Assembly (NCBI RefSeq): GCF_900636965.1
Contig: NZ_LR134331.1
Span: forward strand, 62,001 to 126,000
Length of the DNA stretch: 64,000 nt
Reading direction: 5' to 3'
From: Lacticaseibacillus rhamnosus
Lineage (GTDB): Bacteria > Bacillota > Bacilli > Lactobacillales > Lactobacillaceae
Part shown: piece by piece, positions 1 to 64,000 of the stretch
Position numbering within the stretch: position 1 is the first letter of the stretch
How the letters are laid out: the number at the start of each line of letters is the position of its first letter
The notes under the pieces: model-generated
The model's input: the letters and a program-made list of their open reading frames with translations, nothing else
The model's database searches: none
What the model was told of the DNA's origin: nothing
Position numbers and translations under genes: made by a program

Positions 1-627
1 AAAGTATTGCGCGTAAACGCCTTCGAACGTGTCCTTAATTGCATAGCCATTGTTGGTATATTCGCCAAAACGTAAGTGGCCGCCCATTTTTAGTTCGCCG
101 GTACTCTTCATCCAAGCGGGAGCAGACCATGGTGAAGCCATAATCTTAACGGCTGGGTTAATCGCCAGAATTTCCTGAACAACCGGAATCAGATATTTAA
201 GATCTTTGGTTGCATCAGGCGCTCCGGGTTCACCTTCACCAACAGAAAACTTAGATAAGGATGCATCATGCTCGCCAAATGGCACATCATCATAAGTGTA
301 ATAAGGTTGACTGGCTGGTTCGCAGGATCCTAATGGAATACGGATGGTCGAGAAATGACCTTCTTCTGGGTCAAACATTTCATGTAGCAAGGCACTGCGT
401 TGTTCCTTGCTCTGCTTCCAGATAAGTGATGCTGCTGCATCGGTGATGGCGGCACCTGCGCCGATCCATTCCTGATGCCGGTCAGCAGGATCAATCACGA
501 TCTTGGCTGCATCGCCGGGTGTCGTTTCTGGTTTTGGAGTTGCCAGATGGTCACGCTTTTGTGCCAGATCGCCAGCCGTTACCGTCCAAAATTCCGTCGG
601 GTATAAGCCTTTTTCAGTTGTGGTCAT
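1..627 (-). CDS. GH30-family glycosidase (glucosylceramidase-like), partial
   Basis: The N-terminal about 209 residues of an O-glycosyl hydrolase are present; the rest lies beyond the left edge. Reading the minus strand from the ATG at 627 gives MTTTEKGLYPTEFW, then the GH30 hallmark segment EWIGAGAAITDAAA (about residues 71-84), and STIRIPLGSCEPAS followed by PYYTYDD, the usual RIPIGSCD.../YTYDD block of GH30 glucosylceramidase-type enzymes. The catalytic glutamates would be in the missing part. No signal peptide is visible, so the enzyme is probably cytoplasmic. An AAAGGA ribosome binding site precedes the start. It lies 47 nt downstream of the MFS gene on the same strand, so transporter and glycosidase are probably co-transcribed. 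The family call is firm; the substrate (a beta-glucoside or beta-xyloside) is not known. Confidence 0.85.
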   Translation of the reverse strand, partial: MTTTEKGLYPTEFWTVTAGDLAQKRDHLATPKPETTPGDAAKIVIDPADRHQEWIGAGAAITDAAASLIWKQSKEQRSALLHEMFDPEEGHFSTIRIPLGSCEPASQPYYTYDDVPFGEHDASLSKFSVGEGEPGAPDATKDLKYLIPVVQEILAINPAVKIMASPWSAPAWMKSTGELKMGGHLRFGEYTNNGYAIKDTFEGVYAQYF

Positions 628-674
628 GTTAAGCGTCCTTTCTTACGTCAAGTGACAAATATAATTTCAACAAA

Positions 675-1970
675 TTAACGAACACGTTTGATGGCGGCAA
701 TCAAGAAGCCACCGATGATTTCCATTGCAACCGCGAAGATGAAGACTGCCTGATAACCGAAGCCTTCAACAATAGCAGAAGCAACCATCGCACCAAGCAT
801 CTGGCCCAACGTGTTTGCTAAGTTGATCAGTCCTAAGTCTTTACCAGCAGTATCAGAAGATGGCAGCACATCCATGTTCAACGCGCCATCGACTGAGTTG
901 TACAAGCCATTACCAAAAGCAGCGATAACAGCGTAGGCAAACATTGCCCAAGCTTCTTTGACAAACAATGGGAACAAAGCAGCTACGGCTAAGGCGAATG
1001 TTGCGATAACAACCGGACCCTTAACCCGCTTCATTTTATCGGCAAGTGGACCGCCAACTAAAGCGAAGAAGACACCAATGACTAACATGATGGTTGAAAA
1101 TACAGAGATGGAACCGCCAGCTTGTTTGGTGCTTTGGCCAATATAGTCGGTGAAGATGAACAAAAGGAATGTGGTAACAATCGTAGAACCGACAACCATC
1201 AGGAACTTACCTGACAAGGCGAGATAAAAGTCGCGCGCATCATGGGTTGGGAAGAAGAAGTACTTCTTGAGTGATTCTTTGTCGAGCTTGATCTTTGGTT
1301 CGTCCAGGTTGCTCTTTTCGTTGATCAACAGAACGTGGATAATGGCCAACACAACGGTCATGCTTGCCATGACATAAATACCGAATTTAACATTGCCAAG
1401 GAATTGAGCGGCTAACAGAGCAAAACCTTGTTGCGCGATCGTGAAACCAACGCCGTAAAAGGTTGAAACAGTGCCACGCCATTTAGGTGCAACCCGATCC
1501 GATATTTGCGGATAAATCGCTGCGGCAATCGCGTTTTCGGCCGCCGCCGCGATGATCCAGATAAAGATGATAGCAGTAATTGAAGTCGTATTAGCAATGG
1601 CGACCAGTGAAAGCGCGATTGCTATGGTACCAAGGACAATATAAGGTTTCCGCTTACCAAAACGGGTTCGCGTCACATCAGAAAAAGCACCAAACAATAA
1701 GTTGGCAATCGCACCGGTGATAGACGCAACGGTTGCCAGAATGCCGACAGCCCAAACCTTGTGTGCCGAATCAATTTGACTAAATAGTTGTGGAATTAAA
1801 ACGCTTCGGGTTGAACCGATTGGCCCGTACCAGCAAAGTGGCGCGAGGAACATTGCGGTTGCAACACCAAGTGGCATCTTTGGCTGCTGTGAATCTTGAA
1901 TCTTTGCGTTGGTAACAACCCCAACCGTCGTTTTGACCGCTTTAGGATCGTTCTTAACATCATTTGCCAT
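675..1970 (-). CDS. MFS sugar/glycoside transporter
   Basis: A major facilitator superfamily carrier of 431 residues with about 12 hydrophobic segments. The loop between TM2 and TM3 reads GAFSDVTRTRFGKRKP, the typical GxxSDxTRxRxGRRRP signature of MFS carriers related to the GPH/SLC45-like sugar porters. An upstream in-frame ATG at 2003 exists, but the ATG at 1970 is preceded by GGGAGTG at good spacing and gives the usual N terminus. The gene lies directly upstream of the GH30 gene and is divergent from the GntR-kinase-GH59 operon, so its cargo is probably the glycoside degraded by these intracellular enzymes. That role is inferred from context. Confidence 0.85.
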   Translation of the reverse strand: MANDVKNDPKAVKTTVGVVTNAKIQDSQQPKMPLGVATAMFLAPLCWYGPIGSTRSVLIPQLFSQIDSAHKVWAVGILATVASITGAIANLLFGAFSDVTRTRFGKRKPYIVLGTIAIALSLVAIANTTSITAIIFIWIIAAAAENAIAAAIYPQISDRVAPKWRGTVSTFYGVGFTIAQQGFALLAAQFLGNVKFGIYVMASMTVVLAIIHVLLINEKSNLDEPKIKLDKESLKKYFFFPTHDARDFYLALSGKFLMVVGSTIVTTFLLFIFTDYIGQSTKQAGGSISVFSTIMLVIGVFFALVGGPLADKMKRVKGPVVIATFALAVAALFPLFVKEAWAMFAYAVIAAFGNGLYNSVDGALNMDVLPSSDTAGKDLGLINLANTLGQMLGAMVASAIVEGFGYQAVFIFAVAMEIIGGFLIAAIKRVR

Positions 1971-2215
1971 TTTTTTCACTCCCATGAAATTAAGTAAGTG
2001 CATTTAAAAATAAATAGGTAAAACAAATGCATAAATGCCGGAACCTGAATTTTGACACACCCGCCTCCTTGCCAATCAGCTTATGCCACTTAAAACCTGA
2101 TTGGTCACAAACTGCAACCAGTTGTGACCTTAATGGTAGATATACAACCAGTCAGTTAATGTTAAAGGCGTATTTTTTAAACTAAACGCGCGAAAACATT
2201 GACACTCGGCTAACT

Positions 2216-2231
2216 GATATATTAGTATATC
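2216..2231. promoter_or_regulatory. Inverted repeat, candidate GntR operator
   Basis: GATATATTAGTATATC is a perfect 6-bp inverted repeat (GATATA/TATATC) around TTAG, in the intergenic region between the divergent MFS and GntR genes. GntR-family regulators bind such short AT-rich palindromes, and the location fits autoregulation and control of both operons. A related motif, TATACAA(C)CAGT-CAGTTAAT, occurs at about 2141-2160 and again at about 2338-2354 just before the GntR gene and could be an accessory site. Confidence 0.5.
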
Positions 2232-2243
2232 CTTACAAGGGCA

Positions 2244-2257
2244 TGATAGCGCTTACC
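2244..2257. promoter_or_regulatory. cre site (CcpA box)
   Basis: TGATAGCGCTTACC matches the catabolite responsive element consensus TGWAANCGNTNWCA at most positions. It sits 12 nt from the palindrome in the divergent promoter region, as expected for a glycoside utilisation locus repressed in glucose. Confidence 0.6.
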
Positions 2258-2382
2258 GAAAACGGTGTCAACACCTATCAAAAAGTTTTATAATTTAAAC
2301 GTCTCAAGCAGCATCTTTCTCGAAAGGCTGGGGATGTTATACAATCAGTTAATCAGGTGAAAAAGAAGGAAGGGTGACGCCC

Positions 2383-3075
2383 ATGCAAATATCGAATTAT
2401 CAAGATGAAGCATATAACGCTATCAAGGAGATGATTCTCAGCATGCAGCTGACCCCCGGGGAAAAAGTCGACAAGACTGAATTGAGCGCGCAACTCAAGA
2501 TCGGTGCGACCCCGATCCGGGAGGCCATTATCCGCTTACGGCGGGAAGGACTATTTAATGTCATTCCTCAAAGCGGTACTTATGTATCAAAGATCAATCT
2601 GGATGAAATGTATCAAGGCCGGTTTGCCCGGGTCAATTTGGAAAGGACGATTGTGGCGGACGCAGTTGATGTCATGACGCCAGATCAAATTGCTAAATTG
2701 GAACAGCAAATTGCGTTGCAGGGTGTTTATGAGCATTCTCGGGATTACGATCATTTTTTTGATCTTGATCACGACTTTCATGAAATATTTTATATGGCCG
2801 ATCATAAGCAGTTTGTCTGGGCTTGGGTACAGCAAATGAATTTGCAATTTAATCGCTACCGATACTTACGGTTGGAAGTTAGCGGCTTGAAATGGCATAA
2901 CATTATCACGGAACATCAGGCAATTGTCGATGCAGTCAAGGCTAAAGATGCTGAGTTAGCCAGTCATTTGGTTGCGGATCATTTGTTAGCGATTGATGAC
3001 GATGTTAAGGCAGTTTTAAGTGCCTATCCTAACTATTTTGAAGGAAAAGCAGCGCCAAGCCATCAGCCTGACTAA
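2383..3075 (+). CDS. GntR-family transcriptional regulator (FadR/FCD subfamily)
   Basis: A 230-residue regulator. The N-terminal winged helix includes DEAYNAIKEMILSMQLTPG and the recognition region LKIGATPIREAIIRLRREG (about residues 38-57), typical of GntR proteins. The C-terminal half is helical with acidic/histidine residues (DLDHDFHE, HQAIVDAVKAKD) typical of the FCD ligand-binding domain. The start at 2383 is chosen because GAAGGAAGG lies about 9 nt upstream; a GTG at 2374 would overlap that site. It is the first gene of the operon with a sugar kinase and GH59 enzyme and is divergent from the MFS/GH30 pair. It probably senses a sugar or sugar acid derived from the substrate (inference). 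Confidence 0.9.
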   Translation: MQISNYQDEAYNAIKEMILSMQLTPGEKVDKTELSAQLKIGATPIREAIIRLRREGLFNVIPQSGTYVSKINLDEMYQGRFARVNLERTIVADAVDVMTPDQIAKLEQQIALQGVYEHSRDYDHFFDLDHDFHEIFYMADHKQFVWAWVQQMNLQFNRYRYLRLEVSGLKWHNIITEHQAIVDAVKAKDAELASHLVADHLLAIDDDVKAVLSAYPNYFEGKAAPSHQPD

Positions 3076-3142
3076 GGTGACGCTGTTGTCAGATTTTGTT
3101 CACTGTAAGCGCGATCGTGCCCAACGAAAGGAAGGCTTACAG

Positions 3143-4162
3143 ATGACAAAAGTATTAACATTCGGCGAGATGATGCTACGGTTAAAGCCGTATGATCATC
3201 AACGTATTCTTCAAGCGTCTGGCTTCGAGGCTAATTATGGTGGCTCTGAAGCTAATGTGGCGGTTTCTTTGGCATTGCTTGGCGACGAGGCGCAGTATGT
3301 CACCAAGCTGCCTGATAATGCATTAGGCGACACTGCGCGCAACACTATTCGTGGTCTGGGCGTAGATACACATAAGATCTTGCGCGGTGGGCCGCGTTTA
3401 GGGATTTATTTCTTTGAAAAAGGGGCCAGTGTGCGCAACACGAATGTCGTGTACGATCGTGCCGGCAGTTCTTTTGCGACCGCTGAAGCTGATGAATTTG
3501 ATTGGGCCAGTCTGCTTAAAGACGTGGCCTATTTTTATTTTTCCGGAATTACCCCGGCGATCGGCAAACATATGCAGACCGCCATTGAATCAGCCGTTAA
3601 ATACTGTGCCGCACATGATATTACCGTTGTTTGCGACATGAATTATCGCGGTAAAATGTGGTCGCCTGCAGAAGCTCAGGCATTCTTTGCCAAGGTTATG
3701 CCTTATATCACGATTGTTTTGGCTAATGATGAAGATTTTGAAGCAACCTTAGGCATTAAAGCATTTGATGGTAATATGGCGACCGGGATTGATCAGATCG
3801 ATAGTTTCAAAGCCGGCATGTTGCAGGTGATGAAGCAGTGGCCGAATGTTAAAACCGTGGCCAGTGTTGTGCGGAATATCCACTCGGTTGAAGATAGCTG
3901 GTGGACAGGACTTTTGGCTGAAGATGGCAAAACATACCAAGGGCCAACTTTCCATATGCATGTGATGGAAGGCGTGGCGTCAGGTGATGCGTTTGGGGCA
4001 GGTTTGATGCACGCCACTCTGCATGACTTTGATGCGCAGGCCAAGATTAATTATGCAATTTCGGCCAGTGTGTTGAAATTGACGATCAGCGGCGATCTGA
4101 ATTTGATTACGGATGCAGACGTGCAGGCGGTCATGGCAACCGGCAGCGGTGTTGATCGTTAG
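3143..4162 (+). CDS. PfkB-family sugar kinase (KDG kinase-like)
   Basis: A 339-residue ribokinase/PfkB-family kinase. MTKVLTFGEMMLRLKP at the N terminus, YGGSEANVAVSLALLG (the GG substrate-binding region), and the C-terminal signature VASGDAFGAGLMHA with its catalytic Asp (GDAFGAG, equivalent to GAGD) are all visible. The sequence style resembles 2-dehydro-3-deoxygluconokinases (KdgK). The start at 3143 follows AAAGGAAGGC; longer in-frame starts overlap the GntR gene and lack a good site. The gene lies between the GntR regulator and the GH59 gene. It probably phosphorylates a sugar or sugar acid released by the glycosidases; KDG specificity is not proven. Confidence 0.88.
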   Translation: MTKVLTFGEMMLRLKPYDHQRILQASGFEANYGGSEANVAVSLALLGDEAQYVTKLPDNALGDTARNTIRGLGVDTHKILRGGPRLGIYFFEKGASVRNTNVVYDRAGSSFATAEADEFDWASLLKDVAYFYFSGITPAIGKHMQTAIESAVKYCAAHDITVVCDMNYRGKMWSPAEAQAFFAKVMPYITIVLANDEDFEATLGIKAFDGNMATGIDQIDSFKAGMLQVMKQWPNVKTVASVVRNIHSVEDSWWTGLLAEDGKTYQGPTFHMHVMEGVASGDAFGAGLMHATLHDFDAQAKINYAISASVLKLTISGDLNLITDADVQAVMATGSGVDR

Positions 4163-4193
4163 TCGGGCAATAAGAAAGTGAGGATGCAATAAC

Positions 4194-6713
4194 ATGCATA
4201 CGTTGACGATTGATGGTAGTCAGTTGCAGTTAGAGCAAAACGAAGCCAACACAATTAAAGGGTTTGGACTTCTAAGCTGCAACAATACATCAAGGTTATT
4301 AATGGACTATAAGTGGGAACACCCCCAAGTCTATCAGCAAGTGCTGCAACACTTATTCGGCGGACAACACCCTTTAATGCGCATGCTAAAAGTAGAACTT
4401 GGCAGCGACTCGAATACATCATGCGGCACCGAACCGGCTCCTCAGCGCGCTGCGGACGAACCGGCTAATGTGGCACGGGGCATGGGGTTTCAGCTCATTG
4501 CTGATGCCAAAAAGATTCAGCCGGACTTGAAAACCTGCATGTTACGCTGGGCAGAGCCTGGATTTTTACGGCCAAGTTGGCGCCAGGTGAAGTCCGATGA
4601 TCCTGATGAAAAGGTGCCGACAGAAGCTTTTGAAGCCATGTATCAGTATTACAAGCAAACGGTGATTGCGGCTTGGCAGGCATATGGTTATCTTTTTGAT
4701 TACATTGATCCCGACCGTAACGAGACCAAACACCCGATGTATCGCTATCTTAAATGGTTTGCTAACCGGCTGAAAACCGATCAAGCTGATTTCCCTGAAG
4801 GTTTTCCAGTAGCAGATTATCATGCAATTAAGTTGATAACGTCAGATCAAAATTATGGAACCGATATGGGGACAGCATTGCTTAACGATCCTGAGTTACA
4901 AGCGGTGATTCCGGCAGTTGGCTACCATTACAACACCGATGACGGTCCGGACAAACCATTTACGAAGATTGCCGATCAGCTGCATAAGGAAGTCTGGTAC
5001 AGTGAAGGCATTGCGCCGGTCACATTCGGCACGCTTAGGACGCAGGATACAACTGGCATTGGCATAGGCGGTCCTATGAGTGCTTTGGATGTTGCCAATC
5101 GCCTAGTTAAAAGTTATGCCCGCTCGCGCCGAAGTTTATACATTTTTCAACCAGCGATTGGCGGCTTATATCCCGGCGCAAAATATCCGGGAAAGCAATT
5201 ACTTGAAATGGATACGCCGTGGTCGGGTTACTTTCAGCAAGATACGGTGGCTTTGGCGGTCATGCATCACTTCACCGATTTTGCCGTGACGGGATGGCGC
5301 GATCAAACAGCCGCAAAAAACTGGCGGTATGTTCCGAGTGCCACGGTAAGTGAAGTGGCGGGTACTGAAAATCTGACGCAGGCGTTTGGAGCTGCCAGTG
5401 CCATGACTTTAGTTGCCCCGGATGAAGCGGATTACACGGTGGTGCTAATAAACGACACCAGTGCCCCCCAAACCTATCAGATTGCGGTTAAGAATCTGGC
5501 TGCTGCGACCAAACCGCTACACGTATGGCAGACTTGGGCCGATAAAGCCGGTAAAATTCACGATCGCGAAAAGACAACCACGCTGACGCCGGTCAATGGA
5601 AATGTAACGGTCACGATTGAACCGCGGGCGATCATCAGTGCAACCACCGCGGATTTCCAGCCACAAGCCTTATTACCTAATCCTGATGTTAAGCCTGATC
5701 AGCCACTGCAACAGGATCCGGAAAATCACGTTCTTTTCCACGATGATTACACCTATGCCGATATGCCGGCTGATTATCTCACGCGCCGTGGCGGCACCCC
5801 GAAATATACAACCGACATGGATGGCGCGTTTGAAGTAGTTGAGCAGGACGGTAAACGCGGGTTACAACAAAAGATTACCGAGCAGTCGCGGGCATTGGCT
5901 TGGGAAACGCAAACCGATCCGAACTTTACCGTTGGCGATATTCGTTGGTTAAACTATGCGGCTGCGTTGAAGTTTACGTTTGACACGACAACCCGGCAAA
6001 ATACTGTCAGTGCCAACTATATTGGCCTTGGCGTGCGGAGTGTGGACGATTTTGAAGGCAGTTTATTCTCGGCGCCATATGTGGCTACGCTGACAATTGG
6101 CGGAAAGTTACGCTTTTATGTTCGCGGTGTTTTGGCAGCCACACTTGATGTGCCGGTTTTCGATGCCAAAGTGAGTCACGAACTTATTGTTGAAGCAACA
6201 GATCGCCATGTGACGGTGCAAGTCGATGGCCAGACTTATGTAACTTATGACGATCCAAGTGATCAACCGGGTTTGGCGGGGCAAGTCAAAGTCGGCACCG
6301 GCTATTTCAAGACGGTGATTCAGGCTTTGACGGTCACGAGTACGTCAGCACCAGCGGTATTAGGACATCGCCGCGATGACTTAGATGCCAGCCTAACGTT
6401 TAGTAATGATCAGTGGGAACGCCTTGCTGCACGTTTTCCGCATGCGTGGGAACGCTCGCAGTCAATTGGCGAAAAAGGCGCTACCGTTGACTTTGATGTT
6501 GAAGGAACCGGTTTTGTGCTCTTTGGGATGCAAGCACACGCAAGTCGCTTGCAGCTGGCCGTTGACGGGCGGATACAGGAAGTGGTGCCGTTGACTGCGT
6601 TGGCCAAGCAACCGAATACGGTGGTGACCGACTTGGCGGCCGGGACTCATCACGTCAAGGTGACGGTCATCGATGGCAGTTATACCTTTGATGGAGTGGC
6701 GCCGATTCTATAA
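4194..6713 (+). CDS. GH59-family glycosidase (galactocerebrosidase-like)
   Basis: An 839-residue protein whose N-terminal half follows the galactosylceramidase layout: GFGLLSCNNTSRLLMDY (23-39, compare GGGATSRLL), LMRMLKVELGSD (61-72, compare ILKVEIGGD), GTEP (78-81), an NE pair at N176/E177 in the acid/base position, and WYSEG (268-272) with E271 as the likely nucleophile, followed by a TIM-barrel end, a beta-sandwich and a lectin-like C-terminal region (about 505-690). The last about 110 residues form an extra beta-rich, probably carbohydrate-binding, module. There is no signal peptide, unlike the secreted or lysosomal family members. The start follows GAGGATG. GH59 is uncommon in Firmicutes; with GH30 and a sugar kinase nearby it suggests degradation of an imported beta-galactosidic/glucosidic compound (inference). 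Confidence 0.75.
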   Translation: MHTLTIDGSQLQLEQNEANTIKGFGLLSCNNTSRLLMDYKWEHPQVYQQVLQHLFGGQHPLMRMLKVELGSDSNTSCGTEPAPQRAADEPANVARGMGFQLIADAKKIQPDLKTCMLRWAEPGFLRPSWRQVKSDDPDEKVPTEAFEAMYQYYKQTVIAAWQAYGYLFDYIDPDRNETKHPMYRYLKWFANRLKTDQADFPEGFPVADYHAIKLITSDQNYGTDMGTALLNDPELQAVIPAVGYHYNTDDGPDKPFTKIADQLHKEVWYSEGIAPVTFGTLRTQDTTGIGIGGPMSALDVANRLVKSYARSRRSLYIFQPAIGGLYPGAKYPGKQLLEMDTPWSGYFQQDTVALAVMHHFTDFAVTGWRDQTAAKNWRYVPSATVSEVAGTENLTQAFGAASAMTLVAPDEADYTVVLINDTSAPQTYQIAVKNLAAATKPLHVWQTWADKAGKIHDREKTTTLTPVNGNVTVTIEPRAIISATTADFQPQALLPNPDVKPDQPLQQDPENHVLFHDDYTYADMPADYLTRRGGTPKYTTDMDGAFEVVEQDGKRGLQQKITEQSRALAWETQTDPNFTVGDIRWLNYAAALKFTFDTTTRQNTVSANYIGLGVRSVDDFEGSLFSAPYVATLTIGGKLRFYVRGVLAATLDVPVFDAKVSHELIVEATDRHVTVQVDGQTYVTYDDPSDQPGLAGQVKVGTGYFKTVIQALTVTSTSAPAVLGHRRDDLDASLTFSNDQWERLAARFPHAWERSQSIGEKGATVDFDVEGTGFVLFGMQAHASRLQLAVDGRIQEVVPLTALAKQPNTVVTDLAAGTHHVKVTVIDGSYTFDGVAPIL

Positions 6714-6852
6714 ATACCGTTGCTTGAAGAATCTATTTTAATCATGATCAACACGTTGAAAAATGTCTGGAAAATGAGACGGTTTGAGTCCGCTTTTCAG
6801 GCGTTTTTAGGAAGTGATGGTGGCAAAGAGTAGCAACATTAATCGCTAAAAT

Positions 6853-6882
6853 GACGTTAATCGGCCAAAACCCGACGTTTAT
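6853..6882 (+). promoter_or_regulatory. LytTR-type direct repeat (bacteriocin-regulon box)
   Basis: GACGTTAAT (6853-6861) and GACGTTTAT (6874-6882) form a direct repeat with a 21-bp period and 12-bp spacer. The consensus bound by LytTR-domain response regulators (AgrA/ComE/PlnC/SppR type) is [TA][AC][CA]GTTN[AG][TG] twice with a 12-13 bp spacer; each half here matches 8 of 9 positions. A -10 box TATTAT begins 32 nt after the second half-site. Confidence 0.7.
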
Positions 6883-6914
6883 TTGTTAGATGACACCGCG
6901 TGCCGGTTTGCGGG

Positions 6915-6920
6915 TATTAT
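6915..6920 (+). promoter_or_regulatory. -10 box of LytTR-controlled promoter
   Basis: TATTAT lies 32 nt after the LytTR direct repeat, the same distance as in the second copy near 13090. There is no good -35 box, as is usual for activator-dependent promoters of this class. Transcription would start near 6927, giving an approximately 107-nt leader before the ATG at 7034. Confidence 0.55.
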
Positions 6921-7033
6921 AAAGGGGAAAATGTTCATTGTTGCGTAGTCTATATTTGAGAGCGTTAAATAGCGTTGCTAGCAGAGGCAGAAATAAAAGC
7001 TCTCAGTCAACATTCGAAAGTCATGAGGTGAGA

Positions 7034-7366
7034 ATGATGAAGGCTTTATACAAAGGTGAACCTGCTGATATTTGGGAAATAGGCAAAACAACGCCCCAGC
7101 CAGATTGGGTTCGTGAAGCGTTTGAAGCGAATTACTTGTATTGGTTGGATAATCATCTGCGGATTTTGATGAGTGGTCTGAAGCCATCGCTGGACACTAA
7201 TTTAAAGATAGGAGCTGTCGGCACGATCGGCGGCGGCTTTGCCGGGTATGGCATGTATGTCATGGGCTATCCAGGTGATTACTTAGATATCACCAATCAT
7301 CGGGTGGTTTCAAAGAAAAAGTTTTTGAAGCAGTACCAGCTTATTGACGATACACGTGTTAGTTGA
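7034..7366 (+). CDS. Hypothetical protein under LytTR-type promoter
   Basis: A 110-residue protein of no recognised family. The N-terminal half is polar with several tryptophans (PADIWEIGK, PDWVREAF, YLYWLDNH). The middle contains a glycine-rich hydrophobic stretch (GAVGTIGGGFAGYGMYVMG, about residues 62-80) that could be a membrane helix with GxxxG packing. The C-terminal tail is basic/polar. The ATG at 7034 is chosen for the strong GAGGTGAG site; a TTG at 6938 would extend it by 32 residues. Its promoter carries the bacteriocin-type box, so a role in bacteriocin production, immunity or another population-density response is possible, but no double-glycine leader is seen. Confidence 0.7.
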   Translation: MMKALYKGEPADIWEIGKTTPQPDWVREAFEANYLYWLDNHLRILMSGLKPSLDTNLKIGAVGTIGGGFAGYGMYVMGYPGDYLDITNHRVVSKKKFLKQYQLIDDTRVS

Positions 7367-7544
7367 TGGTCAGTTATAGCACAAAATGATGGGACTCGAG
7401 GCAGAGTCAAAGGCAAGATCGCACAAAAAAGAGCATACTTAGACATAATTTTTTATGTTATCCTGCCAATAGAAACGTGCGTGGGCGCGACCTATGAGCA
7501 GCGTCCGCATTCGTATCAAGAATGAAAAGAAAGAAGATCAGACG

Positions 7545-7910
7545 ATGAATGAAAAGTTCCTCGAAGTGTTGAAGCACGAAGGTCCTGTTACGATTGTTAC
7601 CATCAACGGCAACCCGGCTCACGTGGTCAATACCTGGATGTCTTATGTCAGCCGCAAAGACGATGAACTCTATATTCCTGCAGCCGGTATGCACAGTATC
7701 GAAGGCGACTTTGCTAAGGATAACCATGTTCTTTTAACGTTTGGTTCCAAGGAAGTTGAAGGAACAGTTGGACCCGGCGCCGGTTTCCATGTGTTTGGTA
7801 CTGGCCGATTTGTCGATCAAGGCCCGGCGTTTGCAGCCAAGAAGGAAAAGTTTCCCTGGCTAACCCGCCTGCTGATTGTTCACGTTGATGAGGTTCAACA
7901 GAAAATTTAG
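7545..7910 (+). CDS. Pyridoxamine 5'-phosphate oxidase-like FMN-binding protein
   Basis: A 121-residue protein of the split-barrel flavin-binding fold. MNEKFLEVLKHEGPVTIVTINGNPAHVVNTWMSYV is the usual first strand pair, and the pattern DDELYIPAAGMHSIEGDFAKDNHVLLTFGSKEVEG follows the PPOX-type proteins of lactobacilli. ATG 7545 is taken as start, with a weak purine-rich site (AGAAAGAAG) upstream; an in-frame ATG at 7494 has no site. It stands alone, followed by a terminator. The biochemical role (flavin or heme-type binding, possibly redox) cannot be fixed from sequence. Confidence 0.75.
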   Translation: MNEKFLEVLKHEGPVTIVTINGNPAHVVNTWMSYVSRKDDELYIPAAGMHSIEGDFAKDNHVLLTFGSKEVEGTVGPGAGFHVFGTGRFVDQGPAFAAKKEKFPWLTRLLIVHVDEVQQKI

Positions 7911-8002
7911 CAGAATTGCCGGGTTAAGCCTAACGTTAGTGTGTAAACGAGGCGATAACCTTGCTAGCAACAAGCATATAAATTAGTACGCGGATAAAAA
8001 TA

Positions 8003-8042
8003 AGATCCTAGAGGGAGTTTGCCTCAAAGGATCTATTTTTTT
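8003..8042 (+). terminator. Intrinsic terminator
   Basis: AGATCCT (8003-8009) pairs with AGGATCT (8028-8034), with inner pairing GGG/CCT, followed by a run of T. It ends the PPOX-like gene. Confidence 0.75.
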
Positions 8043-8049
8043 GACATTA

Positions 8050-8088
8050 AAAAAACGCAATCCATGATTTACATGGCATGCGTTTCAT
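8050..8088 (-). terminator. Intrinsic terminator (minus strand)
   Basis: On the minus strand AACGCATGCCATG pairs with CATGGATTGCGTT, followed by seven T. It lies just beyond the stop of the minus-strand exporter gene. Confidence 0.75.
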
Positions 8089-8128
8089 AAGTACATATGA
8101 ATAACTTTAGCCAAACATTCGGGTGATA

Positions 8129-9499
8129 TCATTTTGAAGCGTGTAACCGCCATTGAACCATAAACGTTAACACGGCGAGTACCGCGAGCAGCATGAAGTC
8201 AATTTGACTGCCGGTTGCATCGGCGCCAGATGGTGATAGGCGATTTTGAAACGTGATGATGGCTGACAAGCTGGCTGTTCCCAGTGATCCGGCGTATTGC
8301 TGAAGGGTGTTGAACAAAGCGTTAATGTCTGCTTTAGCTGATCCGGATACCATAGTGCTGGCGTCGGACATGGTGTTGCCAAAGCCCAGATTGAAGCCCG
8401 CTCGGAAGATGATATAAAAACCGACAATTAAGGGAATGTTCAACTGGTGAGTGAAGCTGCCAAGTAAAACGGCGCCGACAAACATTGCGGCATTACTGGT
8501 GAGTAGCAAGCGGCGGGCGCCAAAACGATCGTAAAGCGCACCGCCAATCGGTGAAACCGCGGCCCCGATCAGTGAACCGGGCAGTAGTAACAAGCCAGCC
8601 ACTGAAGCGTTGGTATGCAAGACATTTTCGGCAAAGATCGGGATGACAAATGCAATACCGATGTTGCTGAATTGCAGGATGAAGAAGTTAATCGCGCGGG
8701 CACGAATGCCGGCATTTTTGAATAGCGAAAAATTAAGCAATGGCGAATGGGTGTGTTTTAAGTGGCGGCCCATCCCGATGATGGCAATTATAAGCGCGAT
8801 GACATAGGCCCAGAAGGCACCGGTCACACCGGCCGCCGTGAACTGATCCAGCACTTCGATCAGTGAAAAGAGACCCAGCGCCAGCAAGAGGAATCCGAGG
8901 AAATCGAAGCGATCAGAGGTTGAGTGTGCTTTGACCCGAATCGTTGCTTCACCCATGAACCAGACAAGTAAGATGATGGGCATGACAAGCCAGAAAATCA
9001 TCCGCCATGACGCGTAGTAAGTTAGCAAACCGCCATATGTCGGGCCCAAAGCCGGTGCCAGCGAGGTGACCACGCTGGCCATGCCGACATAAATGCCAAG
9101 ATGTGCTTGAGGAATCGTGGTCAGGATAAGGTGGAACATTAACGGCGTGGAAACCCCGGTAGCAAGTGCCTGCAGCAGCCGACCAGCAAACAGAATCGGA
9201 AAATTCGGTGCCCAGATACACAGCAGCGTCCCCGCGAGCGCACAGCAAATGGCTGCCCGGAATAATAAACGCGTGTTGAAGCGCCGCAATAAGAAAGCGG
9301 TGGTACTCATGACCAGCGTTACCATCAGAAGATAGCCTGAGGTCAGCCACTGAACGGTTGATAACGATACATGGAGGGTTTTGATCAAGGTTGGAAAAGT
9401 GACGTTCATAGAAGTTTCCACCAGAATACCGACAAAAGTCAGCAAGCCGGCAGATAAAATGGCTAATTGCGTACGGTGTGAAACAGGTGAATTCGTCAT
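8129..9499 (-). CDS. MFS drug exporter, DHA2 (EmrB/QacA) family
   Basis: A 456-residue integral membrane protein with about 14 hydrophobic segments. The N-terminal SMNVTFPTLIKTLHVSLSTV followed by QWLTSGYLL is the typical DHA2 TM1-TM2 block, and LTYYASWRMIFWLVMPI matches motif C and the following WRWIF segment. The family exports drugs or other amphiphiles by proton antiport. No regulator lies beside it. A terminator follows. Substrates cannot be predicted. Confidence 0.9.
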   Translation of the reverse strand: MTNSPVSHRTQLAILSAGLLTFVGILVETSMNVTFPTLIKTLHVSLSTVQWLTSGYLLMVTLVMSTTAFLLRRFNTRLLFRAAICCALAGTLLCIWAPNFPILFAGRLLQALATGVSTPLMFHLILTTIPQAHLGIYVGMASVVTSLAPALGPTYGGLLTYYASWRMIFWLVMPIILLVWFMGEATIRVKAHSTSDRFDFLGFLLLALGLFSLIEVLDQFTAAGVTGAFWAYVIALIIAIIGMGRHLKHTHSPLLNFSLFKNAGIRARAINFFILQFSNIGIAFVIPIFAENVLHTNASVAGLLLLPGSLIGAAVSPIGGALYDRFGARRLLLTSNAAMFVGAVLLGSFTHQLNIPLIVGFYIIFRAGFNLGFGNTMSDASTMVSGSAKADINALFNTLQQYAGSLGTASLSAIITFQNRLSPSGADATGSQIDFMLLAVLAVLTFMVQWRLHASK

Positions 9500-9820
9500 A
9501 AGGTTGCCTTCGTTTCTATCAATTAATCTGATGCAGTATCAGGTCACTGATGACGATAGCAGATTCCAAAAATCCGCGCAAACGCAAGCAGTTTCATAGG
9601 ACCAAAATGAGGAGAAGCACGGTGAATGAAAGCAGTTTGCTGAAGTGGGTTTTGTCTGAAAGATACATACCATTGCCCCCAACGTAAACTGAAATGTGGA
9701 CGATTAAACTGATGCCATCAATAGCCTTATTTTGAACATACTGTAGTTGGATTGTAGGTGGCAGGGTTTATTTGCGCTTTTTTAGCGTTTGATACGTTTT
9801 CTGGTTATACAGCGTAACGG
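9500..9820. other. Intergenic region, no clear gene
   Basis: This contains the upstream region of the DHA2 exporter and the 3' flank of the esterase gene. A 21-codon ORF starting GTG near 9622 after GAGGAG is the only coding candidate and is not convincing. No repeat or strong palindrome is seen. Confidence 0.4.
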
Positions 9821-10990
9821 TCATGAATGCTTAGCAATAAAGGAAGTAATGTTTTGCCAAGCGCGCTGAGCCTCTGGAATTTGTGGGGTGGAAATATAGA
9901 AAATATGGTACATACCACTAAATTCGACAAACTTAACCTGAACATGAGCAGCGCGCGCTTTTTTGACGACTGTCGTACTGTCACTCAGTAGCAGCTCATG
10001 ACTACCCGTTTGGATGAGCATGGGAGGAAGGCCCTTAAAGTTCCCAAAAGCAGGTGATAAATAAGGGTCTTTCAAATTGTGTGAACCGGCGTAAGTAATG
10101 GGAACCGGATATTTAGGAGCAGTCTTGATTGTCGATGAACCAAATAAAGGATCGCTGGTAACTTTCGTATGATACGAGCTGCCACTTGCGGTTAAATCAG
10201 TCCAAGGCGAGGCCAAAACGAGTGCTCGAGGTAATGCAAGCTTATGATCACGGAGGTATAGGGTTAATGCAAGTGAAAGACCGGCACCTGAAGAGTCACC
10301 AGCAATTATAATGTTTTGAGGCTGATAGCCGTGCTGCAGCAACCAACGATAGCCGTCAATGGCATCGTTCAATGCTGCAGGGAACCGATACTTTGGCGCA
10401 GTGCGATAATCTAATGAAAAAACGGTCGCGTGATGATCCGATTGTGAGTAACGCAGAGCGGCTTGGTTATAAGTGTTACTAAAGCCGCTTAGATAACCAC
10501 CACCGTGAATTTGATAAACGACTTTTTTTGATGCATCGGGCTGCTTTTTTGAAAGTAAGTAAGCACGTGCATGCTTGAGATGAACTTCTTGATTTCGATA
10601 GGTCTTAGGTGGTTGCCAATCCTGGAAGTGGTAATTAGATGGTGTCTCCATTTTTTTAATGATAAACGACTCGCCATGTTGTGACTCATAGTGGCGATTA
10701 ATCATCTGAAAAGCGTTATTAATAAGATTGCCAGACAATGAAACCTTTAGATTTGGCCGAGTCAAAGCGGTTGTTAGACAGGCAATGAAGAACAAACCGA
10801 TGGAGATTAAAGAGATTTGCCAAAGCCGTACTATTCGTTGTGATTGTTTCAGATAAATTAAACCGGCAATCAGGATAAGCAGGATGATATATTCAAAAGT
10901 CTTGACCCTCAAGAAAACTGCGACTATAAAAATCAAGGCAAACAAAATCGCGGTCATAGCATAGAAACAAATTGTTTTCTTTTTTGACAT
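9821..10990 (-). CDS. Membrane-anchored alpha/beta hydrolase (HSL-type esterase)
   Basis: A 389-residue protein. The first about 80 residues hold two to three hydrophobic helices, so the enzyme is anchored with the catalytic domain probably outside. The domain has the hormone-sensitive-lipase oxyanion motif QIHGGGYLSGF, the nucleophile elbow AGDSSGAG, and a C-terminal SGMYHIF with the catalytic His. The acid residue is probably in QTGSHELLLSDS. A strong AAGGAGATC site precedes the start. It is divergent from a TetR-family gene interrupted by an IS30-type element, so this regulator's control of the esterase may be lost. The substrate (short-chain ester or acylated compound) is unknown. Confidence 0.85.
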   Translation of the reverse strand: MSKKKTICFYAMTAILFALIFIVAVFLRVKTFEYIILLILIAGLIYLKQSQRIVRLWQISLISIGLFFIACLTTALTRPNLKVSLSGNLINNAFQMINRHYESQHGESFIIKKMETPSNYHFQDWQPPKTYRNQEVHLKHARAYLLSKKQPDASKKVVYQIHGGGYLSGFSNTYNQAALRYSQSDHHATVFSLDYRTAPKYRFPAALNDAIDGYRWLLQHGYQPQNIIIAGDSSGAGLSLALTLYLRDHKLALPRALVLASPWTDLTASGSSYHTKVTSDPLFGSSTIKTAPKYPVPITYAGSHNLKDPYLSPAFGNFKGLPPMLIQTGSHELLLSDSTTVVKKARAAHVQVKFVEFSGMYHIFYISTPQIPEAQRAWQNITSFIAKHS

Positions 10991-11297
10991 CTGAACGATC
11001 TCCTTAATAAATAAACTTATTATGTTTCCAAGTATTAATGCCCTTAGTCTAGTGGCCTATATTAAGAAAAAGAAGTATCAAAATGGGCAGGAATGTTACT
11101 TTAACTTGAAAGTTGGGCCAAAAAAGGTCACGCTAAAAAAGAAGGTGATCTTGATGAGTAAATTTCAGGAAACGGATCAAACCATCCAGCAGGCTTTTTT
11201 CAAAGTACTGGCTGCTGAGCCTTTTGAAACAATCACAATAAATAAGATCTGTTCTGCAGCAAAAATCAGTCGAACAACTTTTTATCGTCATTATATG

Positions 11298-11309
11298 GAT
11301 AAATACGCG
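11298..11309. repeat. Target site duplication, left copy
   Basis: GATAAATACGCG, identical to 12490-12501, flanks the IS30-type element and lies within the coding sequence of the TetR gene (codons Asp-Lys-Tyr-Ala). Confidence 0.85.
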
Positions 11310-12489
11310 CCCTCAATTTTCAAGTCAAGTGCAACGATGATAACGAATTCTTGATAGTGGTCTAGGCTGTTACGCCATGCATCGGTAGTAATCGCATGGG
11401 CGAAGATAGTTCAGAATACGTCTGGGACGATGGTTCAGTGCGGATTGGACTGCTTGAATTTCAACCAGGGTAACTGCTCTGAGAGACTTCCCTTTCGGGA
11501 AGAATTCCCTAAGCAGTCCATTGGCGTTCTCGTTTGTGCCACGCTCCCAAGGCGAGTACGGATGTGCGAAGTAAATCTGGGTTCCAACAATCTCTGATAA
11601 CTTGGCAAACTCGGAACCATTGTCAAAAGTGATACTCTCAAATTCCTTGGCCCCGTAGTCGTCGATCGTGTCCTGCAAGGCTTTAAGGCAGGTGCCCGCA
11701 TGATAGTCAGGAATCTTGACGATGATCTCAGTCCGGCTGTACCGTTCTGTGAGCGTCATTAATGCTGGCTCATCAGCTAAGCGAATACCTTTGACCAAGT
11801 CGCCTTCCCAATGTCCCACGCCTGTGCGGTCATTCACGGCCGCAGGACGCAACTCGATTGAGTCGCCGTATATCTTCTTATTCTTGCGCTTGTGGGCGTT
11901 CTTATAGCCTTTGATGCGGCGTCGGAGCTTCTTGGGAAGTGTCATGTTGTCTAGCTCAAGCAGCCCGGCGTCGATGTAGCGATACACAGTTGTCGTTGAA
12001 GGGCAAGCCTTGCCCTGGTCGCGATAGAAGTGTACGAAGCTATCAACGCTGTGTACGCGCGGCTTACGAGTAAGCTCCCTGGCGAGAGCCTTGAAGAACG
12101 CACGGCCGGTCTTAAGAAAGGCGTAGTGACCGGTTCTATCGCGTTTACGGTCGTGCATGGCTTGGGCAGTTTCCGCAAGATAGACTTGATGCGAGTGACG
12201 CTTCGAGTCGAGCTGAGTTACAGATCCACGCGTGATTTCTCGTGAGATTGTCGCTTTACTGCGATGAAGCTTCTGTGCAATCACGGTCGCGGTGTCACCA
12301 GCAGCCTGAAGGGCCTGAATTGTAGCACGGTCGCTAAAACTGAGTTGTTGGTAATGCTTGTGGGTGTTAGTCTGAGAGTGGGTCATGAAGATTCCTGCTT
12401 TCTTGTTTAGCTAGCACTAACAAGAATAGGTCTTCATGGCCTTTATGGTCTAGTCGTCAGGGTGTTGCACTTGAATTGTAAACTGGGGG
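11310..12489 (-). mobile_element. IS30-family insertion sequence (1180 bp)
   Basis: Ends are imperfect inverted repeats of about 26 bp: the left begins CCCTCAATTTTCAAGTCAAG, and the right, read inward, begins CCCCCAGTTTACAATTCAAG; both continue TGCAAC. One transposase gene fills the element on the minus strand. The flanks carry GATAAATACGCG on both sides (11298-11309 and 12490-12501), a 12-bp target duplication, longer than the 2-3 bp usually given for IS30 elements. The ORF and both ends look intact. Confidence 0.9.
11370..12386 (-). CDS. IS30-family transposase
   Basis: A 338-residue DDE transposase. The N-terminal helix-turn-helix YQQLSFSDRATIQALQAAG and HRSKATISREITRG is typical of IS30. 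The catalytic triad appears as GHWEGDLVKG (first Asp), ITFDNGSEF (second Asp) and WERGTNENANGLLREFFPKG (Glu), the usual IS30 signature. The start ATG at 12386 follows GCAGGAA. Length and motifs are complete, so the element is probably still active. Confidence 0.95.
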   Translation of the reverse strand: MTHSQTNTHKHYQQLSFSDRATIQALQAAGDTATVIAQKLHRSKATISREITRGSVTQLDSKRHSHQVYLAETAQAMHDRKRDRTGHYAFLKTGRAFFKALARELTRKPRVHSVDSFVHFYRDQGKACPSTTTVYRYIDAGLLELDNMTLPKKLRRRIKGYKNAHKRKNKKIYGDSIELRPAAVNDRTGVGHWEGDLVKGIRLADEPALMTLTERYSRTEIIVKIPDYHAGTCLKALQDTIDDYGAKEFESITFDNGSEFAKLSEIVGTQIYFAHPYSPWERGTNENANGLLREFFPKGKSLRAVTLVEIQAVQSALNHRPRRILNYLRPCDYYRCMA

Positions 12490-12501
12490 GATAAATACGC
12501 G
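12490..12501. repeat. Target site duplication, right copy
   Basis: The second copy of GATAAATACGCG, directly after the right inverted repeat; the TetR reading frame continues from here. Confidence 0.85.
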
Positions 12502-13027
12502 CTTCTTAGCAAGGTTAATCATGCGTTTTCTTCGGCACTAGCAGCTTATCTACAACGCAGAATTCATCAGACAAACATTGCGGATACGTTAGTCTTGATC
12601 GCCAAATATTTATCCACCAACGCCAAACCTATTAGTGACTTACTACGTGTACACACACCCGAAAGTGATCTAAGTGCATCATTTCAGAAGATTTTCCATG
12701 CGAAATTCGCTCGCTATATCGACTATGAGCTTTCCAAAGGCGCTGTGACGGCTTTTCCAGTTGCTTACTTGATTGAACTATATGTGGCAATCGCGATGGT
12801 TTTCTTAAGTTACTCTTTAAAAAAGGGGCTGGACGTTGCTGTTGTTCAGTCACTAAACGATTTTCAAAAGCAAATTTTCACTGAAAAAAGTGAAAATTAG
12901 GCTAACAGCGGTGGTTATCTCGATTTGGTTAACCATTTATTGATTGGTCAGCCTACGGAATTTTGGGAGTTTGTACGACATTCACGTTGAGCTTTCCATG
13001 ATAAGTGTTCCAAAAATGCCAAAAAAC

Positions 13028-13057
13028 AACGTTAATCGGCAAAAACCATACGTTTAT
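13028..13057 (+). promoter_or_regulatory. LytTR-type direct repeat (bacteriocin-regulon box)
   Basis: AACGTTAAT (13028-13036) and TACGTTTAT (13049-13057) are a direct repeat with a 21-bp period and 12-bp spacer. Both halves match the LytTR consensus fully. The spacer CGGCAAAAACCA is nearly the same as that of the copy at 6853. TATATT at 13090 follows after 32 nt, as in the first copy. Confidence 0.8.
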
Positions 13058-13089
13058 TTTTTAACCGCATGCTATTGAGTCTTTCAGGT

Positions 13090-13095
13090 TATATT
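13090..13095 (+). promoter_or_regulatory. -10 box of second LytTR-type promoter
   Basis: TATATT is placed 32 nt after the direct repeat. The predicted start of transcription is near 13102, just before the GGAAGGCGG ribosome binding site of the next gene. Confidence 0.55.
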
Positions 13096-13129
13096 GGAGA
13101 AAACAAACTTGGAAGGCGGTATGTGAGTC

Positions 13130-13504
13130 ATGACAGAAAAAGAGCGTTTCCGGAAATTTGTTCGCAATGGATTTCGAAAAGATGAAGAATTGGGTATCCC
13201 CTATCATCTCTATTGCCTAGCCCATGCAGTTTTGATAGCAGTCCCGCTTGGATTCATTGTATCCGCGGTGTTTTATGCAATGGATTTGCGGGACTTATAT
13301 GGTACTGTGTACGCTTTTAATATGGGCGTTATTGTGTTTTTGATGTTTGAGCTGGACATCGATTGGCGCATTGAGAAGAATGAATTTTTGCCTGAGCGAG
13401 TCTCCAAGTTGCAATGGGTCATTCGTATTTTGGCGAGTGTGCTCGTTTCCGGACTCTTCTTTTATTTTCATGAAACAACAGTTATCCAGCAATTTGTGAA
13501 GTAA
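13130..13504 (+). CDS. Small membrane protein under LytTR-type promoter
   Basis: A 124-residue protein with a charged N terminus (MTEKERFRKFVRNGFRKDEE) and three predicted membrane helices (about residues 29-51, 62-78 and 101-116). I do not recognise the family. GGAAGGCGG precedes the ATG. The promoter carries the full LytTR direct repeat, so expression probably answers a peptide-pheromone two-component system. Size and topology would suit a bacteriocin immunity protein or accessory membrane factor, but no bacteriocin precursor gene is seen in the window. A terminator follows about 90 nt downstream. Confidence 0.8.
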   Translation: MTEKERFRKFVRNGFRKDEELGIPYHLYCLAHAVLIAVPLGFIVSAVFYAMDLRDLYGTVYAFNMGVIVFLMFELDIDWRIEKNEFLPERVSKLQWVIRILASVLVSGLFFYFHETTVIQQFVK

Positions 13505-13592
13505 GACCGAGCAACACATTGCCTTTTGCATGTTATGAGTTGACTTGTTCCAAAATAGGGCAATCGGTGCCCGCCTGTTTTCAGGGACGAAA

Positions 13593-13630
13593 AAAACACC
13601 TGTCGCATTGATGAAACGACAGGTGTTTTT
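13593..13630. terminator. Intrinsic terminator, bidirectional
   Basis: AAAACACCTGTCG pairs with CGACAGGTGTTTTT around a short loop, with A and T runs on both sides. It can serve the small membrane protein gene and the minus-strand exporter gene. Confidence 0.85.
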
Positions 13631-13696
13631 ATTGCTGCTGGCGATAAGGACCATCAGTTTTATTTGCAAATGTTATAGCTGACAAAATGCACTGGT

Positions 13697-16600
13697 TCAC
13701 GCGCGAGAATGCATTCCTGAGCGATTGGGCTTAGCTGCTTGTTTAGGCGTGGTTGGGGCAGGTGTTTTTGGTGAAGGATCAGCATGCGGTCCGGGACCCT
13801 CAGGATGATTGTTTTGCTTCATTTGTCTGTCAGTCATACTGATCACACTGGACATAACCAGCGGGAGTAGGAAGACGAGCAGGATGAGACCAATGATGAC
13901 AGCCAGCGCAACCTGAATCAAAGTGGTAATGCCAGATGGAATCATCGCTGCGAACGTACCGCTTAGGATGATCGCTGCCGAGATGACGACTGCGCCAATG
14001 ACACTGGCGGCTTTGGTGATGCGTTGTGTCATCGTGCCACCTTCCAAGGCATTGTCACGGTAGCGAACCATGAGGAAGATACTGTAATCTACCCCTAACG
14101 CGACAAGCATGATGAAGGTGAAGAATGGTGTGTTCCAGGTTAGCATATCCCGGCCAAGCACATAGGTTGAGAATAGCTTAGTCAGACCCAGTGAGGTGAC
14201 ATACGCCATGAGTAACGTTGAAATGATGCTGATAGGTTGAATTAACGAACGCGTCACGACGATCAGCGCAATGCCGATGCCGATGATCATGATGGCGGCG
14301 GTTCGTTCAAAGTCACCATTTGCCAGGTCTTGAAGATCCGCTGTTTGTGAAGTTTGACCACCAATGGCAATGGTGGCGTCATCAAGCGGTGTATGCTTCA
14401 GTTTGGCCGTCAGATCGGTTTTGATCGCTCTGATTTGTTGGGCGGCAGCATCGGTACTTGGATCGCCTTTTAACACAACCGTTAATTTGGTGATTTTATT
14501 GCCGTCTGACATGTAAGTCGATAAGGCTGGCTTAAAGGTTTTACTTTTCAAAGTTTCATTGGGGATGTAGAACTTCTTCCCCAAATAGGAATGCTGCAGT
14601 TCGGTCAGATATTGTTTCATACTGGTACTGCCGTCTGCAATCGTGCCGAGGGCTTGATCGGCGGAAGTAAGGCCACTTTGCATGGCGGTTACTTGTTGCG
14701 AGATGGCTTTGACTTTCGTATTCAGCGTTTGGACGCCGGTGTTGACTTGATCAGCACCACTGGCAATTTGCGCGGCGCCATTCGTGAGGGTACCGTTTTG
14801 TGCGGCGAGCTTAGCGGATCCGGAACTGAGCTGGTTGACCCCGGAAACCAAGGATGGTACCTGGCTGTTCAATGAGTTAATCCCACTGTTTAGTTGTTGA
14901 GTGCCGTTCGTGAGGGTGCCAATACCGCTGTTTAGCGCAGTTGTACCCGCGTTTAGCTGTTTGAGCCCGTTACCCATCGCAGCAGTGCCGTCATTTAGTT
15001 TTTGAACATCGGTAGAGAATTGATTGATTTCATTTAAAATCGGCTGGGTTAACCGATCGGCGCTGGTTAGACCATTGATTTTAGCGATGATATCTTTGGC
15101 AATCCCTGCTACGCCTTGAAGCTGATCATTGAGAGTTGCCATACCAGTGGTTAATTCACCGGATTTGCTGCTAAGTTGACTCATGCCGTTAGCAAGCACC
15201 GTGCTATTGCTATTTAAGGTGTTCATGCCTTTAGCTAGTTGCGTCGAACCGGTGCTCAAGGTGTTGACACCTGAGCTGAGAGCCGGCATTTGATCATTCA
15301 ATTGGCCAAGGCCGCTGTTTAGGGATGTTACCCCTGACGTGTACTGGCTTATCCCGCTGTTGAGACTGGAAGCACCGGAAGAAAGCGTTGTGGTACCGTT
15401 TGCCAGTGTCTGAACCTGTTGGGTACTTCCGGCAACATTGGCATTTTTGATTTGGGTATTGGCATCGTTGAGACCAGCCTGGACTTGCTTCAAGCCTTTA
15501 ACACTTTGAGTTAAGCCGGCAGTGATGGTTTTCAGCTGATCGTTTAGATACAACGATTTAATCTGACTACCGCCGGGCTGGGTTACTGAAGCAACGGTTT
15601 TGACGCCTTTTTCTTTTTGTAGGTAGTTGGTCAGGTCGTCAATGGTGCCCAAGGTGGTTTGGGTGTTCAGCGCCTGCTTGCTTTGAATATAGATGGTTGT
15701 CGGTGAAGCCATGCCTTTTGAATAATGATCCTGAATCAAGCGGTAGCCGACTTTGGATTGGAGGGTTTCCGGTAATTCATCGGCGTTGTTAAAGTTCAGC
15801 GTCTGGTTGACGTTCAACAGAAACGGAATGGCGATAATGCCGATGACGCCCAGCGTGATGAGCGGCCGCGCGATGGCAAGCTTGGAAAGGCCATGCCAAA
15901 GTCTGCTTGTGCTGTGGCCGTTGAGGTTCTTACTTGGCCAGAATAGCTTTTCACCCATGGTTGCCATGAAGAACATGTTTAAGGTTAGCAAAACGGTCAA
16001 AAGAATGAGCACGCCGATCGCAACCCCAACTGCGGACCGGTAGAACTTGAAGTTGGCAAGGCCGAGCACGGAGAACCCGATCAGAACCGACAGCCCGGAA
16101 TATAGAATCGTTCGACCACCAAAACGACGGGCGATTCTTGCTGCTTTGGTCTTGGGAATGCCTTGCGACAGTGCTGCTTTGAAGTCATCGTATAGAAGAA
16201 TATTGTAATCTGTCCCAATCCCGAACAAAACCACAACCAGAAAGACTTGGGTGAAATTGGAGATCGGGAAGTTAACCTTGTCTGCCAAGGTCATGATGAT
16301 GTTCAGTGATGTTAAGAAAGAAATCGCCACGGTTAGTAATGACACTAACGGAACAATTGGCGAACGGAAAACGATAATTAACACAATGAAAATGAAGATA
16401 GCCGCGATAATCTCGGTTTTTTGAATGCCTTTTTCGGTCACGCTCGCAAAATCATCATTAAGGACATCGCTGCCAGTCACGTAGGTTTTCACATGGCTGG
16501 TTTTGATTTGTCGTTCGAGATCGCGCGTCTGCGGACCAACCTGACCTTTCGCTTTAACGTCAACCAATGCCATTTGGGTCGTGCCATCCTTGGCATCAAG

Positions 16601-16945
16601 CTGCTTTTTGGTTTCGGCATTATCGGATGACTTAGTGACGTTGATGATTTTAACGGCTTTGGAGTCCTTGAGTTTGGCTAAAGTTTGATTGATCGCGCGT
16701 TTTTGCGTTGTCGAAAGCTTGTCGTCGCCGTTACTGAAGACAAGGGCAAATGAGCGCACCTTTTGATTATGGTTGGCTTTTTTCTCAATTGTCGCGGCAA
16801 TTTGGCTTTCTTCGCTTTTGGGTAGCGATAAGGCGCCTTTATCACGAACAATGCCGGATACGTCGGGCATGGTTAAAAGTGCCACCAAAATCACGACAAG
16901 CCAGAAGATAAGTGAGGGGATATGGCGGTCGTGAAGCTTTTTCAA
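13697..16945 (-). CDS. MMPL/RND-family membrane exporter
   Basis: A 1082-residue transporter with a first TM near residues 10-28, a six-helix membrane block near 170-370 containing FGIGTDYNILLYDDFK, and a second block near 885-1035 containing ALGVDYSIFLMVRYRD; these are the paired GxxxDY motifs of MMPL proteins. Between them lies an extracellular region of about 480 residues with many degenerate LNSG/LSSG repeats (about 460-760), a pattern also seen in YhgE/Pip-type proteins. The C-terminal tail is Pro- and Lys-rich. Translation starts at TTG 16945, overlapping the TGA of the TetR gene, so the two are coupled. The substrate is unknown; lipids, peptides or drugs are typical. Confidence 0.88.
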   Translation of the reverse strand: MKKLHDRHIPSLIFWLVVILVALLTMPDVSGIVRDKGALSLPKSEESQIAATIEKKANHNQKVRSFALVFSNGDDKLSTTQKRAINQTLAKLKDSKAVKIINVTKSSDNAETKKQLDAKDGTTQMALVDVKAKGQVGPQTRDLERQIKTSHVKTYVTGSDVLNDDFASVTEKGIQKTEIIAAIFIFIVLIIVFRSPIVPLVSLLTVAISFLTSLNIIMTLADKVNFPISNFTQVFLVVVLFGIGTDYNILLYDDFKAALSQGIPKTKAARIARRFGGRTILYSGLSVLIGFSVLGLANFKFYRSAVGVAIGVLILLTVLLTLNMFFMATMGEKLFWPSKNLNGHSTSRLWHGLSKLAIARPLITLGVIGIIAIPFLLNVNQTLNFNNADELPETLQSKVGYRLIQDHYSKGMASPTTIYIQSKQALNTQTTLGTIDDLTNYLQKEKGVKTVASVTQPGGSQIKSLYLNDQLKTITAGLTQSVKGLKQVQAGLNDANTQIKNANVAGSTQQVQTLANGTTTLSSGASSLNSGISQYTSGVTSLNSGLGQLNDQMPALSSGVNTLSTGSTQLAKGMNTLNSNSTVLANGMSQLSSKSGELTTGMATLNDQLQGVAGIAKDIIAKINGLTSADRLTQPILNEINQFSTDVQKLNDGTAAMGNGLKQLNAGTTALNSGIGTLTNGTQQLNSGINSLNSQVPSLVSGVNQLSSGSAKLAAQNGTLTNGAAQIASGADQVNTGVQTLNTKVKAISQQVTAMQSGLTSADQALGTIADGSTSMKQYLTELQHSYLGKKFYIPNETLKSKTFKPALSTYMSDGNKITKLTVVLKGDPSTDAAAQQIRAIKTDLTAKLKHTPLDDATIAIGGQTSQTADLQDLANGDFERTAAIMIIGIGIALIVVTRSLIQPISIISTLLMAYVTSLGLTKLFSTYVLGRDMLTWNTPFFTFIMLVALGVDYSIFLMVRYRDNALEGGTMTQRITKAASVIGAVVISAAIILSGTFAAMIPSGITTLIQVALAVIIGLILLVFLLPLVMSSVISMTDRQMKQNNHPEGPGPHADPSPKTPAPTTPKQAAKPNRSGMHSRA

Positions 16946-17544
16946 TTAAACACCCTTCTTTCACTTGTGAGGCCATTCCAGACTTGATTTTTCAAGTCCG
17001 CGGCTAATGGTTTCTGATTCGAGACATGACCTTCAAGTTGCTGTTGGGCCCAGACGATGTCGATCATGCTGACAATGCTGCCGTACAAAATTGCCAGCTG
17101 CGTCCGAACGTCGGCTTTGACAATCACGCCGCGCTCCTGGCCTTCCAGCAACATGTTATTGATGAGTATAATCACCCGGCCACGCGCAGCACGACTCTCA
17201 GCGTTAAGTGCCTCGTTGAAAACATTTTGTTGAATAAAATGCAATTCTGTCGGATATTGCTCCATGGACGCGGTCGCCGCATCGAATAAGCGACTGAAAG
17301 TGGTCTCCGGATCATCCGGTTGGCAGTTTGCCGCGGTTGCCAGGGAGTCGTGGAAGAAGTTCATAATATCGGTAAAGGCGGTATTAAGGATATCTTCTTT
17401 GCTTTTAAAATGCCGATAAATAGTGCCTACCGCGACTTTTGCTGCTTTGGCAATCGACGGCAGATTCGTTTCGGCGTATCCACGCTCAGCGAAGAGCTTC
17501 ACCGCCTGCGCGATAATCGGACTTGGTAATGGAATGGCTGTCAT
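16942..17544 (-). CDS. TetR-family regulator of the MMPL exporter
   Basis: A 200-residue regulator. The N-terminal helix-turn-helix is clear: QAVKLFAERGYAETNLPSIA and KAAKVAVGTIYRHFKSKEDIL. The C-terminal domain is variable. AAGGAG precedes the start, and a perfect 16-bp palindrome lies just upstream (17562-17577). It is the first gene of a two-gene operon with the MMPL exporter, so it probably represses both and is released by a ligand the pump exports. Confidence 0.92.
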   Translation of the reverse strand: MTAIPLPSPIIAQAVKLFAERGYAETNLPSIAKAAKVAVGTIYRHFKSKEDILNTAFTDIMNFFHDSLATAANCQPDDPETTFSRLFDAATASMEQYPTELHFIQQNVFNEALNAESRAARGRVIILINNMLLEGQERGVIVKADVRTQLAILYGSIVSMIDIVWAQQQLEGHVSNQKPLAADLKNQVWNGLTSERRVFN

Positions 17545-17561
17545 GATATTTTCTCCTTTAG

Positions 17562-17577
17562 GAATGAACGTTCATTC
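17562..17577. promoter_or_regulatory. TetR operator palindrome
   Basis: GAATGAACGTTCATTC is a perfect 16-bp palindrome immediately upstream of the TetR ribosome binding site. It resembles QacR/TetR-type operators with a TGAACGTTCA core and probably mediates autorepression. Confidence 0.8.
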
Positions 17578-17706
17578 ACATATATTAGTTTTTGAGAATA
17601 TTCATGTCAAGTGCATATTCAAAAAATAATTAATACTGGCATGGTGTGTTATTGATACCAAACTAAAAACTCGTTTAATGGCGCAGAGGTCAGTTTGCGC
17701 CCATAC

Positions 17707-17733
17707 AAAAAAGCGTTGAAAAAACAACGCTTT
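17707..17733 (-). terminator. Intrinsic terminator
   Basis: AAAGCGTTG pairs with CAACGCTTT around AAAAAA, with T runs on the minus strand. It lies just past the stop of the TauE-type gene. Confidence 0.75.
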
Positions 17734-17750
17734 ATTCGAGACTACATTTC

Positions 17751-18491
17751 TTACGGCCACAATTTAATACAGCCGAGAATAATCGAAAAAATCGCGGTAC
17801 CGTTTTTCAATAAGCGCCCATCGATTTTCGGGCCGATGCGACTGCCTACGATGACGCCAATACCGTGTGTCACGATGATCATTGCCAGTAGCGGTAAGGT
17901 GGTCATGAATTGGACTTGGCTGAGGTAGCCGACTGCGGCCGGTAAGCTGATGAAGACCGAGTTTAGCAAGGCGATGCCAACTGCTGCATGCGGTTCGCAG
18001 CCGAGTAAAACGAGTAGCGGCATGACCAGTACCGGGCCGCCTGCTCCGGAAAGGGCACAAATCAATCCAGTGACAACGCCTAGGATGACGAGCAAAACCG
18101 GTTGATTCAAGTGATCAACGCCGGGTTTTGGCGGGTGGCGTTGTTGGATCAAAATAGCAATGCCGGATAGCAGGACGACCAGATAAAGTAAGAATTGTAC
18201 CCAGCTGGTTGGCAGTAATAGATTAAGGCGTACGCCAATAATTGCCCCGACAAAGCTGCCGCCGCTGAGTAGATAAGCGACCCGGCGATCCATGAGCCCT
18301 TCATGTTGATAATGACGCGAGCCCAACCAGCCGGAAATAATGAAAGCCAGGAAACTAAAGGCCAGACCTTCCGTAGTGCTATAGCCAAGTCCCGCGGTGT
18401 ATAGAATGGGGAGTAAAAAACCAGCCACGCCAGTCATACCGACGAGGCCGCCGATTAAGATGTTGCCAATTGCGATGATGATGATTGCCAT
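17751..18491 (-). CDS. TauE/SafE-family permease
   Basis: A membrane protein of about 246 residues with seven to eight helices and the family features GGLVGMTGVAGFLLPIL near the N terminus and GLICALSGAGGPVLVMPLL in the second half, the two inverted-repeat GxGG motifs. The family exports sulfite, sulfoacetate and similar organic anions. ATG 18491 gives the natural hydrophobic start; a GTG at 18515 is an alternative. Both overlap the end of the amidohydrolase gene, so translation is probably coupled. It is the last gene of the four-gene operon. Confidence 0.82.
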   Translation of the reverse strand: MAIIIIAIGNILIGGLVGMTGVAGFLLPILYTAGLGYSTTEGLAFSFLAFIISGWLGSRHYQHEGLMDRRVAYLLSGGSFVGAIIGVRLNLLLPTSWVQFLLYLVVLLSGIAILIQQRHPPKPGVDHLNQPVLLVILGVVTGLICALSGAGGPVLVMPLLVLLGCEPHAAVGIALLNSVFISLPAAVGYLSQVQFMTTLPLLAMIIVTHGIGVIVGSRIGPKIDGRLLKNGTAIFSIILGCIKLWP

Positions 18492-19786
18492 AATGTTGGG
18501 TAACGCCGCGCACACGCAGCTTTAATCCTTTCTACGTCTAATGTTAACACTTCTCGGTTCCGCATCAGCCATTTGCCGGCAACCATCGAATCCGCGACAT
18601 CATTAGCATTGACGCTTTCAAGCAACGTGTTATTCCAGTTGCCGGTTGGCCAAAGGTGGGGGCTATCAATGTTTAACCCGATGATATCAGCCTGGTAACC
18701 CGGTGCGATTCGGCCCAGATGACCGGATAGATTCAGGGCCGCCGCGCCGCCATCCAAGACCATGGACATAATTGTCGGGGCAGGCATGACAGCAGGCTGA
18801 TGTTGCAAGGTGCCATAATGCAGGGTCATAACGGAGCGGAAAATCTTCATTTCCTGCCACAGACTCAGACCGCCATGCGCAGCGCCATCGGTACCCAAAC
18901 CAATTGAAACACCTGCATGTAATAATTCAGGCGTGGCAGGGATGCCTTTTCCGGCGTTACTGAACGGACTGTGACTGAGCTTGACGTGATGGGTTTCGAT
19001 GAGCATTTTTTCTGTGTCGTCAAGAAACAGACTATGTGCTCCTAGAAAATGATCGCTTAAGGCGCCGCGTTTTGCAAGGTAGACATATGGCCGCTCACCG
19101 CAACGCGCTAAAATACCGGCGACTTCTTGAGGATACTCGTTCATATGCGCTTCAAGAAAAGTCTGACGATCCTCGGCACGCTGGGCAGCTAGATCGACCA
19201 ATGTATCGGAACAATTATTTAAGGCGCGTAATGAGTAATAAACTTGCAAATGATTGCGGCCGTGGAATTGATCATACAAGGCATCGGTGTGGGCGATGGC
19301 GGTTTTGGCGTCCATGTTAATAGTTGCCGGTAACGTCGGATCGTCCATCGTTGAGTAGGCAAGGGCGCCGCGTAGACCACTTTTCGCGTAAACGGTGCCG
19401 GCTGCGGCCATGTGATAACTGCCTGACTCAACGAAACCGGTGGTGCCGCTGGTGATCATTTCAAGGGCGGTTAACTGGGCATTAAGCGTCATGGTTTCCG
19501 CCGTCATGTTGGCTTCAAATGGCAGCATGACTTTTTGCCAGATAATGCCTTTCGTGTCCAGCACGCGGCCACGTAAGAGTTGTTGGCCGGTATGTAAGTG
19601 ACTGTCGATCAAGCCGGGCATGAATAGCCGGTGCGTGCCATCAATGGTTTCATCTGCTTGGACGGTTATCGTCCCATGGTCACTGACCTGCGCGATTTTA
19701 TCGTCGCGGATTAAAATGTCCTGATGCGGCTTGATCTCACCAGGTGCGGTCATGGTTAAGGTATCCTGAATCAATGTGCTCGTCAC
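18455..19786 (-). CDS. Amidohydrolase (cytosine/S-adenosylhomocysteine deaminase-like)
   Basis: A 443-residue metal-dependent hydrolase. The TIM-barrel metal sites are visible: GLIDSHLHTG (HxH), LEAHMNEY, GAHSLFLDD and LGTDGAAHGG (final Asp). The composite beta-sandwich of the N and C termini (TADIIGLNIDSP, WLMRNREVLTLD) is typical of chlorohydrolase/MTA-SAH deaminase relatives. It lies between two small membrane-protein genes and a TauE permease. The substrate is probably an imported heterocyclic amine or amide; the sequence does not decide which. Confidence 0.85.
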   Translation of the reverse strand: MTSTLIQDTLTMTAPGEIKPHQDILIRDDKIAQVSDHGTITVQADETIDGTHRLFMPGLIDSHLHTGQQLLRGRVLDTKGIIWQKVMLPFEANMTAETMTLNAQLTALEMITSGTTGFVESGSYHMAAAGTVYAKSGLRGALAYSTMDDPTLPATINMDAKTAIAHTDALYDQFHGRNHLQVYYSLRALNNCSDTLVDLAAQRAEDRQTFLEAHMNEYPQEVAGILARCGERPYVYLAKRGALSDHFLGAHSLFLDDTEKMLIETHHVKLSHSPFSNAGKGIPATPELLHAGVSIGLGTDGAAHGGLSLWQEMKIFRSVMTLHYGTLQHQPAVMPAPTIMSMVLDGGAAALNLSGHLGRIAPGYQADIIGLNIDSPHLWPTGNWNNTLLESVNANDVADSMVAGKWLMRNREVLTLDVERIKAACARRYPTLWQSSSSQLATS

Positions 19787-20233
19787 TTAAATCACCCCTG
19801 TCAGTTTCAACGTGAGCGTATCCCACAGGAGTGAACCGACAAATGTTCCGGTCATGACGGCAACTCCGACAATGATGTACTTCCAGCCTTGATGGACAAA
19901 TGTGCCCAGCTTATCCGAAATTGCAATGCCGGCAAACGAGCCAACAACGGTAAATGGCGCGGCAAACGCAATGACTTTGGTAGAACTAATCACAACCGCT
20001 GCAATCGGCGAAAATGGTGAGGCAACGAGTAGGCCTAAAATGGAACAGTACGCAATAATCGGCAACTTGAATGGCACAATTTTAGCTAAGACCACAGCTA
20101 CCATGGTAATGGCGATCAAAATGATCACGCCGGGGAGGCTTTTAGCGATGCTGACGCCGGATCCGATCCAGTTAGCTAGCAGCGTCCCGACCCCACAAAC
20201 GCTGAGGAGAAATAACCATTCACGTAAACGCAT
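19787..20233 (-). CDS. Small integral membrane protein (DUF3100 partner)
   Basis: A 148-residue protein with four to five hydrophobic helices and few charged residues; no family is recognised with certainty. It starts 1 nt inside the end of the DUF3100 gene and ends next to the amidohydrolase start, so the operon is tight. It may form a two-component permease with the DUF3100 protein (inference from the overlap). Confidence 0.7.
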   Translation of the reverse strand: MRLREWLFLLSVCGVGTLLANWIGSGVSIAKSLPGVIILIAITMVAVVLAKIVPFKLPIIAYCSILGLLVASPFSPIAAVVISSTKVIAFAAPFTVVGSFAGIAISDKLGTFVHQGWKYIIVGVAVMTGTFVGSLLWDTLTLKLTGVI

Positions 20234-21075
20234 TACTTAATCCGTCCTTTCAAAGCGGTTGCCGTTTTAGCGCGGCGACTGGCGAACATTTTATCGAAAA
20301 GATTGTAGAGCTTGTCGGTTAGCGGGATGGCGAGAAACATGGTGATATAAATCCCGGTGATGCCGGCGATGGTGTTGGCGGCTGAAGCCATGGCGGTGAT
20401 AGTGTTGGCGTCATGCGGGAATAGTTGCGCAAGGCTGGCACTGGCAGAGGCCATGAAAATGCCGGCTCCAACGCCTGTCGACATCCCCAACGCCTTAGGA
20501 TCAAACCAACCCGTCAGTCCCAAAGCAGTTGCCATCATGCCGAAATAAATCGTGCCAAGAATACCGCCAACGATGTAAATCGCCATACTGCCGCTTGCTT
20601 CGTCAGAATCCGAACCATAAGCCGAATTGATTAAGGCAAGGTGATATTCGCGATTCAGTGAACTTGTTGCGCCAATTGCCTCACGGTGCAGCCCCAGCAA
20701 CATTGCCAGTGGTAGGCCGAAGAAGATCCCAAGCAGATTACCGAAGCCATGCACCAGCAATGCCGGACCAGCATGTAAGATCATGTCCATATTTGCGCCG
20801 GCAGTAATCCCTAAGTTAACGACAAACGGGCAAATACCAACGATAACCAATTTGGAAGCAGCTTTAACATGGCGATTGTCAAACCATCGCATCACTTGCG
20901 GCCCACTGAGCATACCAAGAATAATGGCATAGAAAACCGGGAATAAAATGATCATGCCGGGACCGACCTTGAGTTTCACCGTTCCGATATATTCAGCGAT
21001 GACGGTGAACAATGCTGCGACAAGATAACTCTTCCATTCGACTTTGATCCGTGCACGTAAACTGGGATAAGTCAT
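20233..21075 (-). CDS. DUF3100-type membrane protein, putative transporter
   Basis: A 280-residue protein with about eight membrane helices. Features such as KLKVGPGMIILFPVFYAIILG and GVGAGIFMASASASLAQLFP, followed by a terminal helix near IYITMFLAIPLTDKLYNLF, resemble the DUF3100 family. GAGGAGG lies at a good distance from the start at 21075. It heads the operon with a small membrane protein, an amidohydrolase and a TauE permease, which suggests uptake of the amidohydrolase substrate and export of a product. Confidence 0.7.
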   Translation of the reverse strand: MTYPSLRARIKVEWKSYLVAALFTVIAEYIGTVKLKVGPGMIILFPVFYAIILGMLSGPQVMRWFDNRHVKAASKLVIVGICPFVVNLGITAGANMDMILHAGPALLVHGFGNLLGIFFGLPLAMLLGLHREAIGATSSLNREYHLALINSAYGSDSDEASGSMAIYIVGGILGTIYFGMMATALGLTGWFDPKALGMSTGVGAGIFMASASASLAQLFPHDANTITAMASAANTIAGITGIYITMFLAIPLTDKLYNLFDKMFASRRAKTATALKGRIK

Positions 21076-21398
21076 GTTTTGCCTCCTCTTTTAGCGAATG
21101 GAACCAGTTTAGCGCAGTTATTCGGGTAAATAAAGGACAATTACATTAAAAAACGTTTTAATGTTCGTGTTTATTCGTCAGCACCTGATGGACAACCTTT
21201 TAAAAATGAATAAGTGACGAGCATGACAAATCATATAAAAAGCCAAAAGTCAGTTACCTTGAAAAACCGAATCAAGATCCAATAACGAAAGATCAAGTGC
21301 TTTCTGTATTTGGTTTTGATTCGGCAAAGTTTCCTGACGCTTGGCGATGGTGCTAAGTAGCTACTGTGATCAGTTGTTGATCACGCAATTCAATAACG
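21076..21398. other. Intergenic region with operator-like sequences
   Basis: This holds the promoter region of the DUF3100 operon. A near-palindrome ATTAAAAAACGTTTTAAT (21145-21162) and, partly overlapping it on the minus strand, AAACACGAACATT (21160-21172), which matches a PurR-box-like AWWWCCGAACWWT at 11 of 13 positions, are visible. The rest, about 21180-21398, holds no clear feature. Confidence 0.35.
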
Positions 21399-21641
21399 TT
21401 ACTTGCTGTATTTAGTCGTTTTTGGCCGACTTGTTTTGACCTTTTGTTCCAGATTCTGCTCAGGTAGGCTGGCTGGCTCTTCGTGAAACAGACGGGGCAG
21501 GTGGCGTGGCGCAACAGTCGATACTGACGTGACAACCTGTTGAACATGCTGGTTTAGCTCGGTGGTGGGATTGACGGTTGTTGCGGCCGATCCGCTGCTA
21601 GTCAACAACCCCGCGGCAACCGCTAAAAATGTAAAGACCAT
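21399..21641 (-). CDS. Small secreted protein
   Basis: An 80-residue protein starting MVFTFLAVAAGLLTSSGSAA, a short signal peptide-like N terminus lacking the usual lysines, followed by a Thr/Val-rich mature part with basic C terminus (TSRPKTTKYSK). AAGGGAG lies 8 nt before the ATG; a TTG two codons upstream is the alternative. I do not recognise the family. It stands alone between the DUF3100 and opuC operons. Confidence 0.5.
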   Translation of the reverse strand: MVFTFLAVAAGLLTSSGSAATTVNPTTELNQHVQQVVTSVSTVAPRHLPRLFHEEPASLPEQNLEQKVKTSRPKTTKYSK

Positions 21642-21868
21642 ATGCAAAACTCCCTTCGACTGGCTGACATTCTTTAATAACAGCGATTAACAGTCAGTCT
21701 AGTAAGGAGATGTGATTGATTTGCCGCATTTGTGAGGTCTTTTCACAACGAAAATGAAACGAAAACATGGTGATTCGTTAACAGAAGCGTAAAGCATGGC
21801 GAATATGGACCAAAAGTTGAAGAAGTATGGATGAATCACGCGCCGGGCAGTAAAAAATTTTGAACATG

Positions 21869-21899
21869 AAAAAAGACGACTCGGGTAAGTCGCCTTTTT
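21869..21899 (-). terminator. Intrinsic terminator of the opuC operon
   Basis: AAAAAAGACGACT pairs with AGTCGCCTTTTT around CGGGTA. On the minus strand it is followed by a T run, 20 nt past the opuCD stop. Confidence 0.8.
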
Positions 21900-21918
21900 A
21901 CTGTTTGCTCGTTTTCAA

Positions 21919-22581
21919 TTATGAAGCAGATTTTCCTTTTGGTTCCAATCGGCGTTCCAAAAAGCCTAACGCCAGGTCGGAGATAATCGCCATTAAAGCG
22001 GTTGGCAATGCCCCGGCGAGAATGATCGCACCGCCATTGGTTGCATTGGTGCCGCGGACGATGATATCGCCCAGACCGCCGGCACCCACGAAGGCACCGA
22101 TTGCCGTAATCCCAATGGCAACGACCAGCGCGTTACGAATCCCGGCCATGATGACTGACATGCTCAACGGAATTTCAACCATGTACAGTGATTGCCAGCG
22201 GGTCATGCCCATTCCTTTGGCGGCATCCATCAGGTTCTTGTCGACATTCTGCATGCCGGTGTAAGTGTTCTTGATGATCGGCAACAAGGAGTAGAGAAAG
22301 ACCGTTACGATGACGGTGTTCACGCCAAGACCAAGCCCGAGCATGATGATGGACAACATTGCCAAACTAGGAATCGTTTGAATCACGTTGGCAATGCCGA
22401 TCACCGTGTTACTCAAGGTGCGGTGGCGGGCAATTGCCAAGCCAACCGGAATCCCGATCACAGCCGCAATCAGCACACCATAAATGGAAATCAGAAAATG
22501 GCGAGCAAATTGACTGAGCACGTACGAACCGTTATTGGCAAGGTAATACCAAAATTGCTGCCAAGTATCCATGTTAGCCAT
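21919..22581 (-). CDS. opuCD: Glycine betaine/carnitine/choline ABC permease (OpuCD-like)
   Basis: A 220-residue permease with six helices. The binding-protein-dependent transport EAA loop is visible as [21 protein letters not shown], ending in IMAGIRNALV. It forms the membrane channel with OpuCB for import of quaternary-amine osmoprotectants. Its ATG overlaps the opuCC stop by one base (TAATG). It is the last gene of opuCA-CB-CC-CD. Confidence 0.92.
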   Translation of the reverse strand: MANMDTWQQFWYYLANNGSYVLSQFARHFLISIYGVLIAAVIGIPVGLAIARHRTLSNTVIGIANVIQTIPSLAMLSIIMLGLGLGVNTVIVTVFLYSLLPIIKNTYTGMQNVDKNLMDAAKGMGMTRWQSLYMVEIPLSMSVIMAGIRNALVVAIGITAIGAFVGAGGLGDIIVRGTNATNGGAIILAGALPTALMAIISDLALGFLERRLEPKGKSAS

Positions 22582-23510
22582 TAGTCGTCACTTCCTTTGA
22601 AATAATTGTGTTTAGCCAGAAACTTCTGAGCGACCACATTCGGTTCAAGTAATTGATCGTCGACTTGATAGTTCAGTTCCTGCATGGTTTTCAGATTGAT
22701 CTTGCCGTCTAAACGATGTAACAGCGGTTTTAATTTTGGATATTTCTTCAAAAGACTGTTGTTAACCACTAATGAACACTGATAAGGCGGGAAGAACTTT
22801 TTATCATCCTTTAGAATCTTCAAATTGTAACTGCGAATGCGACCGTCCGTAGAATACCCGAGAACCGTCTGCATCCGGTTGGCTTCAACCGCGTCGTAAA
22901 CCAAACCGATTTGCATTGGATAAACGCGTTTGAAATCAAAACCATATGCTTTGGTGAAGTCGCTGTAGCCATCGCCTTTACGGTTCATCCAGCTGGAATC
23001 AACCCCGGCGTTGTACTGTGATGCGACTTTCTTTAGGTCGGAAATGTTATTGAGGTTATCCTTCTTGGCTTCTTCTTGGGTAACCATGAAAGCATAGGTG
23101 TCAGAGAAGCCATAAGACGGATACCAGGTTTGGTCATAGCGTTTTTTGAATTCACGCTTGACGATGGTCATCGCTTTGGAAGGACTTTTGACAGGGTTCA
23201 TGCCTAATGTGCCGGTGATATCGGTGCCGGTGTATCGAGTCGCACTGATATCAGCATCATTACGAATCATCGCTTGGTGAACCACCGTCCCGGAACCAAG
23301 GTTGTTCACCAAAGTCGTCTTGTAGCCGAGTTCGTGGTTGATTAATTCGGCAATGATATTCGCCATAATCTGTGACTCGGTACTTGTTTGGGAGGCGATT
23401 CGGACGGTACCGTCATTACCGGAACCGCCAAGGCCAGGGAAGCCGCAACCACCTAATAGCAGCACCGGAATCAGCAATAGGGTCAGGAGTAGTTTTCTGA
23501 ATGTCTTCAT
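22581..23510 (-). CDS. opuCC: Osmoprotectant-binding lipoprotein (OpuCC-like)
   Basis: A 309-residue lipoprotein. MKTFRKLLLTLLLIPVLLLGGCG contains a lipobox (LLGGC), with Cys about residue 22. The mature domain RIASQTSTESQIMANIIAEL and the following LINHELGYKT is typical of OpuAC-type binding proteins of the CC class. AGGAGGTG lies upstream of ATG 23510; a longer reading frame overlaps opuCB and lacks a signal peptide. It delivers betaine, carnitine or choline to the OpuCB/CD channel at the cell surface. Confidence 0.92.
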   Translation of the reverse strand: MKTFRKLLLTLLLIPVLLLGGCGFPGLGGSGNDGTVRIASQTSTESQIMANIIAELINHELGYKTTLVNNLGSGTVVHQAMIRNDADISATRYTGTDITGTLGMNPVKSPSKAMTIVKREFKKRYDQTWYPSYGFSDTYAFMVTQEEAKKDNLNNISDLKKVASQYNAGVDSSWMNRKGDGYSDFTKAYGFDFKRVYPMQIGLVYDAVEANRMQTVLGYSTDGRIRSYNLKILKDDKKFFPPYQCSLVVNNSLLKKYPKLKPLLHRLDGKINLKTMQELNYQVDDQLLEPNVVAQKFLAKHNYFKGSDD

Positions 23511-23521
23511 CTTGCCACCTC

Positions 23522-24157
23522 CTAAGCGCGCTCGCTGACAGGTGTTAGGTGGTATTCCAACCGCCCCAACAGCCAATCAACAATCAGTGCCAAAATGGTT
23601 ACAGGAATGGTCCCGCCGATGATGAGATCCGGCTGGAAGAGATTCAGACCATTAAAGATCAAGTCCCCAAGCCCGCCAGCACCGATATACGATGCTAGGG
23701 TTGCCCATGCGATGACATAAATGGCAGACAAGCGAATTCCTGCCATAATGACTGGCATGGCTAGCGGCACTTCGACTTGGCGAATGGATTGCATGGCGGT
23801 CATGCCCATTCCCTTAGCAGCGTCCATCAACACGGGATCAACATCTTCCATGCCGATGTAAGTGTTACGCAAAATTGGCAGCAATGAATAGATGAACAAT
23901 GCGACGATGGCAGGTACTTTCCCAATCCCGAATAAAGGAATCATTAATGCCAGCAAAGCCAACGAAGGCACCGTCTGTAACATGCTGGCAAGGCCGATCA
24001 CGACTTTAGCCGTCTTAGGAAAACGGGTCAGCAGAATGCCAAGTGGAACGGCAACAATGACTCCGAGTCCAAGTGCAATTGCCGAGATGTAAAGCTGTTC
24101 CCAAGTTTTGGTAATCAGTTCACTGCCATGTGCGTTTAGAAATGCAAACATGGTCAC
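23522..24157 (-). CDS. opuCB: Glycine betaine/carnitine/choline ABC permease (OpuCB-like)
   Basis: A 211-residue permease, similar in size and layout to OpuCD, with the EAA motif [21 protein letters not shown]. Its start overlaps the opuCA stop by 4 nt. Together with OpuCD it forms a heterodimeric channel. Confidence 0.92.
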
Positions 24158-25401
24158 ACCTCCTTAGGTGCGTCTCGGGTATCTTCAGTTGCCGAAGTGG
24201 TGGTCGTCGACGATGCGGCTGACTGATCGTTATTCTTGGCCGCAGCACTGTCTTGATCATCTTCATTGTCGCCCCAAATGGTGTCATAAACGACATCAAC
24301 AAGTGAAGCACGGGTGACAATGCCGACCAGTTTCTGATCATTGTCGACCACAGGCACATACTTAAATCCGCGCTTAAGAATGCGGTCAGCCGTGTCGCGC
24401 AGTAGGGCATCTTTTTTCACGTAGAAAATGCTGGACTTGGTGATGTCGCTAACGCTGGTGGCGCTTTGGTAACGGGTTTCCAGCGATTCCAGATCGATGA
24501 AGCCTTTGAGGTGATCCTCGTCATCGGTGACCAGCAGCGTATCAACGCGGCGTTTGCGCATGAGGGAAATCGCTTCAGCCAAAGACTTGCCAGGTGTGAT
24601 GGCAGCCGGATTCTTCAACATGATCTGTTCAACAGTGGTGACGTCCGCCCGCGCTTGAACCAGGCGATCCTGACCGACTAAGTTTTCAACAAACTTGTTG
24701 GCGGGATGGGTCAGTAGTTCGGTTGGGGTGGCGTTTTGGATAATGTGACCGTGATCCATGACAACAATTTTGGTGGCGAGTTTGAGCGCTTCGTCCATAT
24801 CGTGGGTCACGAAAACAACGGTCTTACCGAGCTTTTCCTGCAGATTTTTAATTAATTCCTGCAGTGCTTCACGGGTAATCGGGTCCAAGGCGCCATAAGG
24901 TTCGTCCATTAAGATCAGATCCTGATTGGCAGCAAGCGCGCGGATAACCCCGATCCGTTGTTGTTGCCCACCGGAAAGCTCTGATGGGTAACGATCCAGA
25001 TAATCTTCGGGTAATTCGACGAGATCAACCAGTTCTTTGGCCTTTTCCCGGCGCTTTTCTTCAGGCCACTTTAATAATTTAGGAACGATCGTGATGTTTT
25101 CATAAATGGTCATGTGTGGCATGAGGCCGATATTTTGAATGACATAACCGATTTGACGCCGCAATTTTACGGCATCGATTTTGTGAATGTCTTTACCGTT
25201 AAACAGGATTTGACCGCCGCTGGGTTCCAACATCCGGTTGATCATCCGCATGGTCGTTGTCTTCCCGGAACCGGATGTCCCGATAAGACATACAAATTCA
25301 CCCTTATTAATTTCAAGGTTAATATGTTCGACCGCGACATTCCCGCCTCGATAGACTTTTTCAACGTCCTTGAACAGGACCATTGGTTGTTCTTCTGGCA
25401 T
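24154..25401 (-). CDS. opuCA: Osmoprotectant ABC ATPase with CBS domains (OpuCA-like)
   Basis: A 415-residue ATPase. Walker [11 protein letters not shown] (about residue 42), signature LSGGQQQR, Walker B DLILMDEP and the switch His in FVTHDMDEA are intact. Two CBS domains occupy about residues 250-375; in OpuA-type proteins these sense ionic strength or c-di-AMP. The last 40 residues are Ser/Thr/Asp-rich and low complexity. A strong AAGGAGG site precedes the start, and this is the promoter-proximal gene. Confidence 0.93.
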
Positions 25402-25626
25402 CTGACGCGTCCTCCTTTGTTTGGTTGCTTCTATAATAACACATGACGTTAATCGTTTTTTAATAAAGCGAAAATGCGTTCTATCTGCTCAACTTTCCAA
25501 TTGTATCTTATGAAATGATTAAAAAAAGCTCAAGAAAGTTCCCCTGTTTTGATTGAAAAGTTGATTGCGGTCAAGGTGGCAATAATGATTCCTCAGTACA
25601 CTGGTCTCGAATGGGAGGGATCAGCG

Positions 25627-27483
25627 ATGCGTTTTATTCAAACACATAAACAAGAAGCGATGGTGATCGGCGGTGTTTTGACTGCGGCGGGATTGATTTT
25701 CAGTCAGGCATGGTTGCTGGTGTTGGCGAGTCTGGTGGCCGGGCTGCCGATTGCGGTGAATGCCTGGGAAGCGCTGCGTTATAAGCAGATTAGTATTGAG
25801 CTATTGGTGACAATTGCTCTAGTGGGCGCGGTGATGATTGGCGAGCCGATTGAAAGTGCGGTTGTTAGTTTTCTATTTTTGTTCGGCGACTGGCTGGAAC
25901 AGCGTAGTTTAGCCAAAACGCGCTCGGCGATCCAAGGCTTGGCTGCCGCAGCACCGAAAACGGCCAGGCTGCTGGATGGGACGACCATTCCGGTGGGGAA
26001 GTTAGCGGTTGGCGATCAAGTGCGGGTGTTGGCTGGCGAAACGGTACCGGCTGACGGGCAGGTGATTAGCGGCCAGGCAAACATTGTGGAAGCCGCGATC
26101 ACCGGCGAACCGGATGCCAAACGCAAGCAGGTTGGCGCCACAGTATACTCCGGTACGCAGGTGAGCGATGGCACGGTTGACATTGAAGTTGAAAAAACCG
26201 GCTACAACACGGTTTATCAGCAGATTATCGATTTAATTGAAGATGCGCAGGACGCCCAATCGCCTGTGGCAACCTTCATCCAGAAATTTGCCCGTTGGTA
26301 CACGCCGCTGGTATTAGTCATCGCTTTGCTGGTGGGATTGATTAGCCAAAATGTCCGGCTGGCAATTACGATTTTGGTACTGGGTTGCCCCGGCGCATTG
26401 GTCATTGGCGCTCCGGTTAGCAATGTGGTCGGCCTAGGATTTGGTGCCAAACATGGCATTTTAATCAAAGGCGGCGATGTGGCGACCAAGTTGGATCAAA
26501 TCGACACGGTGATGTTTGATAAAACCGGAACGCTGACACAAGGCAAGATCCGTGTGGCAACAGCTAAGTACTGGACCGCTGATCAGCAACGGGTTGCAGC
26601 CACGGTCACAGCGGTTGAAAAAGCAACGGCGCATCCACTGGGACAGGCACTTGTTGCCGATCTTCAGGCAAAGACCATGCAAAAGCCAACCGATGTCAAA
26701 GTCACTCGCGGAGTTGGGGTGAACGCCCGAATCGCCGGACACGCGATCAGTGTCGGCAATCAAAAGGTTTTGCACCAGCCGCTAACAGCTGACCAGCAGG
26801 CCGCTGTTCAGCAAATCGTGGCCAGTGGTGCAACCTTGGTCTTGGTAACCATTGACGACAAACTCGTGGCAGCTTATGGCTTGCGCGATCAGTTGCGGAC
26901 GGAAACGCCAACCATGCTGAGCACCTTAAAAGCAAGTGGCAAGAAGACAATGGTGCTTTCAGGCGACTCGCAGGCAGCGGTTGAACACATGATGTCGGCA
27001 CTACCGGTGAGTCAGACTCGCGGTGGTTTACTGCCGGCAGATAAGGTGAAAGCGATCAAAGCAGCACAAGCCCGCGGTGAAAAAGTTATGTTTGTCGGCG
27101 ATGGCATCAATGACGGCCCCGCCTTGGCACAAGCAGATGTTGGCGTTGCAATGGGTTCCGGCATGGATGTTGCAATTGACACGGCAGACGTTATTTTGAC
27201 CAACAGCCGTCTCACGAATCTCGGCGTGCTTTTCGACTTAGCCAAGCGGATGAATCGCAACATCAAGCAGAACCTTGTCATTGCAATTGGCACGGTGGCG
27301 TTGTTGTTAAGTGGCTTATTGATTGGATTGGTCGACATGGCTAGCGGGATGTTATTCCATGAAATTTCCATCCTGCTGGTCATTGCAAACGCCTTGAGAT
27401 TACGACACACACCAAGAAAATGGCAAAACTTGACGGCCATCAAGGTACATCATCCGCAAACGGTTAATAATGAGAATAAATAA
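25627..27483 (+). CDS. Heavy-metal P1B-type ATPase without HMA domain
   Basis: A 618-residue P-type ATPase. The phosphorylation motif DKTGTLTQG has D298; ITGEPDAK (158-165) is the actuator loop, the HP motif ATAHPLG and the hinge GDGINDGPALAQAD are present. The TM6 motif reads C254-P255-G256 in place of the common CPC. It lacks the N-terminal metal-binding domain; a separate HMA-domain protein is encoded 20 nt downstream. ATG 25627 follows GGGAGGGATC; the in-frame ATGs upstream have no site. It exports or imports a transition metal, most probably in defence against excess; the metal cannot be fixed. Confidence 0.88.
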   Translation: MRFIQTHKQEAMVIGGVLTAAGLIFSQAWLLVLASLVAGLPIAVNAWEALRYKQISIELLVTIALVGAVMIGEPIESAVVSFLFLFGDWLEQRSLAKTRSAIQGLAAAAPKTARLLDGTTIPVGKLAVGDQVRVLAGETVPADGQVISGQANIVEAAITGEPDAKRKQVGATVYSGTQVSDGTVDIEVEKTGYNTVYQQIIDLIEDAQDAQSPVATFIQKFARWYTPLVLVIALLVGLISQNVRLAITILVLGCPGALVIGAPVSNVVGLGFGAKHGILIKGGDVATKLDQIDTVMFDKTGTLTQGKIRVATAKYWTADQQRVAATVTAVEKATAHPLGQALVADLQAKTMQKPTDVKVTRGVGVNARIAGHAISVGNQKVLHQPLTADQQAAVQQIVASGATLVLVTIDDKLVAAYGLRDQLRTETPTMLSTLKASGKKTMVLSGDSQAAVEHMMSALPVSQTRGGLLPADKVKAIKAAQARGEKVMFVGDGINDGPALAQADVGVAMGSGMDVAIDTADVILTNSRLTNLGVLFDLAKRMNRNIKQNLVIAIGTVALLLSGLLIGLVDMASGMLFHEISILLVIANALRLRHTPRKWQNLTAIKVHHPQTVNNENK

Positions 27484-27502
27484 AAACGAAAGGATCTTTA
27501 AC

Positions 27503-27730
27503 ATGACAAAATTAGTTTATCAATTAGATGGTTTAACCTGCCCGAGCTGCCTACAGAAAATCGAAGGGGCACTAGGCCAACAAGCCGGCGTCAAAACCGT
27601 CAAAGCCTTATTTAACAGCAGCAAGGTCAAAGCCCAGATTGATCCAGCCGTGACCAATGCCGATGCGTTGAAAAAAACCATTACGGACTTGGGCTACACC
27701 GTTGTGAACGTTCGCAGTCAAGAAGCATAG
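27503..27730 (+). CDS. Small HMA-domain metal-binding protein (CopZ-like)
   Basis: A 75-residue single heavy-metal-associated domain. QLDGLTCPSCLQKIEGAL carries the GLTCxxC metal-binding motif (usual form GMTCxxC), and the beta-alpha-beta-beta-alpha-beta length is right. AAAGGATC precedes the start. Lying directly behind the P-type ATPase that lacks this domain, it probably acts as its soluble metallochaperone or as the missing domain in trans. The stop codon abuts the repeat element at 27730. Confidence 0.85.
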   Translation: MTKLVYQLDGLTCPSCLQKIEGALGQQAGVKTVKALFNSSKVKAQIDPAVTNADALKKTITDLGYTVVNVRSQEA

Positions 27731-27846
27731 AGCGTGAGCAGGAGCGCTTAGCAATCGGAGTGTAAGCGGCCTTGAACGTGATGACCGAGCTATGACCATT
27801 GCGCGAAAGGTCCTTATGTGCAGGTTGCTGCGACATCGAACACAAT
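27730..27846 (+). repeat. Casei-group intergenic hairpin repeat, copy A
   Basis: An approximately 117-bp element beginning GAGCGTGAGCAGGAGCGC at the stop codon of the HMA gene. It contains GGAGTGTAAGCGGCC, a central inverted repeat, and TCCTTATGTGCAGG. The outer stem GCAATC/GGTTGC and the inner CGTGATG/CATTGCG pair. The same layout recurs at 54775, 54897 and 58623. Confidence 0.8.
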
Positions 27847-27849
27847 TTT

Positions 27850-27921
27850 AAGCCGAGTGTGATCAGGGCTTCATACATCCAAGACCTTTACACAGGCTTC
27901 TAGCGCGGCAAACGCATTTTC
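27850..27921 (+). repeat. Degenerate second copy of the hairpin repeat (A')
   Basis: CCTTTACACAGGCTTCTAGC followed by GCGGCAAACGCATT matches the right arm of the full element; the left part keeps GAGTGTGATCAGGGC-like remnants. It stands directly behind copy A, making a tandem pair. Confidence 0.5.
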
Positions 27922-27933
27922 AAGGAGGAAATT

Positions 27934-28518
27934 ATGAGCATGAGCATAACACCAGGCATGCACACTATTGACGAAGAAACAGTAAAAGCCCGTCAAGCAG
28001 CGGCAGCTAAACAAGTCGACCATGATCATCATGTACCGACAGCTGGGGCGATGAGCGGACATGTACTAGCAAATTTAGCAGTCTTGCAACGTAAACTGGC
28101 CCAATTTTCCCAAACGTTGAGTGGACCAAGCAGTGACGGGGATCGCGAATTGTTAACGCAATTGGCAACACAAGCGCAGCAGCATCTGACGGTGTTAGTG
28201 GCAGACTTAGCGGCGCAAGGAGAAGATTTTCCCACGACAACCGCGGAGTTTAGCGAGTACACGATGTTGCAAGAAGATCCCGCGTTTCGTTTTTGGACCA
28301 ATGATATGAAACTGGATGCTGTGGTTAATGATCTGGATACTTGCCAGCTGTTCGTCAGTCGGGCGATTCCGCTAGCCAATAAAGAGAACAAGGCAGTGTT
28401 GGCAGCGGATATGTTACAATTGCAGCGCTGGCATGAGCAAAGTATCCTGCACTTGCAAACGCGTCTCGGTCGTGAGGTGACGGCGGGGCGGACCTTGCTT
28501 GAAGAGGACGATGACTGA
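27934..28518 (+). CDS. Dps/ferritin-like protein
   Basis: A 194-residue, mostly helical protein. The segment VDHDHHVPTAGAMSGHVLAN followed by LAVLQRKLAQFSQTLSG and the later FSEYTMLQEDPAFRFW resemble the Dps-like proteins of lactobacilli, though I do not see the full canonical ferroxidase residues. Dps-type proteins bind DNA and store iron under oxidative or metal stress. AAGGAGG precedes the start. It lies in an apparent metal-homeostasis cluster with a P-type ATPase, an HMA protein and a Crp/Fnr regulator, which supports the call. Confidence 0.6.
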   Translation: MSMSITPGMHTIDEETVKARQAAAAKQVDHDHHVPTAGAMSGHVLANLAVLQRKLAQFSQTLSGPSSDGDRELLTQLATQAQQHLTVLVADLAAQGEDFPTTTAEFSEYTMLQEDPAFRFWTNDMKLDAVVNDLDTCQLFVSRAIPLANKENKAVLAADMLQLQRWHEQSILHLQTRLGREVTAGRTLLEEDDD

Positions 28519-28570
28519 GCAACATTAAACGATCGATTGACGAGAGAGCCTGTCTGTAAGGGGGATAAAA

Positions 28571-29230
28571 ATGGCGCATAGTTGTACGGCGGTCGTACCG
28601 TTATTTAAAAATCTAACTGATGAAGCCCGCACTGCGATTGATGCGTTGACCCACGAGCATCAGGTGCAAAAAGGAACGGTTCTGATCAGTCCTAACACTG
28701 CTGCTCATTTGTTAGTGGTTGCACAGGGAAAACTCAAAACTTATCAATTGGCGACAAATGGTAAAGAACAATTACTGCGCGTTGACGGCCTCGGCGATTA
28801 TGAAGGGGAAGCCGGCTTGTTGAATATTGCTAATCCGAATGTCTATACCGAAGCGCTGACGACCGCCACTGTTTGCACCATTAGCGCTGCCGATTTTCAA
28901 CAGTTACTCATGCAACAACCACAAATCAGCTTGCAATTACTCACAGAAAACGCCCGTAAAATGCAGGCATTGGAAAAGCAAGCGGGCTATCTCGGCAACG
29001 ATTCCATCAATGTACGCTTAACTCACTACCTACTGGATTTGCGCACTGCCGCTGGAAAAGACACAGTGACGGTACCGATGGCATGGACGCAGCTAGCCGA
29101 TTATCTCGGCACAACCCCAGAAACGGTTTCGCGCACGTTAAAACGGTTAGCTGATGAAAAATTGATTCAGCGAACTGGGAAGCAAGTGACGATTTTGAAT
29201 GCTGAGGATATGGAAGATTTTGTTTGGTAA
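28571..29230 (+). CDS. Crp/Fnr-family transcriptional regulator
   Basis: A 219-residue regulator with an N-terminal cyclic-nucleotide-binding-like beta-barrel (about 12-120) and a C-terminal winged helix containing TQLADYLGTTPETVSRTLKR (about 173-192), the Crp helix-turn-helix. The N terminus has one Cys (MAHSC), not the four-Cys cluster of classical FNR. AAGGGGG precedes the ATG. Its position suggests it controls the metal cluster and may respond to redox or metal state; this is inference. Confidence 0.9.
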   Translation: MAHSCTAVVPLFKNLTDEARTAIDALTHEHQVQKGTVLISPNTAAHLLVVAQGKLKTYQLATNGKEQLLRVDGLGDYEGEAGLLNIANPNVYTEALTTATVCTISAADFQQLLMQQPQISLQLLTENARKMQALEKQAGYLGNDSINVRLTHYLLDLRTAAGKDTVTVPMAWTQLADYLGTTPETVSRTLKRLADEKLIQRTGKQVTILNAEDMEDFVW

Positions 29231-29265
29231 TTTAAAAGTCTTTAGCCGAATAATAGTGTCAAAAC

Positions 29266-29298
29266 AAAGGATCGCAACTGTGAAAGCTGCGATCCTTT
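29266..29298. terminator. Intrinsic terminator, bidirectional
   Basis: AAAGGATCGCA pairs perfectly with TGCGATCCTTT around a 11-nt loop, with A/T runs on both sides, between the convergent Crp gene and the small membrane-protein gene. Confidence 0.85.
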
Positions 29299-29308
29299 AT
29301 TGTTGTTA

Positions 29309-29572
29309 TCAGTCATGACTAGTCATGTGTTTTTTCATGCCGAAATAATAGGCACCAACGGCTATCATTAAACCCAAAGTGAAGGCGGAAAAATATTTTT
29401 GGCTACTTGGCAGGAAATACCAAGCAAAAATTGCTAAGAGTCCACCTGTGGTCACATAGAGATACAGGAAGCTGCGGACTGCTTTTAAATTAGAAGGCTT
29501 CTTTACGAGAAAATAGAGGAAAAAAGCCGAAGTTGCAATGCCGAAAATTATCGAAGCGATGTGTAATAACAT
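29309..29572 (-). CDS. Small membrane protein, unknown
   Basis: An 87-residue protein with three predicted helices (MLLHIASIIFGIATSAFFLY at the start; SFLYLYVTTGGLLAIFAWYF; FSAFTLGLMIAVGAYYFGM) and a short basic/His tail. ATG 29572 follows GAAAGGTAGG. No family is recognised. It stands alone behind the CPBP protease gene. Confidence 0.65.
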   Translation of the reverse strand: MLLHIASIIFGIATSAFFLYFLVKKPSNLKAVRSFLYLYVTTGGLLAIFAWYFLPSSQKYFSAFTLGLMIAVGAYYFGMKKHMTSHD

Positions 29573-29650
29573 GTTTGGGCCTACCTTTCGATCGGGTGTT
29601 GCTGTAATCTCACAGAACAATCAAATATTGAAAATAACCGTTAAACGGTA

Positions 29651-30532
29651 CTAGTTCGCCGATAAAACCGGATGCGTGCGTCGTTTTTGCCAGAAGATAA
29701 GGATAATCCCCAGTAAGACCACCAGCAATATATGGACAATATTTGACGCCGCACTAGCTTCAAGTCCAAAAACGCTGCCGGTCAGTGACTGCGATGTCGT
29801 TGTCGGGAGGGACTCGAGGACGAACTTTTCACCAGATAGCCCGGAAACGGTTGTGCCAAAGATGGGACCTTCCGCGAAATTCCATATGGCGTGAAAGGCA
29901 CCGCACAGCCAGATATTGCCTGTCAGCAAGCGAAATTGTGACATTGCAATGGCAAAGAAAAACAAGCCGGTGGCGGCGGAAAAATTATAGCCGGGATTGG
30001 CAAGATGCAAAAGCGTGAAAAAGATGGCGTTCAACAAAACCGCCAGCCCGACACGATTTTGCTTAAGCCAGTAGCCCATTATATATCCCCGACAAAGCAA
30101 TTCCTCGAACATTGATTGAATCGCATAGCCGAAGAAGAAAAGCACAAGCCACAGCAAATTTGGCCACTGAAAAGTCGCCAGCACATGGTAACCACCAAGC
30201 AGTGCGATGATGCCCCAGATAAGGCTGAACATGAGCAGGCCAAAAAGTAAGCCTAAAGCATAGTCTCTAACGGCATTTTGACGGGAAAAAGGCAGCAATG
30301 TACGATCACTGCGATAATAGATGGCCATGCCGATAATGCCGATAGCTTCAGCGTATAAAAAGAGCAGGTTCAAAGACATCGGGATGTTGGTTTCATCTAT
30401 GTCGATGTCGAACAGACCGATCAAAAAAGGAATCAGCTGTGATGACAATGACCAAGCAAGTGCAATGCCATAAACGATTAGGATAGGTCCTAATAGCTTT
30501 GAAAATTTATGTAGTTGTTTAATTGGATTCAC
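29651..30532 (-). CDS. CPBP-family intramembrane metalloprotease
   Basis: A 293-residue integral membrane protein with about eight helices. The Abi/CAAX protease motifs are present: FEELLCRGYIMGYWL (EExxxR) near residue 163, TLLHLANPGYNF and GAFHAIWNFAEG with the two His. In Gram-positive bacteria such proteins often act in bacteriocin self-immunity or in processing of membrane peptides. The start is a GTG at 30532 with a poorly placed AGAGG site, so the exact N terminus is uncertain. Confidence 0.82.
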   Translation of the reverse strand: MNPIKQLHKFSKLLGPILIVYGIALAWSLSSQLIPFLIGLFDIDIDETNIPMSLNLLFLYAEAIGIIGMAIYYRSDRTLLPFSRQNAVRDYALGLLFGLLMFSLIWGIIALLGGYHVLATFQWPNLLWLVLFFFGYAIQSMFEELLCRGYIMGYWLKQNRVGLAVLLNAIFFTLLHLANPGYNFSAATGLFFFAIAMSQFRLLTGNIWLCGAFHAIWNFAEGPIFGTTVSGLSGEKFVLESLPTTTSQSLTGSVFGLEASAASNIVHILLVVLLGIILIFWQKRRTHPVLSAN

Positions 30533-30722
30533 CTCTGAATAGAATTTGAATAGAGAAGATAGCTTAACAACAAAAGAATATTTTTAGGGTATCCTTAATT
30601 TTTTGCGTAGTCAAGCGATCCAAACCGAGTTACCGGTGAACGCGTTATAAGCACAGGCGGTTCATCTTACTTGAAATAAGTATCACCAACATTCGGAATG
30701 CTGGTACTAGTACCCAAATGTG

Positions 30723-30736
30723 CGAAAACGCTTTTA
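30723..30736 (+). promoter_or_regulatory. cre-like site upstream of PTS operon
   Basis: CGAAAACGCTTTTA matches the CcpA cre consensus TGWAANCGNTNWCA at 12 of 14 positions and lies 61 nt upstream of the PTS gene, which suits catabolite control. Confidence 0.6.
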
Positions 30737-30796
30737 TTACCCTTGCTATTCCGTTAGTCTTCATATTGAAAATAAATAGATAAGGGGTCCAGCAAT

Positions 30797-32290
30797 ATGG
30801 AGAAGAAGATTGTTGCCGTGACGGCTTGTGCAGCGGGGATTGCGCATACGTATATGGCTGCGGAATCACTGGAGCAAGCGGCGAAGAAAATGGGCTATGA
30901 GATCAAAGTCGAAACCAATGGGGCAATCGGTGCTGAGAACGTGTTGACGAAGCAAGATATTGAGCAGGCAGACATGGTCATTGTCGCCTCGGATATTAAA
31001 ATTGATCCGATTCGCTTTACCGGTAAGCGGCTTTTCGTTACCAAATCAAACCAAGCGATTGAAGATTCGGAGGCATTGATCAATCAGGCGTTTGAAGAAG
31101 CCAAAATTTTTGGAAAAAAAGGTGCGAAGGTTGGCAAGATTCAGGTAGGTAACGATAAAGATAAGGTCAACTTTTTCACGCATATTATGAGCGGCATTTC
31201 ATACATGGTGCCCATGGTGATTGCAGCCGGGTTGCTTTTGACGATTGCTAATCTGTACGCCTTTCAAAGAGACGATTTAGGCCGAATTGTTAAGTGGGGC
31301 TTTGACAATAAAACGCAAATGGGATTCTTGATGGCCAAGTTGTTCTATGTGGGGCAAATCGGCTTTAAGTTGATGATTCCGTTGTTTGCCGGGTTTGTCG
31401 CGAATTCTATTGCTGACAAACCAGCGATTGCCCCGGCGATGATTGGCGCTTATTTGGTCAATGATCCCGAGTTTCTGAATACGAAGGCGGGCGGCGGTTT
31501 TATTGGCGCCATCATTGTTGCCTTTATTGTAGGTTACATGGTGAAGGGCTTGAAAAAAGTGAAATGGCCAAAACTGCTGGTGCCGATTGTGCCAATCATG
31601 ATCATTCCGTTTATCGCCACCGCGGTCATTATGTTGATTGTTCTTTATGTCATCGGGAACCCGATCGCGGTTGGCATGGATGCGATGTATAAAGGTTTGA
31701 CGGATCTCAATAACAACTATTCCGGAGCGCCGATTTTGATTGGCGCTATCTGCGGGGCAATGATCGGGTTTGATTTAGGTGGACCGATCAATAAAACGGC
31801 TTTGGTCTTTGGAACCGCGATTTTCACGGATACGTTGACCAAGTATGGGATTAACGGGGCCAATTTTGTTCCTGGAACCGCGACCCAAGCAGCAATTTCC
31901 GTTGCGCCACTGGGAGTTTGGCTGGCCACCATCTTATTCAAAAAGAAATTCACCAAGGATGAAAAAATCGCCGCCAGTGCTGCTTTTGGGATGGGAATTG
32001 TCGGTGTCACTGAAGGCGCAATCCCGTTTGTCGCGGCCGATCCAGTCAGAATGATCTTTTCTAACGTGGTTGGTTCAGCGGTTGCCGGTGGTCTAGTAGC
32101 TGCGACAGGGTGTAAATTTTACGGCGGTATCGGCTCGCCACTAGGAACTTTTATTGGTTATATTGAACAGCCGCTACCGTTTATTACCTGGATTTTATGT
32201 GTCTGTGCAGGAATCCTGACCGCCGCACTGTTAATCGGCTTCACCCGCAAACAAACAGTGGCAGGGCTCGCTGTTGAACCCGAAAAGTAA
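30797..32290 (+). CDS. PTS fructose-family EIIBC component
   Basis: A 497-residue PTS protein. The EIIB domain (1-105) has the phospho-accepting Cys in TACAAGIAHTYMA (C11). The EIIC domain (about 125-490) has ten hydrophobic segments and the family signature GGPINKTALVFG. This fructose/mannosylglycerate-type permease phosphorylates its sugar during import. AAGGGG precedes the start. The partner EIIA and a GH38 alpha-mannosidase follow, so the cargo is probably a mannose-containing disaccharide or glycoside, as in the MngA/MngB pair of enteric bacteria. Confidence 0.9.
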   Translation: MEKKIVAVTACAAGIAHTYMAAESLEQAAKKMGYEIKVETNGAIGAENVLTKQDIEQADMVIVASDIKIDPIRFTGKRLFVTKSNQAIEDSEALINQAFEEAKIFGKKGAKVGKIQVGNDKDKVNFFTHIMSGISYMVPMVIAAGLLLTIANLYAFQRDDLGRIVKWGFDNKTQMGFLMAKLFYVGQIGFKLMIPLFAGFVANSIADKPAIAPAMIGAYLVNDPEFLNTKAGGGFIGAIIVAFIVGYMVKGLKKVKWPKLLVPIVPIMIIPFIATAVIMLIVLYVIGNPIAVGMDAMYKGLTDLNNNYSGAPILIGAICGAMIGFDLGGPINKTALVFGTAIFTDTLTKYGINGANFVPGTATQAAISVAPLGVWLATILFKKKFTKDEKIAASAAFGMGIVGVTEGAIPFVAADPVRMIFSNVVGSAVAGGLVAATGCKFYGGIGSPLGTFIGYIEQPLPFITWILCVCAGILTAALLIGFTRKQTVAGLAVEPEK

Positions 32291-32332
32291 TGCTAACCGT
32301 TGAAACCGACAAATGAACAGGTAGGTAGAAAA

Positions 32333-32791
32333 GTGAATAAAGAAGTTTTTAATCGTCACCATATTTTATTTGATGAAACAGCAACAACCCAGGAAGAAGC
32401 CTTCAAAAGCCTCGCCCAATTTGCTTATAATGCAGGCTTTGTCTCCGATGAAACAGCCTATTTTGAGGGGTTAAAAGCTCGTGAAAAGGAAGCAACCACC
32501 GGCTTTAAAGATCATATCGCCATTCCTCATTGCAAAAGCAGCGTCAATAAGAAACCGGGGTTATTCTTAATCAAATTTAAGCAGGCAATTCCGTGGCAAG
32601 CATTAGATCAAAAGCCAGTAAAGGTGGCTTTTGGGTTGACCATTCCGGAACAAGGGGCCACCGAACATTTGAAGTTGCTCAGCCTGATAGCCAGAAAGTT
32701 GATTGACCCAGACTTTAGAGAAGGAGTCCTGACACAGGATGATCCAGAAAAGCTGACAGCAATCATTGATCAAATCGAATTTAGGGGTTAA
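32333..32791 (+). CDS. PTS fructose/mannitol-family EIIA component
   Basis: A 152-residue EIIA domain. The active-site His is in HIAIPHCKSSV, the standard PTS_EIIA_2 motif. The GTG at 32333 follows AGGTAGG; an upstream in-frame TTG at 32300 lacks a site. It passes phosphate from HPr to the EIIBC protein encoded just upstream. Confidence 0.88.
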   Translation: MNKEVFNRHHILFDETATTQEEAFKSLAQFAYNAGFVSDETAYFEGLKAREKEATTGFKDHIAIPHCKSSVNKKPGLFLIKFKQAIPWQALDQKPVKVAFGLTIPEQGATEHLKLLSLIARKLIDPDFREGVLTQDDPEKLTAIIDQIEFRG

Positions 32792-32798
32792 TGCAGAA

Positions 32799-35420
32799 GT
32801 GAAAAGAAAAGTTCATGTCATCCATCACACCCACTGGGACTTTGAATGGTATTTCACTGCCAACGAGTCACTGGTGCAGCTGGCTTATCATTTGGATGAA
32901 GTCATGCAAGCCTTAGAGCAACAGCAAATCAGTTACTATTTGCTGGATGGGCAGATGAGTATTCTTGATGATTATTTAACCAGTTTTCCAGAACAAAAAG
33001 AGCGGCTAATGAAGTTAGTCAAAAGCGGCAAACTCGCTATTGGCCCTTGGTATACGCAAACCGATGAATTAATCGTTCGCGGTGAATCGATTGTCAGAAA
33101 TCTGAACCTGGGCATGACGTTAGCAGAATCATTAGGCGGCTGCATGAATGTTGGCTATTTGCCGGATTCTTTTGGGCAAAGTAAAGACATGCCCAAAATC
33201 TACAATGGGGTTGGCATTCAGCAAGCAGTCTTTTGGCGCGGGGTGCCTGACGATGTAACAACGCAGCGTGAATTTTACTGGCAGGCAGAGGATGGTTCCC
33301 AAGTCTTAACTGCGAATATCAAAGACGGCTATTTTGTGGGCGTTGGTCTGATTTATTCTGATGATGCGCCTGCCCTCGTCAAAACGATTGCGGCCGGTGC
33401 TACGGGTGCGGATTTACTGTTACCGGTCGGCGGCGATCAACGGTACATTGATTTCAATCTGCGCGATCGCATGAACCTGTATCGCCAAGTGCTTCCTGAT
33501 ACAGAGCTAGAAGAAAGCAATTACCCCGGGTTTTTTGAGGCAATTAAAGAAAACGAGCTACCAACAATCACCGGCGAATTTATTTCTAGTGCAGTCTCCA
33601 AGATCCATCGTTCCATTTACTCTTCTCGTTACGATCATAAATACTTAAATGATAAAGTGGAACGGCGCATGATTTATCAAGTGGAGCCGCTGATGGTGAT
33701 GGCAGAAAAATGCGGAATCCCTTATAAGCAAGGTTTGCTAGATCGAATCTGGAAATTGCTGAATAAAAACCACGCACATGACTCTGCCGGCGGGTGTAAT
33801 AGCGACAAAACGAATCTGATCATCACCGCGCGCTATGTTGAAGCAGATCAGCTTTCTTACTCATTAGTGGATTACCTGACCAGAAAAATTTCCGAATCGC
33901 GAGTTCAGGTATCCGAAGGCGAATTGGTGATTTTTAATACCTTGCCGTGGACGACTAAAAAGGTCATAAAATGTGAGGTATCGACTCACTTTGCCGCGAT
34001 CGCACTTGAAAAAGACGGCGTGACGGTTCCGGTCGAATGTTTACAAACACGCAAAGAATCGAATCGTTCCATTCGCCGAAAAGAAGTGGCGGATGCACCA
34101 GCCAACGCTTATTTCGTTCATGAATTATTGATTGAAGCAGAAGTGCCGCCGCTTAGTTTTGTAGCGTATCAAGTGGTTGAAAAAACTCGCATATCCGCTA
34201 ATAAACTGCTAGCTGAAACCGCGGCTGTTTCAATTGAAAATGAGGCGTATCAGGTGACCTTTGAGGCAGGCGAACTATCCTTAATCGACCGCAAACGCAA
34301 AGCCGCTTATCAGAACTTTTTGGCGTTTGAAGATAGCGGGGATGAAGGCGATACCTATGATTATTCGCCGCCTTATGTGGATGATCGGTATCGGCTCAAT
34401 TTGAATGGTGCTACTTGTCACACGATCCGCAACCAACTAATGGAAAAACTCATTATGACCGGTGAGTGGCAAGTTGCCAAAGACCTAAAGGAACGCCAAG
34501 CTAAAAAGCGAACCCAGGCAATCCCTTATGAATTGACGATTGAACTATTAAAAGGCAGTCGCCAGCTTCAATTTCATTTGGAGCTCGACAATCGTGCGTG
34601 TGATCACCGGATGCGGGTGTTGATTGAGACACCGAATCAGAATGCCTTTTCATACTCGGACACGCCGTTTGGTACGGTGAAGCGAGCGGTTGAGGATCCT
34701 CATATTGACGATTGGCAACAACTGGGCTGGCGGGAAGAACCAACGGCAATTTTCCCAATGCTGACGTATGTAAACAGTCATGATGCGACAACCAGCTGGA
34801 CAGTTTTTAGCAAAGGGATCAAAGAGTATCAATTCATCGGGGAAAAGTTTCAAACGATAGCCTTGACGCTGTTTCGCTCGGTCGGTTATCTCGGCCGGCC
34901 GGATCTGCTAAGACGGCCAGGGGTGGCTTCAGGCAATGAGTTTAAAGCCATTCCGACACCAGATAGTCAGTTGCAAAAGAAAATGCGCTTCAAATTCGCA
35001 CTGCAGTTAGATCACGATTTTCAGCCAGCAAGCTTGGCAAAAGATTATCTCGACTATGCGATCAGCAACCCGCATTACCAGATCCAAGACCTGAATCGCT
35101 TTACCACAACGCTTAAGTATTTTGTCTCGAATCCCTTAGACCATCAAGTGCCAACACCAAAAGGAATGACGCTTGACAGTGAGACGCTGGTTTTCAGCTC
35201 ATTACGCAAAAGTAACGACGAACCGGGCTTTGATATTCGGGTTTATAATCCGGATCTTAACCGGGAAGTGGACGGCGGCAGTATCAAAGGCTTGCGTAAT
35301 GTGCGGTATACGTTTGTAGATCTAAGGGGTCATGCTGTCGCTGAAACCCAAGAAGATGATACGATTCTCCTAGGCACCTTTAAACCGGGTGAAATTAAAA
35401 CGGTCCATATCGTTGAATGA
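32799..35420 (+). CDS. GH38 alpha-mannosidase (MngB-like)
   Basis: An 873-residue GH38 enzyme. The metal-binding motif HTHWDFEW (H12, D14) and GYLPDSFGQS with the nucleophile D123 are visible, and HAHDSAGG near residue 331 supplies the later metal ligand. A beta-sandwich-rich C-terminal region follows. There is no signal peptide. The start is GTG 32799, 7 nt after the EIIA stop. Next to a PTS importer it probably hydrolyses a phosphorylated mannosyl compound, releasing mannose 6-phosphate, like mannosylglycerate hydrolase MngB; a mannobiose-type substrate from glycans is equally possible. Confidence 0.9.
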   Translation: MKRKVHVIHHTHWDFEWYFTANESLVQLAYHLDEVMQALEQQQISYYLLDGQMSILDDYLTSFPEQKERLMKLVKSGKLAIGPWYTQTDELIVRGESIVRNLNLGMTLAESLGGCMNVGYLPDSFGQSKDMPKIYNGVGIQQAVFWRGVPDDVTTQREFYWQAEDGSQVLTANIKDGYFVGVGLIYSDDAPALVKTIAAGATGADLLLPVGGDQRYIDFNLRDRMNLYRQVLPDTELEESNYPGFFEAIKENELPTITGEFISSAVSKIHRSIYSSRYDHKYLNDKVERRMIYQVEPLMVMAEKCGIPYKQGLLDRIWKLLNKNHAHDSAGGCNSDKTNLIITARYVEADQLSYSLVDYLTRKISESRVQVSEGELVIFNTLPWTTKKVIKCEVSTHFAAIALEKDGVTVPVECLQTRKESNRSIRRKEVADAPANAYFVHELLIEAEVPPLSFVAYQVVEKTRISANKLLAETAAVSIENEAYQVTFEAGELSLIDRKRKAAYQNFLAFEDSGDEGDTYDYSPPYVDDRYRLNLNGATCHTIRNQLMEKLIMTGEWQVAKDLKERQAKKRTQAIPYELTIELLKGSRQLQFHLELDNRACDHRMRVLIETPNQNAFSYSDTPFGTVKRAVEDPHIDDWQQLGWREEPTAIFPMLTYVNSHDATTSWTVFSKGIKEYQFIGEKFQTIALTLFRSVGYLGRPDLLRRPGVASGNEFKAIPTPDSQLQKKMRFKFALQLDHDFQPASLAKDYLDYAISNPHYQIQDLNRFTTTLKYFVSNPLDHQVPTPKGMTLDSETLVFSSLRKSNDEPGFDIRVYNPDLNREVDGGSIKGLRNVRYTFVDLRGHAVAETQEDDTILLGTFKPGEIKTVHIVE

Positions 35421-35431
35421 GGAGAAAACGA

Positions 35432-36223
35432 ATGCCAGAAGATATTTTTATTTTAATCGAGTCGTGTCGGTTGAACTTCACTGCTGTGGAACAGGTGATC
35501 GCCGACTACCATTTGAGTAAACAACCGGCGATGACCATTGATAAATCATCTGCGCACTTAGCGGTATCAAAAGCTTCTATTACGCGGTTTTGCAAGAAGA
35601 TCGGTTTGAGTAATTACAAAGAGTTGGTCTTTCTTTACAAGCTGTCTTTAAATCAGGAAACGACTGATTTATCCGTATCCTCAAAAATCACGGCAGCCTA
35701 TCATTCGCTTGCAACCCGCAGTGACAGTCATTATTCACAAGCAGTCATTGATGCTTTTTGTGAACGGCTGCATCAACATAGAATCATTCATTTTTTTGGT
35801 AAAGGCTTCAATTCTTACGCTGGCGCCGATTTCCAGTTCAAGTTTTCCCGAGTCGGCAAGTATGTCCGTGTGATTACTGATGAAAATTCGATTTTGATGT
35901 CCGCCAATTTTGCGAACCAAGATGAGTTAATCATGGTGGCTAGTTTACGTGGGGATGACGAAGAGTTGCTGAAAGCGATGAAAATTGCCAAGCAGCGGCA
36001 GGTACCGATTCTATTGATTACGTCTAATCGTTATTCACAACTTGTTACCCATGCAGACGTGACGCTTATTGCTGCCAGTTTGACCAAAGAAGAGGCTTTA
36101 GGCAATATCTCACCACAAATTCCGATTTTGATTCAGTTGGATATGGTTTATGAGCGCTATATCCATTTATATGCCGATGCCGTTTCTCAATGGTTGGCGT
36201 CGGAACAAATTTTACACAAGTAA
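35432..36223 (+). CDS. RpiR-family transcriptional regulator
   Basis: A 263-residue regulator. The N-terminal helix-turn-helix (AHLAVSKASITRFCKKIGLS, about 47-66) and a C-terminal SIS sugar-phosphate-binding domain (FFGKGFNSYAGADFQFKFSR; MVASLRGDDEELLKAMKIAK) are clear. ATG 35432 follows GAGGAG; an ATG overlapping the previous stop at 35417 is possible. It probably controls this operon in response to a sugar phosphate. Confidence 0.92.
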   Translation: MPEDIFILIESCRLNFTAVEQVIADYHLSKQPAMTIDKSSAHLAVSKASITRFCKKIGLSNYKELVFLYKLSLNQETTDLSVSSKITAAYHSLATRSDSHYSQAVIDAFCERLHQHRIIHFFGKGFNSYAGADFQFKFSRVGKYVRVITDENSILMSANFANQDELIMVASLRGDDEELLKAMKIAKQRQVPILLITSNRYSQLVTHADVTLIAASLTKEEALGNISPQIPILIQLDMVYERYIHLYADAVSQWLASEQILHK

Positions 36224-36233
36224 CGGAGGAAGC

Positions 36234-37604
36234 ATGAAGAAATTTCCCGAGAACTTTTTGTGGGGCGCTGCAATGTCGGCACCGCAAACAGAAGGCCAGA
36301 GTTTAAATTTCGGAAAATCAGCCACCACCTGGGATTACTGGTTTCAAACCGCACCGGAGAAGTTTCACCAGCAACAAGGACCAGCGATCACATCTGATGT
36401 TTACGGCCAGTATTTAAAGGATTGTCAACGCATGCAGGAAATCGGGTTGAATTCAGTCAGAACATCGATTTCCTGGGCCCGTCTCTTGCCAGATGGAAAG
36501 ACGGTCAACCCACAAGCAGTCGCGTTTTACCGGCAGTATTTTACCGCCATGCGTGATCATGGGGTCGAACCGATCATCAACCTGTTTCATTTTGACATGC
36601 CGATGTGGTTGATGGCGCGTGGTGGCTGGGAAAGTCGGGAAGCCATTGCCGCCTTTGCCTTTTACGCCCAGACATCATTTGAGTTGTTCGGTGATCTGGT
36701 TAAAAAATGGACGACCTTTAACGAGCCGCTTGTCCATGTGGAATGCGGCTACCTGCATCAGTATCACTACCCAGCAGTAGTCGATTTTAAGCGGGCTGTC
36801 CAGGTGGCTTATCATACCTTGCTTGCACATAAAGCAGCAGTCGCGAAGTTTAGAAACGCGCTGCCGTCTGGTGAGATCGGAATCATTTTGAATATTTCAC
36901 CGACATATCCCAAAAGTGAAGCAACTGCGGACATGTTGGCAGCTAGGCGCTCGGATCTCCTGAACACGCGTAGTTTCCTGGATCCCGCAGTTTTGGGGAC
37001 CATTCCGGATGAGCTAGTTGCGTTGTTAAGTGAAAATGAATTGCTGCCAGTGACGAAACCCGAAGATCAGGCACTGATTAAAGACCATATCGTGGATTTC
37101 ATCGGCTTAAATTATTACCAACCGCGCCGAGTTCAGGCACCAACAGCTCCCAAAACGCCTGCGCAAATGCCGGCCGACTTTTATCAGCCGTATGATTGGC
37201 CCGCCAAAAAGATCAATCCTCATCGCGGCTGGGAAATCTATCCCAAAGCGCTTTACGATGTCGCCATGATGATGAAAAACGACTATCACAACATGCCATG
37301 GTACGTGAGCGAAAATGGTATGGGGGTCGCAAACGAAGAAGCTTTTATGGCGGACAATGGCGAGATTCAAGACGACTATCGCATCGCATTTATGAAAGAA
37401 CACTTAAACTACTTGCACCAAGGTATTCGCGAAGGCAGCAACTGCTTTGGGTATCATGCTTGGACGTTCGTGGATTGCTGGTCGTGGTTAAATGGCTATA
37501 AGAATCGCTATGGGTTTTATCGGCTGGATTTAGCGACAGGCCAACGATCAATGAAGAAAAGTGGCCGCTGGATGGGGCAGGTCAGTGAAAACAATGGATT
37601 TTAG
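36234..37604 (+). CDS. GH1 beta-glycosidase (6-phospho-beta-glucosidase-like)
   Basis: A 456-residue GH1 enzyme. Acid/base TFNEP has E164 and the nucleophile is E360 in WYVSENGMG. In phospho-glycosidases the phosphate is held by Ser, Lys and Tyr spaced S-x6-K-x-Y; here S417 and Y426 are kept but the Lys position is N424 with K423 beside it. Thus the enzyme may use a phosphorylated or an unusual substrate. GGAGG lies upstream of ATG 36234. In an operon with PTS, alpha-mannosidase and ROK kinase it would act on a second linkage of the imported oligosaccharide. Confidence 0.88.
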   Translation: MKKFPENFLWGAAMSAPQTEGQSLNFGKSATTWDYWFQTAPEKFHQQQGPAITSDVYGQYLKDCQRMQEIGLNSVRTSISWARLLPDGKTVNPQAVAFYRQYFTAMRDHGVEPIINLFHFDMPMWLMARGGWESREAIAAFAFYAQTSFELFGDLVKKWTTFNEPLVHVECGYLHQYHYPAVVDFKRAVQVAYHTLLAHKAAVAKFRNALPSGEIGIILNISPTYPKSEATADMLAARRSDLLNTRSFLDPAVLGTIPDELVALLSENELLPVTKPEDQALIKDHIVDFIGLNYYQPRRVQAPTAPKTPAQMPADFYQPYDWPAKKINPHRGWEIYPKALYDVAMMMKNDYHNMPWYVSENGMGVANEEAFMADNGEIQDDYRIAFMKEHLNYLHQGIREGSNCFGYHAWTFVDCWSWLNGYKNRYGFYRLDLATGQRSMKKSGRWMGQVSENNGF

Positions 37605-37613
37605 AGGTGACCA

Positions 37614-38489
37614 ATGAGTCTAGGGGTATTTGATATAGGCGGAACCACGGTTAAGCACGGCATTTGGGAGCATCAGCAGTTAAGCCCAGTCAACGCTTTT
37701 CCAACACCTGTCACATTTGATGAATTACTAAGAAATATGGCCGAAATTATCCGCGATGCCAAGCGCCCGCTAACAGGCATTGCAATCAGTGCACCAGGAG
37801 CAGTTGACCAAGAAAAGCGGAAAATACTAGGCATCAGCGCCGTGCCCTACATCCATCAACGGCCGATCTTTGATGAACTCGAACAACATCTCGGCTTGCC
37901 GGTGACAATCGAGAATGATGCCAACTGTGCAGGGATAGCCGAAGTAGAACTAGGTGTCGGCAGAGAAGCACAAAATATTGTCTTTGTTGTTCTGGGTACC
38001 GGAGTCGGCGGCGCACTTTTTGTTAATCGACAACTGTATAAAGGAAGTCATCTGTTTGGTGGAGAAATCGGCCTGCTGAAAAGTCAGAGTCAGCAAATCT
38101 TTAGTCAAACCGGAACCTTGGTCAAAGTCGCACAAGCTTATTCTGAACAAGTCAATCGTACGGTTGATGGAAAAATGCTCTATGAGTTAAGCGAAAATGG
38201 GGACACACTTGCAAAATCGGCGTTGGATGAAATGTATCAGACCATAGCAAAAAACCTCTATAATCTTCAAGTTCTATTCGACCCGGAAATGATTGTTTTA
38301 GGCGGCGGCATCTCTCGGCGGCCAACATTAGCAGCTGAACTTTCAGGGCGATTATTTGAGCAACTAAAAAAAGAAGGCATTGAGGAAATCATGCCTGTTG
38401 TCAAATGCTGCCATTTTCATAATGATGCCAATCTAATTGGGGCGGCGATGAACTTCCAGAAGATTTTCCCTGATCAGCATCGGAGTTAA
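37614..38489 (+). CDS. ROK-family sugar kinase
   Basis: A 291-residue ROK protein. The ATP-binding FDIGGTTVKHGIWE at the N terminus, ENDANCAGIAE with the catalytic Asp, and VLGTGVGGALFVN are present. The zinc motif CxCGxxGCxE usual after GEIG is missing (GGEIGLLKSQSQQIFSQTG). GAGGTGA precedes the start. It probably phosphorylates glucose, mannose or another hexose released by the glycosidases of this operon. Confidence 0.9.
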   Translation: MSLGVFDIGGTTVKHGIWEHQQLSPVNAFPTPVTFDELLRNMAEIIRDAKRPLTGIAISAPGAVDQEKRKILGISAVPYIHQRPIFDELEQHLGLPVTIENDANCAGIAEVELGVGREAQNIVFVVLGTGVGGALFVNRQLYKGSHLFGGEIGLLKSQSQQIFSQTGTLVKVAQAYSEQVNRTVDGKMLYELSENGDTLAKSALDEMYQTIAKNLYNLQVLFDPEMIVLGGGISRRPTLAAELSGRLFEQLKKEGIEEIMPVVKCCHFHNDANLIGAAMNFQKIFPDQHRS

Positions 38490-38612
38490 GTAAGTTTAAA
38501 TCCGATTGGGTCAAGTTTTATGGCAACTCTTAGCCATCATTATTAAGTGAAGCGTGTTGAATGATTACCTGGAAATCCTATAGACTGAGATTAAGCTCAA
38601 AGAGGAGATTGA

Positions 38613-38738
38613 ATGACTCTTACAGTCCTCCTAGGTCTTTCTCCTTTACTTTGCATTCGAGTCGTTATATTATCAGAATGCTTTTATTTACCGATTAATG
38701 GGTCCATCTCAATTTATGGCGAGGAGGATGGAACATGA
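38613..38738 (+). CDS. Small ORF, 41 residues
   Basis: Begins MTLTVLLGLSPLLCIRVVIL and ends ISIYGEEDGT; the first half is hydrophobic. AGAGGAGATT is an excellent ribosome binding site 6-8 nt upstream, and its stop overlaps the ATG of the next small gene (ATGA). The site can pair with TCCTCCT about 25 nt downstream, so translation may be controlled by structure. No family is recognised; it could be a short membrane peptide or leader peptide. Confidence 0.45.
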   Translation: MTLTVLLGLSPLLCIRVVILSECFYLPINGSISIYGEEDGT

Positions 38739-38908
38739 CACTGCTTAGAAAAGTTATTTGGGTATTCGTGTTTGTTATTTATGGGGTAGTGCTTTTTTGG
38801 GCTTCGTTTTACAGCAACAGTGCTTATTTTTTACCGGTGATCGCCATCCCTGCTATTTTTTCGGGAATATTTTGGCTAATCGAAAATGTTAAGAAAAACA
38901 AGAAGTGA
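38735..38908 (+). CDS. Small membrane protein, 57 residues
   Basis: Begins MTLLRKVIWVFVFVIYGVVL, with a second helix VIAIPAIFSGIFWLI and a basic tail (ENVKKNKK). GAGGAGG precedes the ATG by 6 nt. Two membrane helices and its strong site make it a credible gene. It is overlapped by the upstream 41-codon ORF by 4 nt, suggesting coupled translation. No function is assigned. Confidence 0.6.
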   Translation: MTLLRKVIWVFVFVIYGVVLFWASFYSNSAYFLPVIAIPAIFSGIFWLIENVKKNKK

Positions 38909-39043
38909 GGAATGTTCGTCTTACTGTGCCACTTTGGTTTAGCAAGATGCTTTATTGTCGATTGATATTACGTTCCGCCCTCTTTTGTTGCTTTAACTGA
39001 ATGCTTAAGAAGCGGTTGCTTAGAACGTAAATCAATAAAAATG

Positions 39044-39085
39044 AAAAAGATCGCAGTACTCGGTTTGAGAGTATTGCGATCTTTT
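39044..39085. terminator. Intrinsic terminator, bidirectional
   Basis: AAAAAGATCGCAGTACTC pairs with GAGTATTGCGATCTTTTT. It lies just past the trpA stop on the minus strand and can end the trp operon. Confidence 0.85.
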
Positions 39086-39133
39086 TGGCCAGTGGCTACT
39101 TTACGGATCAAGTCTACTTAAATCAGACAACAT

Positions 39134-39943
39134 TTAAGCATTCCTACTAACGACAGACTCGGTTTGCTTTTGCGTATCAACCGCTGCCCGAATCGCCTTT
39201 GTAAACTGCTCAATCGCAGCGGGGGCGTTTTGCGCTTCCTTGGCGACAATGTCCACGATGGCGCTGCCGATAATGACGCCATCCGCAATCGACGCCATGG
39301 TTTGGGCTTGTTGCGGGGTATGGATACCGAAGCCGATTGCTGTTGGCACATCAGTGTAGCGTTTGATTTCCGTAACCAACGTTTTTAGACCGGTGAAAAA
39401 TTCGTCCCGTTCACCGGTGATGCCCACAGAGGAAACCACGTAGATGAAACCAGAAGCACTTTTGGCAATTTTTTCGATCCGGTGGCCAGAAGTCGGTGTG
39501 ATTAACGGGATAATATCAATGCCATACTTTTCTGCAAACGGCACAATTTCAGCGCGACTTTCGTATGGCAGATCGGGGATCACCAGACCGCTAACCTTTA
39601 GCTCGGCGCAACGCTTCAAAAAGGTATCGTAGCCGTACTTAAAGACGATGTTTAAGTAAGTCAGAAACACGATCGGCACTGCGGTTTTCTTCCGCGCTGC
39701 TTCAACGATTTCAAAAACGGTTTTGGTGCGCACGTTGGCAGCAAATGCGCGCAGGTCCGCAGCCTGAATCACTGGCCCATCCGCAACCGGGTCAGAAAAG
39801 GGGATACCCAATTCGACAATATCCGCGCCGCCATGTGCAAGGGCAACAATGTTTTTGACAGTGGTATCCAAGTCCGGGTCGTCCGCAACGACAAAAGGGA
39901 TGAAAGCTTTATGATTTTTGAAGATGGCAGCTAAATTACTCAT
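39134..39943 (-). CDS. trpA: Tryptophan synthase alpha subunit
   Basis: A 269-residue TIM-barrel enzyme. [20 protein letters not shown] contains the catalytic Glu and Asp; [10 protein letters not shown] and [13 protein letters not shown] are family blocks. It cleaves indole-3-glycerol phosphate to indole, which passes to TrpB. ATG 39943 overlaps the end of trpB by 8 nt. Longer in-frame starts lie within trpB. Confidence 0.97.
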
Positions 39944-41156
39944 CAACGTCAACTCCTTTGTATTTGGCAATGCTAGCAACATCTTTATCGCCGCGGCCGG
40001 ATAAGGTGCAGATGATGATTTGGTCCTTGGCCATGGTTGGGGCAATTTTTTCAACGTAAGCAATGGCGTGGCAGCTTTCGATCGCCGCGACAATGCCTTC
40101 TTGTCTCGCGATGTATTCAAATGCCTGAACTGCTTCGTCATCGGTGATCCCAACATATTGGGCACGGCCTGCTTCGGCGAGGGCGGCGTGTTCCGGGCCA
40201 ACGCCGGGGTAGTCAAGACCAGCAGAGATGGAGTAAACCGGATCGATTTGTCCATCTTCGTTTTGCATGAATAAGGATTTCATGCCGTGGAAAATACCGA
40301 CACTGCCGCGTTCGATCGTAGCAGCGGTTCGCGCCGTATCAACACCTTTGCCAGCGGCTTCAACGCCGACCAGTTGTACAGAAGGCTCATCAATGTATGC
40401 GGCAAAACTGCCAATGGCGTTACTGCCGCCGCCGACACAGGCTACGATCATGTCCGGCAGCTGTCCTGCTTTAGCCTGCAGTTGTTGCTTGGATTCAATG
40501 GAAATGACGCTTTGAAAATGTTTGACCATCTCCGGAAATGGTGCTGGACCCACGGCTGAACCAAGCACATAAAAGGTGTCATCGCTGCGACTGGCCCATT
40601 CCTGAAGGGCAGCGTTGACCGCGTCTTTAAGCACCATCGAGCCGCTGGTGACAGAATGGACTTTGGCGCCGAGCAAGGTCATGCGATAAACATTTAACTT
40701 TTGGCGGTCAGTGTCTTCTTTTCCCATGAAAATTTCACATTCCATGCCCATCAAAGCGGCAATCGTTGCGGTGGCAACACCGTGTTGGCCAGCGCCGGTT
40801 TCGGCAATTAACCGGATTTTGCCTAGATGCTTGGCGAGTAAGGCTTGTCCGATAACATTGTTGATTTTATGGGCACCAGTATGATTGAGATCCTCACGTT
40901 TGAGATAGATCTTGGCCCCGCCTAAGTCTTCGGTCATGTTTTTGGCGTAATACAGTAGCGATGGTCGGTTAGCATAATTGACTAACAAATCGTTGAGTTC
41001 GGCTTTGAATTGCGGGTCGTCTTTTAAAGTGTTGAAAGCCGCGGTGATTTTTTCGAGTTCGGTCATTAAGGTTTCCGGGATATACTGGCCGCCAAAGTCG
41101 TTGCCATAGCGGCCGGCGCGGTTTGTAGGTTGAGCAGTTTCATTTAGTGTTTTCAT
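39936..41156 (-). CDS. trpB: Tryptophan synthase beta subunit
   Basis: A 406-residue PLP enzyme. [16 protein letters not shown] includes the PLP Lys, and GGGSNAIG is the phosphate-binding loop. It condenses indole with serine to make tryptophan. ATG 41156 follows AAGAGGAAATC and overlaps the trpF end; longer forms extend into trpF. Confidence 0.97.
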
Positions 41157-41739
41157 AAATGATTTCCTCTTTTGCGTTTTGAGTAAATTGATGAATTTTA
41201 TGCGCATCTTTGTGACCGGCAGTTTCAACGCCGCTGGACACGTCAACGATAGTAGGGTGGACGACTTGAATGGCACGGGCAACGTTTTCCGGCGTCAGAC
41301 CACCGGCTAGAATCAGTGGTCGCGTGATGTGTGGAATAGCCGCTAGATTGAGCAGTTGGCCACTACCTTTTCCGCTGTCGACCATGAGATAATCAGCCGG
41401 CGAAGTTAAGTCAATTGCCTGGCGTTCAAAGACCTGGATGACTTGCAGGCCAGCGTGTTGCAGCTGCTTAATTTCGGTTGGTGTACTTGTTCGATGCAGC
41501 TGCGCAATTTCAATGGCGCCGGCTTGATAAATCGCCAGAATATCGGCGACCGATTCATGAACGAAAACGCCCACTGGTTGAATATCGGGATGGAGTAACT
41601 TGCGTAAAGCCACTGCCTGCTCCAGGGTGACGTGATGCCGTCCGGAAGCAAAAACGAACCCGGCGAAATCCGCTTGAGCAGCATTGATGGCTAAAATATC
41701 TTCGGGATGCATTAAGCCGCAGATTTTCACTTTTACCAT
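41140..41739 (-). CDS. trpF: Phosphoribosylanthranilate isomerase
   Basis: A 199-residue TIM barrel. [12 protein letters not shown] has the catalytic Cys, and [11 protein letters not shown] and [11 protein letters not shown] are the phosphate-binding and C-terminal signatures. It converts PRA to CdRP. GGGGGA precedes the start. Its end overlaps trpB by 17 nt. Confidence 0.96.
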
Positions 41740-41742
41740 TTT

Positions 41743-42522
41743 TCAAATCCCCCTGAATGCCGTAATTAATTCCCGCTTGTGCTTGGAGCGCATGAGGGTT
41801 TCACCGATTAAGACGGCGTTGAAACCGGCTGCAGCTAACTTTTCGACATCTTGTTGCGTTTGGATCCCGCTTTCGGCGATAACAGGAATCGAGTCAGGAA
41901 CCATGGCGCGTAGTTTCAGACTGTTTGTAAAATCAACCTGAAAATTTTTCAAATTCCGGTTGTTAGTGCCGATGATTTTTGCGCCTGATTGCAAAGCACG
42001 GGTCACTTCTTCGGCGGTGTAGGCTTCAACAATGGCTTGCATGCCGAGATTCTCCGCGAGTTGGCGGAAGGTGCGTAATTGTTGATCAGTTAAGATGGCA
42101 ACAATGAGTAAAATAATGGACGCACCATTTGCCTTGGCTTCGTAAATCATATAGGGATCAATCGTAAAATCTTTACGCAGTGTGGGCACTGAGACTTGTT
42201 GGCTGATCGTCTTTAAATAGCGAAGATGGCCGTTGAAGTAATCAGGTTCAGTGAGGACGGAAATAGCATCGACGCCGGCTTGTTCGTAAGCTTGAGCAAT
42301 CGCCATATAAGGAAAATCCGCCACGATCGTTCCTTTTGATGGCGAAGCTTTTTTGACCTCGGCGATAACGTGTAAACCAGGCTGCTTTAAGATGGTGAGG
42401 AAGTCTGATTTTGTGGTGGGTGGTTGATGGGCAACGATGCGTTTGAGTTCAGTTAAGGATTGGCGTTGTTGGTGGCGAGCAAGGCGGATTTTGGTTGCTG
42501 CCACGAGATCATCTAAGATCAT
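41743..42522 (-). CDS. trpC: Indole-3-glycerol phosphate synthase
   Basis: A 259-residue TIM barrel. [13 protein letters not shown] holds the catalytic Lys, and [11 protein letters not shown] and [13 protein letters not shown] are the family motifs. It cyclises CdRP to indole-3-glycerol phosphate. Its ATG overlaps the trpD stop (ATGA). Confidence 0.97.
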
Positions 42523-43544
42523 GCCACCACATCCTTACGTTTGGCAGAAAAGGCGCGCAGGTGATTTAATTCTTCACGTGCCTTCCCAGCGTCAATCGTT
42601 TCCGCAGCGAGAGCGATGCCGTCTTGAATGCTCAGTTCCGGATGAGCCAGATGCAGGGCAGCACCGGCGTTTAGTAAGACAATGTCACGTTGCGGTCCGT
42701 GCTTGCCGGCGAGAATATTTTGCGTGATTTGCGCATTTTCTTCAGGCGTGCCACCGACCAGATCGGCGCGCTGACTGCGATTGAAGCCGAATTGTTCCGG
42801 CGTCACCGTGTATTGGGTGAGTTGGCCAGCGCTTAGTTCAACCACGGCTGTTTCCGCGGCAGTTGTCATTTCATCAAGGCCGTCACGACCATGAACAACC
42901 AGCGCATTGGTGACGCCGAGCTTTTTCAGGACGTTGGCTAACGGCTCAAGCAAAGTTTCATCGTAGACACCAAGCAGTTGGCGCGTTGGGTGAGCCGGAT
43001 TTGCCAGCGGACCGAGAATGTTGAAAATAGTTCGGAAACCAAGCTGCTTTCTAACGGGAGCGACATACTTCATCAACTTGTGATATTCCTGCGCGAACAG
43101 AAAAGCTAAATTGTTTTCCTGCAGGCTTTGATAACTGACAGCCGGCGTTTCGTTGATATCCAAGCCCAAAGCCTCAAGTACATCGGCGGCACCGCTCTTG
43201 GATGAAGCCGCGCGATTACCGTGTTTGGCAACAGGCGTTCCAGTCGCCGCAACAACAATGGCGCTGGTGGTAGAAATATTAAAGGTGTTGGCATGATCGC
43301 CACCGGTTCCGACAATTTCCAAAACATCCTTGGTTTCCGGAAAAGCGAGTGCGTGCCGCCGCATAGAAGCTGCTGCACCGGCAATTTCATCAATCGTCGG
43401 TCGCTTAGCCGTTAGCGCGGTTAGTAGACTGGCAGTTTGCACTTCAGACGCCTCGCCGTTCATAATTTCATCCAAAACAGCTTGGCTTTCTTCAAACGTT
43501 AAATCTTCATGGTTGACGACTTTTTCAATAGCTTGTTTGATCAT
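42519..43544 (-). CDS. trpD: Anthranilate phosphoribosyltransferase
   Basis: A 341-residue enzyme. [20 protein letters not shown] is the PRPP-binding signature (GTGGD), with [20 protein letters not shown] following. It joins anthranilate and PRPP. GGAGGGATC precedes the start. It is the first structural gene behind the T-box leader; no trpE or trpG precedes it. Confidence 0.97.
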
Positions 43545-43725
43545 GGCGATCCCTCCAAATTTGGTTGTTATAGCGACTTGGTTGTTGAGAAAAAAGGCTA
43601 AGTGAAAATGGCCATCGTTTGATTTCCTTGGTTTGTTTCATTTTTGGGGGACCTCCTTTGATTGTTGAGATGAGTGGTTGTTGCTGACGCGGTGAGGTGC
43701 TTCTTCATAACATGCTTGCAGTAGC

Positions 43726-44054
43726 AAAAAAATCCGTCCATAACTAAGAACTCTAGTTAAGGACGGATTTTCCGCGGTGCCACCTTAGTTTGATCGCTCG
43801 AGTCTTCGACAAATAGTCTAACTTAATTGTCTAAAAAGAGTCCGATTGATCACGCTTAGCGAGGGACCAACATCCCTCCGACAACTGACGTATGCCTGAC
43901 GTTTCCCCGTACTCGCGAACTTTCGGGAGAACCCTCCGTGGTCCATTTAATCATCTGCGTTCGATTGCACTCTCAGCAACGGCAACTCTCTGTGCGCGCA
44001 CAATGATCTTGATCTCCACATCAACGGTTTTTCATGGACGAAATATTAATGATT
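43726..44054 (-). promoter_or_regulatory. Tryptophan T-box riboswitch with terminator
   Basis: On the minus strand the leader holds the T-box sequence AAGGTGGCACCGCGG (43772-43786) followed by a terminator hairpin (43731-43771) whose stem is AAAATCCGTCC/GGACGGATTTT, then a T run. The stem I region is upstream; a UGG codon followed by A (43943-43945, in AAATGGACC) sits where the specifier is expected, matching tRNA-Trp. It should permit trpDCFBA expression when uncharged tRNA-Trp accumulates. Confidence 0.9.
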
Positions 44055-44061
44055 GATTTGA

Positions 44062-44090
44062 ATATTAGAGCCTTACCGGAAAAATGTCAA
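44062..44090 (-). promoter_or_regulatory. trp operon promoter
   Basis: On the minus strand TTGACA (44085-44090) and TAATAT (44062-44067) are separated by 17 bp, a near-consensus sigma-A promoter placed just upstream of the T-box leader. Confidence 0.85.
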
Positions 44091-44133
44091 GGATTTTAAT
44101 TTTCGCTTGGGTGTTAATGGAAACCGTTTTGTT

Positions 44134-45960
44134 TTAGATGTTCGTGGTACTCGGTTGCCGCCGATCCGTCCAGAGCGATACAGGAGCGAGGCATAAGACA
44201 ATTAGAGCACCCACAAGATAAGTGTGACTAAACGCGCGTGACAACTGGGTATTTTTACGGCCCGTTATTGCTTGAAAAGTCTTTTGCAGCGTTTGCTTCT
44301 GTGCAATTTGTTTGATGCCGTTTAAAAAGATGGTCTGGTTCGTGTTGATGGTCATGGCACCGGTGGCCAGCTTGGTGACACTCACTGACAGGGGTGAGTG
44401 GCTTTGTTGCATCATTTTCGTTAAAGCGGTTAACCCAGTTGTGACCTTGATATTAGCGTGGCGTAACGCGGAACTGGTATCATATAGTCGCCTTAGATCA
44501 GTTCCTGCCGCGGATTTGGGTAGATTGGTTTTCACTTTTGCTGCTTGAGCAACGGCTTGTTTCATTTTTTGTTGCTGATGAGTTGTCGGCGTGGATGAGC
44601 CGGCGAAAACTTTCGCTAATTGCTGGTGGGCCACGCTTTTGACGTAAGGTGAGAGCACTTTTTCCGTTACGATTTGATCGCTGGCATGGTGAATCTGGGT
44701 CTTAGCTGTGTCGATATTGGTATCCAGCACCGTTACCAGGACGGCGATGCCTAGGCAGGTGCCGATTTGGCGGGCAGCGTTGACGATTCCGGAGCCGATG
44801 CCGCTTTTGTTTTTGGGCAGGTAGCGAACCGAGGCGACCAACGAGACCGAAGCGAAGCCAAAACCCATCCCATTGATGATGAGCAGTACGACGATGAGTG
44901 CGGTGGCTGTGTCGGTTTTAATGAGCGAAAGCAGGAAGAGACTGGCTGCCATCACCAGCATACCGGTGAGTGTGACCGGAATCGCGCCGACTTTGGCAAG
45001 CAGTCGAGTCGCAAGCGGCATGGCAATCATGATGGTCAGTGAAACCGGGATAATGATCAAAGCAGCGTGTAAGGGACTATCTCCTAAGACGTCTTGCAGA
45101 AAATAATTCAGGATTAAGCTTGGTGCAACTAAGGCGAAACCGGTCATGAAGTAAATCACACTGGATGCACTAAGCGTTTTTTCCCGGAAAAGATTAAGCT
45201 CCAGTAACGGATGCCGAACCACTTTTTCAGTCATGATGAAGACAATAAGTGCTACTCCACCGCCAATTAAACTGGTCAAAATCAGTGGTGAAGTCCACCC
45301 GTATTGGCGACCTTCCAACAGCCCAAACGTGACGCCTCCAAGTGCAGCTGTCAGTAACAGTAACCCCGGAAGATCAATCCGGCCGGCAAGTGATTCATCA
45401 TACGATTCTTTTGCGCACACAGTAACCAGCAAAAATGCGAGAATGGCTAGCGGAATATTAATCCCAAAAATCCACCGCCAAGAAGCTATTTGTAAAATGA
45501 TGCCACCAATGGGCGGTCCGCCGGCAGCTGCCAGCGCAGTGACAGCACCGACCAACGCAGCGACCTGATTGATTTTTTCTTTTCCGTAGACTTCGATGCC
45601 CATCGGTAACACGATTGGCGTGATGATGGCTCCGCCAAGACCTTGAAAAAAGCGGAATGTAATGAGTACGGGTAGCGAGGGAGCGGTCATGCAGGCGGCA
45701 GAGAAGCCTCCAAACAGAGCCAGACCCAGTAACATGATTTTTTTACGACCATAACGATCCGCTATTTTGGAAGCCGTAATCATAAAAACCGACATGGCAA
45801 GTGTGTAAATCGTCATGACCCAACTGGTGTTCGCAAGTGAACCGTGAAGCTCGGTCATAATTTTGGGAATCGCAATATTCACAATAGTCGTGTCCAACGT
45901 CCCCATAAACATGGCAATCGTCAGGCCAATAAAACAAAGTACTTTAGTCAAGCGCGTCAT
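44134..45960 (-). CDS. MFS drug exporter, DHA2 family, with extended C-terminal loop
   Basis: A 608-residue protein with 14 hydrophobic segments. LDTTIVNIAIPKIMTELHGS is the DHA2 motif D1, followed by TSWVMTIYTLAMSVFMITA; FRFFQGLGGAIITPIVLPMG is motif C. The last loop, about residues 410-570, is long and polar, rich in Gln/Thr/Lys. AAAGGATCTG precedes ATG 45960. It is divergent from a TetR-type gene. Terminal TM near 585 (TYLVGALIVLCLAPVSL). Confidence 0.9.
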   Translation of the reverse strand: MTRLTKVLCFIGLTIAMFMGTLDTTIVNIAIPKIMTELHGSLANTSWVMTIYTLAMSVFMITASKIADRYGRKKIMLLGLALFGGFSAACMTAPSLPVLITFRFFQGLGGAIITPIVLPMGIEVYGKEKINQVAALVGAVTALAAAGGPPIGGIILQIASWRWIFGINIPLAILAFLLVTVCAKESYDESLAGRIDLPGLLLLTAALGGVTFGLLEGRQYGWTSPLILTSLIGGGVALIVFIMTEKVVRHPLLELNLFREKTLSASSVIYFMTGFALVAPSLILNYFLQDVLGDSPLHAALIIIPVSLTIMIAMPLATRLLAKVGAIPVTLTGMLVMAASLFLLSLIKTDTATALIVVLLIINGMGFGFASVSLVASVRYLPKNKSGIGSGIVNAARQIGTCLGIAVLVTVLDTNIDTAKTQIHHASDQIVTEKVLSPYVKSVAHQQLAKVFAGSSTPTTHQQQKMKQAVAQAAKVKTNLPKSAAGTDLRRLYDTSSALRHANIKVTTGLTALTKMMQQSHSPLSVSVTKLATGAMTINTNQTIFLNGIKQIAQKQTLQKTFQAITGRKNTQLSRAFSHTYLVGALIVLCLAPVSLWTDRRQPSTTNI

Positions 45961-45989
45961 TGCATCAGATCCTTTCATCTGCTACATTT

Positions 45990-46013
45990 GTGTACACGTG
46001 ACACATGTGTGAC
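45990..46013. promoter_or_regulatory. Operator candidate between exporter and TetR gene
   Basis: GTGTACACGTGACACATGTG contains nested palindromes, with a perfect ACACATGTGT (46001-46010) and an imperfect GTGTACACGTGACAC. Lying between the divergent DHA2 exporter and TetR genes it is the likely TetR binding site. Confidence 0.6.
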
Positions 46014-46117
46014 TTTCGAAAGCACTTTGAGTATACTGGGGCTAAAGATAAGCAACAAGGGTTTGGTGACAAGTGCTACAAATTGGTGGTGTTTGTGTCA
46101 GTTAGGAGACGGTGGAC

Positions 46118-46723
46118 ATGAATGGAAAACAACGCATGGCGCGCCAATCAAAACAATGGTTAGTGGATGCATTAGTGACGTTGATGAAGGATGAGGCGAT
46201 TGAAGATATTTCGATTACGGAAATTGTCCAAACGGCGGATTTATCAAGAAGAACTTTTTATCGTGCGTTTAAAACTAAGGATGATTTAATTGATTATCTG
46301 TGCCGCCAACTAGCAGATGATTATTTCAAAAGTTTAAAAGCGGCCACCCGCGATCAAACCCCGATTAGTTTTGCCACCACGATGCAAAACTTTTTCACAT
46401 TTTGGTGGCAACAAAAAGACCTTGTCCGGTTGTTGATTCGACAAGGTCTGTTCGATCGGTTGAATGGCGTCTGGCAACAAAATGCAGTCGCACATTATCG
46501 TGACTTTCCGGCGCCGTGGCATCCGCAAGGTACGGATCAAGAGGTCAACTACATCATGGCCTTTGCACTTGGAGGCCTCACCAATATTTTGCGGCTTTGG
46601 CTAGTCCAAGCACATCCGGAATCCCCAGAAGAAATCCAGCGGTTTGCACAGGCCAGCTTTGCACAATTAGCGCGGAGTTTGGGTGGTGGTGAAAATAACG
46701 AGCCTCATGAAGCGCAAGGGTGA
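46118..46723 (+). CDS. TetR-family regulator
   Basis: A 201-residue regulator with helix-turn-helix DISITEIVQTADLSRRTFYR (about residues 30-49), then AFKTKDDLIDYL. The C-terminal part (MQNFFTFWWQQKDLVRLLIR) resembles the DhaS-like TetR subgroup. ATG 46118 lies 9 nt after TAGGAG. It is divergent from the DHA2 exporter and probably represses it. Confidence 0.9.
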   Translation: MNGKQRMARQSKQWLVDALVTLMKDEAIEDISITEIVQTADLSRRTFYRAFKTKDDLIDYLCRQLADDYFKSLKAATRDQTPISFATTMQNFFTFWWQQKDLVRLLIRQGLFDRLNGVWQQNAVAHYRDFPAPWHPQGTDQEVNYIMAFALGGLTNILRLWLVQAHPESPEEIQRFAQASFAQLARSLGGGENNEPHEAQG

Positions 46724-46731
46724 TCGTGCGG

Positions 46732-47436
46732 TTAAAAGAAGAAATTGATAGGTAAAGTTAAATCGGCATTACTAAATACGAGCACGCCGTCAGCAGCTTT
46801 TCCCTTAGGTACATCGAGTATGAGATTGATCGTCTTTTCCTCGCTCGTGTTGATAACAGGTAGGTTTGATGGTGTTTCAATGGCAACTTTCTGATTATTC
46901 GCGGAGGCGGTGAAGTAACTCGGTGAAAACCTAAGCGGAATGGCGTAATGGTTATTATGGAAAGTTAGCGAGATCCCGGTTTTATTTTCGGGCATGTTTG
47001 GCAAGTAGGTGGACTTAATCGTGAATAATAGTTGTTTGTTATGCCCGTAGTAAGCAACTTTGCGACCGATCGCGACGGGCTTGCTAGTCATGGCACTGTG
47101 CGCAATAGGATATGTGGATGGAACAGCGATGACTTTTTTACTTGTGCGCTGGCGGGATGTTGTTTTTAAAACTAATTTTGTCGATGTAGCGTGAAGCTTT
47201 TTCAGCGTCACAGTTTTCTTTTTTGCTTTACCGCTGGCTAATTGCTGGTTATTCAGGTCTTTTAGCGAGTATTTAGTGTTGGGTTTGACTTGAAAAGTTA
47301 ACTTAAGAGCGTCATGAACAGTGGTTACTTGCACTTTGGTTGCTTGTGGCGATTGCGTTTGTGCGTGCGCTGCTTGCTGAGGGGCGAAAAGACTGATGCC
47401 CAAAAGAATGGCGAATATAGTGACTGCTTTTTTCAC
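46732..47436 (-). CDS. Secreted protein, unknown
   Basis: A 234-residue protein with a signal peptide (MKKAVTIFAILLGISLFAPQ, cleavage probably after AHA at about 25) and a beta-rich, lysine/threonine-rich mature part without recognised domains. GGAGGGATC precedes the start. The mature part has no anchor motif (no LPXTG, no WxL), so it is probably released or loosely bound. It lies alone, convergent with the TetR gene. Confidence 0.7.
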   Translation of the reverse strand: MKKAVTIFAILLGISLFAPQQAAHAQTQSPQATKVQVTTVHDALKLTFQVKPNTKYSLKDLNNQQLASGKAKKKTVTLKKLHATSTKLVLKTTSRQRTSKKVIAVPSTYPIAHSAMTSKPVAIGRKVAYYGHNKQLLFTIKSTYLPNMPENKTGISLTFHNNHYAIPLRFSPSYFTASANNQKVAIETPSNLPVINTSEEKTINLILDVPKGKAADGVLVFSNADLTLPINFFF

Positions 47437-47747
47437 AGTGATCCCTCCAAGTGGCGTGGATTTATGGTATGTGGCTAATTATAGTTGAACTTTGACTATG
47501 AAGGCCATCTTTTTCTAATCATATCATAAATATTTAGAGGGATTTTCTGTGGCTGATATTTGTCTTCAAAATAACTCAAAAGTGGCCATCGCATTTTTAA
47601 CAGGTCTGCAATGGCTGCTTATGTGAGTTCTTTTACCAATGGGAGGCAGACGCGATCCACGACTTCAAAACAGTGGAAATTTGCATCACAAGTAGATAGC
47701 TATTAAAGAACAATATTTCCTTTGACATCGCTTTTGACAGTGAACCG
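47437..47747. other. Intergenic region without gene
   Basis: This contains the promoter region of the minus-strand secreted protein and the 3' flank of the ABC permease gene. No ORF with a ribosome binding site, no clear hairpin and no repeat is seen. Confidence 0.5.
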
Positions 47748-48989
47748 TCAATAAGATCGTTCGTTTTCAGGAGCATCGGCCTTACTAGATGCCTTAAAGC
47801 TAGAGTGATGGCTGAAATTCAGCGAGCCAATTGCCGCTGCTGCTAGCAGACCGAGTAGCCAAACCATGATAACCCGTATGCCTGACGCAAGTTGCATTTC
47901 AGGTAACGCCGTAGATTGAGCAATGGTGCCACTTGCAATCTTCCAAACATTGAAGAAACTTAATGGCAACCACGGAATTGGCGGCATTATCAATGCACTG
48001 GCTGTGACCAACAAGACGATAGTAGTCGTTATCCATGCATTTTTAGCGATTAGCGCTGTCACAATATTGAACGCTGTCACTAACGCAATTAAAAGCAATA
48101 GTAGTGCAATTGAGTGGAAGATGAGTTGGCCGCTGGTAGTAAAGTCCTCGGCAAAACTATTCAAGGTATTCTGATAGGTGACATTTATTACTGGGAATTG
48201 TAAACTGCCAAAACCATTTAGGCAACCTGTCACTAGTGTTGTGAGCAGAAGCGGCAGGAGGACAATCTCCACTGTCGTCAAACCGATTGTCAAAAATTGG
48301 ACAGCGATCTGTGTGCCCCAGCCTTCACCTTGTAGCCTTAACCAATTGGCGTGTGCGCGTTGGTGTGCTAATTCTTTGGCGAAAAGGCCACCTGAGACGA
48401 TAATGCCGATGAGTAGTAAATAAAACGGAATATTTTGTTGGAATAAATATTGCAGGTAATCAAACCCACGAACATAAAAGGTCGGAAACCACTCGCGGAC
48501 AAGTTTTGCGGTTTCAGCTGGCATTGTTTGCAGTTCTTGATCAGTAAATAGCAGGCCCTGAGGATAGTAGCTACTAAGTTTGTGCTGAGCAAGAAGTTCA
48601 TTTTGGTGTTCCGTTCGGTTAACTGCATCCAAATAATCTGGTTTGGCTGAACCATTCAAAACCGCGATTCGATAATTGGCGCCAGCATTATTGTTCGTTG
48701 CTGGGCGTTGGCCGCTTAAAACGGGTAATTCCGCAGCAAACCAATGATTATAAGCTGCTGGTGAACGGTTGAGTTGTTGCAGTTCAATCTTCAGAGCGGT
48801 TGGTCCGTTAGCTTGGCTTGCACCTTGATGAATGAGTTCCTGACGATATTTCTGGATAAATTCATTTTGTGCTGCTTTTTGTTGGAAATTACCGGTAACG
48901 CCAATTCCGGTCAGGATGGCAACGAGTAGCCAAACCCACCAGCGTTGATTGCGTTTGGTCAATTCAAATTTCAAATAATGAAAAAACAT
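47748..48989 (-). CDS. ABC-2-type membrane protein
   Basis: A 413-residue membrane protein. After the cytoplasmic start (MFFHYLKFELTKRNQRWWVW) and first helix, an extracellular loop of about 150 residues is followed by five to six helices. This is the layout of ABC-2 permeases. GGAGGTGAT precedes ATG 48989, 5 nt past the previous gene. With the second permease and ATPase upstream it probably forms an exporter. Confidence 0.8.
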   Translation of the reverse strand: MFFHYLKFELTKRNQRWWVWLLVAILTGIGVTGNFQQKAAQNEFIQKYRQELIHQGASQANGPTALKIELQQLNRSPAAYNHWFAAELPVLSGQRPATNNNAGANYRIAVLNGSAKPDYLDAVNRTEHQNELLAQHKLSSYYPQGLLFTDQELQTMPAETAKLVREWFPTFYVRGFDYLQYLFQQNIPFYLLLIGIIVSGGLFAKELAHQRAHANWLRLQGEGWGTQIAVQFLTIGLTTVEIVLLPLLLTTLVTGCLNGFGSLQFPVINVTYQNTLNSFAEDFTTSGQLIFHSIALLLLLIALVTAFNIVTALIAKNAWITTTIVLLVTASALIMPPIPWLPLSFFNVWKIASGTIAQSTALPEMQLASGIRVIMVWLLGLLAAAAIGSLNFSHHSSFKASSKADAPENERSY

Positions 48990-48993
48990 CGAA

Positions 48994-49908
48994 TCACCTC
49001 CGAACTCGGGCAGCAAGCATACTAAGAAGTTGCCAAGTAAAATAAAGAATGGCAAAGTGTACAATAGACATCATGATATTTTCTTGGAGCAGGGTTTTTA
49101 GAGGTTGCGCATGATCAGTGGCCGTATTTTGCCAACTGTGAGTGCCACTGATAAGAGGGCGTCCCCAGAGTTTACTGATGAGTAGACCAAGACCAAGCAT
49201 TATGAATAGCATCACCAGCCAAGTCATCAGAATAACCAGAAAATTCATGGCTAGCCAGTTCCGATGATTAGGCTGATTTAAAGTGACCCATTTGTGTTGG
49301 TTACCCACCCATGACAAAGTCCAAGTTGTTGACAGAATCATTACCATCAGTAAGAGAACGGCCCAATGTTTGATCAAGTGACTAAAGTCGGTTAGGAAAA
49401 TAGCAGGAAGCGTTGCACTGCCATTGATCTCATATCCTTGATGAGTAGCTACTAATTTCCGGAAAAATATTGCCTGCTGCCGATTGAAAATAAGATCGGC
49501 GCTAAAGTCATCTGGGCTAAGCTTCTTTAACAACGCTTCCTGGTGAAAGACTGCTAAGCTGGTTTTCAAATAGTTGCGATTGTCATGACGGCTCAGAAAT
49601 TGTTCCTGTTGGGTGTATAAACGCGCTAAGTGACGAGCATGGCGCACTTTTAGTTTTGCCTGTGCGACTTGATCCGGGCTGGTTTCATCGGGATGGGTAG
49701 CAATATAGCGCCAATTGCCATCAACCCGACTTAATGCGGCTTGTTTCGTTTCTATTTGTACGTTTAATGTTTGATACGTTTGATGTTGCCGGACACGACT
49801 CATTAAGAAGAAAGCAACGGCAATGATGACGGCGAGACCAAGCGCCAAGCTCAGGACAAAACTTGCTTTTAAGCGTCGCCATTCAAGAACGAACAGTGCC
49901 TGTTTCAT
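48994..49908 (-). CDS. ABC-2-type membrane protein
   Basis: A 304-residue protein with the same architecture as its neighbour: N-terminal LEWRRLKASFVLSLALGLAV, extracellular region (about 45-170) and four to five C-terminal helices. It overlaps the ATPase gene by 4 nt. The two membrane proteins are distinct but of similar plan, suggesting a heterodimer. Confidence 0.8.
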   Translation of the reverse strand: MKQALFVLEWRRLKASFVLSLALGLAVIIAVAFFLMSRVRQHQTYQTLNVQIETKQAALSRVDGNWRYIATHPDETSPDQVAQAKLKVRHARHLARLYTQQEQFLSRHDNRNYLKTSLAVFHQEALLKKLSPDDFSADLIFNRQQAIFFRKLVATHQGYEINGSATLPAIFLTDFSHLIKHWAVLLLMVMILSTTWTLSWVGNQHKWVTLNQPNHRNWLAMNFLVILMTWLVMLFIMLGLGLLISKLWGRPLISGTHSWQNTATDHAQPLKTLLQENIMMSIVHFAILYFTWQLLSMLAARVRR

Positions 49909-50591
49909 CGAGATGTTGCAAAGAGCGCATTATAGCGTGCTTCTGCAGAGTCATTTGGCCCCAGTACTTCTTCATGAATTTGTTGTCCTGTAATGAAGAA
50001 ATAATGCTGCGTCACTTTCATCAATTCATCCAAGTTATGTGACGAAATCAAGACAGCGACATCTTGGTGCGCAAGGGTAAGAATGACTTCACGGACCAGT
50101 TGTAGGCTAGTAGGATCCAACCCATTTAGCGGTTCATCGAGTAAGAGAATGGTAGGCTTAACCACCAAAGCCATCACCAGGAGTAGTCTTTGTTTCATCC
50201 CTAAAGAATATTTGCCCACACGTTGGTTTAAGAAATCGGTCGTTTGCAGCTGATCAGCAATGGCAGCAACAGACCGGGGATTCAGCCGATGAACTGCTGT
50301 TAAGAAATCTAAATGTTGTTGCCCGGTCAAATAGGGATAAAGAACCGAGTTGTCTTGGAGATAGGCAACTTTTTGAAAAATCAACTGGCTTGTTATCGGT
50401 TTGTCCAGCAACTGGATTAAGCCTGATTGCGGTTGTAATAAGCCGGTGAGTAAGTTCAGTAAGGTTGTTTTACCGTAGCCATTTGGGGCGACTAAGCTGT
50501 AAACGCCGGGTTGTTTCAGATGCATCGTTGCGTGTTGAAAGATTGTTTTTCCGCGGAATCGAAATGTCAGATCGTGGATAGCCAAAAGCAT
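49905..50591 (-). CDS. ABC transporter ATP-binding protein
   Basis: A 228-residue ATPase. Walker A is APNGYGKTTLL (about 36-46), signature YSLGMKQRLLL, Walker B ILLLDEPLNGLD and switch His in LISSHNLDEL. GGAGGGG lies before ATG 50591. It heads a three-gene operon divergent from an Rgg regulator, so the exporter is probably under Rgg control. Confidence 0.9.
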   Translation of the reverse strand: MLLAIHDLTFRFRGKTIFQHATMHLKQPGVYSLVAPNGYGKTTLLNLLTGLLQPQSGLIQLLDKPITSQLIFQKVAYLQDNSVLYPYLTGQQHLDFLTAVHRLNPRSVAAIADQLQTTDFLNQRVGKYSLGMKQRLLLVMALVVKPTILLLDEPLNGLDPTSLQLVREVILTLAHQDVAVLISSHNLDELMKVTQHYFFITGQQIHEEVLGPNDSAEARYNALFATSR

Positions 50592-50735
50592 ATAAGTCCC
50601 CTCCAAACAAAATGCGTTACATAGCGAGGCTCAAAGTAATGGTATACATACCTTGCAACGTTGATAAGCCGTGACGATAAGTTTGGTGAAAGGTTGCTAC
50701 CATTTGCAAAAGTGACTGATAACACATGTTTAATT

Positions 50736-50770
50736 GATGTATGACTATGCTAATATTAACAGCATACATC
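50736..50770. promoter_or_regulatory. Inverted repeat in Rgg/ABC intergenic region
   Basis: GATGTATG (50736-50743) and CATACATC (50763-50770) are a perfect 8-bp inverted repeat 19 nt apart, with TATGCTAATATT between. This placement suits an operator for the Rgg protein. Confidence 0.5.
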
Positions 50771-50860
50771 TCACCAAAAACCCATCAGCAAAGAATATGA
50801 CAAGAATCATATTTATTTAGTTAACAACAGTTCTAATTTTAGGAGGAGTCGTGATGACTG

Positions 50861-51742
50861 ATGCAGAATGATAACGTTGGGGCTTATTTTCGAGAGATTC
50901 GTAAACGACGAGAATTAGGAATCGAACAAGTGCGAGGAAATTTGCATCAATCAACTATTTCGCACTTCGAACGCGATCATGATGACATTACTGTCCGCAA
51001 TTTACTTCAGATCCTTCAGCCGACTTTTACAACACCTGAAGAGTTTTGTTTACTTATCAATGGTCAGGATGAATCAATTTCCAGTATTCTCAAGAATATA
51101 TCTGAATATTACGATCAACTTGACATCGCCGGTTTAAGGGCATTTTCAGCCGCATTTGAACAAGCGCACCCTATGACTGCACCTGTTCGCTTGATCTTGT
51201 TGATTCTTGAAAGTTGTGTGAAGGAATTGGCAGGTGAAGATCCCCTTTTGTCAGCCGAAGATTGTGATTATGTACAAGATTATTTGTTGCAGCCAGGGAA
51301 ATGGTTTAGTTTTGAGTATGTTGTTTTTGGTAATCTTGCCTCATCACTACCCGGTGAAGTTAACTTGCGACTTTGGAAGAAGATGTTGACTTCTTTTCGT
51401 GAGTTTCACTTGGCCACGTACGATGAACTGCTCGTCAACATTTTGTACAATGTTGCTGCTTCTTTTTTGAGTCAAGACGATTTGTCATCAGCTGCGTATC
51501 TCCTGCAGTCGCTGGATTTATCCAAGGTAGATCATTACGTTCTTTATGTTCGTCATCATGTTGCTTTTTTGAAGCTAGTTTTGAGTTATCGGCTAGATCC
51601 CCAAAATAAGCAAAATAATGAGAATCTCAAAGTATTCTTATTAGGCACTCGAATAGTTGATGAAGCACTTTTCAAAAAGAATGTTGATGCTTTGAAGGAA
51701 CTGAATGTTGATGTTCATACAATCCTGCCATCGGAAACGTGA
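50861..51742 (+). CDS. Rgg/MutR-family transcriptional regulator
   Basis: A 293-residue regulator. The N-terminal helix-turn-helix (GAYFREIRKRRELGIEQVRG, LHQSTISHFERDHDDI) and the helical C-terminal region (TPR-like repeats) match the Rgg family, which often binds small peptide pheromones. The AGGAGG at 50841-50846 is 14 nt from ATG 50861; a better-placed ATG at 50854 opens a five-codon frame (Met-Thr-Asp-Ala-Glu-stop). No SHP-like peptide gene is seen nearby. It is divergent from the ABC exporter. Confidence 0.88.
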   Translation: MQNDNVGAYFREIRKRRELGIEQVRGNLHQSTISHFERDHDDITVRNLLQILQPTFTTPEEFCLLINGQDESISSILKNISEYYDQLDIAGLRAFSAAFEQAHPMTAPVRLILLILESCVKELAGEDPLLSAEDCDYVQDYLLQPGKWFSFEYVVFGNLASSLPGEVNLRLWKKMLTSFREFHLATYDELLVNILYNVAASFLSQDDLSSAAYLLQSLDLSKVDHYVLYVRHHVAFLKLVLSYRLDPQNKQNNENLKVFLLGTRIVDEALFKKNVDALKELNVDVHTILPSET

Positions 51743-51796
51743 ACAATAGGTACTCCTGATGACTAGGAGATAGGTTGCGCAAGTGGTACCAAAAAA

Positions 51797-51889
51797 GCGC
51801 TGACCAGCCTCTCTAGGCCAAGTCAGCGCGTTCTTTTTGTTTACAGGAAATTTTTCCAAACCCACAACCAAATGATCCGCTGCCTGAAC
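51797..51889 (-). repeat. Duplicated dapB 3' end and terminator
   Basis: The segment 51822-51889 is nearly the same as 53072-53138: GTCAGCGCGTTCTTTTTGT, the dapB stop region, and the codons for VQAADHLVVGLE of DapB. The hairpin GCGCTGAC/GTCAGCGC serves as a terminator here as well. One extra base shifts the frame after Leu-Glu, so this is a remnant and not a gene. Confidence 0.8.
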
Positions 51890-51990
51890 GTGCAATATAG
51901 TCACAACTGATCAAGCCAGTCAAAATGGTGTAACCACTTATCTTGCGAATAGATAACTCGATTCTAAAAGGGGGTTTTGATTCTCGTTAT

Positions 51991-52221
51991 TCATCCCAGA
52001 CGTTCCACTAAAATGCCATTATCGTCGATGCTTTCTTCCATCATTGCTTTACGTAAATCGTAGTCGGAATTACTCTCGAAGATACTATGCTTAACGGACA
52101 ACAGACTGATGACACCATTTTCGGCAATGATAGGCTAATATTCAACATTTCTACCAATATTAAATGACGCGGAAACTGTAATCATAGTTGAATTTCCGTG
52201 ACGGCGCTTTTTAACAGTCAT
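51991..52221 (-). pseudogene. MazE/PemI (AbrB-fold) antitoxin remnant with internal stop
   Basis: Reading from ATG 52221: MTVKKRRHGNSTMITVSASF, then NIGRNVEY, a TAG at 52135-52137 (codon 29), and PIIAENGVISLLSVKHSIFE to a TGA at 51991. The VKxRxxGNSxxITVxxSF pattern is typical of PemI/MazE-type antitoxins. The frame is kept on both sides of the stop. No toxin gene follows it. It lies in the segment flanked by the dapB duplications. Confidence 0.65.
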
Positions 52222-52360
52222 GTTTATCGTTCTTTCCCATGCCATGACCATCTGTGCAGTTTTTTTGTATCAAGGTGTTAGCCGAATTAAAACATATAGT
52301 TGCTCTTGTAAGTAAGAGCGGTTTGCGCTATTAATACATTAAAAAGGGAGTGGATTGCTT

Positions 52361-52951
52361 ATGACATTAGAAGTTGTTCCTTTTTCATCCGCATCATCCG
52401 AAATTGATGGGTTGAAGATTATTCATGTGAAGATGGTGACGGATGAGCGCGGAACGGTTCGAGAGCTGTTTCGCCAGAGCCAGCATTCGCAAGTGTTAGT
52501 AAACCCTAATATGGCTTGGAAACAGGTCAATTTGACCCGGACTAAGCGCGGGGCTGTTAGAGGGTTGCATGGTGAAGCGATGTCGAAGCTCGTCACGGTT
52601 GCCCATGGAGAAGCATTTGGTGCCTATGTGGATACAAGACGGGACAGTCCTACTTTGGGTTCCGTTGTCACGGTTCGTTTAACGCCCGGTGTGCAGGTTT
52701 TTGTTCCTCAAGGCGTTTGTAATGGGTTTCAGGCGGTTGCCGATGATACGGAATATCTTTACTTCTTCGACAACGAATGGGAAAAGGGGATGAGCGGTGT
52801 GGCACTAACACCTCTGGATCCTGATTTGGGGATTGAGTGGCCGATCGCCATTAAGCCTGATAATTTAGCGCAAATTTCAAAAAAAGATTCCGAGGCGCCT
52901 ACTTTGAAGGAAGTGCTGAAACAACTGGCAGAGACGCGGCCAAAGGAATAA
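52361..52951 (+). CDS. RmlC-like cupin epimerase (dTDP-4-dehydrorhamnose 3,5-epimerase family)
   Basis: A 196-residue cupin. DERGTVRELFR (start of barrel), RGAVRGLHGEAMSKLV with the catalytic His and Lys, and VFVPQGVCNGFQAV follow the RmlC family. AAGGGAG lies 10 nt before ATG 52361. It stands alone, without rmlA, rmlB or rmlD, inside the segment flanked by duplicated dapB ends, so it may have been acquired. Possible roles are cell-wall polysaccharide sugar modification. Confidence 0.8.
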   Translation: MTLEVVPFSSASSEIDGLKIIHVKMVTDERGTVRELFRQSQHSQVLVNPNMAWKQVNLTRTKRGAVRGLHGEAMSKLVTVAHGEAFGAYVDTRRDSPTLGSVVTVRLTPGVQVFVPQGVCNGFQAVADDTEYLYFFDNEWEKGMSGVALTPLDPDLGIEWPIAIKPDNLAQISKKDSEAPTLKEVLKQLAETRPKE

Positions 52952-53041
52952 CTAGCAGGGATAGCGACTGCCAACCCGGGTACATAGTTTATCAAGTGAC
53001 AGGTACAAAATGTGATCCTGAGACGTCTTTTGATAAAACAA

Positions 53042-53082
53042 AACGCGCTGACCCAGCTTTTTTAAAGGTATGTCAGCGCGTT
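53042..53082. terminator. Intrinsic terminator, bidirectional
   Basis: AACGCGCTGAC pairs perfectly with GTCAGCGCGTT, with T runs on both strands. It ends both the epimerase gene and the dapB operon. Confidence 0.85.
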
Positions 53083-53090
53083 CTTTTTGT

Positions 53091-53858
53091 CTACAGGAAA
53101 TTTTCCAACCCCACAACCAAATGATCCGCTGCCTGAACCTTGCGAATGGCAACGGCGACTCCTTGCATGAAGCTTTGGCGATCGAAGGAGTCTTGGCGGA
53201 TGGTGAGGGCTTCACCGGGACCGCCGAAGAGGACTTGTTCGTGGGCGATGTAACCTGGTAAGCGGATGGCGTGGACCGGGACGTCATCAATGCGTTGGCC
53301 ACGGGCGTCGTTGTCGATGGTGGACAAGGGCTTTTGGGTGCGTCCGGCGGCGATTTTGTGCGCAGTGGCGATGGCGGTGCCTGATGGAGCGTCGGCCTTA
53401 TCCTGATGGTGCATTTCGATGATTTCGGCATCAGGGAAGTAGGCGGCGGCTTCCTGTGCGAACTTCATTAAGAGAACCGCGGAAAGGCCGAAGTTTGGGG
53501 CGATTAGACCGCCGAGCTGACGGGCTTGGGCGAGTTCGATTAAGCGGTTTTGATCGGCTTGCGTCATGCCGCTTGTGCCAACGACTGGGTGAATGCCAGC
53601 TTTGATCGCAGCTTCAATGTTGGCAGCGACGGCAGTGGGGTTGGTAAAATCAACCCACACATCGGCAATGTCGGGATTGAGCTGATCATAGCTCGTGAGC
53701 ACTTTTGTATCAGCTGGTAGTCCATATTTTTGGGCATCAGCGGCAGTTGCTTTGGGATCAAAAACGGCACTTAATGCGAAATCTTTTTGTGACTGGACCA
53801 TTTTGACTGTTTTTTGACCCATGGCACCGCGAAAACCGGCGACAAGAACGTGAATCAT
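53091..53858 (-). CDS. dapB: 4-hydroxy-tetrahydrodipicolinate reductase
   Basis: A 255-residue enzyme. HVLVAGFRGAMGQKTVKMVQ is the NAD(P)H-binding start, EMHHQDKADAPSGTA holds the catalytic His-Lys region, and VGTSGM the substrate loop. It reduces the DapA product in lysine and peptidoglycan DAP synthesis. Its start overlaps dapA by 4 nt. The terminal 15 codons are also found as a remnant at 51840-51889. Confidence 0.95.
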   Translation of the reverse strand: MIHVLVAGFRGAMGQKTVKMVQSQKDFALSAVFDPKATAADAQKYGLPADTKVLTSYDQLNPDIADVWVDFTNPTAVAANIEAAIKAGIHPVVGTSGMTQADQNRLIELAQARQLGGLIAPNFGLSAVLLMKFAQEAAAYFPDAEIIEMHHQDKADAPSGTAIATAHKIAAGRTQKPLSTIDNDARGQRIDDVPVHAIRLPGYIAHEQVLFGGPGEALTIRQDSFDRQSFMQGVAVAIRKVQAADHLVVGLENFL

Positions 53859-54760
53859 GCAAGCACCTCCGCTTCAATTGCTGATAGTTCCGAAACCCCT
53901 AATAGATGGGCTAATTCTTGTTGTTGTGCCGCTGTTAATGGCAGTAGCGGTAAACGCGGGCTGCCGACTTTGAATCCCAAAGCATTAAGTGCGGCTTTGG
54001 TAGGCGCTGGGGATGGAAAATGGAATAACGCGGCCATTTTCGGTAACAGTTGCCGTTGTAATGCGGCTACAGTGGTGACGTCACCGCGATCAAGCGCACG
54101 ATACATTTCCCGGATGCTGTGGGCATATAGGTGGGAGGCAACTGAAATAACGCCCATCCCGCCCAGTGTTTTGATCGTCAGCGCTTGAGCATCTTCGCCG
54201 GTCCAGACGTTGAAGGCATCATGTTTGGTTCGGTCGATGATATCGCTGAGTGCTGCCAAACTGCCGCACTGCTTGATCCCTTGAATCATGGGGTTTTGTG
54301 CCAGCGTTGCCACAGTTTCCGGTAACATGTCCACGCCGGTCCGTCCTGGAATGTTGTAAATAATGATCGGTTTTTGCGCACTTGCCGCAACCGTGGTATA
54401 GTGCGCGATCATGCCATTTTGATCCGGTTTGTTGTAATACGGAACCACAACCAAAGTAGCATCAATTCCGGCAATTCCACCGACTTCATGCGTAAAATCA
54501 GTGGTTTCGCGGGTGTTGTTAGACCCCGAATTGGCAATCACGAGTGCGCGCCCGTGAACCATGGCCACAAAACGGGTGTAAAGGGTGATCTTTTCATCAT
54601 GACTCAACGTAGGCCCTTCACCCGTCGTAGCCCCAACCACAAACCCGTCAGTACCTTGATCAATGAGATGATCGACTAACCGTTGCATACTATCATAGTC
54701 AATTTCATCGCGGTCGTTAAACGGTGTCACAATCGCGGTGATTAATTCTGCTCTTTGCAT
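53855..54760 (-). CDS. dapA: 4-hydroxy-tetrahydrodipicolinate synthase
   Basis: A 301-residue TIM barrel. VVGATTGEGPTLSHDEK is the pyruvate-site signature; PYYNKPDQNGMIAHY has the catalytic Tyr, and GIKQC the Schiff-base Lys. It condenses pyruvate and aspartate semialdehyde. The start lies 14 nt from the repeat copy at 54775, so the repeat is inside the transcription unit between it and the deacetylase gene. Confidence 0.95.
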   Translation of the reverse strand: MQRAELITAIVTPFNDRDEIDYDSMQRLVDHLIDQGTDGFVVGATTGEGPTLSHDEKITLYTRFVAMVHGRALVIANSGSNNTRETTDFTHEVGGIAGIDATLVVVPYYNKPDQNGMIAHYTTVAASAQKPIIIYNIPGRTGVDMLPETVATLAQNPMIQGIKQCGSLAALSDIIDRTKHDAFNVWTGEDAQALTIKTLGGMGVISVASHLYAHSIREMYRALDRGDVTTVAALQRQLLPKMAALFHFPSPAPTKAALNALGFKVGSPRLPLLPLTAAQQQELAHLLGVSELSAIEAEVLA

Positions 54761-54774
54761 TTAAAAACCCCCCT

Positions 54775-54890
54775 GAGCGCGAGCCGGCGCGGTTAGAAGT
54801 CGGAGTGTAAGCGGCCTTAAGCGTGATGGCCCGGTCTTGGCCATTGCGCTTAAGGTCCTTATACGCAGACTTCTGCGCCGGGGAGCGCGT
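54775..54890 (+). repeat. Casei-group intergenic hairpin repeat, copy B
   Basis: GAGCGCGAGCCGGCGCGGTT starts the element and GGGAGCGCGTT ends it. Outer stem GAAGTC/GACTTC and inner stem CCTTAAGCGTGATGGCC with GGCCATTGCGCTTAAGG pair, using two G-U pairs in plus-strand RNA. Confidence 0.85.
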
Positions 54891-54896
54891 TAAAGT

Positions 54897-55016
54897 GAGC
54901 GCGAGCCGGCACGATTAGAAGTCGGAGTGTAAGCGGCCTTAGCCGTGATGGTCGGGTTTTGACCATTGCGACCCAGGTCCTTACACGCAGACTTCTGCGC
55001 CAGCGAACGCATTATG
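54897..55016 (+). repeat. Casei-group intergenic hairpin repeat, copy C
   Basis: The second tandem copy, seven bases after copy B, starts GAGCGCGAGCCGGCACG and ends CGAACGCATTATG. The outer stem GAAGTC/GACTTC is kept; the central stem has several base changes (CCGTGATGGTC with GACCATTGCG). Confidence 0.85.
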
Positions 55017-55084
55017 CTGAATCCAACTGGCAAGCCATCACCAAAAAATCCGTGACTGCCCTTGCACACTATCAATCAAGACCC

Positions 55085-56236
55085 TCAAGCCGCTTCCGCC
55101 ATCCGATGCGTCAGAAAATGAATGATAGCCGTCACACCTGGCGCTAGAGCTGCTTCATCTGGTAAAAAGTCAGCGGCGTGCAACTGCGAATCCGGATCAT
55201 TCACGCCTAGCCAAAACATGGTGCCAGGAATTTTGTTTAATAGATAACCAAAGTCCTCACCGGTCATGACTGGATCGGTTGGCACAAAGGTCACGGCTGG
55301 GTCGGCTTGCATGAAATCAATGAAATCTTTTGTCAGGTGCGGATTATTTTCGACGGGATAATAACCGCCTTGATTCAAATCAACTTTGACTTCGCAGTTG
55401 AAACTAGCCGCGATGCCTTGACCGATATCCCGAATTCGCTGTTGCAAGAAATTAATTTGCTTTTGCGTGAAGCCACGCAAGGTGCCTTCTAGATGGGCGC
55501 TGCCGGCAATCACGTTGCGGATGGTTCCGGCGCGCATGAGGCCGAATGTGATCACGGCGCTGTCTGTGGGGCCGACATTGCGAGCGACAACCGTTTGGAT
55601 TTGGCTGATGAAACTGGCCGCTGCGACGATCATATCGTTAGCATTTTGCGGTAACGCTGCATGGCCGCTTTTACCGATTAAATCAACGTTAATCTCAGTG
55701 GTGCCGGCAAAAAGCGTTCCGAGCCGCGTGCTAATCGTACCAGCAGGCAGGTCAGGCCGATCATGCAGGCCATAAAATTCATCAATCTGCCACTCACCGG
55801 TGAAAGCGCCCATGTCATAAGCCAGTTTACCGCCATTCTTGCTTTCTTCAGCCGGCTGGAAGAAGAAAATCAGATGATCCTTTGGCTGATGAACGGCAAA
55901 ATAACTGAGAATGCCAAGTGCCACGGTCATATGCATATCGTGACCACATGCATGCGCAATCCCCAGGTGATGCGAGGCAAACGGCAAACCGGTTGCTTCG
56001 GTGACCGGTAACGCATCCATATCGGCGCGATAACCGATCGTGCGTTGCGGATCGGAGCCAGTGACTTTGACTAGAATGGCGGTTGGCAACTTCGGTAAGG
56101 TGCGGATGGTGAGAAAAGTCTGCGGAAAACTTTGGATGGTTTTGAGCAGGAAAGCGTGGGTTTCTTTTTCCTGCAGCGCTAATTCCGGGATTTGGTGGAG
56201 CTGGCGGCGAATAGCAATGAGTTCGGCTTCCTTCAT
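55085..56236 (-). CDS. N-acetyldiaminopimelate deacetylase
   Basis: A 383-residue M20-family amidohydrolase. Metal ligands are seen in AHACGHDMHMT (HxCGHDxH), PAEESKNGG (Glu pair) and LHDRPDLPAG. In the lysine operon it removes the acetyl group from N-acetyl-LL-DAP (YkuR-type). Its start lies 6 nt from the dapH end. The gene is followed by repeat copies B and C. Confidence 0.92.
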   Translation of the reverse strand: MKEAELIAIRRQLHQIPELALQEKETHAFLLKTIQSFPQTFLTIRTLPKLPTAILVKVTGSDPQRTIGYRADMDALPVTEATGLPFASHHLGIAHACGHDMHMTVALGILSYFAVHQPKDHLIFFFQPAEESKNGGKLAYDMGAFTGEWQIDEFYGLHDRPDLPAGTISTRLGTLFAGTTEINVDLIGKSGHAALPQNANDMIVAAASFISQIQTVVARNVGPTDSAVITFGLMRAGTIRNVIAGSAHLEGTLRGFTQKQINFLQQRIRDIGQGIAASFNCEVKVDLNQGGYYPVENNPHLTKDFIDFMQADPAVTFVPTDPVMTGEDFGYLLNKIPGTMFWLGVNDPDSQLHAADFLPDEAALAPGVTAIIHFLTHRMAEAA

Positions 56237-56242
56237 TAAATG

Positions 56243-56947
56243 TCACAACTTTCTGAGTTCATCAAGCAGCACCGTCTTAGCTTCCGTTTGATCGTTGACT
56301 TTTTTAATCACCTTGGCTGGGACACCGGCGACGACTGTATGGGCAGGAACGTCATTAATGACAACAGCGCCCGCAGCAATGACAGCCCCTTCGCCCACGG
56401 TCACGCCTTCAAGCACAACGGCATTGGCACCGGTCATCACGTGATCACCGATTGTCACTGGCTTAGCTGACGGTGGTTCCACCACGCCAGCAAGCACTGT
56501 GCCCGCGCCGATATGGCAATGTTTGCCGACAATGGCGCGGCCGCCAAGCACGGCCCCCATGTCAATCATGGTTCCGGCACCGATTTCCGCGCCGATGTTA
56601 ATAATCGCGCCCATCATGATCACCGCATTGTCACCAATCAGCACCTGATCGCGAATGATCGCACCAGGCTCGATACGGGCATTGGTTGTTTTGATGTCCA
56701 ATAATGGCACCCCGGTGTTACGACCGGCAGCCTCGACATAGTAATCATCCAGTTTAGCGGTTTTTAAAACGGGCTGAATCTCTGCCCAGTCACCGATGAC
56801 AGTGCCCGTGTGTTTGCCAATAAATGCATGAACACTTTTAGGGAAATGCAAGTCGGCTAATTTCCCTTTGAGATACACTTTGACTGGCGTGGTTTTCTTG
56901 CTGTTTGCGATGGTTGAAATGATTTTTTCGGTATCGAGTTGTGCCAT
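56243..56947 (-). CDS. dapH: Tetrahydrodipicolinate N-acetyltransferase
   Basis: A 234-residue left-handed beta-helix protein. Hexapeptide repeats ([20 protein letters not shown] and [20 protein letters not shown]) fill about 90-200. The N-terminal domain holds the substrate-binding TPVKVYLKG region. It acetylates tetrahydrodipicolinate. The gene lies between lysA and the deacetylase. Confidence 0.95.
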
Positions 56948-56956
56948 GATGGCCTC

Positions 56957-58300
56957 CTATTTTTTTGCGACAGTAGTGGCGGTTGATGTCGGCGCTGATT
57001 GACTTGGGGCGGTGTAGTGCTGATCGTGTTGAATTAAATCGGCGTAAGTTTCACGCGTGACCACTAGCTGTGCTTGGCCATTTTCGACAAAAACAACGGC
57101 TGGACGCGGGTTGCGATTGTAGTTGGACGCCATCGAGTAGCCATATGCGCCAGTGTCGAACACGGCAACCACATCGCCTGGGTGTGTGGCCGGCAGCGGG
57201 GCATCATCAATCAAAATGTCGCCGGATTCGCAATACTTTCCGACTAAATGGACACGTTCTGTGGGCTGGGCAGTCGGGTGATCCGCAACCACAGCAGTGT
57301 ATTGAGCCTGATAAAGGGCAGGGCGGATATTGTCGCCCATGCCGCCATCAACCGCAACGTAAGGCCGCAAGCCCGGGACATCTTTGCGGCTGCCGACCGT
57401 GTACAGACTGTAGCCGGCAGGACCGACAATCGAGCGGCCCGGCTCAATCCAAACGGCAGGCAATGGCCAGTTAAAACCGTGGCTTTGGGTTTTCAAGGTG
57501 GTCACAATCGCCTGCACGAAAGCTTCTGGTGGTAGCGGATCATCCTGCTTGGTATACGCAATCCCAAAGCCGCCGCCGACATTGAGGACTTTAGGAATAA
57601 AGCCGAATTGCTGGTGCCAATGATCAAGGACTGCCAGCAGCTTTTGGGTGACGGCTTCAAACCCGGCGACTTCAAAAATCTGGGAGCCAATGTGGGCGTG
57701 AATACCCAGCAAATTAAGATGATCATCCGCCAGAATACGCTTGGCTGCTTCATCGGCTTGCCCGCTTTCAAGATCAAAGCCAAATTTACTATCGGTTTGG
57801 CCGGTTTGATCATAAGCGTGTGTATGAGCACTAATCCCCGGTGCCACCCGGATCAAGACGTTTTGCTTGCCCACGGCCGCCTTTAGCAACTCGTCAAGCA
57901 GGTCCAACTCGTGAAAATTATCAACGATGATCGTGCCAACCCCGGCGTCTAAAGCTTGTTCCAGTTCGGCTTTGCTTTTGTTGTTACCGTGGAAACTGAC
58001 TTTGTCCATAGGGAAGCCCGCTGCTTGAGCCGTGTATAACTCGCCACCGGAAACAACATCGACATGAATGGCTTCGGCTTTGGCGACCTCGTACATCGCG
58101 ATGGTAGCAAACGCCTTGGAAGCGTAACTAACGGCGTATGCAACCCCCGCAGTTTCAAAAACCTGCTTGAACGCCCGAATCTGATGGCGAATGGCGCCAA
58201 CGTCATAAACATAAAGCGGCGTTTGAAAAGTGTGGACAAGTTGACTGGCAACAACCCCGCCAATCGTTAATTGACCTTCGTGATTTGTGGCAAAATTCAT
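56957..58300 (-). CDS. lysA: Diaminopimelate decarboxylase
   Basis: A 447-residue PLP enzyme. AVSYASKAF carries the PLP Lys, NVGGGFGI the glycine loop, WIEPGRSIVG and GKYCESGDIL the substrate Cys-Glu region. It makes lysine from meso-DAP. GGGAGGATG lies 7 nt before the ATG at 58300. It is the first gene behind the lysine riboswitch. Confidence 0.95.
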   Translation of the reverse strand: MNFATNHEGQLTIGGVVASQLVHTFQTPLYVYDVGAIRHQIRAFKQVFETAGVAYAVSYASKAFATIAMYEVAKAEAIHVDVVSGGELYTAQAAGFPMDKVSFHGNNKSKAELEQALDAGVGTIIVDNFHELDLLDELLKAAVGKQNVLIRVAPGISAHTHAYDQTGQTDSKFGFDLESGQADEAAKRILADDHLNLLGIHAHIGSQIFEVAGFEAVTQKLLAVLDHWHQQFGFIPKVLNVGGGFGIAYTKQDDPLPPEAFVQAIVTTLKTQSHGFNWPLPAVWIEPGRSIVGPAGYSLYTVGSRKDVPGLRPYVAVDGGMGDNIRPALYQAQYTAVVADHPTAQPTERVHLVGKYCESGDILIDDAPLPATHPGDVVAVFDTGAYGYSMASNYNRNPRPAVVFVENGQAQLVVTRETYADLIQHDQHYTAPSQSAPTSTATTVAKK

Positions 58301-58340
58301 TCAGTTCATCCTCCCGAGTGATGGCAGGGCAACGGCAAAC

Positions 58341-58388
58341 GAAAAGGGACCCTTTTGTTTGGCCGCGCGTCAAACAAAAAGATCCCAA
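58341..58388 (-). terminator. Riboswitch-controlled terminator before lysA
   Basis: On the minus strand GGGATC-TTTTTGTTTG pairs with CAAACAAAA-GGGTCCC around a short loop, followed by TTTTCG. It is the expression platform of the lysine riboswitch. Confidence 0.8.
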
Positions 58389-58399
58389 CTTGCAATCTA

Positions 58400-58578
58400 C
58401 TTGAATGATAGCGCCCCGCTTAGATACCTAAGCGACAGTACAGGATTTATTTAACCCTGGCCCAACAGGCTCACCGATCCCGGATCACCCATTTCGGCAA
58501 CCGCCCCTTTCACCGAATGTCACCACGAAGGATCTCGCTCGATTCGGTTAGTCATGTTGGCTGCAACCTCTATCTGTT
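58400..58578 (-). promoter_or_regulatory. Lysine riboswitch (L box)
   Basis: On the minus strand the conserved elements occur in order: GATAGAGGTTGC, GGTGAAAGGGGC, GTTGCCGAAATGGG, and the closing GGGGCGCTATC that pairs with the start. This is the L-box aptamer layout. High lysine should favour the terminator at 58341-58388, reducing lysA-dapH-deacetylase-dapA-dapB expression. Confidence 0.88.
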
Positions 58579-58587
58579 TGACACCAC

Positions 58588-58615
58588 ATTATAATAAAAA
58601 ACGGTACGCGTCAAA
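58588..58615 (-). promoter_or_regulatory. Promoter of the lysA operon
   Basis: On the minus strand TATAAT (58588-58593) is preceded by TTTGACG with 15-16 bp spacing, just upstream of the riboswitch. Confidence 0.75.
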
Positions 58616-58622
58616 TTTTTGT

Positions 58623-58742
58623 GAGCGCGAGCCAGCGCGGTTAGGAGTCGGAGTGTAAGTGGCCTTGGGCGCAATGACCCGGGCTTGGTCATTGCGCCCA
58701 AGGTCCTTACACGCAGACTCCTGCGCTCGGGAGCGCGTTATG
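58623..58742 (+). repeat. Casei-group intergenic hairpin repeat, copy D
   Basis: GAGCGCGAGCCAGCGCGGTT to GGGAGCGCGTTATG. The outer stem GGAGTC/GACTCC and the central stem GGGCGCAATGACC/GGTCATTGCGCCC are fully Watson-Crick. It is the best-preserved copy and lies just upstream of the lysA promoter on the opposite strand. Confidence 0.85.
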
Positions 58743-58751
58743 GGAGTAAAA

Positions 58752-58840
58752 GCGAACTAGTGCCCTTAGACGGTGATGGCCCGCTCTTGGCCATTGCGAC
58801 CAAGGTCCTTACATGCCTGCTCAGCGGAACGCGCGTTATG
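58752..58840 (+). repeat. Degenerate second copy of hairpin repeat (E)
   Basis: This copy lacks most of the left arm but keeps CGGTGATGGCC/GGCCATTGCG, AAGGTCCTTACATGC and GGAACGCGCGTTATGG. It directly follows copy D as the second member of a pair. Confidence 0.7.
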
Positions 58841-59265
58841 GTGAGCGAGAGTATCTCTTACTCAGAGACCAAATATAAGAGCCTCAAACATGGTGGCTGA
58901 CGCTTACTTTCTATTTCTTCAGCGCGAACAGTGTGACTGTATTCCAAAGAACCATCTTGAAAGCCTGATTCCCAACAACCCACTTTCAATCCGCCACCCC
59001 AATACCTAGCAAAAAATTAAAAACATTTTTAAGCTCATTATTACTATGCAATGGCGTCAAAAAATGCTGTTTTGGCGGGATGGTGGGGGCTTGTGTTTCT
59101 CTGGGAGTCTGTTAAAGTACAGAATAAAATGACAGAGTTCTCATTTGCATTGCCGTCTGTTGATGCCAGATGAAAATCACTTACGCAATCGCTGTCGGTT
59201 GGTGATTGGCAAGGTTGTTGGCGTCAAGGATACACTGGAAAATGGGGTTAGGGAGGCAGTTTATC
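58841..59265 (+). other. Leader and promoter region of lysC
   Basis: No gene is seen. Promoter candidates lie near 59092-59130 (TTGTGT ... TAAAGT or CAGAAT). Beyond it the transcript would have a leader of about 140 nt with AATCAC/GTGATT pairing around 59175-59210. No L-box is recognisable here, so lysC is not under the lysine riboswitch of the lysA operon. Confidence 0.4.
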
Positions 59266-60645
59266 GTGCGTGTCGTAAAATTTGGCGGTTCGTCATTAGC
59301 AGATGGAGCGCAGTTTGCCAAGGTTGTGGCGATTATGAAGGCGAATCCGGATCGGCAGGTTATCGTAACCAGTGCGCCTGGTAAACGGCATCCCGGCGAT
59401 GTCAAGGTGACAGACCTGCTAATCAAGTACGCCCAAGCGGTGTTGCAGCAGGGTGAAACGGCTGCAATCGTTGCTGAAATTGTGGCTCGGTATCAGGCCA
59501 TTGCCACGGCGTTCAACCTTGACGCGCAAGTTATGGAAAAAATCGAAAATGAACTATACCAGTTACCGAATACCAGCTTTAAAAATGCCGACTACCTAAT
59601 GGCTGGCTTCAAGGCACGAGGCGAAAAATTAAATGCTTTTCTCATGACGGCAGTTTTGAACCACGAAGGTATCGAAGCCACGTATGGTGAACCGAAAACT
59701 TTAGGAATTGTTGTAACTGATCATCCCAATGATGCTGAGGTTTCACGTGAAACTTACGATCGTTTGGCGGCATTTCGGCGGCCACTGGGTGTGCTGGTGG
59801 TACCGGGATTTTATGGCTATACCAGTGATGGTGATATTGCTACTTTTTCACGTGGCGGCTCGGATATTACCGGTGCGATTTTAGCAAACGGGTTTCATGC
59901 CGACCTGTATGAAAACTTCACCGATGTAGATGGCGTTGCGGCTGCTGATCCACGGGTGGTGGCAAATCCGCAGATGATTCAAGAAATGACGTATCGGGAA
60001 ATGCGGGAGTTGTCATATGGCGGCTTTGGCGTTTTTCATGATGAAGCGATTCTACCGGCCATTGCGGGACAGATTCCGATTAATTTAAAAAATACGAATC
60101 ATCCTTCTGCCCCTGGGACGATGATTGTCCCGGAACAACATTTTGTGCCGAAACATGCGATTACCGGCATTGTCAGCTCACAACATTTTGGCGCGATCTA
60201 TCTGCATCGTTATTTACTCAATAAGGAAGTCGGATTTACGCTCAAGCTGCTGCAGGTTTTGGCGCGACATGGCATCAGTTATGAGCATATGCCAAGCGGG
60301 ATTGACGATTTGACCATTATTTTGGATGATCGGCAGCTCACAGAGGCGAAACGTAAGGCCATTTGTGCTGAAATTCAGGAAGTTGTACACCCGGACGTTT
60401 TGAAGTGGATTGACGATTATGCGATTATCATGGTGGTAGGTGAAGGGATGGCACAACGAACCGGATTGATTCAGACGATTTTGCAGCCGCTAGCGAGCGC
60501 CGGCGTGCATGTGTCGATGATTAATGAAGGGGCCTCCCAGATTTCATTGATGCTTGGCACATCGCGGGAATCGGCGAATCGAGCAGTCAAGGCCATCTAT
60601 AACGCCTTTTTCATTCCGATCAATCAGCGTTTGGAGGTGCAGTGA
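59266..60645 (+). CDS. lysC: Aspartate kinase
   Basis: A 459-residue aspartokinase. VKFGGSSLADG is the nucleotide-binding KFGGTS motif, FSRGGSDITGAI the kinase loop and two ACT domains follow (about 310-450; GMAQRTGLIQTILQPLASAG, then VHVSMINEGASQISLM). The start is GTG 59266 after GGGAGGC. It makes aspartyl phosphate, the first step towards DAP, lysine, threonine and methionine. It heads lysC-dapF-asd. Confidence 0.95.
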   Translation: MRVVKFGGSSLADGAQFAKVVAIMKANPDRQVIVTSAPGKRHPGDVKVTDLLIKYAQAVLQQGETAAIVAEIVARYQAIATAFNLDAQVMEKIENELYQLPNTSFKNADYLMAGFKARGEKLNAFLMTAVLNHEGIEATYGEPKTLGIVVTDHPNDAEVSRETYDRLAAFRRPLGVLVVPGFYGYTSDGDIATFSRGGSDITGAILANGFHADLYENFTDVDGVAAADPRVVANPQMIQEMTYREMRELSYGGFGVFHDEAILPAIAGQIPINLKNTNHPSAPGTMIVPEQHFVPKHAITGIVSSQHFGAIYLHRYLLNKEVGFTLKLLQVLARHGISYEHMPSGIDDLTIILDDRQLTEAKRKAICAEIQEVVHPDVLKWIDDYAIIMVVGEGMAQRTGLIQTILQPLASAGVHVSMINEGASQISLMLGTSRESANRAVKAIYNAFFIPINQRLEVQ

Positions 60646-60647
60646 GT

Positions 60648-61655
60648 ATGGTGACATTACAAAAAGTTCATGGCTCTGAAAATAGTTTCTTTTTATTAGA
60701 TGAAACGCAATTGAAACAGCCATTGAGCACAAGCCAACTGGCAGCTTTTACCAAGCAGGTGACGAATCGCCAAACTGGCTGGTTAGGCGGAGCAGATGGC
60801 GTTTTGGCAATAACGGATGCGCCCGGGACTGCTGGGAAAATGACGGTGGTGAATACGGACGGCAGCCTGGCTAAATTGTGTGGCAATGGTTTACGGACAG
60901 TTGCCCGCTATCTAAGTGAAAAAACCGGTCAATCAGCATTCAAGGTGCACACGGATTTTGCCGACCTGGCCGTTGCAAAACAGTCGCCATTAGCTTCCGG
61001 TGTTCCGGCATATTCAGTTGAAATTTCGCCAGTCAGTTTTGCCGCTGCTGACTTGCCATTTGCCAATCTTGGCGTTGACCGCATCGTTGACACTGTCTTG
61101 CCGGCTATCCATCCTAGTTTGAAGTTTACCGCAGTGGCAGTACCCAACCCGCACTTAATTGCATTTGTGTCTAAAGAAGAACTGGTCAGTCCTGATCTGG
61201 AGCGAATTGGCAAAATGTTAAATGCCAAAAATCCGTATTTTCCGGAAGGGGTTAACGTAACGTTTGCCGAAATCTTAGGTAAGGACACCTTGTTTGCCCG
61301 GACTTATGAACGCGGCGTCGGGTTCACCAATGCATGTGGCACCGGGATGTCCGCAACGACCTTAGCGTTTATTCTGACTCATCCCCAGGAGGCGGCGTTT
61401 GAGTGCGTGAATACCGTGTATAATCCAGGCGGCATGGTGAAGACGATGGTTCATCATGACCATGGGCGTTACTGGATCGAACTCATCGGGAACGCAACCG
61501 TGACGGCGACAATCACCGTACCGGATGAAGCGCTTGAAAGTGGTAAACTGACACAAGCAACTTTCCAACCCACTGGCGAGCAGGCGGCTTATGAGCAGTT
61601 CATTGACTCATTGCCGCATCGAGATTTGGCAGACACATTAATAGAAGGAGCATAA
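60648..61655 (+). CDS. dapF: Diaminopimelate epimerase
   Basis: A 335-residue enzyme. [20 protein letters not shown] carries the first catalytic Cys and [15 protein letters not shown] the second. It interconverts LL- and meso-DAP. ATG 60648 is chosen; a GTG at 60642 that overlaps the lysC stop is the alternative, both near GGAGGTG. Confidence 0.95.
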
Positions 61656-61662
61656 ATCAATC

Positions 61663-62721
61663 ATGAGTGGTTATCACGTAGCAGTTGTAGGGGCAACCGG
61701 CGCGGTCGGAACCCGGATGTTGAAGATGGTCGCAGAAAGCAAGCTGCCAATTGCGTCAGTCCTTGCCTTGGCCAGCAAACGGTCAGAAGGTAAGACGGTA
61801 CCTTTTCGTGACGGGACGTTAACAGTTCATGAAACAACTGATGATGCGTTCAAGGGGATTGATATTGCATTATTTTCAGCAGGCGGCTCGGTTTCCAAAC
61901 GTTTTGCCCCTGCAGCTGTTAAAGCCGGCGCCGTGGTCGTTGATAACACCAGCGCTTTTCGTATGGAACCCGATATTCCGCTGGTTGTCCCCGAAGTCAA
62001 TCCGGAAGCCCTGCGCACCCACCACGGCATCATCGCGAATCCGAACTGTTCGACGATTCAAATGGTGACCGCACTTGAGCCGATCCGCAAAGCATTCGGC
62101 TTGAAACAAGTCGTTGTTTCAACCTATCAGGCAGTTTCCGGCGCCGGACAGTCAGCCATGAATGAACTGTTTGATGAAACCCAGGCTGCTTTGGACGATA
62201 AACCCTTAGAGCCTAAAATTCTGCCAACTGCTAGCGACAAAAAGCACTATCCGATTGCTTTCAACGCCTTGCCTCAAATCGATGTCTTCGAACCAGACGG
62301 CTATAGTCATGAAGAGTGGAAAATGATTCACGAAACCAAAAAGATTATGGCGGGCGACATGAACAGTGATGCGATCAAAGTCACCGCCACTTGTGTTCGG
62401 ATTCCAGTACCAATTGCCCATTCCGAAGAAGTTTATTTTGAAATTGAAGACGCTAACGCCACCGCCGACGACATTCGCGCTGCATTAAACGATGCGCCTG
62501 GCGTTGTGGTGCAAGATGATCCAAGTCAACAGCTCTATCCGCAAGCTATGAATGCAGTCGGCAGCAAAGAGGTCTTCGTTGGCCGTATTCGCCCGGATGC
62601 TGAAAATTCTCGGTTCTTCCACATGTGGGATGTTTCCGACAACCTTCTTAAAGGAGCGGCATGGAACTCCATGCAAATTGCCGAAACGATGGATGCCATG
62701 GGGTTAATTCAACCGAAATAA
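61663..62721 (+). CDS. asd: Aspartate-semialdehyde dehydrogenase
   Basis: A 352-residue enzyme. [18 protein letters not shown] is the NADP loop, [10 protein letters not shown] has the catalytic Cys and the later His is in [17 protein letters not shown]. It reduces aspartyl phosphate to the semialdehyde used by DapA. AGAAGGAGC precedes the start. It ends the plus-strand operon. Confidence 0.96.
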
Positions 62722-62738
62722 CGAATAAGTTTAATAAA

Positions 62739-62784
62739 GCCATTTGCGTAGTGCACGTCAAAACACTAGGCAAACGGCTTTTTG
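62739..62784 (+). terminator. Intrinsic terminator
   Basis: GCCATTTGC and TAGTG pair with CACTA and GCAAACGGC, followed by TTTTTGTTTT. It lies 18 nt past the asd stop. Confidence 0.8.
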
Positions 62785-62936
62785 TTTTGCAGCGGGGGGA
62801 CAACAGACGTAACATGCCAGCGTCCTCTGTAAATAACGCCTCTAATTCTTGCTAGAAGCTTAAGATGCTGCCAAATTGATTGACGGATTTCTTAAAATAA
62901 CTATACTGATGAAAAACGAGTATAGGAGCATGTTAC

Positions 62937-63314
62937 ATGAAAAAGCATCGTTTCGTCATCGCATTGATCGGCTTATCACTTTTCGCAGTCAGCAGCACTG
63001 TTGCCGTCGATATGACGCAAGCCAATATCGATCAGCAGGTTGTCCAATACACGTTGAATGGCAAGGGGCTAGTCATCTTCAACCAGGCGCGCACCTATCG
63101 AACGAAAAGCACCGCCGCAGTTTATAAAGGCTCCTTCGCGGCAGACGCACCGACAGCAAGCTTCAAAAAGGTCGGCAACCTGACCAATCATAAAGATTAT
63201 CGAGTAACGCGTAAGATAACAGCCAAGGCTAAGTTGAAAGGATCGGCCACGCAGACTTTTTACTATGTGTCCGGGCACGGTTGGGTGAAAGGCAGCGACT
63301 TGACGCGATCGTGA
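62937..63314 (+). CDS. Small secreted protein with GW-like end
   Basis: A 125-residue protein with a signal peptide (MKKHRFVIALIGLSLFAVSS, cleavage around residue 24) and a basic beta-rich mature part ending YYVSGHGWVKGSDL, which resembles the end of SH3b/GW-type cell-wall-binding modules. GGAGC precedes the ATG. It may bind the cell surface. The exact family is not recognised. Confidence 0.65.
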   Translation: MKKHRFVIALIGLSLFAVSSTVAVDMTQANIDQQVVQYTLNGKGLVIFNQARTYRTKSTAAVYKGSFAADAPTASFKKVGNLTNHKDYRVTRKITAKAKLKGSATQTFYYVSGHGWVKGSDLTRS

Positions 63315-63335
63315 ACTGTGTCTTCAAAATCAGGG

Positions 63336-63391
63336 AAATCCGTGTAGCAACGCAGCTAAGATTGCGTGAATCTGTACGGATTTTTCTTTTT
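63336..63391 (+). terminator. Intrinsic terminator
   Basis: AAATCCGT pairs with ACGGATTT, with an inner pair AACGCA/TGCGT, followed by TTTCTTTTT, just past the small secreted protein gene. Confidence 0.75.
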
Positions 63392-63482
63392 GACTAGAAT
63401 TGGTATATAAAAATTGTTGACCTGCCTGACTGTGAACGATACAATCAAACTCCGACTTTAAAAAATGAAGAGGTGATTTGAT

Positions 63483-63896
63483 ATGGTAAACGTTTACTTT
63501 GGCCCAATCCCGCAGAGACCAGACTCGGTGCTGGTGTTGCAGTTTTATCATGGCAGACTCATTTGGGTACATAATGTGAAACGGAAATGGGAGCTGACCG
63601 GTGGTAAATTGGAGCCAGGCGAGACGGTTATTCAGGCGGCGGTTCGTGAGTCTTACGAAGAATCCGGCGCAATCGTCGAACCCAGTGCGATTTCGTCGTT
63701 GGGCTACTATGTTTTGCCAACCGGCCATGTAACGGCAGTTGTACAAGCAGAGGTTTTACGTTTAGAGGCGATCCCGATGACTTCTGAAACCGATGATCGC
63801 CGTTTACTCTTTGCACCATTACCGGATGCGGAACAATCTTTTCATGATCATATTTATCGGCAAATTTTTCAGCACATTGGGTGGCCCCATGAGTAA
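63483..63896 (+). CDS. NUDIX hydrolase
   Basis: A 137-residue protein. The Nudix box GGKLEPGETVIQAAVRESYE followed by ESG (about residues 40-62) has the needed Glu residues in the REXXEE pattern. It hydrolyses a nucleoside diphosphate linked compound; the substrate is not predictable. GAGGTGATTTGAT precedes the start. The next gene overlaps its stop. Confidence 0.9.
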   Translation: MVNVYFGPIPQRPDSVLVLQFYHGRLIWVHNVKRKWELTGGKLEPGETVIQAAVRESYEESGAIVEPSAISSLGYYVLPTGHVTAVVQAEVLRLEAIPMTSETDDRRLLFAPLPDAEQSFHDHIYRQIFQHIGWPHE

Positions 63897-64000
63897 GCGG
63901 CGCGTGGGCTTGTTACTTAATCTTTTGTCAGTGGCTGTGATGGCAGTGACACCGGTGATGAACAAATGGTCGATGAACACCCTGTCGCCGCTAGCTGCAA
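63889..64000 (+). CDS. EamA/DMT-family transporter, N-terminal part
   Basis: The ATG at 63889 overlaps the Nudix gene end and opens a frame MSKRRVGLLLNLLSVAVMAV, then TPVMNKWSMNTLSPLAA, to the window edge. A basic start with a hydrophobic helix and NK.S...LSPL pattern is typical of EamA drug/metabolite transporters. Only the first 37 codons are visible, so the call is tentative. Confidence 0.5.
   Translation, partial: MSKRRVGLLLNLLSVAVMAVTPVMNKWSMNTLSPLAA

Follow-up and report, generated by a model that had tools for sequence, protein, structure and literature searches.

The repeat described here is a very numerous family of hairpins of about 119 bases, scattered and stacked between the genes of many lactic-acid bacteria, and it resembles a small mobile element more than it does a small-RNA gene. 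The window, the whole 64-kb stretch of Lacticaseibacillus rhamnosus DNA that was analyzed, holds the copies listed in Table 1. The preliminary description of this stretch had placed full copies at four positions and degenerate partners near two of them, so that three loci would each carry two copies. All four full copies were matched over their whole length. Pairing held at the B locus, where B1 and B2 are separated by 3 nt and are 86% identical over 119 nt, and in modified form at the C locus, where the partner is real but is a shorter type and not a full unit; it stayed unproven at the A locus, where the stretch proposed as a partner could be no more than what is left of the outer arms. C2 abuts C1 with no spacer and retains the inner hairpin with a short 5' arm (sequence, TGGGAGTAAAAG). 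Copy A overlaps the stop codon of a heavy-metal-associated-domain (CopZ-like) gene, and the next gene begins at 27934. B1 lies directly upstream of a dapA-like (DHDPS) gene on the other strand, and L. zeae and L. chiayiensis hold one copy at the B1/B2 site. C1 is located upstream of a lysine riboswitch (58401-58580, minus strand) and lysine genes, both on the other strand.

Table 1. Copies of the repeat in the 64-kb window and the scores by which they were recognized
Feature	Coordinates	Strand	Type	Score
Copy A	27729..27847	+	Single decayed AGAGCG-type	R1 model 79.5 bits, model 1-119
Claimed partner of copy A	27854..27919	+	Unconfirmed	R1 6.5 bits, E 0.059 (126-base search)
Copy B1	54774..54892	+	Full-length L type, first of tandem pair	R1 142 bits
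Copy B2	54896..55014	+	Second full-length unit	R1 115.6 bits
Copy C1	58622..58740	+	Full-length, Watson-Crick inner stem	R1 135 bits
Copy C2	58741..58833	+	Short-type (S)	nhmmer 42 bits over positions 37-116; R1 24 bits over 37-86

The unit is noncoding, is 119 nt long, and starts with TGAGCG or AGAGCG. A covariance-model search of the L. rhamnosus genome gave at least 150 strong matches to it, with an E value of ≤2.1e-19 at every one of these scored places. When approximately 0.56 Mb of the genome was read around the strong matches, 258 units scored above 30, and these were grouped in 131 arrays. All copies in the window had been said to run in one direction, which is true there but not in the genome, since 57 plus-strand and 60 minus-strand loci were found among the matches listed (at least 117 loci). 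The strand counts of these loci did not differ clearly between the contig halves (+28/-36 versus +29/-24, the halves being taken without the origin position). Relatives of the repeat were detected in 66 of 301 sampled Lactobacillaceae genomes, in other Lactobacillales families, and on plasmids of three genera; among 397 sampled genomes of other Bacillota, a second covariance model gave no match at 1e-7. A DNA-level search of the genus placed the repeat in 6 of 30 genomes, which is an underestimate because RNA models detect copies in additional genomes of the genus. The window copies matched no Rfam release 15 family at the gathering score, and in a relaxed Rfam search of six loci, the matches at copies were all below gathering. 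A phage origin was unsupported, as neither the phage records nor a scan of viral contigs with a narrow, short exact pattern yielded a match. No description of the family was found in a search of the open-access literature; in the portion consulted, PMC2267715 names L. johnsonii as its sole Lactobacillus. The structured repeat extends across an order of food and probiotic bacteria and has hundreds of copies in the L. rhamnosus genome; it can confuse assemblies and small-RNA calls and, being located inside operons and beside terminators and ribosome-binding sites, may influence the expression of many genes.

The preliminary description had read a conserved plus-strand fold into the copies and had proposed a covariance model, a search of the genome and relatives, and a comparison of covariation with controls as the check. 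These were carried out and strongly bore out the proposal. In alignment A4, for which all 79 rows (78 distinct) entered the pairing and wobble counts, 97.3% of cells were paired, double changes occurred in 39 of 44 pairs, and 219 G-U wobbles were counted versus 23 A-C mismatches, indicating that the plus strand is the folding strand. The earlier remark on G-U pairing was also correct, in that GTGATG/CATTGC pairs completely in the plus strand only, and in that strand the inner stem of C1 is Watson-Crick. The fold is a single long hairpin in which three internal loops or bulges are conserved, and the loops may hold tandem G-A pairs. The outer arms of the hairpin pair imperfectly, forming imperfect terminal inverted repeats. 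Plus-strand RNA folds were far better than those of shuffled sequences for B1, B2, and C1 (z = -8.4, -5.0, and -9.8, respectively), and that of copy A was no better than shuffles (z = -1.0). The minus strands of B1, B2, and C1 likewise beat shuffles (z = -7.1, -6.9, and -10.2), as palindromes must, although in B1 and C1 the minus strand folded less stably than the plus strand. Among the 197 full units, plus was the more stable strand in 193. Wobble bias differed with position in the array: in the L. rhamnosus genome, the G-U versus A-C counts were 56 versus 19 in first copies and 46 versus 35 in later copies, a modest difference (Fisher P = 0.028) based on the 129 of 197 full units that were exactly 119 nt long, with three constitutive wobble pairs excluded.

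The arrays are polar. None of the 131 mixed strands, and consecutive full units were separated by spacers of 0 to 8 nt, among which TGG recurred 12 times and TAGAAAG 10 times; a CRISPR array was rejected because such short, recurrent spacers are not the unique, constant-length spacers of CRISPR. Array mates were no more similar than copies taken from separate arrays (median, 0.832 for both), and for 102 of the 126 full units with a full mate, the nearest relative was located in a different array, the mate being nearest for 24. Tandem duplication was therefore rejected as the main source of arrays; one such duplication was observed. In 78 of 93 arrays, the first unit had a higher HMM score than the last, a count that leans to first units, as the HMM drew chiefly on the best copies, which are mostly first units. 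Independently of any model, the first unit was the more stable in 33 of the 46 arrays in which both were full-length, so that by score, stability, and wobble bias, first copies were the best kept. Of 129 arrays (2 of the 131 were omitted because their 5' end was incomplete), 41 had the 5' end near a terminator and 35 near a Shine-Dalgarno (SD) complement, compared with 2 and 10, respectively, for 3' ends and with 73 and 75 of 2,070 random intergenic points. Hence, in 76 of 129 arrays, the first unit follows closely on a terminator or begins at a divergent gene's ribosome-binding site, and 53 of 129 have neither at the 5' end. The flanking genes were oriented (-,-) for 49 arrays, (+,+) for 35, (-,+) for 23, and (+,-) for 12, with a further 12 lacking a predicted gene on one side.

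Close relatives differed in both the presence and the copy number of the repeat, between species as well as between plasmids with near-identical local flanks, and the changes comprised gain, loss, swap, or deletion of copies. A site directly behind a terminator appeared empty in an L. casei-like genome and was filled in L. zeae, one site held different elements in two plasmids, and some aligned sites showed deletions at short repeats. At two of the three shared sites aligned, sister species held near-identical copies, and turnover is therefore not fast. No target-site duplication was recognized at the aligned sites, one of which was an apparently clean empty site.

We consider that the repeat is probably a nonautonomous mobile hairpin of Lactobacillales that is under selection at the DNA level and whose copies are placed by a putative trans-acting factor. 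Its plus strand, which folds into the long hairpin, may act as single-stranded DNA; an enzyme supplied in trans, or host machinery, would recognize the folded strand and place copies in intergenic DNA. Because the arrays are strand uniform, have better first units, and contact terminators or SD sites at their 5' ends, new copies would arrive 5' of an existing copy in the same orientation, beside a terminator, a ribosome-binding site, or the remnant of an older copy, and arrays would grow at the 5' end. Downstream copies, which have a weaker fold and include deletion derivatives, would lose the fold and then be trimmed or be lost through deletion between repeated arms. The limited promoter space in front of 76 of 129 arrays and the absence of a fixed gene orientation argue for action at the DNA rather than the RNA level. 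As counterpoints, many of the copy-number differences can equally be losses via recombination between repeated arms, and copies may lie beside terminators and SD sites because insertions elsewhere were selected against, not through target choice; no moving enzyme, autonomous partner, or target-site duplication was recognized, and minus strands also fold well.

The Y1 transposase domain (PF01797) had no match in the L. rhamnosus genome or in two of the other copy-rich species of the genus (G005 and G017), was present in the remaining two (G006 and G028) and in 13 of the 30 genomes from the genus, and was absent from 10 of 15 further carrier genomes. The reverse transcriptase domain RVT_1 (PF00078) was not found in the L. 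rhamnosus genome, and 9 of the 20 carrier genomes tested, L. rhamnosus included, had neither domain, such that neither enzyme is supported as a necessary mover; an enzyme since lost may have acted in the past. The one-strand fold and polar arrays make the repeat a directly testable case of folded single-stranded DNA mobility without a known transposase.

Several known systems share features with the repeat. Integron attC sites are imperfect hairpins with a one-sided bulge that fold strand specifically and form arrays that run in one direction and begin with the newest member. The repeat is similar in its bulged hairpin, in the one-strand fold indicated by its G-U and A-C counts, and in its arrays, but cassette genes are absent from its spacers of 0 to 8 nt and its ends do not show the attC core sequence (judged by eye). 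Group IIC introns also insert directly behind intrinsic terminators, whereas the repeat is 119 nt long with no ribozyme seen in it and its L. rhamnosus host genome gave no RVT_1 match. ERIC (IRU) elements, compared by description only, are likewise intergenic imperfect palindromes of similar size and varying copy number. In the part of PMC10969869 consulted, ERIC copy number is variable, and neither arrays of unrelated units running in one direction nor arm/body chimeras are described for ERIC; the lineage, that of enterobacteria, is a different one. The same part presents the BOX, RUP, and SPRITE elements of pneumococcus as structured, intergenic, and bunched, as is the repeat, which is set apart, by descriptions only, as one continuous hairpin with an order-wide consensus. 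REPs and BIMEs resemble it as abundant intergenic imperfect palindromes with compensatory changes and composite clusters; as far as the portion of PMC2817692 consulted goes, however, the head of a REP reads GT(A/G)G, units within a BIME alternate in orientation, and REPs lie on both sides of RAYT genes, which have the Pfam01797 domain. A strict REP-type sequence, one suggestion of the preliminary description, does not fit the 119-nt length, the TGAGCG/AGAGCG start without that head, the absence of a Y1 transposase match in the genome, or the same-direction arrays (0 of 131 mixed).

Other readings of the family were weighed against the mobile hairpin. Plus-strand transcripts could serve as small RNAs or as structured untranslated regions with a role in protein binding or mRNA protection, and a plus-strand-only preference for wobble, conserved internal loops, and conservation across an order would be expected of such a dispersed structured RNA; 307 putative small RNAs are also reported for L. 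casei BL23 in the part of PMC8220740 consulted. This reading is nevertheless unlikely, as the repeat has no fixed orientation to its neighbors (49/35/23/12), 5' contact with a terminator or SD site leaves little promoter space at 76 of 129 arrays, the wobble bias is lost in later copies, and no Rfam family was reached at threshold. The small RNA family suggested at the outset is not supported by this same context, with copies in both orientations to genes. The carriage of copies by nine genomes without PF01797 and PF00078, together with chimeras and short-repeat deletions that fit hairpin-induced template switching and near-identical copies retained at two aligned sister-species sites, would suit a repeat that the host keeps for a DNA-level task, for example, as a site where a protein of the nucleoid or of replication or repair binds or recombines, and that spreads through homologous exchange and template switching at hairpins, not through transposition. 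We regard such a role as distinctly unlikely given the patchy distribution among Lactobacillaceae, the lack of a clear strand bias between contig halves (among the loci listed, without the origin position), the plasmid copies in three genera, and the close kin with and without copies at given sites.

The suggestion of a MITE-like nature was supported. The imperfect terminal inverted repeats, short size, intergenic position, and presence on both strands would fit a classical MITE, i.e., an internally deleted insertion sequence whose double-stranded ends are used by a DDE transposase, but this origin is very improbable: no target-site duplication was recognized at the aligned sites, neither the excess of G-U over A-C nor the conservation of a bulge on one side is accounted for by a mechanism acting on double strands, and no parent insertion sequence was come across, the enzyme domains searched being PF01797 and PF00078. 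Gene-free, integron-like shuffling, in which plus-strand hairpins would be exchanged as single strands by a putative site-specific recombinase, with 5' array entry and body swaps at a fixed arm/body joint, is quite doubtful. It gains support from a two-unit array common to two sister species, in which the order of the bodies is reversed (identities of 79/81 and 79/79) and one arm/body chimera occurs, and from 39 short units (of 45 S candidates) in which a recurrent short arm is joined to bodies, the nearest relative in another array being full-length in 35 of 39 (83% expected if mixed). Its odds are slightly lowered because the short arms, with a mean pairwise identity of 0.78, are no more uniform than the final 36 bases of those units (0.79).

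The preliminary description placed four full copies of the hairpin repeat in the window, and all four were present: a covariance model (R1) trained on 30 copies, all from this genome, matched each of them over the whole model length. It had also proposed two degenerate partners. The one near 58752 was recovered, but as a shorter type of unit, and the one near 27850 received only 6.5 bits from R1. Copy A separates a heavy-metal-associated-domain gene from the next one. The B pair falls within a run of lysine genes, with an M20 peptidase gene on one side and a dihydrodipicolinate synthase gene on the other; it is antisense to the lysine genes and abuts the start of the synthase gene. The C array is located just upstream of a lysine riboswitch.

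Hairpin units and neighboring features in the window
Feature	Positions	Strand	Remarks
Copy A	27729-27847		full-length R1 match; decayed
Protein of 194 residues	27934-28515	+	immediately follows copy A; without a Pfam match at 0.001
Copy B1	54774-54892		full-length R1 match
Copy B2	54896-55014		full-length R1 match
Lysine riboswitch RF00168	58401-58580	-	104 bits; precedes lysine biosynthesis genes
Copy C1	58622-58740		full-length R1 match
Copy C2	58741-58833		shorter unit type

The element is real and abundant and belongs to a known kind, the bacterial intergenic hairpin element; no earlier description of it was found in the open-access literature searched. Its unusual features are a one-strand fold found across the order, arrays that are polar, run in one direction, and hold mostly unrelated copies, and the exchange of arms and bodies. 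Across the whole genome, BLAST gave at least 88 matches (40 of the 205 first-look candidates being scored) and R1 at least 150, those listed all having an E value of 2.1e-19 or better. In approximately 0.56 Mb chosen around the R1 places and the window, a profile HMM gave 273 matches, 258 of them with a score above 30, which formed 131 arrays of one (38), two (53), three (31), or four (9) units. None of the 131 arrays was of mixed orientation, and among the R1 matches listed, 57 of the 117 loci were on the plus strand and 60 on the minus strand.

Each unit is a single long hairpin with stems P1 to P5. Between P1 (YGYG) and P2 is a 3x3 loop with GAR facing NGA; P2 and P3 are separated by a one-sided NTTA bulge, and P3 and P4 (GTAAG/CTTAC) by a second 3x3 loop with GGA facing GCA. 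P5 follows as a variable stem of 19 pairs with a short loop. In an alignment (A4) of 79 copies, 78 of them distinct and mostly from other genera, 97.3% of 3414 stem cells were paired, both sides had changed at 39 of the 44 pairs, and the covariation score was 0.799 (shuffles, 0.205; slid controls, 0.140 or less). Because A4 had been fitted to the model, it is biased towards the structure, but the size of the effect makes it unlikely that this bias matters. Since G-U cells outnumbered A-C cells 219 to 23 in the A4 stems, the plus strand is the folding strand. Stability calculations on 197 full units also favored it, in 193 with RNA and in 194 with DNA parameters; the minus strands of the window copies, except that of copy A, also folded better than shuffles.

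For the most part, the copies in an array are independent. Full units that had a full mate in their array showed the same median identity (0.832) to the mate as to copies elsewhere, and the nearest relative of 102 of 126 such units was in another array. The arrays are also polar. With the HMM, itself built mainly from first units, 78 of 93 arrays had a higher score for the first unit than for the last, and fold energy, which is independent of the HMM, agreed in favoring the first unit (33 of 46 arrays). Non-Watson-Crick cells, counted in units with a length of exactly 119 nt, doubled from 3.6% in 88 first copies to 7.1% in 41 later ones, and the G-U:A-C ratio dropped from 56:19 to 46:35; therefore, the plus-strand fold seems to be under selection in the first, presumably newest, copy. 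Shorter (S) units, of which there were 45 candidates, usually measure 101 to 103 nt instead of the 119 nt of L units, start with TGGGCGTAAACCAGAACATAAG or similar, and follow the preceding unit without a spacer. The closest relative of the 81-nt S body was an L unit of another array in 35 of 39 cases (83% expected if mixed). Across 39 S units, pairwise identity averaged 0.78 in the 22-nt arm and was no lower, at 0.79, in the last 36 bases, indicating that the arm is recurrent and not constant. In 16 S-containing arrays, the first units formed on average 17.8 of 18 outer pairs. An S unit may be an older L unit that had its 5' arm swapped or truncated on the arrival of a new unit.

Comparisons between plasmids and between species revealed changes at individual sites. 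At a PTS operon site, two Lacticaseibacillus paracasei plasmids (93.8% identical over 8 kb) were near-identical for approximately 100 bases on each side, yet carried different elements; P. inopinatus has one of these two, and an L. plantarum plasmid retains only the last 13 bases. A second plasmid site was seen with two copies and a remnant, with a single copy, or with just the remnant, and at a third, half of the hairpin was deleted. Between an L. casei-like genome (G005) and L. zeae (G028), unit numbers judged by eye were equal at 7 of 16 comparable sites and different at 9, a count that omits one pair beyond the aligned part, fragments that were very short, and two zeae arrays from a stretch absent in G005. 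Three shared sites were aligned; the units were near-identical at two and diverged at the third. The same comparison showed one apparent empty site directly behind a terminator, one tandem duplication, and two sites with extra units bounded on one side by the unchanged 5' flank and on the other by a common downstream remnant, where gain and loss by recombination are indistinguishable. In one shared two-unit array, the bodies were in opposite order, matching the swapped partner at 79/81 and 79/79 positions versus 66/81 and 64/81 in place, and the arm of one unit was joined to the body of the other. In a 60-kb comparison, units occupied one site in three species, one being inverted relative to the others. 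Deletion derivatives that kept one or both outer ends and lost most or half of the hairpin were seen in the flanks of L095, L098, L129, and L131 and at L212, L215, L217, and G005/G028 sites, consistent with palindrome instability.

In 93 of 129 arrays, a G, itself after an A/T-rich run, immediately preceded the 5' end. Simple tests placed this end shortly after a terminator T-tract in 41 of the 129, beside the complement of a ribosome-binding (SD) site in 35, and near neither in 53; the same tests gave 2 and 10 for 3' ends and 73 and 75 for 2070 random intergenic points. Predicted frames overlapped 28 of 131 arrays by more than 40 bases and look like cases in which the start of the divergent gene was placed too far upstream. 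The data are consistent with a mobile hairpin, small and non-autonomous, that is recognized as folded single-stranded DNA. The preliminary description had favored a conserved RNA fold; the plus-strand fold accords with this, but the RNA reading is weakened, as many arrays lack space for a promoter and the arrays have no fixed orientation. With regard to a mobilizing enzyme, the Y1 transposase (PF01797) and reverse transcriptase RVT_1 (PF00078) domains were both absent from 9 of 20 carriers tested, this genome among them, and some of the mobilization could be due to recombination by the host or to template switching at the hairpins.

Two further observations concern array surroundings. Arrays at L089, L096, L098, L100, L104, L108, L145, and L152 share a downstream tail, e.g., TAGAACGCAA or TAGAAAG, with a similarity extending a few tens of bases in some; the tail may be an older unit or another small repeat. 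Units ending in AGAGCG/GTTT with CAGC-type spacers (L102:2774-3015, AGAGCG...GCGTTT, and others) seem to form a second subfamily whose position, judged by eye, seems to be upstream of divergent promoters and not at SD sites.

At an E value of 0.001, R1 matched genomes from 20 of 40 genera of Lactobacillaceae, 66 of 301 in total with this one counted; the weakest matches could be chance hairpins. A second model built from A4 (R2) matched 33 of 295 Lactobacillales genomes at 1e-6. Outside Lactobacillaceae there were 15, of which 8, in three other families, reached 1e-14 or better. The conserved loops were identical in kind at the loci read, two non-Lactobacillaceae and one divergent Lactobacillaceae. 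Among 398 evenly sampled Bacillota genomes, with stricter filters and 9 candidates scored per genome, only this genome gave a match at 1e-7. Copies were found on plasmids of Lacticaseibacillus, Pediococcus, and Lactiplantibacillus (21 PLSDB records), with no feature listed under the match in the PLSDB table, itself incomplete, and there were none in the phage records searched. Carriers include L. zeae and L. chiayiensis (G006), to which most aligned pieces of the window region were approximately 75 to 81% identical. In other genera (L073, L078, L220, L226), a CRGCTAGA-like tail often follows the 3' end, so that the unit could extend by a few more bases in them. Near a copy in another genus, a T-box-like match was present at L082:1106-1373 (+), with 87.5 bits against a gathering threshold of 93.
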